From positions 86,187 to 150,186 of the forward strand of contig JAULBX010002113.1 of NCBI GenBank assembly GCA_032358255.1: 64,000 nt of DNA. The letters run 5' to 3'. The notes under the pieces are model-generated. The model did not search any database. It had not been told where the DNA came from and worked only from the letters and a program-made list of their open reading frames with translations. Both the position numbers and the translations under genes were made by a program. This DNA comes from Heterotrichella gracilis. Lineage: Eukaryota > Sar > Xanthophyceae > Tribonematales > Xanthonemataceae. Within the stretch, counting starts at the first letter, position 1. Every line of letters begins with the position of its first letter. Shown here in pieces: positions 1 to 64,000 of this stretch.

Positions 1-618
1 CTCTTGCAGCTCGCTTTCGTCAACCATCTTGCTCTATACACGATGCGGTATTCCTACCCTCAGTATAGCGTGTGTGTGTGGTCAGGAATTAGTGTTGCAC
101 CTTACAATAATAGTTCTCGCAAGGCACATCTATCCTTCAAAGCAATGGTTCCCGGCTATCCAGAATGTTATGAACCAACTTTGAGTCAACCAATTTGGCT
201 TAACTGCCCTAGCTTAGGGTTTGACCATACCCTGCTGCCATTATTGGAAACGCACCCTATTTGCAAGCGTCACTGCATCGTCTGAGATACAAATGAAAAT
301 CAGCAACAGCTGCTGGCCATGGCACTAAGCAGCTGATTGGCCGCGCCCAACAATACGAGGGCCACCCCTAGTAAGTATCAATCGGTGTGCGACAAAAGCC
401 ACCGTGGTTGAACCCAACAAGCCTATCAGGTTAGTAACCCTGGCCACTGCCTCTCGTTTGCAAAGCTGTCTGAAGCTTGGCAATCATCATAACTTTTCCT
501 GTCCTAATCAAAACGAGCAGTGCACAGCAACTTGACCAGGAACCTCCAACAGGTCTGCTTTGGAGGCATGGCGGATGGTGAAGCCGCAAAGTGCACTAGG
601 GGGCCTGACGCCATTGCA
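1..618. other. No gene recognised
   Basis: A reading frame is open on the plus strand from the window edge to about 285, but its translation has no motif I recognise and no supported splice partner. It may simply be chance or the edge of a gene outside the window. The rest is the 3' flank of the minus-strand gene that ends at 619. Confidence 0.4.
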
Positions 619-2023
619 TTAGTTGTTGAAGTAGTCCGGCTGACCATCAGGATGCCATTTTATGTTGCATCCAATGCTTGGCTTGACTGGCGCAGTGATG
701 GGCGTGCCAGCCAGAACCGCATCCAGCGCAGCCTTCAGGTCCGCTCCTATCAAGCACCCAATAAATATAAGAATAATGCCACTAATTACTGAGTGTTTGC
801 ATTTGTGTGCACACAGAGGAAGCCTTCAGATATTTATATACATCCCGATTTTTTTATGCTTTGGTAGGCCCCGCGTGTGCATGGGTGTTCACCTGTGGCA
901 GGCAGTCCGTTGCTGGGCCTCGAGTCGTCAAACTGGCCGTGGTATTGCAGCGCAAAGTGGGCGTCAAACACGTAGAACTCGGGCGTGCAGGCAGCCTTGT
1001 AGGCCTTGGCGACGTCTTGTGTTTCATCATACAGATATGGGAAGGGGTACCCTGCAATCCAACCCACATGCTTTACTGCTGAAAGTCCACAGCAACCGGC
1101 AGCCACCAAAAAATATATATAGGTTCAGGTTGCCTGATAGGTTGCCGATTTTGGTGACATAATTTAGGAGTCCAACAACCGCCTTATTGCATCAAATCTG
1201 GCCCTTTATGAAACATTTTACGCACCAAAGCCCACCGCGTCTTGCGCCATCTTCTCGGGCCCGTCTTGCGGGTGCGTTTGGACAGAGTTGGAGGAGATGG
1301 CCACCACCCTCACCCCCTTGGCCTGGTACTCAGTGGCCAAGTCAACAAGTGCGTCTGCACAAGCACTTATCTGGTGGGTACCTCAGCAAGTCTTTAGAGC
1401 ACGAGATGGTACACAAAATGCCAATGCCACCAACAAGCCAATGCCACCCACGATTCCTGTGACCCTCCCATTATCAGTTGCTCTGTACAGCCAGAACGTG
1501 GCAGCAAACTGTGCCGCATATATTGACGCATGTCCTTACAAATGCTAGCTCGCTCGGGGTGCACTGTGGTGCTGTAATAGCCCATTAATTAAGGCCTAAT
1601 GGCTGCCAGTTGTGCACGCAATAGTGTGGGAACAGCCCTGGACTACGTCTGCCATGTGTGTGCAGAGGGTAGGCGTACACTTGAGGTGGACCACGAAGGG
1701 GCAGTGGTTGCAGATGAAGGTGACGAGCAGGGCTTTGGAACCTTCAAAGTCAGACAGGGACACGGTCCTTCCTGTCAAGGGCTCCAGCAGCTACAGCATC
1801 ACAAGACTGGTATTGATACTGGAGCAATACCCATTTTCGTGCTAGCCTTATGCACTGCCAGGTGCTCTGGGACAGTAAGGCTTCCATAAAGATCAAAATT
1901 ATTGCCGCTTAGGAGCGGCTGTAAGAGGTGGGTGTGTTGGTAACCCATGCATGCACCCACCTGAAAGCTAGGAGCCTTGGTGCCCACTGCAAGGTCCAGG
2001 CTCTCTGTACGGACGTTACATAT
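619..2023 (-). CDS. PRX-like thioredoxin-fold protein (AhpC/TSA-like), 5' end unresolved
   Basis: Exons on the minus strand, in order: 1961-2023, 1679-1790, 1226-1354, 893-1051, 619-746, with TAA at 619-621. All junctions are GT-AG and in phase, giving about 196 codons, near the usual size of this family. The protein has a CNHC redox motif (about residues 48-51, in ICNHCPFV), then [47 protein letters not shown], a GQFDDSRP block, and a tail containing [16 protein letters not shown]. These are the landmarks of the peroxiredoxin-like 1 group of the thioredoxin superfamily, common in cyanobacteria and plastid-bearing organisms. A thiol redox role is inferred; the substrate is unknown. The start codon is not settled: the frame is open upstream to an ATG at 2195-2197, or a small extra exon supplies it. 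No convincing transit peptide was identified. Confidence 0.82.
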
Positions 2024-2517
2024 CTGCAACCGGCCGCGTTCGGCTCTGTGAGCCTTGCGTTTGCCATGAACCACTTGGAACGCGTGCAGGCGGTGGTTGT
2101 GTGGCACTTTTGGTGTCGAGGGTTGACAGTTCCTAGACTGGGTTGCATGTACAGGCCATCTGAGATGCGGGCATTGGGCAGCGAGTGGGAAGGCCATTGC
2201 TGGGCGGTTGTAAGCGAGAACAGGGCTGCTCGCTCCACTGACAGACACAAACGAATACTGCAGGCGTCCTTGTGTCAAGCTACGGTAGATTCGCAAGGCG
2301 AAACCAACTTGGTGGGTGAACTCCAATGCCCAGTCTTGAACACAAAAACAACTGGGCCACAACGAGCTGTACAGGTTGGGACAAAAGGAAATGAGCCGGA
2401 GTGCGTGCAGTTAGACCATAGCCTTCAGCCTATGCAGGACAAGCGGAGGGCTCTCAAACACTGTTCGAACACCACTCTCCCACATGCCATGCCACAGGTG
2501 GCAGCCTGTTATTTTCA
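2024..2517. other. Spacer between two minus-strand genes
   Basis: It holds the unresolved 5' end of the PRX-like gene and the 3' flank of the GFA gene. Both strands have open frames here, but none has a recognisable product. Confidence 0.4.
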
Positions 2518-3060
2518 TCAGGAGGCCACATCGCCCTCATTAGCAACCGGTCGTTTGCTTGGAGGTACCCATATGGACCCTTGCTGTTGGGTCCTAACGC
2601 CCTCGCCCAAAACCATCCAGGCCTGCTTGGACTCGAGCCAGATGTGCCGTGATGGGTGCGTGGGTGCATAGATGTCCGGGTCGTCAAAGCTGCTGAGTGC
2701 CATATATATTTTTGGGCTCTCTTCATACTCGAAGGTCAGTTGTGACCTGCACGGAAGTTTGCAATGCTCAGCAAACCCATTCCTAACAGATTTCCAATGC
2801 ATGCATGCTAGGGATTTGACTCTGTCTCACCCGCAGTTTGGGCAGAAGCCACGAGTTATGTATTCTGAAGAGCGGTAGAACTTCAGCTTCTCCCGCGGCA
2901 GCGCTACGTCTTCCTTGAGGTAGGGAGCCCAACATTGCACCGGTCCTCCCCCTGCTTTTTGACACATTCGGCAATGGCACACGCATGGCCCCTCCCCAAA
3001 CACATCCCCATCCACCGTGTACCGTATTAACCCACACAGGCAGCCACCTTCGATAAGCAT
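2518..3060 (-). CDS. GFA / CENP-V-type zinc-binding protein
   Basis: Two exons on the minus strand, 2831-3060 and 2518-2746, joined in phase to 152 codons plus stop. The start is the ATG at 3058-3060. The N-terminus reads MLIEGGCLCGLIRYTVDG, followed by CVCHCRMCQKAGG and, at the splice junction, GFCPNCG. Cysteines at about 7, 9, 26, 28, 30, 33, 73 and 76 match the zinc-binding pattern of the glutathione-dependent formaldehyde-activating (GFA)/CENP-V fold. Exon 2 has the typical family C-terminal half (FDDPDIYAPTHPSRHIWLES, then WMVLGEG). The length is normal for a single GFA domain. Family members are often annotated as S-hydroxymethylglutathione synthase-like, but for most, including this one, the reaction is not established. 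It lies head to head with the GPHR gene and may share a promoter region with it. Confidence 0.88.
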
Positions 3061-3510
3061 GTTGTTCCTCTTTCTAGTCCAGAACAGCGTGGATCAACGT
3101 GAAGTGCAGTGTTATGGTGGCGTGCATATCAGGTTTAAATAGTGCTATGGCCAGGTTGCCCCAGTCCCCGCACCAAGAGTTGGACCCAATTGATATATAT
3201 GCGTTGCGGCTACGTAAAGTTAGGTCAGCTTGTTGATCTTACTACGAGTCACTCTTTGATAGCGCTATCAGACCATAAGTGCTGCTAGCACTATGACCGT
3301 TAGGGTTTAAAACACTGTTCGCATGCCGGAGACTAGGTGGCATGCTTCCTTTGGACATGCACCAGTTGGCAAACCTCAAAGTTGTGGTGCACAGTTAATT
3401 TAAGGCCAAGTACCTCACGTCTCAAACATTTCAAACAGCTCCAAGTAAAGTCAACACCCACCCGGGCATCTCTCCTCATGGCCCTCCTGGCATGATGCCC
3501 CAGCGGCAGC
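3061..3510. promoter_or_regulatory. Divergent intergenic region (GFA / GPHR)
   Basis: These 450 bp separate two start codons pointing away from each other, so promoters and 5' leaders of both genes should lie here. Visible landmarks are a short TATA-like stretch near 3192 (gatatatatgcg) and a perfect 14-bp palindrome at 3257-3270 (TGATAGCGCTATCA). The promoter role is inferred from position only. Confidence 0.45.
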
Positions 3511-6500
3511 ATGCTTGCCTTCGACCTGTTTGTGGTGGGCGCCAGCCTGCTGATGCTGTTTGGCGGCGGCTGGGCCTTCCTGAACCAAACCCTCTACAAG
3601 GACTTTGAGGAGCGCAGCACAGGCATACAGGTGACAACACCCATCAAATGCACATGCATGGGGTTCGCTCCCGTTCATGCCCTCCTCCACCCACAACCAA
3701 GCACACATAGACTAAGCTCTGCACGCACGCCTTGCCATCCCCGCCAGCCTCGCATCCCACTACGCGTGCCACTGACCTGTGTGGGGGGAGCTGGCGGGGA
3801 CGCTGGAGGGGTTGCACATCTTGTGAACACAGTTCAATTCACGTGTGTAATTGTGTGTGTGCGTGCAGGTCCTGTTTTCTCTGGTGTTTGCCCTGTCGGC
3901 TGGCCTGCTACTGCTGTTGCTGTTCGAGATCCTGGATGTGGTGGAACCAGGGTACGCTTAGGTTTTCTGAAATGCACAACTAGGTTTTAGAGAATCACAC
4001 TGTACGAGCATTGCTTGGGTACACCATCCTGTGCCAATCAATGGTGCCACTGTTTTCTTCATGGAGCACAGTTGCGGAACAGAACCACAGCAGCACTGCT
4101 GGCTACCACCTCTTCTCCACCCCTTCCACTTATCTTCCCCTTCCCCCCCTGTGCAGCACCCGCAAGGCCGCCTGGCAGGTTGTGGTGGTGGTGCTGCTGG
4201 CGCTGCTGCTGCTTGTGCTTCCCTACTACCACTGCTACAGGGTACTGGTGGCGCTGCGTAAGTGGAGCCACACTCGCATTGCACATGCAATTGCGGACGC
4301 ATTTGCACACGATTTAGGGCACCTGGTAAAATGTTGCTTTTGTATTTGCCATGCTCACATGGTGCGAATTATTACTACTATTACATGCATTTCAGCACAA
4401 AAGTCCAATCAGGTTGAGTGCTGGTCTGGCTATTGTGGCTTTTGCGCCGGAATGCATGTAGTTGTACTAATACAGTGCAATATGTGCGCTTGAAATGTAC
4501 GCATGGCACGCACCATGACATACGTCCGGAAAGCTTTGGAAGTCAAGTAAATTGGCTGCCATGCGGCATGCTGATTGGCGCACCATCATAGTTTCATACA
4601 TACCCCAACGCTACATATGATTGAGCCCACTTGCATGTGCAGCATAACCAGCCCCCATTCCAGCGTCACAATCCACCATCATCAACCCCCCTCATGCCGC
4701 CGTACCCTCGCCACCACAGGGAAAACCCGGCGTACGTACTATGTGTTGGGTAGCTTCGCATTCCTTGCTGCCTTCATGTGGGCGTTTTGGCGCTTTGGCA
4801 GCACATGGCCGGGGGTCCCTGCGGCGGATGGCGGGCTGTTCAAAATGAACCAGGTGGGTGCCAGGGGATGCATAGAAGGAAACGGGGATGAGGGGGATCC
4901 ATGGAAAAGGTAGTGCTCGAGGGGCAGAGGCATCATTACACGTGCACTGGGGCACACTGCTCTTTGTTATGCAGTTTGGGCACATCACTGTGCCTGCATC
5001 GAGGGTGGGTGCATGGCACTGGTTGGGCAGGCTTACGTGATAGAATTCCACCAACCACACCAATAGCATCGCTCAGCGACCACCAACAGCACACCACACA
5101 CCCTCCCCCCCCATCCTCCTCCCCCCGCTGGTCTCCAGGTGATCAGCCGGGTGGGCGTGATGGGTGTGACCCTAAACCCTAAACCTAAACCCTTGCTCCA
5201 GGTGATCAGCCGGGTGGGCGTGATGGGTGTGACGCTGGTTGCTGTGCTGTCAGGGTATGGTACCGTCAACCTGCCCTACTCCTACCTGTCGCTGTTCATC
5301 CGACCCATCGATCGGCTGGAGATCGCAGCCATGGAGCAGCAACTCATGCAGGTGGGGGGTTGGGGAGGGGGAGAAGGTGGCGCATTTCAGTCATGGTGCA
5401 GGAACTGGTTGTGTGGATGGTCAGCGCGTTTCATTACGTTCTTGTAAGATAATAATCCTACTCCTACCTGTCGCTGTTCATCCGACCAGTCGACAGGCTG
5501 GAGAGTGCAGCAGCTGATGCAGGTGGGGGTGGGGCGGTGGGCGGTGTGTGGGGTGTGTGTGGATTGAGTGGTTATGTGTAATACTGGCTGAAGATGATTG
5601 AGTGCTTACATATTGCATTGCAGCTCTCGCCCATTGAAACGCTACATCCTCGCACAAACCTTGACAAATCCCTATTATGCATGGATTCCATTGCCAACAT
5701 TTAAGGTCATCCCTGACTCAACCTAACCCTCGACTAACCCAGGCTTGCGTGGCATGCCTGAGATTATTCCTGCCCTGATTACCAAGCTCACCCCCCACCA
5801 TACCCCATCCCCATGGACGGTCCATGGAGGCCATTTTCCTTCAAGAAGATGCGCATCGCCCTGTCACAACTGGAAGGGAGTTCACCCAAATCCAAAGTAT
5901 TTCCCCCCCAAACCCATCCCTGCCCCTAGCAAACCCTAAATGATACCCCCCTCCACCTTGCAGTCCATGGAGTCCATTGCCTCAAAGAAGAAGCGCATCG
6001 CCCTGTCACAGCGGGAGGCGCAGCGGCAGCAGGGGCCAGGGGGTGACCAGCAGGCCAGGTCATTTCTGGGGCGACTGGCCAGCAGGGTCATGCGGCGGAA
6101 GACGCCTGCCGAGAACATCAAAAGCACCAAATCAGAGGTGCGGGTTGGGTCATGCTTTTTGGTACCTGCGTTGCAGCTCTGTGCAGCATAGTGTACACCC
6201 TATTTGTGGAGGCCATGGGCTTGGTCAAGGGACTTATACCCCTGTGGATAGGGATACCTTTAGGTGAAAGCTCTTGGCAGCTTCTTTGTAGGGTTTAGGG
6301 TTTAGGGCCCAGCTCTGATTATGAGTCCCCCCCTTACTTACACCCCCTTGGCTTACACCCAAACCCTGTCCTTGCAGGTGAAAGCCCTTGAGAGCCTTTC
6401 TCGCGCCCTGAAACCTCATATCCTTCTAAAATCTGTATGCCAACCCTAAACCCTGTCCCTGCAGGTGAAAGCCCTTGAGAGCCTGTCTCGAGCCCTGTTT

Positions 6501-8137
6501 GTTGAGGTCATGGACCTGAGGCGGGAGCGTATTAAGGCGCTGGAGGCGCGCAGCCTGTCAGGACATGTGAAGAACCTGCTAGGGTACTTCATGAGCGCAT
6601 ACTGCCTGTTCAAGTGAGTTGGAAGACGCCACGATTAGAGGAGTGGAATGTGAGGGGGTAATGGGCTGCTTGTATGTTGATTCAATGCCGTGCACTGGGT
6701 GCTTGCCACAGACTAAGTTGATTGGCCTGTCAGTCATGTCTCTGGTGCGCGTGCAATTAGGAAGAAGGCAGCCAATCATCATCCAGTTGTGTTTGCAAGG
6801 TCAAGCCAACCATGGTTGGAATCAGTTCACCTATTTCGACATGCATTGGTGCCTCATTAATCCTCTCCTTGACCAAACACCACCCTCCGCCCTTCCAGGA
6901 TGTTTGCCTGTGTGCGTGCCCTTGTATGGGGTGAGGACTTCTCTTCCGACCCCGTCACGCTCACCATAGGGGTGTGCCTGCGCTACTTCTCAAGGGGTGC
7001 TATTATACAAAACATCCAGGCGTTTTCTCAGGTGCGCACCTGCTCATGCCCTATGTGAAGCTCGGCGCTTTGTGGTGGATAGGAATTAGGGTAAAATCTA
7101 GGGTTTTGTCAGCTATGCATGGCTTCCCGTGTAGCATATTATCGTGCTCACTTCCTCACCGGTTTCCCTTTGTTTGCAGTACATCACCCTTGCCTTCATT
7201 GGCTTCATCAGCGTGTCTTCCCTCCAGGCCTTCCTCAGGCACATGCGCAAGGTGAGGGCAGCCAATGGGGAAATTTTGTACATACTGAGACGATTGTATT
7301 AAAGTTTTACACCTAACAATCCTGCTTGTCATGACATCCTGACTAAGCTAAAGCACCCGCCTGGTCTAGCTTTCTTGTACTGAATATTTCCACCAGCTCT
7401 GAGTGCACCATGTTCCCCTGACTGTGCAGCTGTTTTTCGCCGTTTCTGGTTCCGGCAACATCTCCATCCTGGTCATGCTGCTCACCGAGCTGACTGGCCT
7501 CTACGCAATTTCATCACTGCTGCTCATTCGGCGGCAGCTACCCCTCAAGTACAGGTGGGGGTCTAGGGTCTAGGGTTTAGGGTTTGGCTAAGCCAGTGGG
7601 TTGCAGGCTGTGCATGTACGGGTATGCCATCTCCTCACTGCCCCTGTAACAGGGTCAAGGTGCCCACATTTAGGGGTCGAGTGTGTAGGGCTTGGCTTGT
7701 GCACTTGGGTTTGCAGCCTGGCATCTGGCAAATGTTTGGGTATTCTGTGGGAGGGTGGTGGCACATCACAGGTCTAATTTCACTCCTCAAACACCGCAAT
7801 GGGTGTCTGGGATTTGGGCATCCACCAACTGTTTGTGTCGGTGTGAGGGGCGGCGCCAAGCAACCATGATGTGCTAAAGACATGATCTTATTCAAATCTT
7901 TCCTGATGGAATTTTCTGTGTGGCCACTGCAGGGATGTGCTCTCCGAGGTGCTGGGCGGTGAGCTCAAGTTTGAGTTCTTCCACCAGTGGTTCAACTCCC
8001 TGTTCCTGGTTACAGCCTTCCTCACCATACTGCTGTTCTACGGCCAGAACCACCACAGCATGCATATCAGCGGCGGCGGGGAGCTGCCGGTGTATCACTC
8101 GAGTGCAAATGGGGGGACAGCAGGCAGCCGGCAATGA
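3511..8137 (+). CDS. Golgi pH regulator / GPCR-type G protein (GPHR/GTG family)
   Basis: Exons: 3511-3630, 3869-3951, 4157-4257, 4720-4853, 5202-5351, 5964-6137, 6465-6613, 6899-7031, 7180-7251, 7430-7554, 7933-8137. All are in phase and give 481 aa, normal for the family. The N-terminal half has about five hydrophobic segments (near residues 4-24, 41-66, 75-98, 108-128, 147-172). Then comes the family hallmark [19 protein letters not shown], a basic coiled cytosolic loop (about 197-290), and four more C-terminal segments. The end carries [32 protein letters not shown] and a [18 protein letters not shown] block. Animal GPHR is an anion channel for Golgi acidification; Arabidopsis GTG1/2 were proposed as ABA-binding G proteins and also affect Golgi/ER function. 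Several introns carry echoes of neighbouring exon ends, and an alternative in-frame acceptor at 5138 would add 21 residues. Confidence 0.92.
5139..5201 (+). repeat. Duplicated exon-5 start with alternative acceptor (GPHR)
   Basis: Bases 5139-5171 repeat the first 33 bases of exon 5 (5202-5234) almost exactly, and each copy is preceded by a CAG acceptor. Between them is a CCCTAAA-type run and a second pyrimidine-CAG. The 63-bp unit is in frame and has no stop: use of the first acceptor would insert 21 residues containing NPKPKPLLQ. Confidence 0.85.
5456..5528 (+). repeat. Decayed copy of exon-5 3' part (GPHR)
   Basis: This intronic stretch repeats about 5274-5358, the end of exon 5 including its GTGGGG donor. 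It has several substitutions and a deletion inside the E-I-A-A-M-E-Q-Q part. It lies about 180 bp downstream of the true donor. Confidence 0.75.
5821..5877 (+). repeat. Decayed copy of exon-6 start (GPHR)
   Basis: It matches the beginning of exon 6 (5964 onward): both read tccatgga, then a near-identical stretch ending cgcatcgccctgtcaca. It is intronic and upstream of the true acceptor, and no good acceptor precedes the copy. Confidence 0.7.
6366..6464 (+). repeat. Duplicated intron end plus exon-7 start (GPHR)
   Basis: An acceptor at 6375-6377 is followed by a copy of the first about 35 bases of exon 7. After 87 bp the same acceptor context and the true exon 7 (6465) follow. Both acceptors are preceded by a near-identical aaaccctgtcc string. 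The copy reads into a stop, so it is not an alternative exon start. A weaker third copy may lie near 6260-6295. Confidence 0.75.
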
Positions 8138-9244
8138 CGGTGGTGTTTCTTGAGGCGGGGTGGGGGTGGCAAGTGGTGTAGTGGCCTAGCAAGGGGGTTT
8201 GTGAGGTGTGCATGGTGGCAACGTGGGCAGTTGAAGGGGTTCCCATCCGGTGTTATGTCAATGTTTCATCCAACAAATACAATTGGGGCAGTGGGGAAAT
8301 GCCTGGGTATTTTTTCATGAATTTAGGAAGCAAGGCTGGGGATGGCGCCGGGGGAGGAACATTTTCCTGGATGTAAGAGGTTGCGGAATAGTGCTTGGGA
8401 GGTGCAATGAGCATAGTGATAGGGTGTGCGATTGGAGGCACCTAAATAAAACAGCGCCTGTAACCACTGCATGCCAGCCACGTCTATAGATGATATAATC
8501 ATATCTGAATGCGCTTCCAATCTTTGATCCACTTGCATTGCAGCACCTACAAAGAAGCACAAAAGGCCAATTAAGGGTCAGACTCTCACGGTGAGACCCT
8601 CGCACGACCCCACCCTTGCTCGACGCGGTGCATTCTGATCCCATCTGCTTTTCAGCAGACAGAGAATCTGAGTGCCGCCACCTCAAGGAATGATCACCAG
8701 TCAGGCTAGGTGACGGGCTACGTCCTCATGAAAGCAACGCGTTGCCAAGGCCTCATGCATGCACCTTCTTGTAGGGTATTCCTATAGGGTTTTGGAAAAA
8801 GTATGCCATATTCCTGGTTTGTGCGCACGGGCAGAGTTGTAGTAGGTATCTGGGCGGAAGTTGAGCTGCATTTACCCGTAACTTTTCCTCCTTATTGGTA
8901 CCAATGCGTCGATGATCTCCAACAGCTAGAACGGGTACGCAAAGCGAGCACGTCACAAGGCGGCCTGGCCAGATGGCGACACGCATTGGTGCTTTAGTTG
9001 GTGGGTGTAAGACTAGGCGTGGTATCTAAACGTCAAGAAACGAATTTTGGGTGTAAAGCAATTTGTGTTGATTCCTCTTCAGGCGCAAGTGCAGTGGCTG
9101 GGTATGCACTCTACAAGCGTCTCCGGTAGGTTTGCATGCATATTGCATGCATATGAGTTATTGCGATATCACTACCCATAACGAGCACCTGAGCACGAGC
9201 ACACTTGACGCAGCTATTTCAAGGGATCTGCACATGACGTGACC
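8138..9244. other. Intergenic spacer, no gene recognised
   Basis: It holds the 3' flank of GPHR and the 5' flank of the UDP-sugar pyrophosphorylase gene. No coding exon or repeat could be supported. Confidence 0.5.
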
Positions 9245-12200
9245 ATGGAGGCATTGCAACCCGCCACGACACTCGAGGCCTTGGGAGACAACGCCAGCTT
9301 GCTCACGGAAGAGGTACAGTGCTTTATGCTGACTACTAGCAACCTCACTCAACACCTTGGCCTGGTGGATCGGTAAGGATCTGACCAACCTGGTTTTGTT
9401 TCAGGAGCTAGAATTGGTGCAGCAGCTACTGAACGTCGGGCAGGGTCACTTGTTCACGTGGCCCCCAGTGGGTAAGTGCCAATTGCACTACACTGTTCAC
9501 CCGTTGCACAGTGACAAGACGTCCAAACGTTTGCCCTAGGAAAAGCTGTGGACTGACGTGGTTTGTGGCACGTGAACAAGGGGAACAGGATGACAAGAAG
9601 CGCCAGCTGGTGGAGCAGATCGTCCACCTGGACAGGCACTACAGCGGTGGTCTAGTGGGCTACATAACAAACGCACGCAGGCTGCTGGAGGACTCCCGGC
9701 TAGGTGTGTGCACTTCTGTGCGTGATGTCGTATCAAAGTTGTGCTCCATGCACGTCTGGAGTGAATTGAATTGCCTTCTCTATGCTTTCAGGGCGAAACC
9801 CTTTCGAAGGGTTCACCCCGGCTGTGCCGGATGGAGAGAAGCTGGACTTTGGCAGCACCAAATTCAGGGATCTGGAAAACATAGGTCAGTCATGCATTGA
9901 GTGTATTTTCAGTCTCCTCATTCCCTGTTGAATAAAATGTATGTTTCCTCTGGTTCCAGTCTGCTCACTCGATGTCCTTTCCACCAGGTGTTGAAGCAGC
10001 GGGAGAGGCGGCGTTTGTGTTGGTGGCGGGTGGATTGGGTGAGCGTCTGGGGTACTCTGGCATCAAGCTGGCGTTGCCTGCTGAGTCAGCACGCGGTGTA
10101 TGCTTCCTGCAGGTAGGAATCCGCTCCAATCCTACCGATTTCCTCACCGTCACTGCTGCTAAATTGCCAATGGTAGCTTCGTTGCAAGTTGAAATGTGAG
10201 GCATGTTTGACCTACTCACTCATGGGTAGCAGACGGACTGGGAACTAGCATGTAGCATGCCATGCCCAAACTATGAGGGCATCATAGCTGGAATCGTGAT
10301 CCATAAGTGGGCATGCATTGAAACTTTGCTGGGTGCTTGCAGCTGTACATCGAGCACATCCTGGCGCTCCAGCAGAAGGCAGTTGCAAAGGGCAAGAATG
10401 TGATGCTGCCACTTGCCATCATGACCTCAGATGACACGCATGAGCGCACTGTCAAGCTGCTGGAGGAGCATGGCCACTTTGGAGCAGACCCAAGCCAAAT
10501 CCACCTCATCAAACAGGAGAAGGTATATAAAAATGGAAGTTGTTCTGTCCTTCAGAGTCGTGGGGATGGGTTATTGGGTGGTGGACGCGCACAGCCAAAG
10601 CTGACATGAAGCAAGCGTTTCACTGCACTGCATGGCCATCATTCTGCATGCACCAGCCGATACATGTATGCGCCAGGCGGGATGCATCCACCAGTAGTGG
10701 CCATGGCCCATGCACACTTGTCTGCCATTGTCCATGCACCCTCCCAGCCATATAGGAATTAGGGTTTAGGTTTAGGGTTTGGGACTAACCGCCATGGCCA
10801 TTGCAGGTGGCGTGCCTGACCGACAACGAGGCGCACTTGGCCCTGGAGAAGGGAGACCCTTTCAAGGTCCAGACCAAGCCGCATGGCCATGGCGATGTGC
10901 ACTCGCTGCTGCACACCAGCGGCCTGGCAGTCAAGTGGCTTCGCAGGGGTATCAAGTGGGTGTGCTTCTTCCAGGATACAAATGCCCTGGTCTTCCGGGC
11001 GCTGCCTGTAGCACTGGGTGAGTCAGTCATCCCAAGACAATTCATCCTCCCACATTCCCCTCAAGTTCTGTTGTCAAGTCCCCCTCCAATTTGCTGGAGC
11101 AGCACTGGTTGTGGCCTGCATGCAATTGGGCAGTTGAGCAAAAGGGGTGGTGCAAACAACCCGCTGTCTTGTAAAACATGCTGTCGTGTGTCCTGTTGCA
11201 GTGTAGCCGCAGTATGGTAGTGCATAGCAACCCCTCCTGGAGTCCTATGAAGCATGCTGGGCAACGGAGTAGTAGTTTGGGGAGATGCAAAACAGCGCAA
11301 TCCTGAAATGGCACCAATGATGTTGCGTGACTGCATCCCCTTCTCTTCCCACAGGGGTGAGCGTGAAGTACCAGTATGACATGAACTCCCTGGCGGTGCC
11401 CCGCAAGGCCAAGGAGGCAATTGGCGCCATTGCTCGCCTGACCCACCGCGATGGCCACCAGATGACAATCAACGTGGAGTACAACCAGCTGGACCCCCTG
11501 CTGCGTGAGACAATGAGCCCTCAGGGCGATGTCAATGACTCCACGGGGTTTTCCCCCTTCCCAGGTGAGGGCGCAGCTGTGTGGAATGATGTGCATGTTG
11601 CAAATATGTAATTGGAAGACTTTCCTGGAACATGGCGGTGAAAAGCGAGTTTATAGCTGTAATGCTGACATGGGTTGCTTAGGTTTTTTGTTTTTCTGCC
11701 TATGCTGCTTGGTCAGATCACAAGATTCCAAGAGCACACCCTGTTACAAATGGCTTTTTTTGTGCTCTCTTTTAATTGCTGATATATTTCCCACTTGCAT
11801 AATGCTCGACAGCTACGATTATACGTGTCTGGTCTCCCTGCAGGAAACATTAACCAGCTGGTGTTGAAGCTGGATTCGTACGTGGAAAGCTTGGAGAAGA
11901 CAGGAGGAATCATTGCAGAGTTTGTCAACCCCAAGTATGCCGATGCAAGCAAAACAGCATTCAAGTCGTCGACGCGGCTGGAGTGCATGATGCAGGACTA
12001 CCCCAAGGAGCTGCCATCTGATGCAAAGGTTGGGTTCACGGTCATCAACCAGGTGGGTTTAGGGTTTAGGGATTGGGCTACCATCTGCTTCAGTTTCGTG
12101 AAGGCGGGGGTTTGGGGCTCGAGGTGGTGCAAGCATAGGGTCGTGGGCTGTGTGAACAGTCTCGACAAGCATTGAGCTGCATTGATTGCGGTGCATTGAC

Positions 12201-14693
12201 TGGCATTGACGTTACCCTAGGGTAGCAGGTATTGCATTCGTGCAGGTACGCCCTCTTGCCGCAACATTTTTCTGTTGCAGTGCATTGACAGCGCCATGTG
12301 CCTGGCTGTAGGTGTGGGCTGCCTACTCGCCTGTGAAAAACTCTCCTGCTGATGCAAGGGCCAAGTCGCAGGGAGGCAACCCATCACACTCCGCCACTAC
12401 TGGTAATGCACATCTCCCTCCCATGGTTGTCCATACACACTTGCCACTTAGTTGCTTGCGTTCCAGCAGTACAGCCAGGTTACCTGTCACCCTTGCACAG
12501 CTTGCGCCACCCGGCTCTATTTTGACAGGCCATATAGGCGTTTGGTATCTGGCATATGGTTAGTTAACTACATGCATTCCAGCATACTTCCAGATTAGCA
12601 GTCAGTCTTGCACATGCGGCGCCAAGCAGCTCTTTCCTGGCACTGGTATCTGGCATATACCTACCCGGATTCCATTATTCAGGCATGTGGTAATGTGGCC
12701 TACTGCGCAGGTGAGCTGGACATCTACAAGGCCAACTGCAAGACGCTCCAGCTGATGGGCACGCCTATGCCACAGGTTAATGCCACCATCTTCAATGGCC
12801 TGGTGGTGGAGCTGTACCCACCCATTGTCTGGGCCCCAGCATTTGCAACGTGCTTTGCAGACCTGCAGGTAGATGTCATTGCCCCACCCTTGTTGGAGAC
12901 GAGTACTTATATGCATTTTAGCAACACCTGGCACAGTACTTCGGATCCAGCAGTCAGCCTTGCACAAATGCAATGCCGTGAAAGGAGATCAAATGCCTAC
13001 CTCTTAGCTGCATCCTTCCAGGAGATCCTCAATCCTGGCGAATCCTCGTGACCAAATATCATTCTAATCCATTAGCATCCCTCACGTGACCGACCATACA
13101 GAGCCACCAAGCGAGCCTCTTACAAAGCTCACAGAGCGATAGCGTTAATGGCTGGAGCCGTATGTCATTTAAAACTAAGGATAACCTCTCTGCATCCCTT
13201 CCAGGAGAAGATCCTCAACCCTGGGCAGATTCGCGTGACCAACAACACTGTGCTGGTCATCAATGCGCCCCACGTGACCATCAAGGGCCTCAAGGTGGAC
13301 GGGGCGCTGGTCATCGATGGGGTCCCAGAGGCTGACATCACTGTTGATGGGCTGGCTGTAAAGAACAAGGGGTGGACCTGGGCTGCGTTGAAGGAGCTGA
13401 AGGAGGGGGAGCAGCCATCGGAGGAGCAGTTAATCAGGTGGGTTTGGGAATTGATTTATATATATTTGTTTTACTATAGGACTCCATGGAATGCCATAGG
13501 ACTGTGGAATGTTATTGAAGGAGCAATTAATCAGGTGGATTAGGATATTGATGATAGGACTATAATTCCATCACTAGGCATTCCCAGATTATCATTGGTG
13601 CAACGCCTGCTTTTCATGAGCAAACAAGTGCGAAGGAAAGCAAAAGGATGCCTTGGTGGGCAACAGATGTTGGTGGATTATACAGCCAGCACAATAACAT
13701 GTTCCTGATACAAAGTGTACGCAGGTTCCTCGTGCCATCGCAGGGACCATTTGCTGCGTACAAGTTACTCATTCACCCGATTTCTATGCAGGGGCTTCAA
13801 GGTGGTGAAGAACGAGACCATGGAGCTGGCATACGGGAGTGCGGGGTCCTATGTGGTACCCGAGCCTGCATCTCCCGAGCAACCCAGCACCAGCACTGCA
13901 CCTGCTGCTGCTGCTGAAGTGGAGCGAAACGCAGAGAGCGCCGAGGAGCAGATCTCGCGCCGGGTTGCGTCAGGTACGCAGTCAATTGCATGCACTTGAC
14001 AAGAACAGAGAGCTTAGTGGTGGCCTGTGCACGGAGCTTGCCACCCGACTGTGTTGGCAAGCTCATGTGTCCCTGTTTGCCTCTCATAGCCATTAGTCTA
14101 GGCTGCACACACTTGTGGTACATTGGAAGTGGCACTGATTCTCAAGTATATCAATGGAATTCCTGGTAAATGGTTACTGGCTGTTGAGACATTATTGACA
14201 CTGTCATTTGCTTGGTATGGTATATCGCATGCATGGCTAGCGTTACCATTGTAGGTGCTGTCAACAAGCTGCGATACAAATGCCTGCTTGGTGTGGGACG
14301 TGCACCACGGTGCCACTGGCATTGCACCGCTTGCATGGCATCGGACCCCATGTGTCTGACAACTCAAGTATTTGTCGCTCAGGTGAGCTGGAACCCGGCG
14401 CCATGGCCCTGGTCCCCAACCTGCCGCATTCCGACTCGGCCGCCTTCGCTACCCCTGCCTACGAGCAAGACATCCACGTGCCCCACGAGGCCAGCGAGTG
14501 GGAAAAGGAGCAGCACATTGTGCACGGCGTGGCAGCAGGCATGGCCGAGCCGCGGCTGATTTCGCTGCTGCCGGACCACCTGTACTCGCCCAGCGTGCCG
14601 GGACCCATGGATGGGGAGGGGGAAAAGCGTGATGCTGAAGGGGAGGGGCAGCAGGCAGCGGAGGAAAAACAGCCGGAGCTAGCGCTTCCGTAG
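9245..14693 (+). CDS. USP: UDP-sugar pyrophosphorylase with C-terminal extension
   Basis: Exons: 9245-9313, 9405-9471, 9581-9703, 9792-9884, 9988-10112, 10343-10522, 10807-11017, 11355-11564, 11844-12052, 12312-12402, 12711-12868, 13205-13437, 13792-13973, 14383-14693. All are in phase, giving 753 aa. The nucleotidyltransferase signature ([18 protein letters not shown]) is at about 126-143. It is followed by [50 protein letters not shown] and FVNPKYAD. The middle and end match plant USP, a broad-specificity cytosolic enzyme that makes UDP-sugars from sugar-1-phosphates and UTP and salvages monosaccharides for cell walls and glycosylation. Plant USPs are about 600-620 aa; the core here ends near [11 protein letters not shown] (about residue 615). 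The last about 135 residues are a low-complexity acidic tail, and its final part is the first unit of a repeat that continues, broken, into the 3' flank. Loss of the tail would not be expected to affect catalysis. Confidence 0.93.
12559..12623. repeat. Dispersed 65-bp repeat, copy A
   Basis: It lies in a USP intron. It is nearly identical to 42253-42318, about 30 kb away in another gene's intron; both end in agtcagtcttgcacatgcgg followed by cgcc. A more diverged relative may lie at 12905-12970. Confidence 0.8.
13012..13110 (+). repeat. Decayed copy of exon-12 start (USP)
   Basis: After a ccttccag acceptor at 13014-13021, the sequence repeats exon 12 (true start 13205) with internal deletions: gagatcctcaatcctggc, then cgtgacca, then a cacgtgacc block. 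The copy starts 183 bp upstream of the true one and no longer encodes the protein. Confidence 0.75.
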
Positions 14694-15125
14694 AGGCCTT
14701 TGAGAGTTACGAGGTGGAGCACATTGTGCCGGGCATGGCAGCTGGCATGGGTGTGATAATATTGTAACTGCCGGACCACCTGTACTTGCCCAGCGTGCCG
14801 GGCCGCATGGACGGGGAGGGGGAGGGGCATGATGCGGAAGGGGAGGAGCGGCAGGCAGCGGAGGAAAACAGCCGGAGCTAGCGCTTGCATAGACGCCTGA
14901 GGGTTGCGAGGTGGAGCACATTGTGCAGGGCGTGGCAGCTGACATAGCGAAGCTATAGCTGATAGTTGGTGTACCCTCTCCCAGCGTGGTGTGTCACATG
15001 GACGGAGGGTGCGGGGGGGGGTACACATGGACTTGATGCAGGACTAGGTTTGGGGGCAGGGGGGTCGCAGCAGGCAGCAGTGGAAAAGCAGCCGGAGCAC
15101 TTGCATAGCACTTGAGAATACAGTG
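14505..15125 (+). repeat. About 200-bp tandem repeat, three units; first unit is coding
   Basis: Unit 1 (about 14505-14712) encodes the end of USP and its stop. Unit 2 (about 14713-14911) and unit 3 (about 14912-15120) repeat the same order of blocks: gagcacattgtg, the ctgtactcgcccagcgtgcc block, gcaggcagcggaggaaaa and cagccggag. Decay increases from unit 2 to unit 3. Units 2 and 3 have stops and indels. Confidence 0.8.
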
Positions 15126-16001
15126 GGAGTACATGGTCTATTCATCGATTTTTAAGCTTGGTGAGGGAGAGGGATAGGTGTGAGGAGAGGGGAGGGGAGA
15201 AAGAGTGCTTGTGCGTGTCCTTGACAAAGCAGGTTTTGCAGCAGCCAGTGCCGTTGCCAATCCAATTTTGTTACAGATGCTGTTGAGTTATGTGGACACT
15301 CCACCATGCATTTGAAGTGCGTCGGCCCTCGGCAATTTCGGCAGTTCAAAGGGCATACACATGCACTAGGATAGCAGGTAAAGTTTTACCTTGGGCAGTA
15401 TATTGTCCACTAGAGGACATTCCGCATTGTCACAAGTATTAGTAAGAGTAGGCTTGAGGACACTGAACGCATGGGCACCGCTTAGTAAGTAATACGGCAA
15501 AAGTCTACCAAGCTTAGTAATACCCCTACAAGGACTGGCAGTCCATGACCTGCATAATCCTTTTACATTCCACGTTGAGGCATAACATGACCCTTCTGAA
15601 GTGAATCACGGGTGCAATGTTGGAAACTGTTACACTGTCAGTCAATATGAAAACTGAAGGGAAGTCCAGGAAGAAAGGGAATGCGGCATGGGGCAGACGA
15701 TCTAGACAGGCGTTCAATGAACATGTTCATGGCAACTGTTACAGGGGGCGTGGAAAAAGGTATGCTTAACCAAGTTTGAGCAACAAGGAGATGCGCAAGG
15801 GCAAATCAGAATCCGGCGCCAGGGTTTTCAGTCAAAACTTTGCACCACCATGCACGCCTAAAGCACGGGGCTGACAGACGTCCTAATGTAGTACATACCC
15901 GTGTTGAAAAATGAGAGAAACCTGTTAGAGCAAAACTCTCCCGCCTACAGCACAGTGCTGACACTGCCCAGGAAGGCTCTCACCCCCCCCCTCCATCACC
16001 T
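15126..16001. other. Convergent 3' spacer, no gene recognised
   Basis: It lies between the 3' ends of USP (+) and the CBS gene (-). I see no supported exon. Confidence 0.5.
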
Positions 16002-19000
16002 CTACAACCCCTCCTCCATCTCCTCCCTTGCCCCACCACCACCCACCGCCGCCTCATTGGCACAAAGGCTTGCCAGCACCCGCAGCACATCCGTGGTGGT
16101 GATGATCCCAGCGGGTCTCTCATCCTCATCCACGATGTACACCCGGTGGATCCTGCGCTCCACCATCGCCCCCATCACCTCCCGCAACGATGACGTGGCG
16201 GTGCATGTGGCCAGCAGGGGCGCCTCCACCCCGTCCGCGTCGCCCCCCCACACCCCATAGGCGTCGGACATGTGGTGCGCCACGTGGCTCACCTGGAGCC
16301 AGGATTAGGGTTTTAGGGTTTAAAGTTTAAAGCTTAGGATGGATTGGGGATTCTATAGTCAGCAAGATATCAAACGCGCATGTGCAGATAAGGCAGCCCT
16401 TCAAGAATGCCTCCAATGGTGCCACGCTGAAATAGATTTACTGAATATCTTATGTTTATATTATTCTACATTTATTGCGACTTTATTTATTTACTAACAT
16501 TTATTGATGACAAATACAATTATTTGTCCATTCACTCACGTGATGCCAGCCGGTCACGGCGCCCGGTGTTCCCCCATCCAGGTGTCGCTGTCGCAGGAAC
16601 TGCTCCACTGGGGTGGCCAGTGCTTCAAAGTACTGTGGCAGCAGGCCGCGCAGGTCAGTGACTGACAGGTTGCCTAAGACTCGGCCATGGCCTGCGGCAA
16701 GGAGGGAGGGGGGCGTTCAGGCTTACGGGTAAAAGAGTCTAGGGTTTAGGGTTAGAGTCTAATTACGAGAGCATGTCAGAGGGCCAAAGCCTCTTTCCAC
16801 AGGCGTTCATGCAGGGGCAAAGCACAAGCCAGGCAAAACACATGCACCCCCAAAGCCCAGCCCAACTCACCATGCAGGTCAATGATGCCTGCTGACGACA
16901 CCCCCGAGGCATACATGGCCGCGAACGCATTGATTGTGGGCATGTCTGATGGCACCGACACCACGTGGCGCGTGCCCAGGTCTAGCTGCTCAACAGCGGC
17001 GTCCATCAGAGGCCCCACCTCCTGTTGGTGCTGGTAGATGAAGCTGCGCACAAGGGTGGGGGTGGGAATAAAATACAAGAGATGATAAGGTGAGGGTTGA
17101 GGGTTTAAGCTTGAGGATGAGAGTTTAGGTTGAGGATGAGGATGGGGTGGGGTTGCAGGGTGGTGTGGGTGTGTGCGAAGAAAGTACACACAAGTGCAGT
17201 AAACGGGTCCAACACCTCTTTCCTTACATGATGCAATGAGTGATATATCCAGCTGGGTTGTCAACCAAATACATCGCAAAAAAGTAACCATTCTATCCAG
17301 CGGCACAGCTAGATTGGGGGTCGTCCTTACATGCTTTGGAGTTGTTTGTAACATCACCAGCTAGACAGACACGACCCGATGATGGCCATGATCGCCCCTC
17401 GTCACTTGCAACAGTAATACCGTGGGGGTTTACAAGATATTTACCATTGCAAGTGACGGCGGTCAATGATGGCTATCCACCGGATCACACATGACTGGAT
17501 GGTGATGTTTGTGATGCGGATGGTGAGGCATCCACGGGATACCATGTATACTGGCTAACGATTCTTGGTAAAGCTCTCGCAAGGCACAAAAAAGCCTACT
17601 TCTTTATTCAGACTCTGTCACCTAACAACAAAGCTTGCGCAGCCTATCCCATGCCCAGTCACCAGATCATGCCTAAATGGCTGACGGTATGCGGAGGCGC
17701 ATTGTGGGCCACCCACCAAATCATGCCCAACGTACTGACGAAAAATCTGTGATGCGTATGGTGGGCCACCCTAATGCCAACCCTACAACACATGGCCACC
17801 ATGTGTAACTGACTGCCGTATCTGTGGTGCGTATTGTGGGTCACCCACCGGATCATGTCTGACTGGCTGATGATGTTTGTGATGCGGATGGTGGGGGTGG
17901 CCACGCGCTGGTCCTCCCCCCACGCCCGCTCGTAGTCAAACACCGCCACCCGGTGGCACACGTAGTGGTTGTCGTACTGGCGCAGGAAACCCTCGGTGAT
18001 GGCCTGAACGGCAGAGGGGGCGGGGGGAGGAATCATTGACAGCAGGCAAAGTACATGTCAATATGGGAAGTTGCAGGGACACCTTGACAACCCTAAAGAA
18101 CCCTTAACACACAGGCTCCTAATGCTGCCACGGTGGCGCACGTAGTGGCTGTCGTACTGGCGCAGGAAACCCTCGGTGATGGCCTGGACCGCAGGGGTTG
18201 GCATATGTAGCTTATTACATGCGTTTTGCAAGTACAGTCAGCTTGAAACTGGCGCCATTGAGCAGCATGTGCAATGATATTACGCAACCACGTGAGCCCA
18301 GGTGGGCCACATGCGCAGGGCCCAGGCAAGAGTCCGCCCCACCTCCAGCAGCGATGCATCTGCGTCTGCCTGGAGCAGCAGCCGCGCATCATCCCCAGCC
18401 ACCACGTCGCTCACACTGCTGGAGGCAATGGCTTCCCCTGCGCACACGACACACAGGCTGTAGGGTTTAGGGTTTAGGCAATGGCTTCTCCTACGCACAC
18501 GACACACACAGGCTGTAGGGTTTACAGTTTAGAAAATGGCTTCCCCGCACACACAACACAAAGCTTGAGGGTTTAAGTATGGTTTCTCGTGCACCCACCA
18601 CACACAGCCTGAGCGGGTGTTGTTTGTTGCACCAACAGAAGCCATGATTGATAGTCAGCACGCTTTGGCAATAGAAATAGTATGTTTGTGCAATTGCCAG
18701 TGTGCAAGGTGTGCCGACCATGCCACAATGTACACCCTGAATTTGCAGTGCAATCAGGTGCAATGCATTGAGCTGCACTGAATTTAAGTCAAAGTATGTA
18801 TTGCGTTGCATGCCATTACGCTGGTGGACAATGCACTTGCCATTATTCGAACTGCCACCTCCCCCTGTTCACTGATGGTTGCACGCTCACCTGCCTGGCG
18901 CAGCCGCTGGCTGCGTGCATCGTGGTGCAGATCCCGCACATTGCACATGTCCAGCACCGCCCGCAGGATGTCGTTCAGGTCCAGGAAACCCTACAGAGGT

Positions 19001-19774
19001 TGGGTCCGTCAATTCGGTGCTGATGCTGGTGCATGTGGAGGTGCCCGTGGATTTGTGCATGCATTTCCCCGCTGAGTCAAAAACCTGCTTGGCATTCTGG
19101 CGGCAAAGTGCACTATTCATTAATCACTTTGCATTGCTACATCTATGTATTGCACGCTAAATTTGATGACGAGCATATGACAAGCCCAAGCTTTTCTCCT
19201 CGCATGGTATGTGCCTGTGCCTAGGCTTTTATTCGTAAAACCGATGCACAACCTGTATGCGCCTACGCCGTAGGCCTCCATCCTAAACCCTGAACGCACC
19301 TGGTATGCGCCTGTGCCCTCCTCAAATACGGGTGCACTGAGGATGTTCCGGGTGGCAAAAAGGTGCATCACCTGGGGCAGGAGGAGGTGAGAGGAGGGGG
19401 GGTAATCTGTGTGAACAGGGGGGAAACGGGGAGAATATTGCGGGGGGGAGAGTTGCATTATAGTCCCTCTGAATAGGGTCTGTTTCAAATGTATGGGCCT
19501 TAGGTTGGGATGTGTGCAGGAGAGGGAAGGGGTGGAGGGGAGCGGGGCAGGTAGGAGGGCGGGTGGGCCGGTCATGGGGTAGGCCGCTAGGGTTTTAGGG
19601 TCTTTAACCGTCGCTGCTGGCCAGGGTGCGCACCTGCGCCACTGTCATGAGCTCGTTGACGCTGATGACGGTGCTGGGGGGCTTGGTCTTCAGGTAGGCC
19701 TCCACAGTCCAGGCAGTGAGCAGGTGGCGCAAGGGGGTGACGTCAAGTGCAGGGGACTCGGCGTCTGCTTCCAT
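16002..19774 (-). CDS. Four-CBS-domain protein, AMPK/SnRK1 gamma-like
   Basis: Minus-strand exons in order: 19634-19774, 19300-19371, 18891-18990, 18292-18437, 17849-18003, 16871-17043, 16540-16691, 16002-16292. All are in phase, giving 409 aa with ATG at 19772-19774 and TAG at 16002-16004. The protein is a string of four CBS motifs: about 29-95 (VMHLFATRNILSAPVF, FLDLNDILRAV), 113-205 (RITNIISQSDMIRFIYQ), 227-292 (MYASGVSSAGIIDLHGHG, LSVTDLRGLLPQYF) and 330-390 (MVERRIHRVYIVDEDERPAG, TTTDVLRVL). Number, spacing and length fit the gamma/SNF4-type regulatory subunits of AMPK/SnRK1, including the plant PV42/CBS group, which bind adenine nucleotides. Kinase partnership is inferred only. Introns hold many echoes of the adjoining exon ends. 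Confidence 0.88.
17470..17770 (-). repeat. Multiple decayed copies of the 17849-17900 exon end (CBS gene)
   Basis: Copies near 17474-17535, 17655-17702 and 17700-17765 repeat the 3' end of the exon whose donor is at 17847-17848. They share the pattern caccggatcatg ... ctg(a)ctggctgatgatgttt ... gtgatgcggatggtggg with substitutions. All lie in the intron immediately downstream of that donor in the sense of transcription. Confidence 0.75.
18108..18192 (-). repeat. Copy of the AITEGFLRQY exon start (CBS gene)
   Basis: Read on the minus strand, a CAG at 18184-18186 is followed by a copy of the exon that truly starts at 18003. It encodes AITEGFLRQYDSHYVRHRG against AITEGFLRQYDNHYVCHRV in the real exon. 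It lies 180 bp upstream in the sense of transcription and could act as a decoy or alternative acceptor. Confidence 0.8.
18430..18605 (-). repeat. Three copies of an acceptor/exon-start block (CBS gene)
   Basis: The exon start at 18437 with its upstream intron (aatggcttcccctgcgcaca, then cgacacacaggctg) is repeated near 18479-18530 and 18534-18580. TTTAGGG-type runs lie between the copies. Only the first copy is coding. Confidence 0.75.
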
Positions 19775-20958
19775 GCTGCGGGTCTGACCAGGGAAGCGCG
19801 GCTGTTTTGGGGGGCAATATTTGGATTGCTTATTTCAAGTTGGGTTTTATCCGTCTGGAAACAGAAGAAACGTGCTGCGTAATCTTTATGGCACCTTGAT
19901 TCGTGTACTGCTTAGGCGCTGAAAGCGAGCTTTGAGGAGGACATAGAGCCCATACACGTGCGCTGAAAGCCATACAAATTTTGCAGATGGTGCAGCGAGC
20001 AAGCCTTACAATGGTGCAGCGTAAATAAGGCTCACGAGGGTCTTCGGAGGTCAGGCCTGGTGTCGGAGTTTTCCCCCAGCCAGTCATATGCATGCATACT
20101 GGGCCATGAGGAAACGTGGTTCCGACAGTCATTATCAACTCTACCTTCCCTCAAATGAACAAAATCACTTCAGCGCATATCTGCTACAGTGCATAGCATA
20201 GACTAGTGTGGCACGTACTTGACAGTGGGTGGAGCAGCAGTAGCCAACCAGTAATCACTGACGAAGCTCCCCCAGAAAGCTCTCGAAGTCCAAGTGAGCC
20301 AGGTTTTTACTGGCTGGTGAACTGTTCTACTTGACAGGAGGGTGTGGCGTCCACAAAGGGGTTGTGCCCAAACATGAGAGTGGTGTTGCGCAGGACCCTT
20401 GACAAGGGCCTTGTCGTACGAGGCTTGCGTGTCTCAGCCGACACGTTCCTAGGTGTGATGCGTTCGTGCCTACTGCTCAGCTTTGTTCCAGCGATATGGG
20501 TGCACAGCAACGGCGATATGGGTGCTAACTGCAGCTCCTGGCATGATCTTGCCGCATATATGGCTTTATATTTATTTAAATAGATTTAGGGTTTAGGGTT
20601 CCACAAATTTATCAAAAGTGCTCCCCTTGTTGCCCGAGAGACGACGACTTGCCACGACTTTGGCGACGTATTATAGGCAAGCCTCCTTGATCCTGCCTGT
20701 TGTGCAACCACAGCGATCTATAAGGTCACTTTGGGCGACCAGGGCGTGTTTGAGGGGTGCTTGGGTGTCCTGCGTATTCCTAGCCGTCCACCGCTGCTTG
20801 GAAGCAGGAATAGTCCTCACCACCCTCATCGATACGGTACTTTTGGTCTGCCCTGGCGACCACCCTCTTCCTCTGGTACCCAATAACCAAATCCCTTCAC
20901 TTGGGGTCGTCGGTCGCTGTCCTTGTAACGCCTTGGCCCGTCCAGTGATCAGGGAACA
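19775..20958. other. Divergent spacer (CBS gene / FAD2)
   Basis: It should contain promoters of both flanking genes. A TTTAGGG-type run is at about 20584-20602. On the minus strand a frame at 20307-20510 ends PFVDATPSCQVEQFTSQ and is preceded by a possible acceptor near 20450, so a small exon cannot be excluded, but I cannot support a gene. Confidence 0.4.
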
Positions 20959-23032
20959 ATGGCAGCTGCGGCAGGCAAGCGAGTGCCATCGGCAGTGCCA
21001 AGCTTCACCATCGGCTCGCTGCGCAAGGCCATCCCCGCGCACTGCTTCGAGAGGTCGCTGACAAAGTCCTTTGCGTACCTGGGAGCTGACCTGGTCGTGA
21101 TAGCGCTGCTGTTTTACGCCACCACGTGGTTTGATCACCCCAGTGTGCCTCGGTGGGCAGCCTGGGGTGTGCTCTGGCCGCTCTACTGGTACCTCCAGGT
21201 AAGCACACTTACAAGGAGGTTCTGTGGGTGGAAAACCTCTCATCTTGCACCAGTTGTCACCACGGAGGGTTAACCTTTGAAAAATGCTGCCCAGATCCTG
21301 CCTGTCACTTGCACCTGAAACCACTACAGGCAGGGTTTCTGTCATGCAACTGAAACCAGTCCAGTGCACGCTCCTTGCTGGTGCCCAAAGGCCTAGATGC
21401 CACGTTGAGGGCCATGAAACCCCCTTAAAGCCGTACATCCAACTGAACCCATGCTCTCCCCGCTGGCAGGGCGCTGTGTGCACCGGTGTGTGGGTGTGCG
21501 CCCACGAGTGCGGCCACGAGGCCTTCTCCAAGCACCAGGCTGTGAATGATGCAGTGGGCCTCTTCTTCCACTCCCTCCTCCTGGTGCCCTACTACTCCTG
21601 GTGCGTGTGCGGCGGGGCGCTGGTTGTGCTGTTCATGAACCACCACCCACCCTAGCCATGGGGGTGCACACTGGTGCACGCACCACCCTGCAAGTGGCAA
21701 CAGCCATTTCGGCACTGCATATGCTCCCTTGCTGGGCATGCCCCTCTCACACAAACGCATTTTCCAGCCTTGGGGGCGGACAGAGACCTGCAAACTCTGC
21801 TGGTTGGGAGGACAGCACAGCTTTGCGCCAGGGTGTTCAGAGCGCCCCATTGTTTACAGATCGCACAGACCGCACCCACGCTAAACGTCACATGCACAGG
21901 CGTCGAGCCTGATATGAAATCACTGGCATCCAGCCTTGTATGGAACCACCGAGCAGGCCTGTCTCTGACAGGGGTCTAGCACCTGGACCTGACCTGAGTT
22001 GCTTCTGCCGCAGGAAGCACTCCCACCGCCGCCACCACTCCAACACCGGCAACGTGGACAAGGACGAGGTGTTTGTGCCCACGCCCGTGCCCCACGGCAC
22101 CGAGGACGACTTCTCCTGGTCCCAGCTGGGCCCCGTGCGCCTGTTCCACCTCATCGCCACCCTCACCCTGGGCTGGCCGCTGTACCTCATCAGCAACGCC
22201 GCCGGGAGGAAGTACGAGCGCTGGGCCAACCACTTCGACCCCTACTCCCCCATCTTCAGCAAGCGGGAGCGCGTGGAGGTGGTGGTCAGCGACCTCGCCC
22301 TTGCGGTGGTGGTGGGCGGCCTGGTCAAGCTGGGTCAGACCTATGGTTGGCTGTGGCTGCTGCGCGTGTACGTGATACCCTACTTTGTGGTCAACCACTG
22401 GCTGGTGATGATCACGCTGCTGCAGCACACCCACCCCAAGCTGCCGCACTACACCACCAAGGAGTGGGACTGGCTGCGCGGGGCGCTGGCCACCGTGGAC
22501 CGCAGCTACGGCTACCTGGACGTGGTGTTCCACCACATCGCTGACACCCACGTGTGCCACCACCTGTTCTCCAAGATCCCGCACTACCACGCCCAGGTAG
22601 GGTTAAGGGCTAGGGTGAAACGCATGCATTTATGGTATTATACCCCTTTTTCCCCTTTGTGGGCGCGCTGCTTCGCCGCAATGCACATTGACTACCGCTG
22701 AGGAGACTTTGACCAACTCCACGCTGGGATGCATATATACAGGTAAGTTTTTACAAGCCTAATCCAATTGGGGCCCCTTTTTACACAAAGTGCCATCAAG
22801 CCGCCATCAAGACACCTCTGTTGCCTCTGGACATATTGGCACTACCATGCACTCTGACCACGACCACCACCCATTATCGCAGGAGGCCACCGAGGCCATC
22901 AAGCCGCTGCTGGGGGAGTATTACCTGAAGGACGACCGCCCCGTGTTCCCCGCCATGTGGGATGACTGGCGCTCATGCAGGGTGGTGACCCCAGACGAGC
23001 CTGGCGGCCAGACCCTGTGGTACCACAAGTAG
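20959..23032 (+). CDS. FAD2: Omega-6 (Delta12) fatty acid desaturase, FAD2 type
   Basis: Exons 20959-21198, 21470-21600, 22014-22596 and 22883-23032 join in phase to 367 aa. Three histidine boxes bind the di-iron centre: HECGH (92-96), HRRHH (128-132) and HVCHH (303-307, in [18 protein letters not shown]). Other FAD2 landmarks are [18 protein letters not shown] near the N-terminus, [20 protein letters not shown], and a C-terminal [14 protein letters not shown]. The enzyme converts oleoyl to linoleoyl groups on membrane lipids. The short N-terminus without an evident plastid peptide, and the FAD2 rather than FAD6 motif spellings, indicate the ER enzyme using cytochrome b5; this is inference. 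Exon 3 is strongly GC-rich, which leaves long false open frames on both strands. Confidence 0.95.
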
Positions 23033-25570
23033 GGCCTTGGGCAGGGTGATCAGCGGGCAGCGGCGGCTGACTCGGTAGCCACTTGCGATGTGTGGTGGAC
23101 AGATGCGGGGAGCCAGCTGGAGCAATGCGCCATCTTGGCCAATCAAGTGGGCGGTGCTGCAAGTGGGCGGTCAAGCTGCATGCAGTGGAGGTTTAAAGCA
23201 GCTTTGGCCAACCGGTGAGCGACACCGCGGAAGGGTTTACATTGCAACCACTGGTGTATCATCTCATGTTGGAAGAATTGCTCTCCTCGGTAGGAGCAGC
23301 TGTGGGTGCACTGCCAATTCGTACGCAATCAGGATTTACATTTATCCTTTAGCACGTCACATTTAGAGGTTATTTGCGACCTGGCATCTACACTCTGTAG
23401 TATTGCAGTTGCATTTTTTATTACTAGGTTTAAGGCTATTGTGCTATTGATGCAATTCAGTCCAAGTCTACGATGCATGGGAGCAAAGCAAGACTGTTCC
23501 CTTTCCTTGCGCAAACCATTCGCATTATGCTCTGTGGTACAGCTGAGCTTGCCAGATGCACTGTATCACATAGTTTGCAAGTGTTGCCCATTCTTTTGCA
23601 CTTGTCGGTAGTACCCGGTGTAGTGTGTGTAGCGCCAATGTTGTCAGCTCTGGTCGGTAATAAGTACCCATGGATAGTGATGTATGACAATAGGATGTAC
23701 CAGTTTGGTATGGGATTTGGTGGTTGTCATAGCGGCCTGCAGTTCCCCTGCTGCTGCTAATAGCATAGTATGCGCTGGTAGGGTTCAACCAATTGACTTG
23801 TGACAACTTGCTAGGCAGCAACTTTCCAGTAAAATCTCTATGCATGCCGTACCTAATTAGCCTCTCCTGGGAATAGGTAATGACATGTGTTCTGAAGTAG
23901 CAGATTGATTAAAGTGCTCATGATTAAACTGATCAGTGGTTTTGGGGGTGCAAGATGACCCTGGCAGGCCGCTTGTCAAGCTTGTGCCTTTGAAATTCAA
24001 ATACCCAGGGCACACAAACACTGAGTGGGGGAAATACTTTGCATAGTGCAGTCTGTGTGTCACATAATGCAGTCTGCGCTTAGTCAGGCTAGCAGCTGGC
24101 CATGATGTATAGTTAATGGGAGAACAATCTCGGTAATACTTCGCAACGACCGTCCTGATTCAGAACATCCCGCAAGGCAATTATAGTCTCCTCTGTCAAA
24201 ACAAAAGAAGTGCAATAAGACTTGAAATCTGGGGCCTGCCGTGCTTTATTTGGGTACGGTAGCCTGGGCACACAGTGCTGCAACACCAAGTGGGTCAGGA
24301 TGGCACTGCACTGCACTGCTTGAAGATCTTTGAGTCACTGACAGGGCGTTGTCAAAGTATATGTGGCCAACACACAGTGGCAGTCAGACCTCCATATAGA
24401 AAAGGGCTTGATGTCCAACTGCTTCATCAACGAGTATCTTACTTTTAACCAGCGCTGTACCTTGACTCTGTAAGCAAACACCGCTGCCAGGTGTGAGCCA
24501 CACACCCGGGCATTCCGGGCGACATCATGGGACATGCCGCCCAGATGGAATCGAGTGTTGAGGGACCCACTTGCAAGCTTGCAGCTACCGACACCCTCTA
24601 CACTTTAGTTGGCAACAAAGATTGCCCTGTCTCCTTGTCTTTTCCCGCGGCGTCTGTGATCTGTCGCCTTGCACGAAATTTCTGGGACCTGGCTTCCTCG
24701 CAGCGGACGCACAACGCATGACCTCATCAAGGATCACCCACTCTCAGGAGGGGTCTCGTCATCAGACTGCTGTGGTCTGACAACACCGGAGCGGTCTTAC
24801 AAAGTCCACGAGGTTGCCCAACCACGACTAATAACACATAAGGCAACTCACTTTGGCTACTAGTGTTCAGAAATACAAGCAGTGTTGTGAACTCCTCGGG
24901 CGCACATCGACGAGATCTCAAGTGGGGCTGCATGCATGCATGTTGGTGAGTCAAAATACGGTAAGTTCGCATGGGCGGCTTCCTTCCGCGCGTGTTGAGC
25001 CAAGCACGAAACCTGCACCTTGGATCAGTGCAGAGTGCCTCGCCTAGTGTCGGGGTTTTGCACCGTACTGGACCTGTGCGCTGTACATGCACCCTGGTGC
25101 AGAAGGGCCGCTGCAGAGCTGCTCCGTGCTCCCACCAACAATGCACTTCATTTCGGTCTCCTGTCAAGAACCAGGAATTTTCTTGCAACTTCCTGCACTT
25201 GCACAGCTGTAGCTGCTTCTGACAGTTACACCTATATATTGCAGGCAACGTCATAGCAAATCGGGAGCCGCAGATCTCGAGTGCACCTGTGGTGCAGACA
25301 GCTGAGGCCAACCGTTGGGCCAGGAGTGTTGAGGCGTGGTGAACGCAATGGCAACAAACATCACGAGAGCTTCTTTGTCGTTCTTGGAGGGAGGAGACCG
25401 TCCTTGGAATGAGGTAGAGCTCGATGCCCTTTTGCACACCCTCTACTGTTCCTCTTTTCCACCACTATATGTGGCTGTCTTTGTCACTCCGGTTTGCAGC
25501 TGACATCACCATAAATAAGAGGTCTTCCACCTATTCAGAATGACACTGCTTAGCTGCCACGCTTCCTAAT
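23033..25570. other. 2.5-kb gene-free spacer
   Basis: Less GC-rich than the exons around it. A minus-strand frame at 24727-25437 stays open for 236 codons but its translation is Cys/Arg/Ser-rich without any domain or splice partner, and I treat it as chance. The region includes the 3' flank of FAD2 and the promoter of the ABC transporter gene. Confidence 0.45.
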
Positions 25571-28500
25571 ATGGGGTTTGCTGCCTTTGACATGTCTATG
25601 ACAGAACTGGTTTCAAACCTCCTGCTGCAGGCAAGCTTCATATTTGGATCGGAGAACGTGGTGCAGGAGCGGCAAGAGGAAAGGAGGTTCCTGTATGCAC
25701 TCAACAGAGCACTGAACAAGGTGGGTTTGGAAACGGGTATGACTGATGTCAGGTGGTAGCTGGGAGGCACATACGCAAGGGTGCCTGGTACGACTGTACC
25801 AGTGTGTGAGACACAAGTGCTGCAATATGATGTGCGTCAGTCAGAAAGCGTTTATGCTAGATAGATCCATGTCAAATTAGTTCCTTTTTGCCTGAATGGG
25901 TGTGCAAACTATTGGTGCGTGTGGGTAGCAAGGTGGTTAGGGTTTAAACGGTGGTTTTTGTGCCAGGCAGCTAACAGTGCATGTCACTGTAGTGCAAGCA
26001 CTGCCATGATTAGGATTGACTTAGCATTCAGCGTTTAAACCAACAGGGATACATAGGTCCCGGAGCACTTTTGCGCGTTTAGGGTTTAGGGTTTAGGGTT
26101 CAGGTTTAAGATGCACATGTATGCGGGGACATGTCAGTTAACAGAGCACTCCGTGTGTCATTATTCCCAGGTGAAGCAGCGGTCGGGAGACAAGAAGCTT
26201 CCACCTAATGAGACGGCACGCAACATATTGATTGAGTTTAGGGCGGAGGACAAGCGCCTGGACCTGGTGGAGCGATACTTTGGCAAAGGCGCGTCTGGGG
26301 AGGAGCTGGTGGCCAAGCTCGCCCTAGCCAGGAAAAGGTAGGCAATTGTACCCTCATTTAAAACCTGAAACCCTAAATGTAGCCCATTGTTCACTACGTG
26401 ACCGGACCCTGTTTATTTATGTGGCCCAGAGTGTGGCAGGTATTTTTGGCTTTGTTGCCAGTTTGGTACTGGCAACCTCAGCAAGCGGCGGCAATAGTGC
26501 AAGGAATAAAGTCTTTCGTTGGCGTTGCATGTTCAGAGTTGATTGCGACTCTGACTGAATGACATAAGGCTAGGCTGCACGAGTCAACAATTTAATGAAC
26601 ATATTTTACTGCTGGCCACCGCAGGGTGGGCTTGGAGCATGCCGGCGAAGTGGAAGTGAGGTTCCGCAACCTGCACATCAGCGCGGAGGTCCATGTGGGC
26701 TCACGTGCCCTCCCCACCCTGTCAAACAACCTTCTGGACAGCATCCAGGGCCTGGGGAGATCAGTGGGCCTGGTGCAGCGTTCCACCAAAAAACTGACCA
26801 TTCTGGATGGGGTGTCGGGGACAATCAGGCCGGTAAGCATCCCTCCGCATTTGTTTAAAGCCCGTTCTTACATCAGATGTTCTTTCATGGTGATGATAAA
26901 TAAATCTAATAAAATAAAATCCTATTGAATGGTTGCTTGATCTTAACCACATGCATGTATTACAAGGCTTTAAATCTTGTAATTGTGGTCCATGTGGGAA
27001 CTGATATACCCTTGCGACATTGGACTGACGGCACGTCCGATGCCTGCAGGGACGCTTCACACTCCTGCTTGGCCCGCCTGGATCGGGCAAGACCACGCTC
27101 CTTAAGGCGCTCGCAGGGCAGCTAAAAGACAAGAACCTCAAGGTACCGAGATGGCGATGAGGCACATATTGCAATTCCTTATATTGTGCGCAGGTGGCAC
27201 TGCAATTGTGGCACAGCATATCGGTCTCACCACACACTTTGTCAGCCTTTTAGAATCTCCCCTGTTTCATGAATCCACCCGCTGGCTCCTGGTGGATCAG
27301 TGACTGGACTGATACTGCGTGACAGTATTTCATCATTTAGTTTAAAGTAGTATATTGATCTTGTTTATTGTCATTTCATTCATTGTAATTTATTCGTGTG
27401 CAGGTGGATGGCGAGATTGATTACAACGGCAAGCGGCCAGGCCAGGACTTTGTGATTGAGCGCAGCGCCGCCTACGTGCACCAGGTGGACCAGCACATGC
27501 CTGAGCTGACTGTCAGGGAGACACTGGCCTTTGCTGCAGCATGCCAGGTGAGGCCAGAAAGACAATGAAGCAAATTTGGAATTCAACTTAATAGTGTGTG
27601 CATATCTATCATTATTATTACCTTCAACAATCTTGTGAGCCCAAGGTAGCTCCCTGAAATGTGCCTGTGAGATAAAATAGTGTAAGGAGTATGATGTTCT
27701 ATTTATAGTATCGCGGTGGAGCTCCTCCTCATACTCCATTCCCAACGGTGGTGTTTTTGACAGCATCTCTGACGTTTTGTCTTGGTTGTGCAGCAAGGGG
27801 GGTCGGTGTGGAAGCTGCAGCAGGAGATGGACAAGCGCAGCAAGGAGCTGCAGGTGGAGGGGGACCTGGACATCAAGGCCCTACACCTGCTGGATAAATA
27901 CCCGGCCAAGGGCGACGACCCCATCGTCACAGATGTACGTTTGCTCAGGGTTTGGTGGTTAGGGTTTAGGGTTTTGGTGATGACCTTCTTGTCAAATATT
28001 TACATCTCTTCAGGGATGGTGGCTGTTGCCACAGACATACCATTGTCACAGTTGTGCGCATGCTTAGTTGCTGCATGTTGTTTCAATCTCACAAGCACGA
28101 GCCCTCTAGAGCCACTGTTCAGCACTGCTCGCAAAATCATCCTAGTTAAATTCCTTTATTGTGCCCCCCAGCTTGTGCTCAAGGTGCTTGGCCTGGACCT
28201 GTGCGCTGACACCGTGGTGGGGGACCAGATGATGAGGGGCATCAGCGGGGGGCAGAAGAAGCGGGTCACGTCAGGTACGGGGTAGCCATTTATCGCCTCC
28301 GACTGTCACAGGATCGGCTTGTTGAACATCAGCGTAATTCTGTATATCTTAAGCCACAGGACTGTTTTACACCCAGGATTTAGAAATGTCCATGTTATGT
28401 TTCTGGTCAGTCGCACAGCCAAATTCAACAAAGACACATTGCCCATGCATGGAATGCATTCCTGGTGCTGACAGGGTTGTGCACCGTTGCGCGCAGGGGA

Positions 28501-31500
28501 GATGCTGGTGGGTGGTGTGAGGGTGGCACTCATGGATGAGGTGCGTAATGCAGGCTTGGGGTCTGTAGCCATTCACAAACGTGCTATCAATTGACACAAA
28601 AGTGTCATCAAAATGTCATCAAAATGTTAGCCTTGCCATTGGTATGTCTCCATGCACAGTGTCCATGAATCTGCATCTGGGGATGGATTTTACAATACTG
28701 GGGATTGTTTTTGTATTCCAGCATCCTCTAAAGTGGCGCCCCCCGTGTGCATGCAGATTTCCACTGGATTGGACTCAGCAACCACCTACTCCATCTGCCA
28801 GACGCTGGGCAACGTGTGCCGGTCACTCAACGTAAGCCACCGGGAGTTGGTTCTGCGATGCTGGCTTGCAGGCCACCCACAGATATGCCCTGCTGCACAG
28901 TTTTGCTGCGCATCCTATACTATGTTTGAAACACCGTAGTATGCATTCACTGCCACTGCCCAATGCGTTTCCCTCGGATGTGTCAGAGGGATCCGCACAA
29001 CACAGCACAAATCAGTGTCACACAGTGCCTTTTTTCTGTCCATTTACAAGAAATTTGACGTGCATCCTTTTCCCTGCAGGACACCATGGTTGTGGCTTTG
29101 CTGCAACCTTCACCAGAGACCTTCGAGCTGTTTGACGACGTCATCCTCATGTCAGACGCACAGATCGTGTACCACGGTCCCCGGGAGGAGATCGGGCCCT
29201 TCTTCAAATCCCAGGGATTTGCCCCAACGCTTCGCAAGGCCATTCCAGACTTTTTGCAGGAGGTGACCTCCAAAGTCGATCAGAAGGTGAGAATAGTATG
29301 GTTTACTTATTAATTGGTTTCTTATAATTGGTTTCTTAATATATGTTTGTTTGTTTATTTATTTATATATATTTTTTAAAATTATTGAAAACTGGAAAGA
29401 AAGTTAGGCCTGTTCTGGAGCAGCCGGGTGGAGCGTTGATTGCGCATAGCTGCTGTATGTGGCAAATGGGCCCCATAATCCTCACCAGAGGTGGTGTGCT
29501 TGTGTGCGCGGTTGTCACTGTGACATGTGACAGTCCAATTTGTCCCTTTGTGCAACCGCAAATGCGTACGTCGTTGTGCTGATGCTGATGCTGTCACAAT
29601 GTGAGCACGGCGGGAGAGGTTTTAACTGTCGCTGAAACATCATCTACAATGGAATGTTGTAGACAACGCTTTGGCATTGCCGTGTCAATCTTGGCCTGAC
29701 ATTTCAACCTGCCTGCAGCAATACTGCGTGGGCCCTATGGAGTACCAGCCTGTGCCAGCCCAAACCTTCTCTGCAGCCTTCTACCAGACTGAGCAGGGCC
29801 GCATCCAGCTGGCGGATGCACAGAGGCCACTAGAGGACGCATTTCCAGAGCTGGGTGTGCTGGAGGCCAAGCGGTAGGGTTTAGGGTTTGGGGATATAGG
29901 GTTTTTTCTTTAGAGTTTAGGTATTTTGGAGCTGGAGTGCATGAGGCCAGACGGCAGGGTTTAGGGTATTGCATCCTTGGCTTCAATTCTCCAGCCAATG
30001 TGCCAGTGGTCCACTCGTTGCTGAACTGTGTTCACTATCAAACCCAGTGAATCATCCACTCTTTTCCCAACCGCTGGTGTCGCCACTGGTTAGGCTCAAG
30101 CGCCAAACTACCCTCACTTGTGCTTCCCTTGGCCCCAGGTATGCCAAGCCCGGGTGGAGTCACTTATAAACTGCCTGCACCTAGCACAACATTTCAGCCT
30201 GCGTGGATTTCACCCACAATTTGCCAGCAGCAACACGAACTCAACGACAGCTTGCCACCCGTTTGCCACAATGAAATAATTCTCATATCTTACTTGGTCT
30301 TCCCTTGGCCCCAGGTACGCCAAGCCCGGGTGGGGCCACTTCCTGGACTGCCTGCACCGCGAGCACATCCTGGCGCTGCGCACGCTGTTTGTGTTTGGCG
30401 TGGTGTGCGTGCAGACCAGCGTCATGTCGCTGATGGCGGGGGGCCTGTTCTTCAAGATACCCAAGGCCAGCCTGAACGACGTGCAGACCATGCTGGCCAT
30501 ACTCTTCTGGAGTGCGCTCACAATGTAAGCCACCACGTACACTCTAAAACCCTAAACCTGAAAGCTAAACCCTGAATCCTAACATGGAGACTCTAAGCAG
30601 CCAGCCCTTGTGGTAAGCGCTCGTAGGAGGCAAGGTGCAACTGAGCTACCATTCCATGCACTCATTCCTGTTGCTGCAAATCCATTCAAAGTCATATGAC
30701 ATCCACTGATCTTATTCTTTAGATGCAACACAGCAGGCGGCGCCGTATAGGAGGTTTTCGGGTTGAGTTTGCCCATATAATGGTGTATACAACCATTGCT
30801 ACCACGCTACAAGCATTGCATTGACTCAGACGGCTTAAACGGTCTCTAATTGTTGCCGGCGCTGATTGTGGTGATCATTGCTGCTCTGCAGGATGTTTGG
30901 AGGCTTCAAAGAGTCGCTGACAGTAGGTGCGTGTTAGTTAGGCTTTGCAAGCCAGCTGTCAGGCTTGTGCTGCTGCAGTGCCAGCACTGCCACATGCCAA
31001 TGCACGTGCAACGAATCTGCTCATGCCATGCGCACGTCAACTTGTGAAACCCTCCTGTGCACATGTTGATCGGAAGAAACCTGCTCCCATCACAGTGTTT
31101 GGAAGTGTTCCAGTCACACATCCAGCATGTGGGCACCTGTGCATCATTGCACACATTGCACCTCCAGTTCTGTGGTATAGTCATCCCGGCCCCAGAGCAA
31201 CTTGCCCTTGGCCATTGCCACCTGTCTCCCTCCACCGCCACCTCTGCCACACAGCCCTTGCTTTGCCAAGGTCTCACCGCCATTTCCCCCCTCCCCGCCC
31301 CAGTGAAGCACCTCCCCACGTTCTACAAGCAGCGCGACTTCCACTTCTACCCCCCCTGGGCCTACGCGCTGTCCTCCTACGTGGCGCACATACCCGAGGA
31401 GCTGGCAATGGCAACCCTGCAGGGCATGGTGGTGTACTGGATGGTGGACCTCAGCCACGATGTGGGCAGGTGGGTGATTATCAAATTAAAAGGGGGGTAT

Positions 31501-34500
31501 TTTAGATGTTGTGGCGGTGAAGCAAGCTGGGATGGTAGGCGATTTGCTGGTGGACACGAGCCATGATTTATGATCCTGTACTGACTGCTGATGATGACCA
31601 CGCGCTTCATATTGTCAGATTGCTTGCATGCACATTTGATCATTTTGTAAGATCACGCTCTAGGTTTGTGTAGTAGCTCAGTCTGAATGTCTGGTCATAT
31701 GTAATCAGCATGAGGCAAAAACACACCCATTTCATGCTGCTAGTCAAGCAACACCAGGTTAATTTAATCATTCCCGTACACGTACTCCAAGGTATGTGGC
31801 TACTGCTGATGACCAAGTGCCTGGATCATTAATCCGATCACACAGTTTCCCACGTTGCTATTGAGTAACACCACCAACAAATCCCACTTCCCCTCCCAGG
31901 TTCTTCATGTACTGGCTGCTGATGATGGTCATGCGCCTGTACTCCGCCTCCATGTTCCGCATGTTTGGGGCGGTGTTCAGGGTGGGCGCCATCGCGCAGT
32001 CCTTTGGCGTGTTCATCATGCTGTGCCTCATGCTGCTGTCGGGATTCCTCATCGTGCGCAGTGAGTGGAGGCGGGGAGTAGGGGTGGTGGGGGAGTGCAG
32101 TGTGTGGGGTTGTGGGTTGATTGGTGGCGGGGGTATTCTGGGGTGGGGATTAGGGTCAGCGCCATTGCCGCAGTCATTTGGCGGCTCCATCCTTTGCGTG
32201 TTCATCATGCTGTGCCTCATGCTGCTGTGGGGATTCCTCATCGTGCGCAGTGAGTGGAGGCTGGGGGTGTTGGGGGCAAGGGGAGTGATACGCATCTGGA
32301 AGGGCTGTGAGCTAGTGGTTTTGTGGGTGGTGACTGTGAGAGGGGGTTGGTGTGAAAATAATTAAAGTGATTGTGGGGGGCTGAATGCGTCCTGAACTAG
32401 CCTTCACACTCTGCGGCATGAGCAGATAGCGCGAGCATTCTATGGCGCTGGGCCACCTGAATGGCCCCTGTGGTGTGGTCACATGCCTCAGGAGGCAGCG
32501 CCTGTAACAGTTCCCATGACTTGGTATGCCTCAAACAGCAGGGTACAAGCATATGGTGTCCTCTAAATTCCCCATTCCCTTCCCCCGCGCAGGCAGCATG
32601 AGCGTGGTGTGGCGCTGGGCCACCTGGATCAACCCCCTGTGGTGGGGCCTCCAGGCGCTGTCCATCAATGAGGCCACATCCAGCGAGTGGAACACCCTCT
32701 ACTCACCCGGTGTCACTGTGGGGCAGGCGGGGCTGAGGGCAAGGGACTTCCACACAGGCTATGGGTGGGTGTGGGGCGGTGTGGCGGTGATGATTGGGGG
32801 CGCGGCGCTTAACCTGGTGCTCATGTGTCTGGCGCTGAAGTACCTGTCAGGTAAGGCACTTTAAACCCTAACCCCTTTACCCCTACATTCTGAAACCTGC
32901 ACCCGAAAACTTTTAAAACCCTAGAAGTGGACTTTGAAGGCCCTAACCCTAGTAGGGGGTTGATGATTGTAGGGCACGGTGCTCAACCTGGTGCTCATGT
33001 GCCTGACGCTGAAGCACTTGACAGTTGTTGCAGTCGTGTTTTGAGGCTGTGTGGTTGTACTGCGCCCCTCCTCAACACTAGTCATGCCAAATGACCACTG
33101 TTGCTAGGATGCTAATTCCAACCCTATCCGTTCTGCAGCTGTTAAGACAAGTTCAGCCATTGCCGACACAGACGACCACCCCACCACCACCCCACCACCC
33201 ATCAAGCCCACCAACACCTCCCACAAAACCCTCCCCAAGGGTATCGCCCCACCACCCCCACGGGCCGCCACCAAGCTCCAAACCCTAGAGGAGGGTACAA
33301 CTGCAGTTGCCCTGAACAAGCCTACTGCCCCGACCATCAGGGCGTCCACCGAGCTCCAAACCCTAGATGAGGTTGACCTAAACCCCGCCCCAGCCCCGCA
33401 GTCCACCATCGCCTTCCGCCAAATGGCGCTCACCTTCAACAATGTGCACTACTGGGTGCCAGACCCCGTAAACCCTAGCCAGGAGCTGGAGCTACTGAAG
33501 GGTATTTCGGGTGCCTTCCAACCGGGGGTGCTGACTGCGCTGATGGGTGCATCGGGCGCGGGCAAGACCACGCTCATGGATGTACTGGCGGGACGCAAGA
33601 CAGGTGAGCTAGGGATAGAAAATATGTACATGAACAAATAACTATGAATGTTGGGGTGGCTCCCTGAATGTAACTAGCAAATTTCTTAATAAGTAAAGTA
33701 AGTAAATCACGAGTATTATTAACTACGCCCCTCCTCCCAAGACCACGCCCATGGATGTGCTGGCAGGACGCAAGACATGTGGATTGGGGTCGGAGTTGAG
33801 TGTAGATAAAGGAGATTTTTGCCAGTGTATCTAGTTAGGGATTATGCCAGGTCATAGTTTGCCGTCGCCTTGCGGCAACGAGATATATTTGCGAACTAAC
33901 AAAAAACCAGTGTTCTATCTTATTGCTACTTTATTGGATATGTACATGATTAATATAGACATTCATTGTATATCCTCTTCCTACTATTTTTGCTGATCAA
34001 TGCAATATCCAATCTTTTATCGACATTATCAAAGGTTTCTCATTGGAAATATTTACCCTTCGCCTTCCAGGCGGGCGCATCAGCGGCGACATCTTGGTGG
34101 ACGGTCATCCCAAGGAGCAGTCCTCATTTGCCCGCGTTATGGGCTACGTGGAGCAGATGGACATCCACTCCCCACAGACCACAGTGCATGAGGCGCTCAT
34201 GTTCAGCGCAAGGCTGAGGCTGGACAGGGAAGTGAAGGATGAGCAGGTGGCAGCGTTTGTCAAGGAGGTGAGGGTGGGGCATGCGTGGTGGTGGTGGTGG
34301 TGGTGGTGGTGGTGGTGGTGGACAGGTGGGTGGGCAACAACCAGGTGGCGGCGTTTGTCAAGGAGGTGAGGTTGGCAAGGATGAGGTGGTGGTTGTGGGG
34401 CCCCCGGGGTTGTTGGTGGTATGTCCAAGGCCTGTGCTGGTGGCGTTTGTGTAACAGAGCTGAATGCTAATCAACGGGGTTTTCTTATAATTCAACACCG

Positions 34501-37500
34501 CGCATGCATGCGTGGATCTCACTGGATGCTGCATCGGCAGATCTGATTGTACAGCCTACAGTATAATTACATGGATTTGTCACACCCAGCTAACTAAACC
34601 TTCTCCCTTGATTCTCAGAGTATGGACCTTGTTGAGCTCACCCCCCTGGCTGGTGCGCTGGTTGGCCTGCCTGGTGCCAGCGGGCTGAGTGTGGAGCAGC
34701 GCAAGCGCCTGACCATTGCCGTGGAGCTGGTGGCAAACCCTAGCATCGTGTTCATGGACGAACCCACGTCAGGTAGGGTATCAGTCAGGGTTCTGTTTAG
34801 GGTGTTCTGTAGGGTTGGAATGAGCTGACCATCACTGTGCCCCCAGCATCGTGTTCATGGACGAGCCCACATCAGGTGAAAACCCTAGGATAGAGTGTCA
34901 TAAGGGTGTTGCATTGGGGTGATCATTTGCTCAGGAGCTGGAGGGAAATCCCCAGTGCCTATTTGCTAGCGTTGTGTTGTCATGAACATCAGGAAGGTTT
35001 AAGTTCAGGGTTTGGATCCACATTGTTGTTAGTTTGTATAGCGCAAGGCCGGCCGCGCAGTGCCCTCCACCATTTTCATCTCCTCATGCCTCCACGTCCC
35101 CCAACTCATGTACTAGCCACCACCCAATGTGCACTGGCCCTCAACCCTGGTGAAACCCTAACGTGCCCACGTGCGCACCGCCCGCAGGCCTGGACGCCCG
35201 CGCCGCCGCCATCGTCATGCGCACCGTGCGCAACACCGTCCGCACCGGCCGCACAGTGGTGTGCACCATCCACCAGCCCTCCCTGGACATCTTCCAGTCA
35301 TTCGACGAGCTGCTGCTGCTCAAGCGGGGAGGGGAGACCATTTTCTTTGGTCCCGTGGGGCCCGACCAGCAATCCCTGATCGACTACTTTGAGTCGGTCC
35401 CCGGGACTGCGGCGCTGCAGCCGGGGATCAACCCTGCCAACTGGATGCTGGAGGTGACAAACCCAGGGGCTGAGGCGCAGAGCGGCGTGGATTTTGCGCA
35501 GGTGTTTGCGGGCAGCCAGCTCAAGAGGTGAGGGTGCTGGCAAGGGTTTATTCAGGCCTAGCCAGCCTAAGTTTATGGAGTTTAGGGCGATGGCATGTGG
35601 ACTGGGCTCGATGGCAGATTCCCTGGGCTGACAGTGTCACATACATATAATACTCAATGTGACTATCTTAAATATGCTTGAATCTGCAAATGTGCTCATG
35701 CTGGCATACTTTTTATTCATGAGTAGAGGGCACGCCCGCCACCTGTCCCCATCGACACCCCCAACTCCCACCCCACCCACCGCAGCCAAGCAGATGCGCG
35801 CATCGCCAAGCTCAGCCAGCCGCCCGCGGGCAGCCAGCCACTCAAGTTTGAACAGGGCTATGCAGCCACGCTGGCCACACAGGTGAGTGCCATGCGGCAA
35901 TGCATGTGATCGACCATGAGCATGTGATCGGTTGAGCAATCGGCCATGTGATCAAAAAAACGTTTTGCCTTGTGAAATTATTCATCGGCTAGCCCACTTT
36001 GCCCTGCGCTACCCCAACCTGCACTGCGCCATCATGCATGTCACCAATAGAGTATGTGCAGTTCAGTATTATGTGCGTATAGTATAGTACCTGAGATCCC
36101 ACACCACATACCCATTGGGATCCATCACCGCGTACCCTCACCGCCACCCCCGCCCGCCCACCTCCAAATTCCCATCCCGCAGCTCCGATGCCAGCTGTCC
36201 AAGTCCTTCACGGTGTACTGGCGCTCCCCCAGCTACAACACCATCAGGCTCATGGTCACTGTGCTCATGGGGGTGGCCTTTGGGTCCATGTGGTGGCAAA
36301 CAGGGCAGGACAGGTAAGGGAGTGGGGTGGGGAGAGGGGTTCAGATTCATTTGCCTGGTGGCAGCAATAGCAATTAGAATGCAGTAGCACGCAAGCAAGG
36401 GATGCGATCAATGCATCAAATTGAAGGTCATGGCATGCACGTCCCATGTGAACAGCTTAAGAGGTCAGCATGCCGAGTACGCCCTTGCAATTGGTACCAT
36501 TCACCTGCACAGCCAAGGTCATATGAAAGCGAACTTGGTCAATTTATTATCTCACTCTGCCCCTTTCCCCCTCCGTCGTCTTTGCTAATCCCACACCTGT
36601 CATAGCCCTACCTCACCCCCACTCCGCAGGTCCACCGTTGCTGACCTGCTTAACGTGATGGGCGCCATGTACGCCGCTGTGCTGTTCCTGGGGGTCATGA
36701 ACTGCGTGACAGTGCAGCCCGTCATCAGCGTGGAGCGGGCGGTGTTCTACAGGGAGAGCGCGGCGCGCATGTACAGGTCCTGGGTGTTTGCGGTGGCGCA
36801 GGTGAGCGGGGGGGTGCGGCTGGGGTATAGGTAGGGTACAGAGTGCGATTCCAGGTATAGAGCGCAGAGGATTGCGGTGGGGCATATGCGCACATGGTGG
36901 TGTGATAGGGTTTGGGTAGGGTTTTTCAAAAGTAGTGACCGCAGGCGCAAATGTGCCTAGAATCAGCTAGGGTGTGGCTCATGTTGTCAAGGTTGTAACA
37001 TGGTTGCAGTGGTGGAGCTAGAGGGGCTGTGGGCGCAGAGTTTTGCGAGGGTTATTTGAAGCCACCGGTATGCATGTACAGCAGCTGCATGGTTTTAGGC
37101 CACCTAGGATGTGCGTAGGGTTTATAGAGTTAACAAGGCCAGTGGCATATGCACACATATGCCTACAGTGATCCGTTTGATTGCAATGCACCCCTGACAT
37201 TGCAGCAATGTGTGTTACGTGCAGGGTGTGGTGGAGATCCCCTACGTGCTGGTCCAGGCGCTCATCTATGCCAACATTGTGTACTGGATGATGGGCTTTG
37301 AGGCCAGTGCAGGTGGGTACATGGGATTTGAATGCATACTGACACCATATGATCCTGTGCTTCTGTATAAATCAACTAAAGGTCTACCCCATACTGACCT
37401 GGGTTAAATGTACAGTAAACTACAACGCAAAACTACGATGCAAACCGTAGTCCCTCCATAGTGCAAACATAGTCCTTCCATGCATTGCAGTCCTTCCTCA

Positions 37501-38249
37501 GTGCAAACATGGTGCCCTCGTCAATCATTTCAGTGACATCCCTACCCCCACCCAGCTACCCCCCGCTTACCCACCCCTCCCACCCCCGCCCCCGCAGCCA
37601 AGTTCTGGTACTTCTTCATGTACTTCTTCATCACCCTCATGATCATGACGGACTTTGGCGTCATGTGCGTGGCGCTCACACCCATCCCCGAGCTGGCAAA
37701 CATGCTGTCGGGGGTGCTGCTCAGCATTTGGAACCTGTTCTGCGGCTTCCTGCTGCCGCTGAGCGCCATGCCGGTGGGGTGGCGCTTCATGTTCTATGGC
37801 AACCCCATCTCCTGGTCGCTGTACGGGCTGGTGGTGACACAGTTTGGGGACCTGCATGACGACATGGTGGAGGTGGAGGTGCGTTGATTATGGCTCAGGG
37901 TTCACCTTAGACTCAACCCCAACTTGGGGTTCAAGCTTGGACATGCGATGGTCAGAAGTTGCCTCACATCTGTCTCACATACCTCACCCATCAATCACGC
38001 CCGCATTCACGCTTGCACCTGTATGTCAAGACATTGGTCACACTCGCCCCACTCACCCCCGCACGTGTCCCCCCGCAGGTGTCCGCAGGCGTGTACCAGA
38101 GCTACAGCGTGTCTTCCTACGTGGAGCAGCTGTTTGGGTTCCAGTACGCCTGGCGCTGGTGGTGCGTGCTGGCCCTGCTGGGCTACTATCTGGTGTTCAG
38201 GGGGGTGTCGGTACTGGCCATCTCACGCCTGAACTTCCAAAAGAGGTAG
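25571..38249 (+). CDS. Full-size PDR-type ABC transporter (ABCG subfamily)
   Basis: 26 exons: 25571-25720, 26171-26337, 26625-26832, 27050-27142, 27404-27547, 27794-27934, 28172-28274, 28497-28540, 28757-28831, 29080-29286, 29719-29873, 30315-30524, 30892-30926, 31304-31469, 31900-32060, 32593-32850, 33139-33603, 34071-34267, 34619-34772, 35188-35527, 35786-35882, 36183-36313, 36630-36801, 37225-37312, 37598-37878, 38079-38249. All are in phase; 1470 aa, usual for PDRs. Order is NBD1-TMD1-NBD2-TMD2. NBD1: Walker [10 protein letters not shown] (183-191), signature ISGGQKKR (325-332), Walker B VALMDE (345-350). NBD2: Walker [10 protein letters not shown] (908-916), degenerate signature LSVEQRKR (about 1016-1023), [11 protein letters not shown], and an IHQPS switch. 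TMD1 has [18 protein letters not shown]2 has [11 protein letters not shown]. Likely plasma-membrane export of lipids, hormones or toxic compounds; substrate unknown. The linker in exon 17 is Pro/Thr-rich and repeat-derived. Confidence 0.95.
26078..26107. repeat. Interstitial TTTAGGG run (representative)
   Basis: Three head-to-tail TTTAGGG units plus degenerate flanks in an intron. Similar 2-4-unit runs, in either orientation, occur near 5169-5192, 6295-6307, 7561-7586, 10754-10780, 12058-12071, 16312-16322, 16739-16757, 18463-18478, 20586-20602, 27957-27974, 29876-29892, 30544-30560, 39357-39397, 47520-47568, 53534-53551, 54184-54209, 62354-62376 and 62655-62673. TTTAGGG is the common plant/green-algal telomere unit; these are internal, not chromosome ends. 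Confidence 0.85.
30121..30182 (+). repeat. Decayed copy of intron end plus exon-12 start (ABC)
   Basis: An acceptor cttggccccag at 30128-30138 is followed by gtatgccaagcccgggtgg, matching the true junction at 30314/30315. The copy diverges after about 50 bases and contains stops, and it lies 176 bp upstream. Confidence 0.8.
32163..32268 (+). repeat. Copy of exon-15 end with its donor (ABC)
   Basis: About 100 bp repeat the end of exon 15 (true end 32060): gccattgccgcagtc..., then gcgtgttcatcatgctgtgc, then attcctcatcgtgcgcagtg. The GTGAGTGGAGG donor context is included. The copied donor is at 32250-32251, 189 bp downstream. Confidence 0.82.
32970..33024 (+). repeat. Copy of exon-16 end (ABC)
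   Basis: It matches about 32799-32850 (ggtgctcatgtg.ctg.cgctgaag), but the following donor is lost (ttgacagttgtt). It lies about 170 bp downstream of the true donor. Confidence 0.78.
33736..33784 (+). repeat. Copy of the NBD2 Walker A exon end (ABC)
   Basis: It repeats 33563-33603 (aagaccacgc.catggatgt, then ctggc.ggacgcaagaca). The donor is changed from aggtgagc to tgtgga. It is intronic, about 175 bp downstream of the true exon end. Confidence 0.78.
34286..34323. repeat. GGT trinucleotide run
   Basis: About twelve GGT/TGG repeats sit in the intron directly after exon 18, between the true donor and an echo of the exon end. Confidence 0.9.
34332..34376 (+). repeat. Copy of exon-18 end with donor (ABC)
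   Basis: It repeats aaccaggtggcggcgtttgt caaggag gtgagg of the true end at 34267, 98 bp downstream, including the donor. Confidence 0.8.
34843..34880 (+). repeat. Copy of exon-19 Walker B end (ABC)
   Basis: It repeats agcatcgtgttcatggacga and the following cccacatcag, encoding the same [10 protein letters not shown], with a changed donor (gtgaaa instead of gtaggg). It lies 103 bp downstream of the true end at 34772. Confidence 0.82.
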
Positions 38250-40275
38250 AGACCGTGTGCGAGAGGGGACAAGGATCACCCTGGAGAAGCTGAAGGGAAA
38301 TTCAGGTTAATTGAGGGCCTGGTCAACATGTTTGATGGAGGTGGCTCAGCCTGGCAGGGGGATCATGTTGGAGGCTGAGGGATAAACAAAGCTTTCATCA
38401 GAGAAATGGCTTGTTTATGGCTTGGCAGCAGCATGGCCATATAGCAGCAAGGCAAATTTGTTTCCTATCCAAATCTCAAATATTTGGACAACTTGCCAAT
38501 GCCCATGGGAAGTTGCTTTATGTACAGTAGGTATGGTAAACCTGTGACCCCTTAAGGACATGTGGTTCAGAGTTTTTCTTTGTGAACCAACATCAATCAC
38601 ATTATGCCAACATTGCTGTTGTGAGCGGGATTGTTGCCCACCATTGATACAAGTATGCATGAACATCGAGACAGCAGATCGTGATAAACAATGCCATTTT
38701 CGAGAATTATGGACACGCGCATGGAGAATATAATTTTGCCATATGGTCTTGATGGTGATATACTACCCTGCCCATTATTAACGGTTACCCTTGCGTAGGG
38801 TTCAGTACACTCGTACATGGGTACCAGTTATTCACTGTTAAAAATCACAAGTGCTTTCATCCTTAGCGTTCTGCCCGGCAGCACCAACATCAGCAGCTTG
38901 AAGGGTACTACTAGGCTAGTTGCATGCTTGGACCTACACGCGCCACCCACATGACTGCATGTCCAGATTGAATGGAATTTCCCCAGGCGCACCGCTGTGC
39001 GCATCATGCCAACCTAGGTCACGGGTGCTATGTTTAATGGTCTTCCAGAATGCGCACACACCGAGTTTTCATTTTTTTGTCGAGAAGTGGAGCCCTCATC
39101 CCCGGCCCCCCCCCACCCTCCTCCCCACCTACCCTATTATTGATGGCCGCCTTATTTACGCCTTTGGCGTCTGTTTTCTTTTCTTTTCTTTTTATTATCG
39201 ATGGCCATGCATGCCAAGTTTGGTTGGGTCGCTGCGTACCTGCGCTTGCTGCAGGCATGAGTTTCCATGCAACCTATGCCATAGGCTGTGGCACCAAGCT
39301 TGAGCTTATTGCCACAGACTTGAACCCTAAACAGAATAACAGAATAATGATGAAAACCCGCCGAAGAACCCTAACCCTATTAATTAACCCTAACCCCCCC
39401 TTCATCATCCTAGTATCATCTCCACTTTGGGTGGCAGGGCGTGCTCTATAATTTCAACATGGGAGCTTGATGTCACAGATAGCTCCGAGGATGCACTGCA
39501 GTGCGCACGCATGCAGGCAGGCGTGTTCACATAAACTACCGCTTGATTCGCACGTACCCTGGGAGTTGTATTGTTCCCCACCTCTCCTTGCAAGGCCGTG
39601 TCATATCAGGGCATACTCAAGAGGGCCCAACACCCAACACAGTGGCCGCTATACAACAGGCTGCTGTACGGAACGTCCTCCGTCTCCGCCCGTCCCCTCT
39701 TACAGGTTTCCAACGCTGTTCCGACATGGCAGGCGTGTGCCGGAGCCTCTCCACAGGACCAACAGTGAAGGCCCACAGGTGTGCTTCTAGAACCAGCCCA
39801 CAAAGGAATAATTAGGCAGAAAACTACTAGGGCCTGGTCGGACGCACGTTTTACTCGCTGTAAGATATCTGTGCCCTGGCTGTGAGCTAACATCACGCTG
39901 TTGTGCAGGCGCCAGGAGACCTGGAAGACCACTGGCAAGATATTAGCTGCATCGAGCGTCAGGGTGCGTGGCAAAGTGTGCTCATGAGCCTCCGAGTGCC
40001 CATATAGTGCAGCCTTAGTAAGGGCAGCTTAAATGCTTGATTCAAGTTATTGGGTAACCTCAGTAGGGGGCACAAAAGTTCTGGTTGCAAGTGGAAGTGT
40101 GTTGTGCCTTTTTTGCCTGCCCGGCTCTGCCTACTGACTTCCGAATCAAATCTTTCACAAGCCCTCTTTCCAGACGCAAAACATCCTCAAGCGAGGGCAA
40201 ACCATCTCCTGCCACTTTTAGCTGCTCAGCTGCTGCCTTTTTACTGCACTGTAGATTGCTCCCTTTGCCAGCCCA
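38250..40275. other. 2-kb spacer, no gene recognised
   Basis: It contains the ABC gene's 3' flank and a CCCTAA-type run at 39357-39397. No exon could be supported, although there are open frames near 39050-39450 and 39500-39800. Confidence 0.45.
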
Positions 40276-42897
40276 ATGCGCTGCACAACCTTCGGCAAGA
40301 GCAACTCAACAGCCAGCAGCAGTAGGTGTGGGCAGGTCACCCGCGCAGCCCTTGCCCCTGCCAGGCCTGGACTTGTGGAGCGACCTAGCGAGGTGCAGCC
40401 TGGTGTGAGTGTTCCTCTCATTTGAACTTGAACAGCCTATGTCTGACCACAGCCCCTGGTTAAAGCTCATCCCTGCAAACCAGAGTCCACCTTTGAGTCT
40501 AGTCTCTTCTTCCGCATGGGAAAGCCATGAAAGGACATGCTTGAGCACATCTTTATACCCATTCTGGCTGCGTCTGCATGCAGGGGTATGCAGGTCTGCT
40601 CCAGGAACTCACTCTGCAGATTCAGCAGGAGGAGGCCCGTGTGACCGTGGTGGAAGGTGACATCCGCAATGCAACCGATGGTCTTGCCAAGGCGCTTGAA
40701 ATTGACCACAAGAAGCTGGAGGTGTTCTGGCTAGGACGGCTGGAGCTGCACGAACAGGAAAAGAAGGCCCGGGTGGAAAAGGCAGACAGTCTGCGTGCAG
40801 GTACAAACTAGTTGGTTAACTGTTTCTACTATGTTGCTGGGTGCATAGTGAGCAAACGCTGGTAGACATTGCAAAGATTCCTTCTGCACAGCTAGCAGCA
40901 CAATTTGCATATGTGGTGTACTCAAAACCGGTGATATACCCAAAATGCTGTATTTAGTCGTTGTCAGGCATTTGACTTTACCTCAGCAAAGTGACATCAT
41001 AAAAACATTGTACATAGAAAATTTGCACCCCTTTCTGGCAGCCTGGTGGGTGTACCCGTGCCAGGGTGCAGGGTGTTGACATCTTAGGGGTTGCGAGGCG
41101 CACTCCTTTGGGGCGCAAAGCGCAATGGGTACGTGGGTTAATTCATCGATTAAATAAAAATAAATCATATTAATTAGCTCGTAGTTTATGCTATTAACCA
41201 CTACATGAGATAAATTAATGCTTTTAATGTGAGTTACTCTAATAAAGAATGATTTAAATTAATCTTCGCGCCCCAAATTTGGGAGCCTTGCGGGCACACC
41301 CGCTGCGCCCATGCACTGCGCCCGGTCAGCAGAGCTGTGCCCTGCCCCTAACCGCTACCCCCCTGTCCCCCCATACGGGTCCACGCCCGTGCTCCCTGCA
41401 CCCTGTCAGTCGCTGCCTTCACTGCAAGCAAGTGCGCGGATGGCTCATTTATGAAGCACATGCACATGGGCATCACGGTATTTGCAACACCGCAATTTAG
41501 TTTGCCAGCCATCATGCTTGGAGGGTAAAAGCCCTTGCCAGCGTAGTTGCCATTCCATGGGGAATTGTGGCTGCTTCGATCTTGCTGCTGGTGCCTGCAA
41601 GTCGTCTGTGCAGGTGTCAAGTGTGGGGACGCAATATCAAGTTGTGCACAGGAAACTAAACACGTGACTCAGTACTTTCCTGTGGACGTTGCAGTGGCGT
41701 CAATGGTGAGGGGTTCTGAGTTTGGGAAGGATACAGTGCATTTGCGGACCTCTTGCGGTGAATACGACTCCGAGCTCGCAAAGTGGGTGTGTAGGCGTGG
41801 TGCGACTTCCTTGAAGAATCTGGGGCATGCGCTGCACTTCCACCTGGGCCCATCAATCAGGGCTGGCACCGATGGTCAGGGCCTTGGTCAGACCCTCAAG
41901 GTGAGCTGCGATTTCTGCAGGGTTTCAATCGCTGCTGTCGCAGTGCTTGATCACCTCAAAAATTGAGATTTAAATGCAATTGCGGTAGTGTCGACTACCC
42001 TGTCCAGCCCTGCCAAGGTCAAGTTTACTTCACAGGTTCTAATTACAGCATAAGGTGCTGCGCATTCATGTTCTTTTATCGCATTTTTATGTACTTTTGC
42101 GTCCCTTGCCTGATCCTGCTTATGCCCTCGTGACGACACCAGCATATGCATGGGTCACTCAAGGAAGCATGCATGCCCAGATCCTTTCAGTTGTTTCAAA
42201 TATGAAGTCTTGGGGGGGGTAGACTTAAATTGAGCATCCCCTTCAACCCTGTGTTAGTTAGTTACATGCATTCCAGCAAAATAGCCAGATTAGCAGTCAG
42301 TCTTGCACATGCGGCGCCTTCAATCCTGTGTAGCACCTGATTTGCCGAGAACAGATAGTGCACTGCATGCCAAGCTGCTCTTCCTCAGCTTGCTTTTTCA
42401 AATTGGACATCTGTGCTCTGCAGGAGATGGGGGGTCAGGCAGTTGACATCGGCGCCAAAGAGTGTCCCGGGCAGGACTGGTGGGCGGCGGACTGGTCGGA
42501 GGCCATCCTGAACCATCCATATTGCCGCGAGTCGTGCGCAGCTGGTGAGTTTCTGGCGATGGCAGGGGAGGGCAGGCCTGCAGAGTCTCTGGTGGCGCAG
42601 CTGCACATCTGCTTCTGGTGGATCAGGCGCAATGCAGGGTGGGCTGAAGACCTTGCTCCCATCCTTCAAAAATATCCCTTTGCGCCCATCCTTGAGATCC
42701 CTGCTTTGGTGGAGAAGATCTTTGAGGAGGTTCCTGTCCTTGCTACACCCTGCAAACCCAAGCCAGCTAAGCCAGCACGGGTGAGGTCCCCCACCAGGCG
42801 CTGGCGTCGCATCAAGGGGGCTGCGCGCAACACGACCCGCAAGCAGGCCCACACCACCGAATGCCTCAGCGCTTGCGCCTCGGATGCCAGAGCTTGA
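40276..42897 (+). CDS. Unrecognised protein with N-terminal coiled coil
   Basis: Proposed exons 40276-40404, 40584-40800, 41614-41900 and 42424-42897 are joined by GT-AG in phase to 368 aa. I do not recognise the family. Residues about 44-115 (GYAGLLQELTLQIQQEEARV and what follows) are charged and heptad-like, suggesting a coiled coil. Exon 3 has scattered Cys/Trp/His (TSCGEYDSELAKWVCRRGAT). Exon 4 begins EMGGQAVDIGAKECPGQDWW and continues with a Trp/Cys-rich segment (WSEAILNHPYCRESC), a helical part and a basic tail (RSPTRRWRRIKGAARNTTRK). The phase agreement across four exons supports a gene; the start is the first ATG of exon 1 and could lie upstream. A donor-like GGTGAGT at 42544-42550 could end exon 4 early. 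Domesticated transposon or novel lineage-specific protein are both possible. Confidence 0.5.
42253..42318. repeat. Dispersed 65-bp repeat, copy B
   Basis: This is the partner of 12559-12623. It lies in the last intron of the unrecognised gene, about 100 bp before its acceptor, and differs from copy A by only a few bases and one length change. Confidence 0.8.
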
Positions 42898-43638
42898 GCC
42901 CAAGCCCAAGCCCATGCCCAGGAGCACCAGCACGCCAGGCAGCGGTCCGCCATAGGGTTGGCACCAGTGGCAGCAGGTACTACTGTGCCTGGCAGCAAGA
43001 GCAGCTGCAGCATGGGGGTGTCAGCTGGGCAGCTATTGCCTGTATTCGCCACAGTGGTGCGCCTGGCAATGCGCAAGGCTTCCTTGCATGTGGGTGGCGC
43101 CTGCAGGTTTGGGGTCTAGGAGTCAGGGTTGAGGGCCGTACCCTGGGCTTTCACACAGTCACATGGGTGGTGCCAGCGAGCAGGTGATGGGTGGCGCACC
43201 AGGTGCTGTGCACCTGCCAACCTTGCACCCAAGCTGGCCTGCAGCGCTGTGGCGGACATGGGTGGACATGGGCCAGGCAGCAATGCGGTGGTGGCCTGTC
43301 ACCAGCAACCAGTGGTGGCATGATGCCGGGCTGGGAATGGCGGGTTAGCTGGCACAGATGCGCGTGAGCGTGGCTGGATTGCACAGTGACAAGGGAACTG
43401 CCTTTAATGTATTTTGCACTACAGCTGTATGGGGTTCTACACTTGTGGTTTTCAGATGTTGCTTTGCTTACAGGGCAGGTGTGCATTGCTATGTTTGCCT
43501 GAGGGTACTGCAATTTTCACGTGCATAACGAAGACATAATAATGGACTAGCGTAGGCCACCGCAGTTTCATTCCCCAAAGGAAAAGGTGAATGCCAGGGT
43601 AGCGTCATAGGTAAAGAGTGCGGTGCTGTTCATAACGC

Positions 43639-43704
43639 TTTTTGTTTTATGTTAAACGTAGTGTAGCTTGGTTTTTGTTTTATGTTAAACGTAGTGTAGC
43701 TTGG
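43639..43704. repeat. Perfect 33-bp tandem duplication
   Basis: Units 43639-43671 and 43672-43704 are identical (tttttgttttatgttaaacg plus 13 more bases). The lack of divergence suggests a recent slip or duplication. Confidence 0.9.
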
Positions 43705-44426
43705 TTCAGACTGGTCCAGAACTTTAGAGATAATGAAAGTAGGAAAAACGGACCACCCACACTGTGTTAGGAGACCAGCCAGGTACACCACACCAGATGT
43801 GCTCAACCTGGCTAGGCACAAAGACCGCTATAGCATAGCCTTGTCAAGTAATTTCGTACTGCTGCTTGAGGTTGTACATTGTTCAAGTAATACCTTGAGC
43901 CTCACAGCAGCTCACAGCCTATGAGAGCGCACAGGGCAATTATTGTATTGTATAGTCACTATGTATAGTCATGATGACTACTGGCAAAAGGTATTTCTGT
44001 ATGCAAAGTAGTAATATTGGAACACTCGTGTCACTGAGTGCCCCGCTATGACACTGGCAGGGAGCCATTGTTCATTGCCACATGGCAGGTGCAGCAAAAT
44101 GCTCCCTATTACTCAATAGAAAGAGCCAATTGGACATAAATGTAATATCGATATTATTGCAATTACGGGATTAGGTGGACATGCCCATTGCCAGGCTGGT
44201 GATATCAGGAGTATTTGAGCGAGGGGCTCACAATGATGCAATCAGCCCGGTGGTCGCTGTTCTGACGGTAGTGGTAGTTGAGAGACAAACTGGCACTTGG
44301 ATAATATAAATTATGTTACAGTATGGGGCAAAGTAGTAACTCCAGTTAATCGCATCATCTTGTACACTGAATACAAAGGTCTATAATATGGCTTGTGCAA
44401 CAAGTGACAACTAGGGGATCATGCAG

Positions 44427-44612
44427 GAAAGGGGGTCGTATACTGGCGATATCAAAGCTGTCGGCTCCCGGAATGTCATGGGGAGTAACAATATCCTGTG
44501 GCTGTACCATGTGTGATACGAGCCAAGGGGGTCATATCCTGGCGATATGAGCGTCACAATACCCAAGCGCCTGAGGCACCGGCAAAAGGGTCGTATCCTG
44601 ACAATATCTAGC
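44427..44612. repeat. Three spaced copies of a 25-bp motif
   Basis: The motif approximates aagggggtcgtatcctggcg followed by atat. Copies start near 44427, 44524 and 44585, so spacing is about 97 and 61 bp. They are direct repeats in otherwise unremarkable DNA. Confidence 0.75.
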
Positions 44613-44809
44613 TACTGGAAGTAGGCAAACACTAGGCAGGTAAGTGCTAGGCTCTAAGAGGCGTGTCGCGGATTGGATTACATTCCAGATAAATGCCTAA
44701 TGTGTTGGATTGCTAAAAGAAGAAGAAAGAGAATGACAAACGCCCAGGGATAAAGCATTCCCTGTGCAATTACGGTAACCATTTATAGGTTATAACCATA
44801 CATTACATT

Positions 44810-45060
44810 GCACGTGTGCCCCCGAAGGGATGCATTCACAGATAATAGCCAAGCGCCACGCACTCCTGTCCAATAGACCTCTGGCAGCAAGGTCACCCTT
44901 AATGCAACGCTGATACTGTATACCAGGGTTATCAACGCTACCCTTTTCTTGAAATTGGGAGTGGAATATCTGCCTAGGCCGCCTATTGTCAGACATGCGC
45001 ATAACATGTCCAAAACATCTGAGGCGCTGCACCCTCAGATCAAGCAAATCAGAAAGGCTT
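44810..45060 (-). mobile_element. LINE (non-LTR retrotransposon) ORF2 C-terminal fragment
   Basis: On the minus strand the frame gives LSDLLDLRVQRLRCFGHVMR, then MSDNRRPRQIFHSQFQEKG, IKGDLAARGL and DRSAWRLAI. This order (RLRWxGHVxRM, RxPR, then a spaced DL...L and WR block) is the conserved tail after the reverse transcriptase of many non-LTR elements. No reverse-transcriptase core, endonuclease or poly-A tail was found, so it is a short relic. It lies directly beside the 3' end of the zf-JmjC gene and may form part of its 3' flank. Confidence 0.7.
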
Positions 45061-45172
45061 GTTATAACCATCATGCCAAAGTTTAAATTATTTGCCAAAA
45101 AAAATGAAGAATGTGAAAAAGACTGCTTTTCACAGAGCAATGACCCAGAGTGATTCTCCCTTGACTGCCCAC

Positions 45173-46617
45173 CTAGTACACCGAGCCGCTGCACACCAGG
45201 TGCCACTCTGTCAGCCCCAGCAGCCAGTGGTGCCACCCTCGGGGCACAAACAGCGTCACAAACGTGTCCTCATCCAGGGGGGCCAGGGTGAAAAAGTACC
45301 CCCCCGCATCCACAATCGCCTGCACCACCTCCCTGGTAGGCAGTTCCGGAAACACAGGCGAGTCCTTCTTGTCATAGAGCGTCTGGCCAGGGGGCAGCAC
45401 CACGACCCTTTTACACCCCTTGAAGGCTGTTAGGTAGGTGTTGATTGGGTTCCGGGTCCCCAGGTAGTTATCTACATCGGTGTGGATGCCTATGTCTGTG
45501 GCGCCGCTGCCGCAGATGATTTGGTCGTAGGTGGGCACGTGGCCTGCCTTGGGCCACCAGCGCGGGTGCTGGATGGGGCCCATGAATGCCACCCAATACC
45601 TGCTCCCCTGCTGCTCCGCCTGCAACGATGTAATTACAAATTAATTGATAAACAGCATACCGACCACAACTGTTTGTCATTTGATTTTCGTAACTGCAAG
45701 AAAGACTTTACTGAATACATTTTACATAAGTTTTTAATTTACATTTGCAATCTATGAGTACATTTCCCCGCCTCCACTCATGCACAAGGGCATTGATTGA
45801 GGAGGAGACAGAAGGAGAAGAGCGAGCGTCAGCTTCAGGGGCTGTTCATTCCCTCACATACCCCTACCTGCATGAGCATTTTTCCAGCCGCGGACCACGT
45901 CTTGGGAGCTTGGTTGCACCCGTCAATGTCCACATTGGGCAGCCGGGGAGGCCCAGGGTGGCAGTATGCATCCAGAGCCTCCTCCAAGCTGTTTGGGAGC
46001 GGTGACAACTTGGCGGACTGCAGGTTATCGAACAATGATGAGAAGAAAATGAAAACTAAGGAATATTCCCTGGCTGTCCTGGAGCTTGCGTGCTGGTCAG
46101 GCAAGCGGGAAAACCAAATCGGAGGGCGGTGAACAGTACACACACAAAAAAAAAGGACCTACGCACTGTCCCTTCCTGTCCGCTCTGTCCCCCAGCAACA
46201 CCAGTTGGGGTTGACGGGCGTTACCTGCAGGGTGATGAAGGGCTTCTGCAGCTGGATGCCCTCCTTAGGGTTGTGGACCAGCGGCGGTGGGGCGCACAGG
46301 ATGAGGGCGTTGCGCAGGGAGCAGCTGGAGAGGTACAGCTGGCGCTGTGTGGGGCTGCCCTGCGGTATGCAGCTGGCCACCATCCGAAACACGCTGCACA
46401 TAAGCTCGTCAGTGACACCGCCATCCCTGTCTGTGCGGGTGGCTCCGCCTGCTGTGTGATTTGGTAGGGCGGCGCCAGGAAGGGGGTGGTGGGTGGGGGT
46501 GGGCTGGGGAGGGGCTTTGAGGGCTAACTTGTGCGTCCTGCTTCTTTGGTGCTGCTTTAATGCCTTGTCTGACGTGCCAGCAAGGCGCTCTCCACAGATG
46601 GGACACTCCTCTGACAT
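45173..46617 (-). CDS. C2H2 zinc finger plus JmjC-like (cupin) domain protein
   Basis: Minus-strand exons 46225-46617, 45868-46017 and 45173-45619 join in phase to 329 aa. I chose the ATG at 46615-46617 (MSEECPICG). The N-terminus is a single zinc finger, C5-x2-C8-x14-H23-x5-H29, resembling U1/matrin-type fingers of RNA- or DNA-binding proteins. Then comes a linker, and in exon 3 a JmjC/cupin-8-like core: GIHTDVDNYLG (HTD at 227-229, the HxD iron ligands), AFKGCKRVVVLPPG, and FVPRGWHHWLLGL with the second ligand His near 313. The iron triad therefore looks intact, so oxygenase activity (protein hydroxylation or demethylation) is plausible but unproven. The finger-JmjC combination in so small a protein is uncommon. 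Confidence 0.83.
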
Positions 46618-48852
46618 CGAAAACCGTGCTGCAAGCTTCAAAATGGCGATGGAAGGGCGGAAAGTGACTGTAACGTTGGGCCCTGGTGGCTTTTAGGAGT
46701 GGGGTGGCAAAGGGGTGAGGCGGCGGTGGTGTGTCCTACCCACTTCACCTCTCTCGTCACTCAGACTTGCATTGCAACAGGCAGGCTTTCGTAACGAGAT
46801 GCTTGAATACTGGCTTCTGTCATGACGAATTGTGGGGCTGAAAACTGTGGGCCTGAACTCACAATGCATGCATGCATCACTCACAAGCGAGACTTGCGTA
46901 TAACATCACTCCTGACACTCTTTCTATGATATAGACTATGCCGTGTGCGACAACCTTCAAAATGTTTCGGTGGGCTTGGGCAGCGATAAACCAGAAGAGC
47001 AATTAAATAGTTTACAGAAAACTGATAGAAGGTGAAAAAGCGCACGTTTTTATACAGGTGATTGAGTCCTACTCTTTACTCCAGCGGTAGGTGACCACCT
47101 TCAACTCAGGTCTTGAGTCAGGTTTAAAGTGGTGAGGCATGTGTCACTTATGATCAAGCACCAGAATCAGGTGGGTGGAGGCATAATGGATATGCATGCA
47201 CATGGATGCATGCATTGTGACACTGGGAGTTTGGGGGCCACTTGGGCACCATTTGAGTCCCAATCCACTTGCAAAATAACATCCTGTGTTGCGTATACAC
47301 GCGTGCCAATGAGCGTAACGATATTGAGCTGGTTCCAACCAGCTGACATTTGACAGCAGTGTAGTCCAGTGGGCCGAACGTATCCCAGGAGATAGTGACA
47401 CGTCCATGCCCCAATACTTGAGTGAACCACAGAAATGCAAGTTTTACTATGCCTTGTATCAACCCCTGCCTGCGCATGCCGGAGTGGGGGGGCCGTACCA
47501 ACCAAGGTGATACCTCACCCTGAACCCTAAAACCTAATCCTCAACTCCAACCCTAAACCCTACATCCAAAGCCCCATGGTGACACTTGGAAGTCACTTTA
47601 CCCTAGACCTTCAACTTTTCCCCCATTTGCTCCCTAATCCCACCCCAACATTTCAGTCCATCCCCTGCCACTGCAACCACCACCGACGGCGTTTCCCCTC
47701 CAAGGCATATCATATGGGTTGCATGGCAGTACACACCAGGAGCCGTGCATTACCGTCATTGCCGCTTTTGTTTGCTTCACTCCCTGGTCTTTGCTTCTTT
47801 CCAGGTCCCAATGTGGTGAGCATCAAGGGGCGCTTTGGGGAGTACAGCATAGCTATGGATGAGGATGACGAGCTGGGTGTGCGGGCAACCCAACACCTGC
47901 CTTGGGGGCCGCAGCCACATGCTTACCCTTGGCGTGGAGCAACTGAGGAAGTGGAGCAGTGCTGTGGTTGACTGCACCGCCTGGGGAGGGGTGGCAACCG
48001 GAGGGGCACGTGGGGTGGGCTTGGCTGGTGAGGTGGCGGGGAGAAGAAAAAGAGGAAATCATGGAGGCACAACTGAGATTCAAATATGTTGCCGTACTGG
48101 AATGTTATACACATGTTTTCTGTAGCATTAGGCTGAGGAGGCTGATTCCGTTGGTCATTGAGTTGGCGCAAGCGTGCGAAGATTTCCACAGCTGGCTGGC
48201 CCTGTGCCCTTTGTTAAGACTTTGGCAGTACTTCTTCCCTCCTTTATTCTCATGCTTGTCGCGTTTGGGCTTCCAAAAGGCTTTCAAAGGGTCTTTGCTT
48301 TCTTTCTGTAAACCATATTGGATACCATAGATTCACTGGGCCAGGCTGGGTAACCCGTTCCCTGAATGAGTTCTTGTGAGGGTTGTGCCGCCACATTCTC
48401 GCCTCTTAAGCGTTCACAAATTTTCAACCGTTTCTTTTCTTTGTGCTTGCCCTAGGCTAGGGTAATTCACCTCCGTCACCGCAATAACCAGTTTTCACTG
48501 ATAACGAGTACCCCCCTTTGGCGCCACATCTCAGCCGTAAAAAGCAGTGCCTTATAAGTTGCTGCGTTTGCATCTGTCGTGCTCCTTAATAAGGACCTTA
48601 TTGCACCGCAGCAACGCAGCTCACGCTCGAATACAACCGCGCGCACCAAGCACCGTGGATGTGCAGTCTCTCAACGTCCGCTGGAACCCATGAACATATA
48701 GCGCCTATTGGCGGCTTTGGCATGCATGCATATCGCTACCTGAGTACACTTCTGGCGCACCACACACTAGTTGACAGTCTTCTCCTGTAAACAGTCGCAC
48801 GGATACCCACATACGTACCTTTGGTAACTCCAGCCGCCGGGCATTGGCAGCC
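46618..48852. other. Divergent spacer (zf-JmjC / SAS10)
   Basis: It should hold the promoters of the flanking genes. A CCCTAAA-type run is at 47520-47568. A possible orphan exon begins at 47807 after a tttccag acceptor (PNVVSIKGRFGEYSIAMDED); I could not identify it or link it to other exons. Confidence 0.4.
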
Positions 48853-51800
48853 ATGGGGAAACCCATGGGCAAGGCCAAGCCTAAAAAGGCCCCGAGTGGC
48901 AAAAAGCAAGGCAAGAAGCAGCCAGAGCCAGAGCTCCCTTCGGATATGGAGGACGAGGTTGACAAATTCCACAAGAGCAAGGACTTCATCGCCCTCAACG
49001 CAGGTGGGGAGGGTGGTGCATGGTACCAAGGGTGCTGCACTAGACACAGGAGGGTCACGGGCCCCTGCCTTCACTTCGTCCTGCTCAAGGACAGGCTCTG
49101 CAAAAAAGTGCGATTGATAGGCTGCGTAGTCGTTGGTAGGTCTATGCCTGAGTGCAACAGGTGCAGTGTGTGAGGGGAGGGACAAACACTGGCGTAAGTA
49201 CACCCCCAAAGTCACTTCACCGCCGTGCTTGTGCACCTGAAACTATAATAAACTACCTATGTGCCCTTCTCATGGTTCTTGCACGTTGTAGCGCGAGGGT
49301 CCGGACATACGCAATATACACAAGGTGCAATGCCTCAGGAAGTATACCTCCTTGGTTAGCAAGCGCCCTTCTCAGCACCTGGTCCCTGTGCAAAGACAGG
49401 CTGCACAGGTGTTAACCAATGCTTGTCCCTCCACGCAGCTGAAGACACGCCTTCAGAAGACGACAGCCTGGACGAGGAGGGGGTGTTTGATTTGGACGAG
49501 GACAGCGAGGACTATGACAGCGACGATGACGTGGCACAGAAGGGGAGGATAGGGAAACGTGAGTAGCGGGTCATTGTTCATGCTGGCAGCGGGTCTTTGG
49601 GCATACTGGCAGGCAGAGGAATTGGTCATGCGTTGTGTCATGCAGGCATGCCGAGCTGGGAGTGGCCCCTGTTTCATAGCTCCAAACCTTAAGTCATGGG
49701 TCCTTGCTGTCCTGCAGAATTGCGTAGCAAACCTATCCAAACCTTATGGCACAGGTGCGGAACCCTTGCCCTGACTCCGCAGTGCACAAGTTATCAAGGT
49801 CATCAAGGTTAGCGCGGAAGCGCTGTAAGCCAAACCCTAAGCCATACACCCTAAGCCGATAACCCTTGCCCCACCCTGCGCAGTTGCCAAGCAGGCGCGG
49901 GCCATCAAAGCCCAGCTGCAGATACACCCTAGGCAAACCCTAAGCCATAGACCCTAAGCCGTAACCCTTGCCCCACCCTGCGCAGTTGCCAAGCAGGCCA
50001 GGGCCATCAAAGCCCAGCTGCAGATACAGCAAGGGGAGGACAGCGATGGCGAGTCAGAAGAGGAGGATGACGAGGAGGGGCCTGCACCAAAGTGGGGGGC
50101 AAACAAGCGCGCATACTACGACGCAGACAACGTCGATTATGAGGTGGGGAGCAATAGCTGAACAGGGGTGTATTGGTGAATTGAGCAGGGAAGGGGGTAT
50201 CTGCTGGGGGTGTGTTAGACGAATATTGAGCAGGGGATGGGGCATCTGCTGGGAGGCATGGTAGGAGTACTGGCGCTGGACACGGAACGGCATGTGCATC
50301 TGCTGTCTGTGTTTAGTGCGTGCTGCAAGTGAGTGGGTGGGGAGCTGTTTTGGAGCGGAATGGGAGGTGGTATAATCATGAGGATGCAAGCATGCCTACC
50401 ATGCACTAACCGCACAAGGTGTAAGTGCTGGAAAGCACATTGCACCAATCGCGGGGCAGCATAACAACACAATACTGTCCAACCAGTGCAGCGCATAAGC
50501 GTTCACCACCACAGGCTTTACCTAGACCCACAAACCCCATACTAATCTGGCTGTGCTGCTGGACCGCATGTAAGCAAGTATGTATAAACCTCACATGTGT
50601 CCCCTTTGTGCAGTTGACGGACGATGAGGAGGCTGAACAAGACGAAGAGGCAGAGGCCAGGCGCATGCAGCAGGTGGCGGCGGCTGCGCTGCGGCCCGAG
50701 GACTTGGGTCTGGAAGGGGAGGGGAAAGATTCCGAGGAGGGAGAGGAATCGGAAGAGGAAGGGGAGGAAGGGGATGACGTGCTGGGGCTGAAGGCGTCCC
50801 AGGTGCGTGCGGGGTTGTTTTGAGCCATCGGATGCCATCCAATGTGTTTGGACCCTAGGGGGTGCCATGCCATGTGCCCTGATTTCCAGTGTACGAGGCG
50901 TGCAAGAGTAGTGGTCTTGGGCTGGGGCTTGAGGCCTACCAATGTGCGTGCCTTGGAACTCAATCACAAGCAAATCCTTGTAATCAAAGCTCTGGCGCCG
51001 GCTGTATGGCTTATGCAATCAATGCCAGTATTGCTCATTGCGCACTTCCATCTGTTGAGAAATATGAAAAATATGTACAAGCAAAGTGAAACAACCTATG
51101 ATGAAAAAAACACGAGTGAAACGCAGAATCACAACAGGAATGAAGCCCTTTCATTGTTTCACAGGATGTTGAGGCTGTTGAGCGGGACCTGTCTGGGTTG
51201 AGCCATGATGAGAAGATGCGCATCGTTGCCGCCGACGCGCCCGAGCTGCTGGCGCTGGCTGGGGAGCTCAAGGGGTGCCTGGCGGAGGTGACGGGCAGGG
51301 TGGCGCCCACGCTCAAGGAGGTGAGGAGGGCTGGGGTGGAGGGTTGGGGTTGTAGGGTTGTATGAGGGCCTAGGGGGGATGACAGGCAGGGTGGCGCCCA
51401 CGCTGCTACTGTACCTGGAAACCAGGCACCTGCTGCTGCTGGTTTGCTGCATTCCACCACCACCACCACCACCACCATTTCCGCCATCACCACCACCACA
51501 TAACCTCTCCCCCGCTCGTTCAGGTTCAATCCGGCGCCCTGGCCACCTCTGAGGGCCTTTCCTACCTTGAGGCCAAGCACCTGCTGCTGCTCAGCTACTG
51601 CACCCACATCACCTTCTACCTACTGCTCAAGGCGGAGGGCAGGCCAGTGAGGGCGCATCCGGTGGTGGACAGGCTGGTGGAGATTCGAGCATATCTGGTG
51701 GGTGGGGAGGGACGGGGGGACTGTTCTGAGTTGTGTGTGTGGAGATGAGGGTATACCCCAGTGGTAGACAGGCTGCTGGGTGGTGGTGGGTGTGTGGTGT

Positions 51801-54800
51801 GTGTGGGAGGGGGGGCGTTTGGGGGCTGTTTGGAGGTGTGTGTGGGGGGGGAGGAGTGTGCATCCGGTGGTGGACAGGCTGGTGAAGATTTGCGCGTACC
51901 TGGTGGGTGGTGGGGATGCGGGTGGTGGGGGGTAGGGATGGGGTGCCAGCGGGGGGTGTTTGGAGGTGGTGGGTGGGGTGTGGGTGCACCTGGTGGTGGA
52001 CAGGCTGGTGGAGATACGTGCATACCTGGTGGGTGGTGGGGGGGATGGGTGTGTGGAGTTGCGTGTGTGCCTGACGGGTGGGTGGTCGGGGGGTGCGGAC
52101 ATGTAGTGGGGCCGGCAGCATTTGCTGTTCCCCATTGCTCAGCACCATACCCATGAACCAGCCTCCTCTCTCCATATATCAAACCATGCACAAGGAACCC
52201 CTCTCCATGCTGTCACTGTGTGACACACCCCGCTCTTGTGGTCCAATCGCCAACGCCGCACCATTTGCAAAAATCACCCCCACCTGACCAACCCCTGCCC
52301 CCCACCCTTTTTGCAGGAGCGCATCCGGCCCATTGACAAGAAGTTGCAGTACCAAATAGACAAGCTGCTGGCGGCGGCTCAGATGGCAACCGAGGGGGGG
52401 CTGGCGGGGGCAGAGGAGGAGGAGGGGCCAGGGGAGGGCGAGCAAGACCCGCTCTCATTTGCGCCCAAGCCGGACCAGTTGGTGCCCAAGGTGGGTGCAT
52501 GCATGGGGGACAGGGAATGGTGACGCAGTCTGCACAGCTAGCTGACCTTTGCCTTAATTGGCATGCCTATACGTTTGATCGCCGGTAACTGAGTCTCTAG
52601 AGTCTCTGGGCGCTGTACATGTTGGATGCCGGAAACGAGGAGTTAAGTTGTTTCTAGGATTTCAAAATGCATGCCAAATTGCATGTGATTACCTAGCCCC
52701 ACAACTTGTGTTCTTATCCACCCACAACTTGTGTTCGTATCCACCACCCCTAGCTACCTTCTCACTGCCTGCTCCCACCCGCAGGTTGCTGTGGATGAGG
52801 ATGGTGGCGCAGGCGGGGTGTACCGCCCCTCCAAGCTCAACCCCGTGTCCATGGAGGGGGAGGAGGAGGAAGCCAGGTGGGCGGGGAGGAAAGACAGGCA
52901 GGACAAGCACCTGCGGCAGCGGGCAGCGCGGAGCGCACTGGTGCGCGACTGAAACCCCCACAAAACCCTAACGTTGTACCTACCAGGAACCCTGAATAAG
53001 CAGGGCAAACACCGGTGGCAGCGAGCGGTTTAGTGCGTGCGTGAAACCCTAGCGAACATGTGACACAAGCCCCAAACAGCAAGAACCATGGCATGCTCCT
53101 GTTGACATGCCTCGTGCATCGTGTGGCTCCCTGATCACTCTTTACAATCTCATGCATGCTACCACTCTCCACATGCCCATCACACGCTCCCCACCGCATT
53201 CCTCCCACAGCAAATGATCATATAAATAATAGCAATAACTCCCACCTCCCCTAGCCTAATCCCCACCCCCTCCCTCCCCTAGATCCGCGAGCTTGCCGCT
53301 GAGATTGAGGGCGCCCCCCTTGAGGTGCGAGACACAGCGGTGGGCATGGACAGCGGGGCGGCGCTGCGGCAGCGGCACAGGCTGGAGGCCAGGGCTCAGG
53401 AGGAGGAGGACCTCATGCTGCGGGTGCCGCTGAGTAAGGAGGAGTTGAAGCAGCTCAAGTCGCAGGTGAGGGTTTTTATAAGGTCGAGGTTAGGGTTTTG
53501 GGGTGATGTTAAGGTCAGGGTTTATGGGTGGAGGCTTTAGGGTTTAGGGTGTAATTTGCAGGTAGTGCGTTGGGCAGCGGGAGGAGGGATTGGTGCATTC
53601 AGGTATGGTTGTCAGGGTTTAGGGTGTAAGGTTGTATGTACACAGCATGAGGCTGAGGCAGCTTACGGCACGGTTGCAGCGACCCTAGTGTAGGGTTTGG
53701 GGGCAAGTTGGAGACGTATCAAAGGTTTGAAAGAGTTTGGGGGCATGGTGGTAAAGGTCATGCTGAATCACGCATCTGCATATGGACCTGGTGCAGGTGA
53801 CGCCCTGTGGGCAGGGGTGCGGTGATTACAAAACATTCCTCGAACTGAATGCCACTTGGCATGATAGACATTTTCTACCCATAGAATCTGAGCACCCCAA
53901 TCCCCACCACATCTTTCAAAGGTATAGGACATCCTAGGATCACAAGGTATTGCTTATTGGACTGTGGCTGAGTTGGCTGGCATTCCAACTTGCTCCTGTA
54001 GTGGTTTTGATCATTAGGCAAATTACCTAAACCCTGAACAGCATTGTAAAAAGGAGGTTTGTTTTTATAAATGTCATGCCCCCAGCAAGTTTCAGCGCTT
54101 GCAATCGTTGGCAAACCTGCAAGAGTCGTGTAAGGTCTAGGAAGGAAAAACCTACAGTGGTAGCAATATCACAACTGACGGGTTGTAGGGTTTGGGGTTT
54201 AGGGTTTAGCGATGTTCCAGGCATATTCGGCAATCACTTTGAGTGACCATGTAAGGGGGTGCTATGATTACAAACCTTAGACTCCTTGAACTGAATGCCA
54301 ATTGGCATGACAGATTACCCATACATACAAACCCTGAGCACCCCCAGAACATATCAGATCTCTCGTTGTAGGGTCTAGTGCCCATTGTCTAGTTTTCTGT
54401 GCAGTTAAAGGACTGCAGTGAGGTGCCTTGCCATCGTGCGGTTGCGAAAAGGGGTGCAGTGATTACAAATCGAGAATCAATTCTGAATGCCATCTGGCAT
54501 GACAGACACATCTACCCATAGAATCTGAGCACCCCATGCTCGCCACTTCTTTCAGACCTCACATGTGTCTACTGTTCAGGTTTAGACACAAATGGCGATG
54601 ATACCTGGTTCTCCCTTTTGGTCAAGACCCTCATGACCGGCTTTGCAGACGATGTCACCGACCTAGTCAACATGTATCTCCTTCAACCGAAATACCTTTT
54701 TTTTTTTTTTTTTTTTTTTCAACCAAAATAAAAAGAATCACGACTGCACGCGTACCTTGTTTATCTAGTACTGAATCCAGATTTTGAGCCTCACTCGCGC

Positions 54801-56262
54801 CCCGCTCCCCGCCTGCAGCGGCGATCCGGCATGTCCGGCAAAGCCCTCATGGACGACTTTGCGGATGACGTCACTGACCTGGTCAATATGGCTGAGCGGG
54901 TGGGTAACCCCAGCAGCAGCGGCGCCGGCGGCATGGGCGACCTGTTCAACCGCCACAAGCTGTCGCAGAAGTACGGTGCGGACTACGCGGCGCAGCAGGG
55001 GAAGAGGAATCGATCAGGTGGGGAGGGGAGGGCGTCCCGGGGGCGCTGGTCCCCGGTGTGGGATGGTGATGAGGGGAGGGGTGGAAGGTGATGGATTCCA
55101 ATAGATGTAACTAATATCCCGGGGGTGGCGGGAAGGGGGGGAGTGACTTCTACAGTAACAAAGTAAGGCAAAATATTACAGTAAATCATGTTAATAAAGT
55201 TGGTGTTTTTATTTAATTTTATAGTGTATGGCCGCGATTGCCTTGCCACTTGGGTGCCTTACCAATTTCCTGCCTCTCCCATGGCAGCAGATCAAATGGC
55301 GGTTACCCCACATCACCTGCAGACCATCGCACCGAGTTGCAGTAGCCTCCGTGGCGCTTCTCACCCCCATGTGGTCTGCAACATGCAAAACGTAAACCCT
55401 AAATCCTAGCACCTCGACACACTGTCGCCCACTTCAAACCTACGCCACCCTCCCTCAACCCCCCACCCACCCACCCACCCACCTTCACCACAGGTGATGA
55501 CGACCTACCCACGCGGGAGCCCCTGGGCGAGCGCAGGGCCAAGATGGATTCGGTGCGTGCACGCAAGATGATGGCAGCCGAGGACGCCATGGGTACCCTA
55601 GGGTTTCCCAAGAGGGTGCGGGAGGAGGACGAGGTGTACACGCAGGCCAAGGAGGGGGCGGCTGCCAAGAAGAAGGCGCGCAAGGAGGTGTACAAGTGAG
55701 TGGAGTAGCGGGGCTTCATGTTGATGTGCTTCTTTGGTTTCTAGGGTGGTATGTGATGGGTTGGTAGGAGGTGTGCCGGTGAGCGGGTTAATAGACGTGT
55801 GCCGGGGTTTCAAACAGCGTTTGCATGCTTTGCAAGTGAGGGTGGGGTGCACACGCCGGCCAATGAGGCACAGTCACAGGTGCGAGGGAGGCTGATCTCC
55901 CCATGCCTCCACAATTGCCGCCCCCACTTAACCCCATGCATGCTCGTATCCAACCCCCCCCCCATGGCCCCTAACCCCCTCCTCCCCACCCTCCCCACAG
56001 GCGCAAGGACCTGCTTCCCCCCCTGGCAGACCCCACCGCCGCCACCGCGCGCGCCATCGGGGCGACCATCGAGAAGAACCGTGGCCTCACCCCACACCGC
56101 CGTAAGGACATCAAGAACCCCCGCAAGCATGCGCGTGTCAAGCACGCCGCCGCGGTGGTGCGCCGCAAGGGCCAGGTACAAGAGGTGCGCACCCCCGCGG
56201 CCACCTATGGCGGCGAGGCCACGGGAATCAAGTCGCGGGTATCCAAGTCGACGCGGTTTTGA
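48853..56262 (+). CDS. UTP3: SAS10/UTP3, small-subunit processome protein
   Basis: 12 exons: 48853-49003, 49439-49558, 49986-50143, 50614-50802, 51165-51320, 51524-51697, 52317-52490, 52785-52940, 53283-53465, 54819-55017, 55494-55695, 56001-56262. All are in phase; 707 aa. The N-terminus is basic (MGKPMGKAKPKK) and followed by acidic blocks (DLDEDSEDYDSDDD; later an E/G-rich run in exon 4). The central Sas10/Utp3/C1D domain spans exons 5-7 (YLEAKHLLLLSYCTHITFYL, HPVVDRLVEIRAYLERIRPI, DKKLQYQIDKLL). The C-terminal Sas10 domain is highly typical: EKNRGLTPHRRKDIKNPRKH, VVRRKGQVQEVR, YGGEATGIKSRVSKSTRF. The protein acts in the nucleolus in 18S rRNA processing as part of the U3-containing processome. 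Several introns carry exon-end copies, and the intron before exon 10 carries three hairpin elements. Confidence 0.94.
49866..49985 (+). repeat. 102-bp tandem duplication of intron end plus exon-3 start (SAS10)
   Basis: The acceptor and first about 47 bases of exon 3 occur at 49884 and again at the true start 49986. Both are preceded by aacccttgccccaccctgcg cag. The interval contains ccctaagcc-type runs. The first copy reads into a stop, so the second acceptor is the coding one. Confidence 0.85.
51362..51452 (+). repeat. Chimeric copy of exon-5 end and exon-6 part (SAS10)
   Basis: It begins with a copy of the exon-5 end (gacaggcagggtggcgccca cgct) and continues with a copy of the exon-6 segment (accaggcacctgctgctgct). 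The sequences come from both sides of the intron in which it lies. Confidence 0.75.
51460..51503. repeat. CCA trinucleotide run
   Basis: An interrupted (CCA)n microsatellite lies in the intron just upstream of exon 6 of SAS10. Confidence 0.85.
51748..52045 (+). repeat. Three copies of exon-6 end with donor (SAS10)
   Basis: The true end (about 51650-51705: ggtggtggacaggctggtgg, agat..., catatctg gtgggtgg) is echoed near 51756-51785 (partial), 51860-51911 and 51985-52037. The last two keep the acctg|gtgggt donor context. Confidence 0.82.
53814..53898. mobile_element. MITE-like hairpin element, copy 1
   Basis: 85 bp starting GGGGTGC and ending GCACCCC, with a central ATGCCA-NN-TGGCAT palindrome. 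It lies in the long intron before SAS10 exon 10. See copies at 54256-54344 and 54451-54535. Confidence 0.72.
54256..54344. mobile_element. MITE-like hairpin element, copy 2
   Basis: 89 bp with the same GGGGTGC...GCACCCC ends, the gattacaaa segment and the ATGCCA-AT-TGGCAT core; more diverged in the right half. Confidence 0.7.
54451..54535. mobile_element. MITE-like hairpin element, copy 3
   Basis: 85 bp, the same ends and core as copy 1 and the same length. The right part (catagaatctgagcacccc) is identical to copy 1. Confidence 0.72.
54640..54676 (+). repeat. Decayed copy of exon-10 segment (SAS10)
   Basis: ctttgcagacgatgtcaccg acctagtcaacatg matches exon 10 at about 54857-54891 (the D-D-F-A-D-D-V-T-D-L-V-N-M codons), with silent-type and other changes. 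It lies about 215 bp upstream, in the intron. Confidence 0.8.
54682..54730. mobile_element. Poly-T tract flanked by a 13-bp direct repeat
   Basis: About 23 T (54697-54719) is bounded by ttcaaccgaaata (54682-54694) and ttcaaccaaaata (54718-54730). It resembles a retroposed poly-A tail with target-site duplication and no body, but slippage duplication is also possible. Confidence 0.5.
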
Positions 56263-57089
56263 GCGGGCTGGTGGTGGTGGTGGCGGCAGTGGTGATGGTG
56301 TGGTGGGTGGGGGAGGTGTTGCAATCTCTGTGCGTCGGGGAGGGCTGGGGTGGTGGGGGTGGAGGTGGAGGTGGATTTTCCGGTGGTGGTGGCAGGTTTT
56401 GGCGGTGGTGGCAAGGTGGCGTCATCGAGGGGTGAAGGCGTCACCAATTTTAGGGATGTGATTGCTAGGACCCATGCCTGTGGACATGCAATGTCGAAGT
56501 GTCTCTTGGTGCTGCAGGATGTTGATCAGTTGTTACAATGAACCTACGTAAGTGGACATGCTAGTCCCCATTTGGCACACTGTGCGGCAGCAATCCCACG
56601 ATGTACTGCATGACTCTGTCAAGAAACTGTCCCATTCGATGGGTGATACTGAGCAGCGAGTCTCCTACATCCACAGGGATTTGACTGCTTTATGCATTGT
56701 TTGGGATTGCACCAGCTGCGGCAACTTTAGCTTTAAAAGTTGGCTTCCAGTGGCACAAGTTGGTTCAGAATCTGTGACTATGCTCGCTCAAGGTATACTT
56801 GTCGTCCAGCAGAGCATGTGATGGCAGGTTTTGCATGCATCGCCTCGTATTGGGGGCATGGAATTAGAGTGCACGGGGGCACCATGTGATTAGGGTTTTG
56901 GGGAGGGTGTTGAGCACCTGCTTGGGCGTGGGTGCGCTGTGGCCCGGAAGTGGTGTCAGCCCCGAGCTGGCAAGGTGTTCAAAAACGTGCTGAGCACGTC
57001 AGAAAGTGTCCGTTACAAATGCCTTCAAACACACATATTGCATGCCTCTTGGTTGGAAGGGTTTAGTTTGCTCCTGCTGCTTTGGTACC
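56263..57089. other. Spacer, no gene recognised
   Basis: The first 200 bp are rich in GGTGG and GGCGG triplets. It holds the 3' flank of SAS10 and the probable promoter of the F-box gene. Confidence 0.45.
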
Positions 57090-60026
57090 ATGGTTGATAC
57101 AATGGTTGACCAGGCATCTGCATACTGCCGCTCCGCATCCCACATGCAGCGAACCAAGTCTGAGGTCTTTGACAACAGCGAGCTGCTGTCGTTCATCATG
57201 CGTCTTTGCGGTGAACCGCACAACGTGGTGCAAAATCTTATGCCGGTGTGCAAGTGGTGGCACTTGGTTGCACAGGAACTCGATCGAGCTGTGGCGGGAG
57301 TTGCAGTGGGACCGCTGCACCAGGTGCCCACAAGCAGTGTAATCAGCTACATGCACTGCAGCCACATTATAATTCAGTATTGTATAAACATGCGCCACTC
57401 AGTTCTGCCCTGGCGTTGCGTATATAACTTCAGGGGGTGTAATTGGAGTGCCACATGCATGCATGCGTGTCAACCCACATGCAAGTTGCTGCTAAATTGC
57501 TCGGTTTTCGCCAGCAAATGCTCATGTAATATGCATTTATTTGTTTGATATTGATTTTGGGTTCGAGCAGGAAGTCCTACACAGAGCTTGAGGCGTACGG
57601 CTGGTTGCTGCGGGGTATCCAGAAGTGGCTTGGCAAGCAGCTGCGGAGTGTGGTGTCCAACGGGTGCCCACTGGCGGGGGAGCTGCTCACGTATACGGTC
57701 TTCAAGACCATCTTGCAACACAGTCCGAAGCTGCGGTGCGTACGGTGGGTGAGGATGGCTGGTTATGGCATGCGGGATGCGCACTCCTGCATGGTGCCAA
57801 CCTGATAGAGCACTTTAGACGCAGTGGGAAACGATTAGCGTTGTTAAATATATAATTATGTTTTCATTTGACTTCACTTGCAGCCCTCCTTTGTTGTCTT
57901 TGGCTGCAGTCCTGCAATCAACACTCCATGGCAACACATGGTGAGTTGGCAAGACAAGTAGTGGAGCCCCAAGTAGCGCTTGGAGGTCCAAGTAGCGCTT
58001 GGAAGTCAAAGCGACAGTGACTGCAGCTATTTTTCTCGCCTTTCATGAACCTGCTTAGAGCGACCATCGCTGTTGAGCACCGGTTAACCATTTGACAAAC
58101 CTTGCTGAAGAGTGTGCTCGCTTGCACTTCACTTGGCTCCCGTACAGTTCTGTTGATGTCTACACATCACCCACGTCTTTGCAATGAAATCTCCCACCTT
58201 GTAGCCACTCAATTTATATCCCCTGCCTGCAGACTGCGCAACTGCACCCACCTCACCGATGACTCACTCAGGGCACTGGCGCTAGCCAGGCCATCGCTGA
58301 CCGAGTTTGCGCTAGAGTGGTGCGGCAATGCAGTGACCGAGAGGGGGTTAATACAGGTAAGGTGCAATGCACACTGCATGGCACTGCACGCGCCACAGTA
58401 AGCAAGCGAGCACGTTTGACCTCTGGTATATAATGGGTGCATCATAGTCGGGCTGACGGGAGCCCCTGCATAGAGGAACCCTAACCCATAAACCCTAGAT
58501 CCCAGCCAGGGGCAGGCGTGAGGATGCTCAACAGGACGGAGGGCATCCACAGTTACTGCCATAGGTCATCTTCTGGTAGGCAATGTGTGCATGACATGGA
58601 ATAAACGTATGCCGCATGAGCCAGTTCTCAAAACTGGCCAGTGGCGGGCATTTCTGGAGATGGTGATTGTAAGCTAAGGCGATATGGCTGCTGTTGGCAG
58701 AAGATGCCTATCGTGACTAACCTGTGCGCAAATACAGTGCCTGTCCCTCTCTGACCAACCCTTGATGTGGAGGAAAGGACCTCAAACCGTCCCCTTGTGC
58801 AGGTGGTGGCTGCATGTCCCGGCTTGGAGACGTTTGCCGTCAGTGCCAACCTGGAGAGCCTGTCCCTGGCCACAGTTGGGGATGCACTTGTTGAGGAGCT
58901 GGTGCGCTGCTGCCCGCACATCAAGCACCTCACATTGGTAAGCAAGGACTGTTTTGTTACCTGGTACCACAGGTGATTGGTTCAATCATATGTTAGCGAC
59001 CCATGAACTTTTTGTACCATGAACTTGCAAGAACGTTAGTGGCCTTCCGGCTGAATGACAACGTTAAACACTTGTAAAGACCTGGTGCGTCCTTTGAGCT
59101 AGCACTCTCACGCTGACACCAACCACTGCCTTTTGCTCATACAACCCTTGCATATTGAGATGAGGCACATACATGTTTTTTCTGTCCTTTTTCTTATAAT
59201 TCTATTTTTTGCCTGCAGAGCGACACCTGCATCACGGATGCTGGCCTATCCAGCATAGCCACAGCCCAACCCTCAGCTTCAGTCCCTGGACATCTGTTAC
59301 AGCCAACACTGGTCGGTGTGGGGCATCCAAGCAATTGCATCAAGGTGTACCCAGCTGCAGCGCCTGAGCGTGACTGCTTGCCAGAACTTCTCAGATCAAG
59401 GTGCGTGCCTGCATGTCTACTGCAGTTTACACACAGTACCCGGTAACGGTCCAGTGTGTTTGTGCAGCAGAGCCAATTGGTGGTTTTGTACTTCGTGCGA
59501 TCACCTGTTGAGCCATCAGAAACCAGGCTTATTGGGCATGTGTGGTGTCCTAACTATACAATGAAAGCTTGCATCCAACATGCCATGGCGTGCAGGGCTA
59601 ATGATGATTGCAAGGGGATGCCCACACATGCAGCACATCAACATCAATTTCTGTCACGCAATCACCCTTCAAGGTAACACGCTTCCATTGCTGGTTCAAG
59701 TCCTAGTGCCATTTTATTTTTTATATTTATTATTCATAAGTCTTTTACCATAGTTATTACTGTTATGGGATGCCGCAGAAGTGCATCTGAGGTGACAAAA
59801 TGCATCCAAAAAAAACCCTAATGCAGGATCTGTTCTAAAGACCCTGCTCTTTTGCCATGCAGGCATTGCCTCAGCTGCAGAAGCGCTGTGCGGCTCCATC
59901 GTGAGCATGCAGACACACCGCTGTGATCCAGCAGCGACACTGGAGCACATCGAGCAATATCAGCAGCGCCTGGACAGCATTGTGCTGCGCACCGATGCTG
60001 GCCGCACAGCCGTTGCCCACAAGTAG
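57090..60026 (+). pseudogene. F-box / leucine-rich-repeat gene with two apparent frameshifts
   Basis: Exons: about 57090-57323, 57571-57735, 58233-58356, 58803-58937, 59219-59400, 59596-59673, 59863-60026. Exon 1 has an F-box-like segment (FDNSELLSFIMRLCGEPHNV, then MPVCKWWHLVAQ) followed by ELWRELQWDRCTR. The later exons are amino-acid LRRs (LRNCTHLTDDSLRALA, TDAGLSSIA, LQSLDICYSQHW, LQRLSVTACQNFSD, LMMIARGCPHMQHI). F-box/LRR proteins are substrate receptors of SCF ubiquitin ligases. Two places need a +1 shift: about 57270-57300 in exon 1 and about 59255-59280 in exon 5. With these shifts every splice junction is in phase; without them the frame closes. It may be a young pseudogene, or the shifts may be assembly errors; nearby long genes have none, which favours a real lesion. 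The start codon is uncertain (the frame is open to 57006). Confidence 0.65.
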
Positions 60027-61460
60027 TGTGAAAGATAGTGATCTAAGGGCAGTTAGATTTCTGTTGGATTTCAATTAAAATCCAATTGTGCAGGGTGACT
60101 GGGCGGTCATAAACTACGCTTGACAGTGGCGACAGTGGCGACAAGGAACTTGGCCATTTAATTCGCAATGGGCCACTGCCACAACGTTGCGGAAATCGCT
60201 GTAAAAACACATCAGTTGGGTGTTGAGGAGACAGGCATTGGCATGCAGTGCACACCAAGCATTGTGTTCACTCTGTCTGGTTGCGAGTGGGGCGTTGAAA
60301 AAAAAAAAAAAAAAAAAAAGTAAAGCCCTACGCGAGACGGTACATGGTATGCAGTGTTGTGTTCCCACTCCTTAGGTACCTAAAGGTTGGCATGAACGAT
60401 TCCAACATGAATTATTCCAACAGATGCAGAACACCTCAGCCCTGTTGCAAGTACTACCCCACCAAAAGGATCGTACGCTCTCTCAAGTATTCCCCTGGAA
60501 GTACTTGCTTGCGGTCTTATGTAAATTTCCCATGGCATTTTGTGGACTATGTCAAGGGCTGTATCCCAGGAATTGTCCCCTGGGTCCCCAGGTGTTAAGA
60601 GTCCAACACACCGCCTTTGAGCCCAAAGTTGCCAACAGGGTCCAAAGCTGTGCCCGAGGAAGCTTCCTCGGTCCTTTGCAGCAGTAGAAAGTGATGTAAG
60701 GACGTCAAACTATCTGGTAGGGAGGCCTAGCCTAAAGAGCTCATCGCAAACGATTGGCCTCGACCAGACTGGTGTCGGGAAATTGCGTTGTGCACTGACA
60801 ACTTCAGCCTAGAGCAGACATTCTTGACCTTGGTAAAGATGTTTTAAGATCACCTGAGCCAGCACTTTGAAGTATCGCGACATGTAGTAGCAACGCCACC
60901 TTCATAGGAGGCTAGGGCACAGCACCTCTGTATCACGGCCTACAGTGTAGTGCTCAAGCGCCTGTTTAGCTGAGGTACGTCACTGCATTAAGCGCATTCT
61001 GCAAGCACAAGTGCGCTTGAGAACCAGCGTCGCTATGCATCAGTCTAGGTTGAGGGGTGCCTATGTACTTGCACGTGTCCCGCGGCTTTGCATAGCGGTG
61101 AACCAGTTGATACGACGACATTAGTTACCGCAACTTTATGGCTTGAGCTGGCACTCGAAAGTACCCCACACATAGTCTACTATGTACGTCTTCTGCTGTG
61201 TAATACATATGCTAGGGGGGGAATGTGCCCACCCCAGTGTGTGGCCCCATGCACGCACCTAACCACCCACCTGGCCGTTCGACTTTTGTAACAAAAAGTT
61301 ATCCTAGCCTTTTGCCACTATTGAAAAGTCCTGATCTGGGTTGTTTCCTCCACAGGGCGGTCACCTAACCACCTCTGCCTGCTCGAAATGTGACATTCGG
61401 ATGCTCATCTTCGAAACCCTAGCGTAGGGTTGAACTCAAAGCCTCAGGCATTTGCAAGCA
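60027..61460. other. Spacer, no gene recognised
   Basis: It contains a run of about 22 A at 60298-60319 and otherwise no supported feature. The 3' end holds the promoter of the LamG gene. Confidence 0.5.
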
Positions 61461-63964
61461 ATGGAGTGGGGCTGGGGTGCCAACTCTTTGCCTCTGCTGG
61501 TCCTTGCAGCATTCATCGTCAGCTGCAATGGAGCAGTTATCACGTTTGACAGCCCATCTGTATCACTGGACTTGTCACTCGATGTGGCCACCAACCCCCT
61601 AATCAACCCTTCCTCTGTATTTGGGGTCCTGTCCCAACCCCAGGGATACACCAATGCAATCAATATAACAGGTGGGAAAGGCATTCATTACAATTTACTG
61701 ATTGGCTGCAGCAATCATTACTGCAGCCTGGGTGGCACAACCCACGCTTCGGTTGACTCACTCTGGGTGCGGGCTATACCTGCCTATCACATAGCAATAA
61801 TCATGATCTTTCTGATTGATTACCAAATCATTGTTTCCTTGCAGCCCTGGGAACTTTTGCTCAGGGACTGGTGGGTCTGTACCACTTTGACACAACAAGC
61901 ACTCTTGTGTCGGGGAGTGGCGCCATCATTGTGCGGGGATCGTCACCAGCTGCAGTGGGGGCGGACGCAATCATTACTGGGGATTCAAATGTGGCCGCGC
62001 TTGTTCCGGTACGGCTCAGAAATGGGATGAGAGCATCACGCCAGCACATGTGCCTGTCAATTGACAGCATTGCCTAACTCTATAAACAAGTAACAAGCAT
62101 GATAGCATTTGAAACTAGTCTGCATGATAATATCAATAAATACTATATGTGAATTCACCTAATTATATTATTTTCTTGTACCCCAGGGACAGTATGGCAG
62201 CGCCCTCAACCTGCCTGCCGCCACCGCCAACTGGGCGCAAATCCTCCTCGGGGCTTGGCGCCAGGACCAGCCTACAGTGGGGATGGCTGCGGGGCTATGG
62301 GTGCGGCTGAGCAGCGATGCAGGGGGGATGCTGATGGAGAGGATGGTAGGGGAGGGGTTGGGGTTTAAGGTTTAAGGTTTATGGCTTGCATCCTACTTTA
62401 TCCATTTGAGCCATGTGCCAGGTGCTTTACTTGCATTGGCTAGAAGTCAGAGGTAATATGTATTGAGGATGCAAACATGCCACCCAAGCACCTCAGAACT
62501 GCCACACACACCCTGAAACCTACCCTTGCATCCTAATCCAACCTGAAATTTGCTGCTTAGCAACTTTGACATAATCATCAACAAGCCCTGCAGCAAGGTC
62601 AGCTGCATGCTGCGTGATGCACCATATCCCTGGCCCAATGCCAAAGAACTATTTAGGGGTTAGGGTTTGGGGTTCATCCAATGACACTTAAGCCTTGACA
62701 TAAGCTTAACTGCGTCAGCTTTGCTGCCAGCACATCTGGCTCAACAAAGGTTTGCTCATTTTCCCATTCGCTGTCTGCCAGTTTGACAACTTTGACATCA
62801 ACTTCAATGGGCCCCGCGACAAGGCCATCATCTGCATGCTGCGCGACTCAGCGGGGGCCTTCCCGGGCATCACAGCGTACTATTCCTGGCCCAAGAGCAC
62901 ATGGATGCACGTGCTGTGCAGCTATGATGGGGCGGCCAAGCAGGCCACGCTGTATGTGAATGGGAGTTTGGTGGCGGTGCGCAGGAAACCCTGGCAGCCT
63001 TGAAAAACCCTATCAATACCCTAAAAGGTCGTCAGCTGTCATGCAGTTTCTTAAGAGCCCCAGCCAGTACGCAAAAACAGCGCACATGCTGAAGACACCC
63101 TGCCCCTTTGCCACCCACTAATCCCCCCTTCCCACCTTAAATCGCACATCCCTCTCACACTCACTCCCCTGTGGCACATGCACCGCAGGCGGGCAACATC
63201 ACCTTTGCCAACGGCCTCTTCCAGCACGGTGACTACATGCCCGTGGGAATAGGCAACAGGGCGGGGTCCCTGGGCGACCCCGGCCAGTTTGCAAACAGCG
63301 CGCATGTGGTGGGGGCGGTGGATGAGGTGGCGTTTTGGGGCAGGCCAATCAGTGCCAGCGAGGCGCGCCAGCTGGCGCGGGCTGAGGGGCCGATTACTCC
63401 GTTGCCTGCTGTTGGATTTGACTCACATGACCTGGTCAAGGTGGGGTATGCTATGCAATTTGCACCTGGGTGGGCACCCAAGCATAATGTTTAACATACT
63501 TGAATATCTATTTGTACAATTGTTAACCCGCAGCCTGGGACCCCTCAAAACCCTGAAGTTGTAACCCTACCCTTGCCCGCAGTCTGGAGGCACCCAATTC
63601 CCACCAGCATCCACCAGGCGTAGGCGCCTCCATACCCACAGCCACACCACCCACCAGCCACTCACATCTAAGGGCGCACGCCGGGGGCTGCTGGCTGTCA
63701 GCCCGCGACCACCACCACCACCACGCCGGTCACCACCGCCGCACCCACCACCACCACCACGCCCGCGACCACCGCCACGCCCACGCCCACCACCACGCCC
63801 ATCACCACCACGGCCAAGGCCACCACCACCACCACGCTCACCACCGCCGCCCCGCCCACACCCACCCCCACGCCCACCACCACCATCATCACCAGCACCT
63901 CCACCCCCGCGGTCACCACCACCTACACCACGGCCACGGCCACCACCCTCACCCTCACCCCCGG

Positions 63965-63968
<4 letters not shown>
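61461..63968 (+). CDS. Secreted LamG-like domain protein with proline-rich tail (3' partial)
   Basis: Exons 61461-61671, 61845-62008, 62187-62345, 62782-62976, 63189-63440 and 63583 to the window end are all in phase. The ATG at 61461 starts a hydrophobic signal peptide (SLPLLVLAAFIVSCNG). A concanavalin A-like LamG fold follows: GLVGLYHFDTTSTLVSGSG, QYGSALNLPAATANW, STWMHVLCSYDGAAKQATLY VNGS, VGIGNRAGS and VGAVDEVAFWGRPISASEAR. The last exon is in the frame giving SGGTQFPPAS, a basic stretch, then a long run of PPPRSPPP/PPPRPRPPP, typical of hydroxyproline-rich linkers of green-algal wall and matrix glycoproteins. The protein is therefore probably extracellular, carbohydrate- or matrix-binding. 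The frame cannot be followed through the terminal poly-G. Confidence 0.82.
62558..62642 (+). repeat. Diverged copy of exon-4 segment (LamG gene)
   Basis: gcaactttgacataatcatc and then tgcatgctgcgtgatgc echo exon 4 (from 62782: gacaactttgacatcaactt ... tgcatgctgcgcgactc). It is more diverged than the other echoes and lies about 220 bp upstream of the true exon. Confidence 0.65.

Positions 63969-64000
<32 letters not shown>
63966..64000. repeat. Poly-G run at window end
   Basis: 35 consecutive G directly after the proline-rich coding repeat. It is probably a sequencing or assembly artefact at a contig edge; a true homopolymer is possible. Confidence 0.8.

Follow-up and report, generated by a model that had tools for sequence, protein, structure and literature searches.

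The origin of intron sequence is an old question, and at the locus analyzed here, a 64-kb stretch of algal DNA (the window), it can be partly read: introns carry material from the edge of their own exon and from the telomere repeat. A preliminary description had claimed that introns in the window contain decayed copies of their own flanking exon ends, called here echoes, and had listed 19 positions. Seventeen of these fall inside local direct repeats identified by self-BLAST and Tandem Repeats Finder, and the other two lie within three bases of one, position 5456 being 1 base from the repeat 5457-5540, and position 17474 3 bases from 17477-17528. As had been reported, copies are found at many stages of decay, identity ranging from 77 to 97.6% in the window, and divergence from 2 to 30% overall.

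Most echoes of the window reside on the plus strand. In the GPHR gene, acceptor-side echoes are found at 5133-5173 (copy of the exon start 5196-5236, 97.6%), 5820-5874 (exon start 5963-6016, 85%) and 6358-6410 (exon start 6445-6497, 92%), and a donor-side echo at 5457-5540 (exon end 5275-5371, 77%). The spacer between the first echo and its exon (5174-5195) is nearly pure telomere repeat in C-strand orientation, (CCCTAAA)n. The ABC transporter gene hosts an acceptor-side echo at 30113-30181 (exon start 30289-30358, 86%) and donor-side echoes at 32961-33024 (exon end 32788-32850, 84%), 33738-33781 (exon end 33563-33606, 91%), 34342-34398 (exon end 34244-34303, 83%) and 34841-34877 (exon end 34738-34774, 92%), in addition to a pair in 32000-32287 (32000-32097 and 32190-32287, 90%), either member of which may be the used copy. 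USP, SAS10 and LamG are gene labels taken from the preliminary description. The USP gene carries an acceptor-side echo at 12999-13055 (exon start 13184-13242, 79%). In the SAS10 gene, acceptor-side echoes occur at 49828-49926 (exon start 49931-50028, 95%, with degenerate telomere motifs) and 54628-54674 (exon start 54844-54890, 81%), and the same exon end, 51647-51741, is echoed twice on the donor side, at 51854-51922 (84%) and 51978-52069 (79%). The LamG gene has an acceptor-side echo at 62561-62617 (exon start 62787-62846, 77%). On the minus strand, the CBS-domain gene includes an echo at 17477-17528 (exon edge 17845-17896, 87%) and a pair in 17951-18197 (17951-18017 and 18131-18197, 92.5%), the used copy being again either one. 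The listed position 18479 falls on a nearby tandem array (18423-18575, 55 bp repeated 2.9 times, detected by Tandem Repeats Finder), which contains TTTAGGG tracts and overlaps a predicted exon edge. Duplications spanning the predicted stop codon were noticed at two predicted 3' ends, one in the window (14506-14945), the other in contig C5 (1875-2242).

The frequency of such matches was measured on 370 introns in 224 kb of DNA, made of the window and eight 20-kb stretches of other contigs; contigs C1 and C100 (36-37% GC) were left out of all counts. Gene models are ab initio predictions by a finder trained on this genome, and predicted exons shorter than 30 bp between introns were merged into the introns before counting. 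Introns matched 62 of 740 own exon borders at a score of at least 34, whereas random borders gave 2 matches in 21402, and other borders on the same contig 1 in 5272; the proposed short local duplication at exon borders is far above chance in this main sample, in which introns from one gene are not independent of each other. Both sides are involved, as had been claimed (donor 33/370, acceptor 29/370), and the alignment to shuffled introns called for in the preliminary description, carried out for the donor border only, yielded 0 matches in 370. Own borders never matched when reverse-complemented (0/740), and own exon interiors did in 3 of 482 cases. When repeat hits are counted, and up to 300 bp of exon are searched, 78 echoes are found in 57 of the 370 introns, 9 to 410 bp from the junction. 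Among 113 local repeat pairs within 1 kb, low-complexity pairs excluded, 111 are direct and 2 inverted, and only 4 have both copies in exons. The presence of exon-edge copies within introns is a confirmed observation. The echo rate is patchy, and differs much between genes. As an example, one paralog of the ABC gene has echoes in 5 of 13 introns, and another in 0 of 16 (random borders 1/1416, reversed 0/58). A fresh sample of four 10-kb stretches gave matches at 2 of 96 borders, i.e. in 2 of 48 introns (random 2/4176); since reversed borders matched in 1 of 96 cases, there is no clear excess in this sample alone.

Echo matches are anchored at the junction. Echoes cover 6-10% of exon bases within 40 bp of the junction, and at most 1% beyond 80 bp. 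The size of the exon-edge excess over intron-internal pseudo-edges varies with the masking of echoes. With echoes masked, 63 of 705 exon edges and 25 of 2294 pseudo-edges are matched (odds ratio 8.9, about 9-fold), and the odds ratio reaches 16 at a score of at least 50 (38/705 vs 8/2294); without masking, the figures are 63/705 and 36/1036, which per base searched corresponds to a 2.2-fold excess. A duplication boundary lying exactly at the splice site is not claimed, as only 20 of the 42 better-preserved echoes match no more than 8 bp past the junction, and in the other 22 the match continues for 10-69 bp beyond it. Spacers between copies mostly measure 20-350 bp, a few 3-22 bp.

Association with the telomere repeat, tract orientation, unevenness from gene to gene and paralog history were absent from the earlier reading. 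TTTAGGG is the telomere repeat of this alga: seven contigs have six units of it, in telomere orientation, in their first 300 bp. Short tracts of it are also present away from chromosome ends, introns included; a pattern of three units has 834 matches in the genome, and none among the matches listed falls less than 1.9 kb from a contig start. Outside echoes, telomere-like bases are about four times denser in echo introns than in others (61.6 vs 14.7 per kb), and at least one telomere-like 7-mer is found in 40 of 57 echo introns (outside the echo) and in 119 of 313 others; the remaining 17 echo introns have none. Across 15 stretches, echo share and intron tract density are correlated (Spearman 0.83), though the density counts the echoes themselves too. 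Tracts are moreover oriented. Nearest-echo spacers contain 29 G-strand and 10 C-strand tracts on the donor side (n=34), 1 and 22, respectively, on the acceptor side (n=31), so that in most cases the G-strand points away from the exon; in 32 of the 65 spacers the tract is absent, or no strand prevails. An earlier count over all spacers (46:13 donor, 1:27 acceptor) was inflated by multiple counting, because spacers of one junction overlap. Tracts also concentrate next to the donor in introns lacking echoes, at 4.3 and 3.9 per kb over the first 50 bp as opposed to 0.9-1.9 per kb deeper inside; these donor-side tracts show no orientation bias (37 to 40), which leaves the polarity of echo introns incompletely explained. 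Symmetric extension of both break ends by telomerase, which would give every spacer a G-strand on its left and a C-strand on its right, was rejected, because orientation follows the side of the exon and not the place within the spacer.

Unused copies decay like non-coding DNA, and echoes exhibit no sign of coding constraint. In 50 echoes, mismatches to the exon occur at rates of 0.097, 0.077 and 0.168 at the three codon positions, and the reading frame is broken by 17 of 20 indels. Identity declines with distance from the junction (rho -0.32, p = 0.003, 82 echoes), although the nearest echo is the youngest in 11 of 18 cases (p = 0.48), which falls short of showing that nearest copies are the latest.

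The history of some copies could be followed by comparing the ABC gene to its paralogs. When tiny predicted exons are disregarded, 6 of 7 echo introns share their position with an intron in paralog L025 or L026; the intron at 31470-31899 has no counterpart in either. A clean empty site was not found, and echo introns show, as judged by eye, no clear extra length over those of the paralogs. At the junction echoed at 34841-34877, compared in five paralogs, the intron sequence following the echo in one gene is the sequence following the used exon end in others. Junction contexts have been exchanged between paralogs, and gain and loss of copies are inseparable there; the earlier proposal that duplications could move splice sites is partly supported by the contexts at this one junction. 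A simple inward ratchet seemed clear at first, and was dropped. Around its used junction, L026 is similar to L025 too, hence loss or exchange of units may have occurred alongside gain; in the tree of the five paralogs, the window gene and L026 are sisters, with weak support (0.648). A mobile element was rejected as the nature of the spacers, no shared family being found by comparing 72 of them to the sampled DNA. The matches between contigs are telomere-like motifs, a few short matches and, in one spacer, a dispersed repeat about 86 bp long; the ABC spacer 33607-33737 has no second match in the whole genome. Introner elements also cause recurrent growth of intron sequence, by inserting whole introns. 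They differ from the echoes, for which neither a shared element family nor a whole-intron insertion was seen. The missing spacer family and the location of most tested introns at positions shared with paralogs speak against introners, in line with the distinction originally drawn.

The earlier interpretation is, as a whole, partly supported. Tentatively, echoes may well be relics of small direct duplications produced by the repair of staggered double-strand breaks at exon edges. A break would occur at, or slightly inside, the exon edge; filling in both overhangs (about 20-100 nt) would double the edge along with its splice site, and the gap would take up filler, often a few TTTAGGG units, provided either by telomerase or by capture. 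One splice-site copy would be used, and the other would turn, together with the filler, into intron and decay neutrally. Such duplications would be tolerated, since the message is restored whichever copy of the splice site is used. Near-identical copies might later exchange, so that units are added, removed or swapped. The ratio of 111 direct to 2 inverted local pairs is as fill-in predicts. In turn, spacers of 20-350 bp are judged long for filler, and count against the model, and fill-in leaves unexplained the excess of exon edges over intron-internal positions. There are precedents for breaks that received telomeric sequence and a direct duplication (PMC7215372, PMC2246262), and fill-in at 3' overhangs by CST-Pol alpha yields small tandem duplications (PMC8355091). 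A rather doubtful extension is that exon edges are break-prone sites healed like chromosome ends, with telomere repeat added outward, fill-in by the C-strand machinery, and joining; the old junction would be pushed into the intron, and introns would grow from their edges, with decayed exon ends and pieces of telomere repeat as part of their material. The data suggest that misrepair of DNA breaks at exon borders contributes to the growth of introns here. One genome shows exon-edge copies of many ages, and the concentration of breaks at exon edges, the action of telomere enzymes on internal breaks, and the role of splicing as a shield against insertions become testable.

Local duplications could arise at a uniform rate across the gene, splicing merely sparing those which span a junction. 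The scarcity of exon-exon pairs fits such a survival filter, as do the two 3'-end cases spanning a predicted stop codon, and pseudo-edges are merely 2.2 times rarer when echoes are not masked. Neutral intron-internal duplications should, however, outnumber those at junctions, the reverse of what masking reveals, and the faster decay of intron-intron pairs, deduced from the mismatch pattern, explains a factor of about 1.5; a uniform rate is improbable. Fragility of telomere-like tracts offers another route: tracts would have been near exon edges first, and repeated breakage there, rather than filler, would link them to duplications. Interstitial telomeric sequences reportedly promote rearrangement, to judge from the title of a 2024 paper (PMC11626172). 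Stretches rich in echoes are rich in tracts, and the concentration at donor edges holds in introns without echoes; yet 17 of 57 echo introns lack a tract outside the echo, and polarity is mirror-symmetric about the exon, and not tied to the direction of transcription, which leaves this order of events a slim chance. The exon edge may also have served as a nearby template, a copy of it entering the intron through synthesis-dependent strand annealing (SDSA), the 20-350 bp spacers being old intron. Vertebrate precedents (PMC2671141) include copies of up to 619 bp, closely linked and comprising splice sites, and one inverted exon. Both orientations would, by our reasoning, be expected, against the nearly exclusive direct one observed; exon interiors are almost never copied, telomeric tracts are located at the used exon edge, and SDSA appears quite improbable.

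Selection for echoes as alternative or mutually exclusive exon ends is very unlikely. The gene finder calls some of them in-frame mini-exons, but the mismatch rates by codon position are consistent with a free echo facing a constrained exon, most indels disrupt the frame, and GPHR, when each edge is read once, gives an alignment of 473 columns to Myrmecia, in which 7 positions are gapped. The copies were judged from the assembled sequence; assembly error is nonetheless hardly credible, as copies are 2-30% apart, and recur in several contigs and paralogs.

In titles and opening abstracts, most subscription journals being outside the scope, the exon-edge echo pattern was not described among the matches listed. 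The break-repair reading has its closest relatives in the following systems. The CST-Pol alpha duplications (PMC8355091) are similarly direct, tens of bp long, and involve a telomere-maintenance complex; the algal copies differ, being known as relics, located at exon edges and usually separated by spacers, mostly not contiguous or nearly so as in tandem duplications from break repair. Short interstitial telomeric sequences at breaks (PMC2246262, PMC7215372) are likewise short tracts inside chromosomes, and target duplication has been noted there at 3 of 66 loci in horse, 6 of 130 in rodents and 4 of 25 in primates; their distribution is described in the horse and human paper as compatible with random insertion, whereas in the alga tracts go with exon edges and duplications. 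Copies made by SDSA (PMC2671141) are also close by and can include splice sites, but algal echoes are almost only direct, and junction-anchored. In intron gain through tandem duplication or the repair of staggered breaks (PMC3443670, PMC2891723), part of an exon is similarly duplicated together with a splice signal, and splicing rescues the gene. In contrast, no new intron was seen in the ABC gene, the only one compared, 6 of its 7 echo introns not being new at their position, and echoes lie near their own junction, not at the far intron end. In Lipomyces, stwintron formation has been attributed to donor duplication by staggered-break fill-in (PMC7138796); the duplications are of 4-7 nt there, of 20-100 nt here, where acceptors are duplicated too.

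Exon-edge echoes, namely second, decaying copies of an exon edge lodged in the adjoining intron, constitute a real pattern, patchy and present in several contigs. Self-comparison placed 17 of the 19 positions listed in the preliminary description inside local direct repeats, and the remaining two at most 3 bases from one. The window belongs to contig C23 of an assembly of 903 contigs totalling 68.5 Mb, and the gene finder was trained on the window and on eight 20 kb stretches of other contigs. Two further contigs of 36-37% GC, C1 (stretches L003-L004) and C100 (L021-L022), were left out of the training sample; they possibly derive from another organism or compartment. At a match score of at least 34, 33 of the 370 predicted introns of the main sample match their own donor border and 29 their own acceptor border, and the claim that echoes occur on both sides is thus upheld. 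In the same sample matches were rare with random borders (2/21402), other borders of the same contig (1/5272), own borders reversed (0/740) and exon interiors (3/482), and the proposed comparison with shuffled introns gave 0/370 donor matches versus 33/370 for the real ones. A rate above that of random borders was borne out in the main sample, but not in four newly sampled 10 kb stretches taken alone, which show no clear excess: own-border matches were 2/96 borders (2/48 introns), versus 1/96 for reversed and 2/4176 for random borders. Echo introns range from 0 to 38% per stretch, and two paralogs of the ABC transporter gene carry echoes in 5/13 and 0/16 introns. The effect is strong, yet patchy.

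In the first 40 bp from the junction, echoes cover 6-10% of exon bases; beyond 80 bp they cover at most 1%. Most are close to the junction whose edge they duplicate: the junction-nearest 60% of the intron holds 38 of 42 donor-side and 35 of 36 acceptor-side echoes. Once low-complexity sequences were removed, local pairs were direct in 111 cases and inverted in 2. Intron-internal pseudo-edges, control positions treated as exon edges, are duplicated less often (25/2294 with echoes masked, 36/1036 unmasked) than exon edges (63/705). One predicted intron (window 43639-43706) contains a tandem repeat, perfect over 2.1 units of 33 bp, that involves no exon edge. In 50 echoes, mismatches to the exon at codon positions 1, 2 and 3 were 0.097, 0.077 and 0.168, as expected for a freely drifting echo and an exon whose changes fall chiefly on third positions; of 20 indels, 17 disrupt the reading frame. 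Duplications across a predicted stop codon (window 14506-14945, and 1875-2242 of L009, the C5 stretch) are perhaps the same type of event at another kind of coding border.

Among intron 7-mers occurring at least 60 times, the 14 most over-represented comprise every rotation of TTTAGGG and of its complement, and nothing else. TTTAGGG is very likely the telomere repeat of this alga, since the beginnings of seven contigs carry six copies in telomere orientation; six-copy runs are found at further places as well. Outside the echoes, telomere-like bases amount to 61.6 per kb in echo introns and 14.7 in other introns, and any telomere-like 7-mer occurs in 40/57 versus 119/313 introns, respectively. 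In spacers between the used edge and the nearest echo, the G-strand mostly runs outward from the exon on both sides: 29 tracts versus 10 opposite at donors (by spacer 16 outward, 4 opposite, 14 undecided), 22 versus 1 at acceptors (12, 1 and 18). Tracts are concentrated at donor edges also in non-echo introns (4.3 and 3.9 per kb within the first 50 bp, 0.9-1.9 deeper), the acceptor gradient being weak. In the clearest window case (5133-5236) the spacer consists almost entirely of telomere repeat. By visual inspection, 6262-6290 holds a third GPHR exon-start copy, in a more advanced state of decay, with TTTAGGG repeats behind it.

A staggered break with fill-in at its two ends would generate direct copies of the exon edge, the gap being occupied by filler and telomeric repeats; splicing would protect the gene, because the splice site is duplicated along with the edge. 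In vertebrates, two papers describe telomeric insertions at breaks with direct duplication (PMC7215372, PMC2246262), and a third fill-in by CST-Pol alpha (PMC8355091). The model explains neither why exon edges are favoured over introns nor the spacer length. The echoes are of a known mutational kind, set apart by exon-edge focus and telomere link, a combination not found in the literature searched, which was covered in part.

Six of the seven echo introns of the window ABC gene have a same-position intron in a paralog, so their echoes arose within old introns. One donor junction (window 34738-34877) was compared across five paralogs, giving ten contexts and 45 pairs, so that the single-pair p values reported here need correction for 45 pairs. 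The sequence downstream of the window echo resembles that downstream of the used exon end in the paralog stretches L025 (p = 0.0004) and L032 (p = 0.0016), and the sequence downstream of the window used end resembles that downstream of the middle echo in a third, L026 (p = 0.0016), without likeness to the sequence downstream of the used ends of L025 and L032 (p = 0.13, 0.93). Judging from these likenesses, a switch in the copy used seems to have taken place between paralogs, through either gain or loss; the two are harder to separate because L026 and L025 are also alike in their used-end contexts (p = 0.0004).

GPHR, ABC transporter and CBS domains were identified by Pfam in the proteins examined; the remaining gene names stem from the preliminary description and predicted proteins. 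The GPHR protein is nearest to Myrmecia and Coccomyxa proteins (57% identity in both cases), none of those listed for this query belonging to a closer annotated relative, and we infer from this proximity that the GPHR-bearing DNA comes from a green alga near Trebouxiophyceae. A dispersed repeat of ~86 bp, possibly a short mobile element, occurs at window 12448-12633 and 42253-42318 and in the stretches of contigs C25, C40 and C8.
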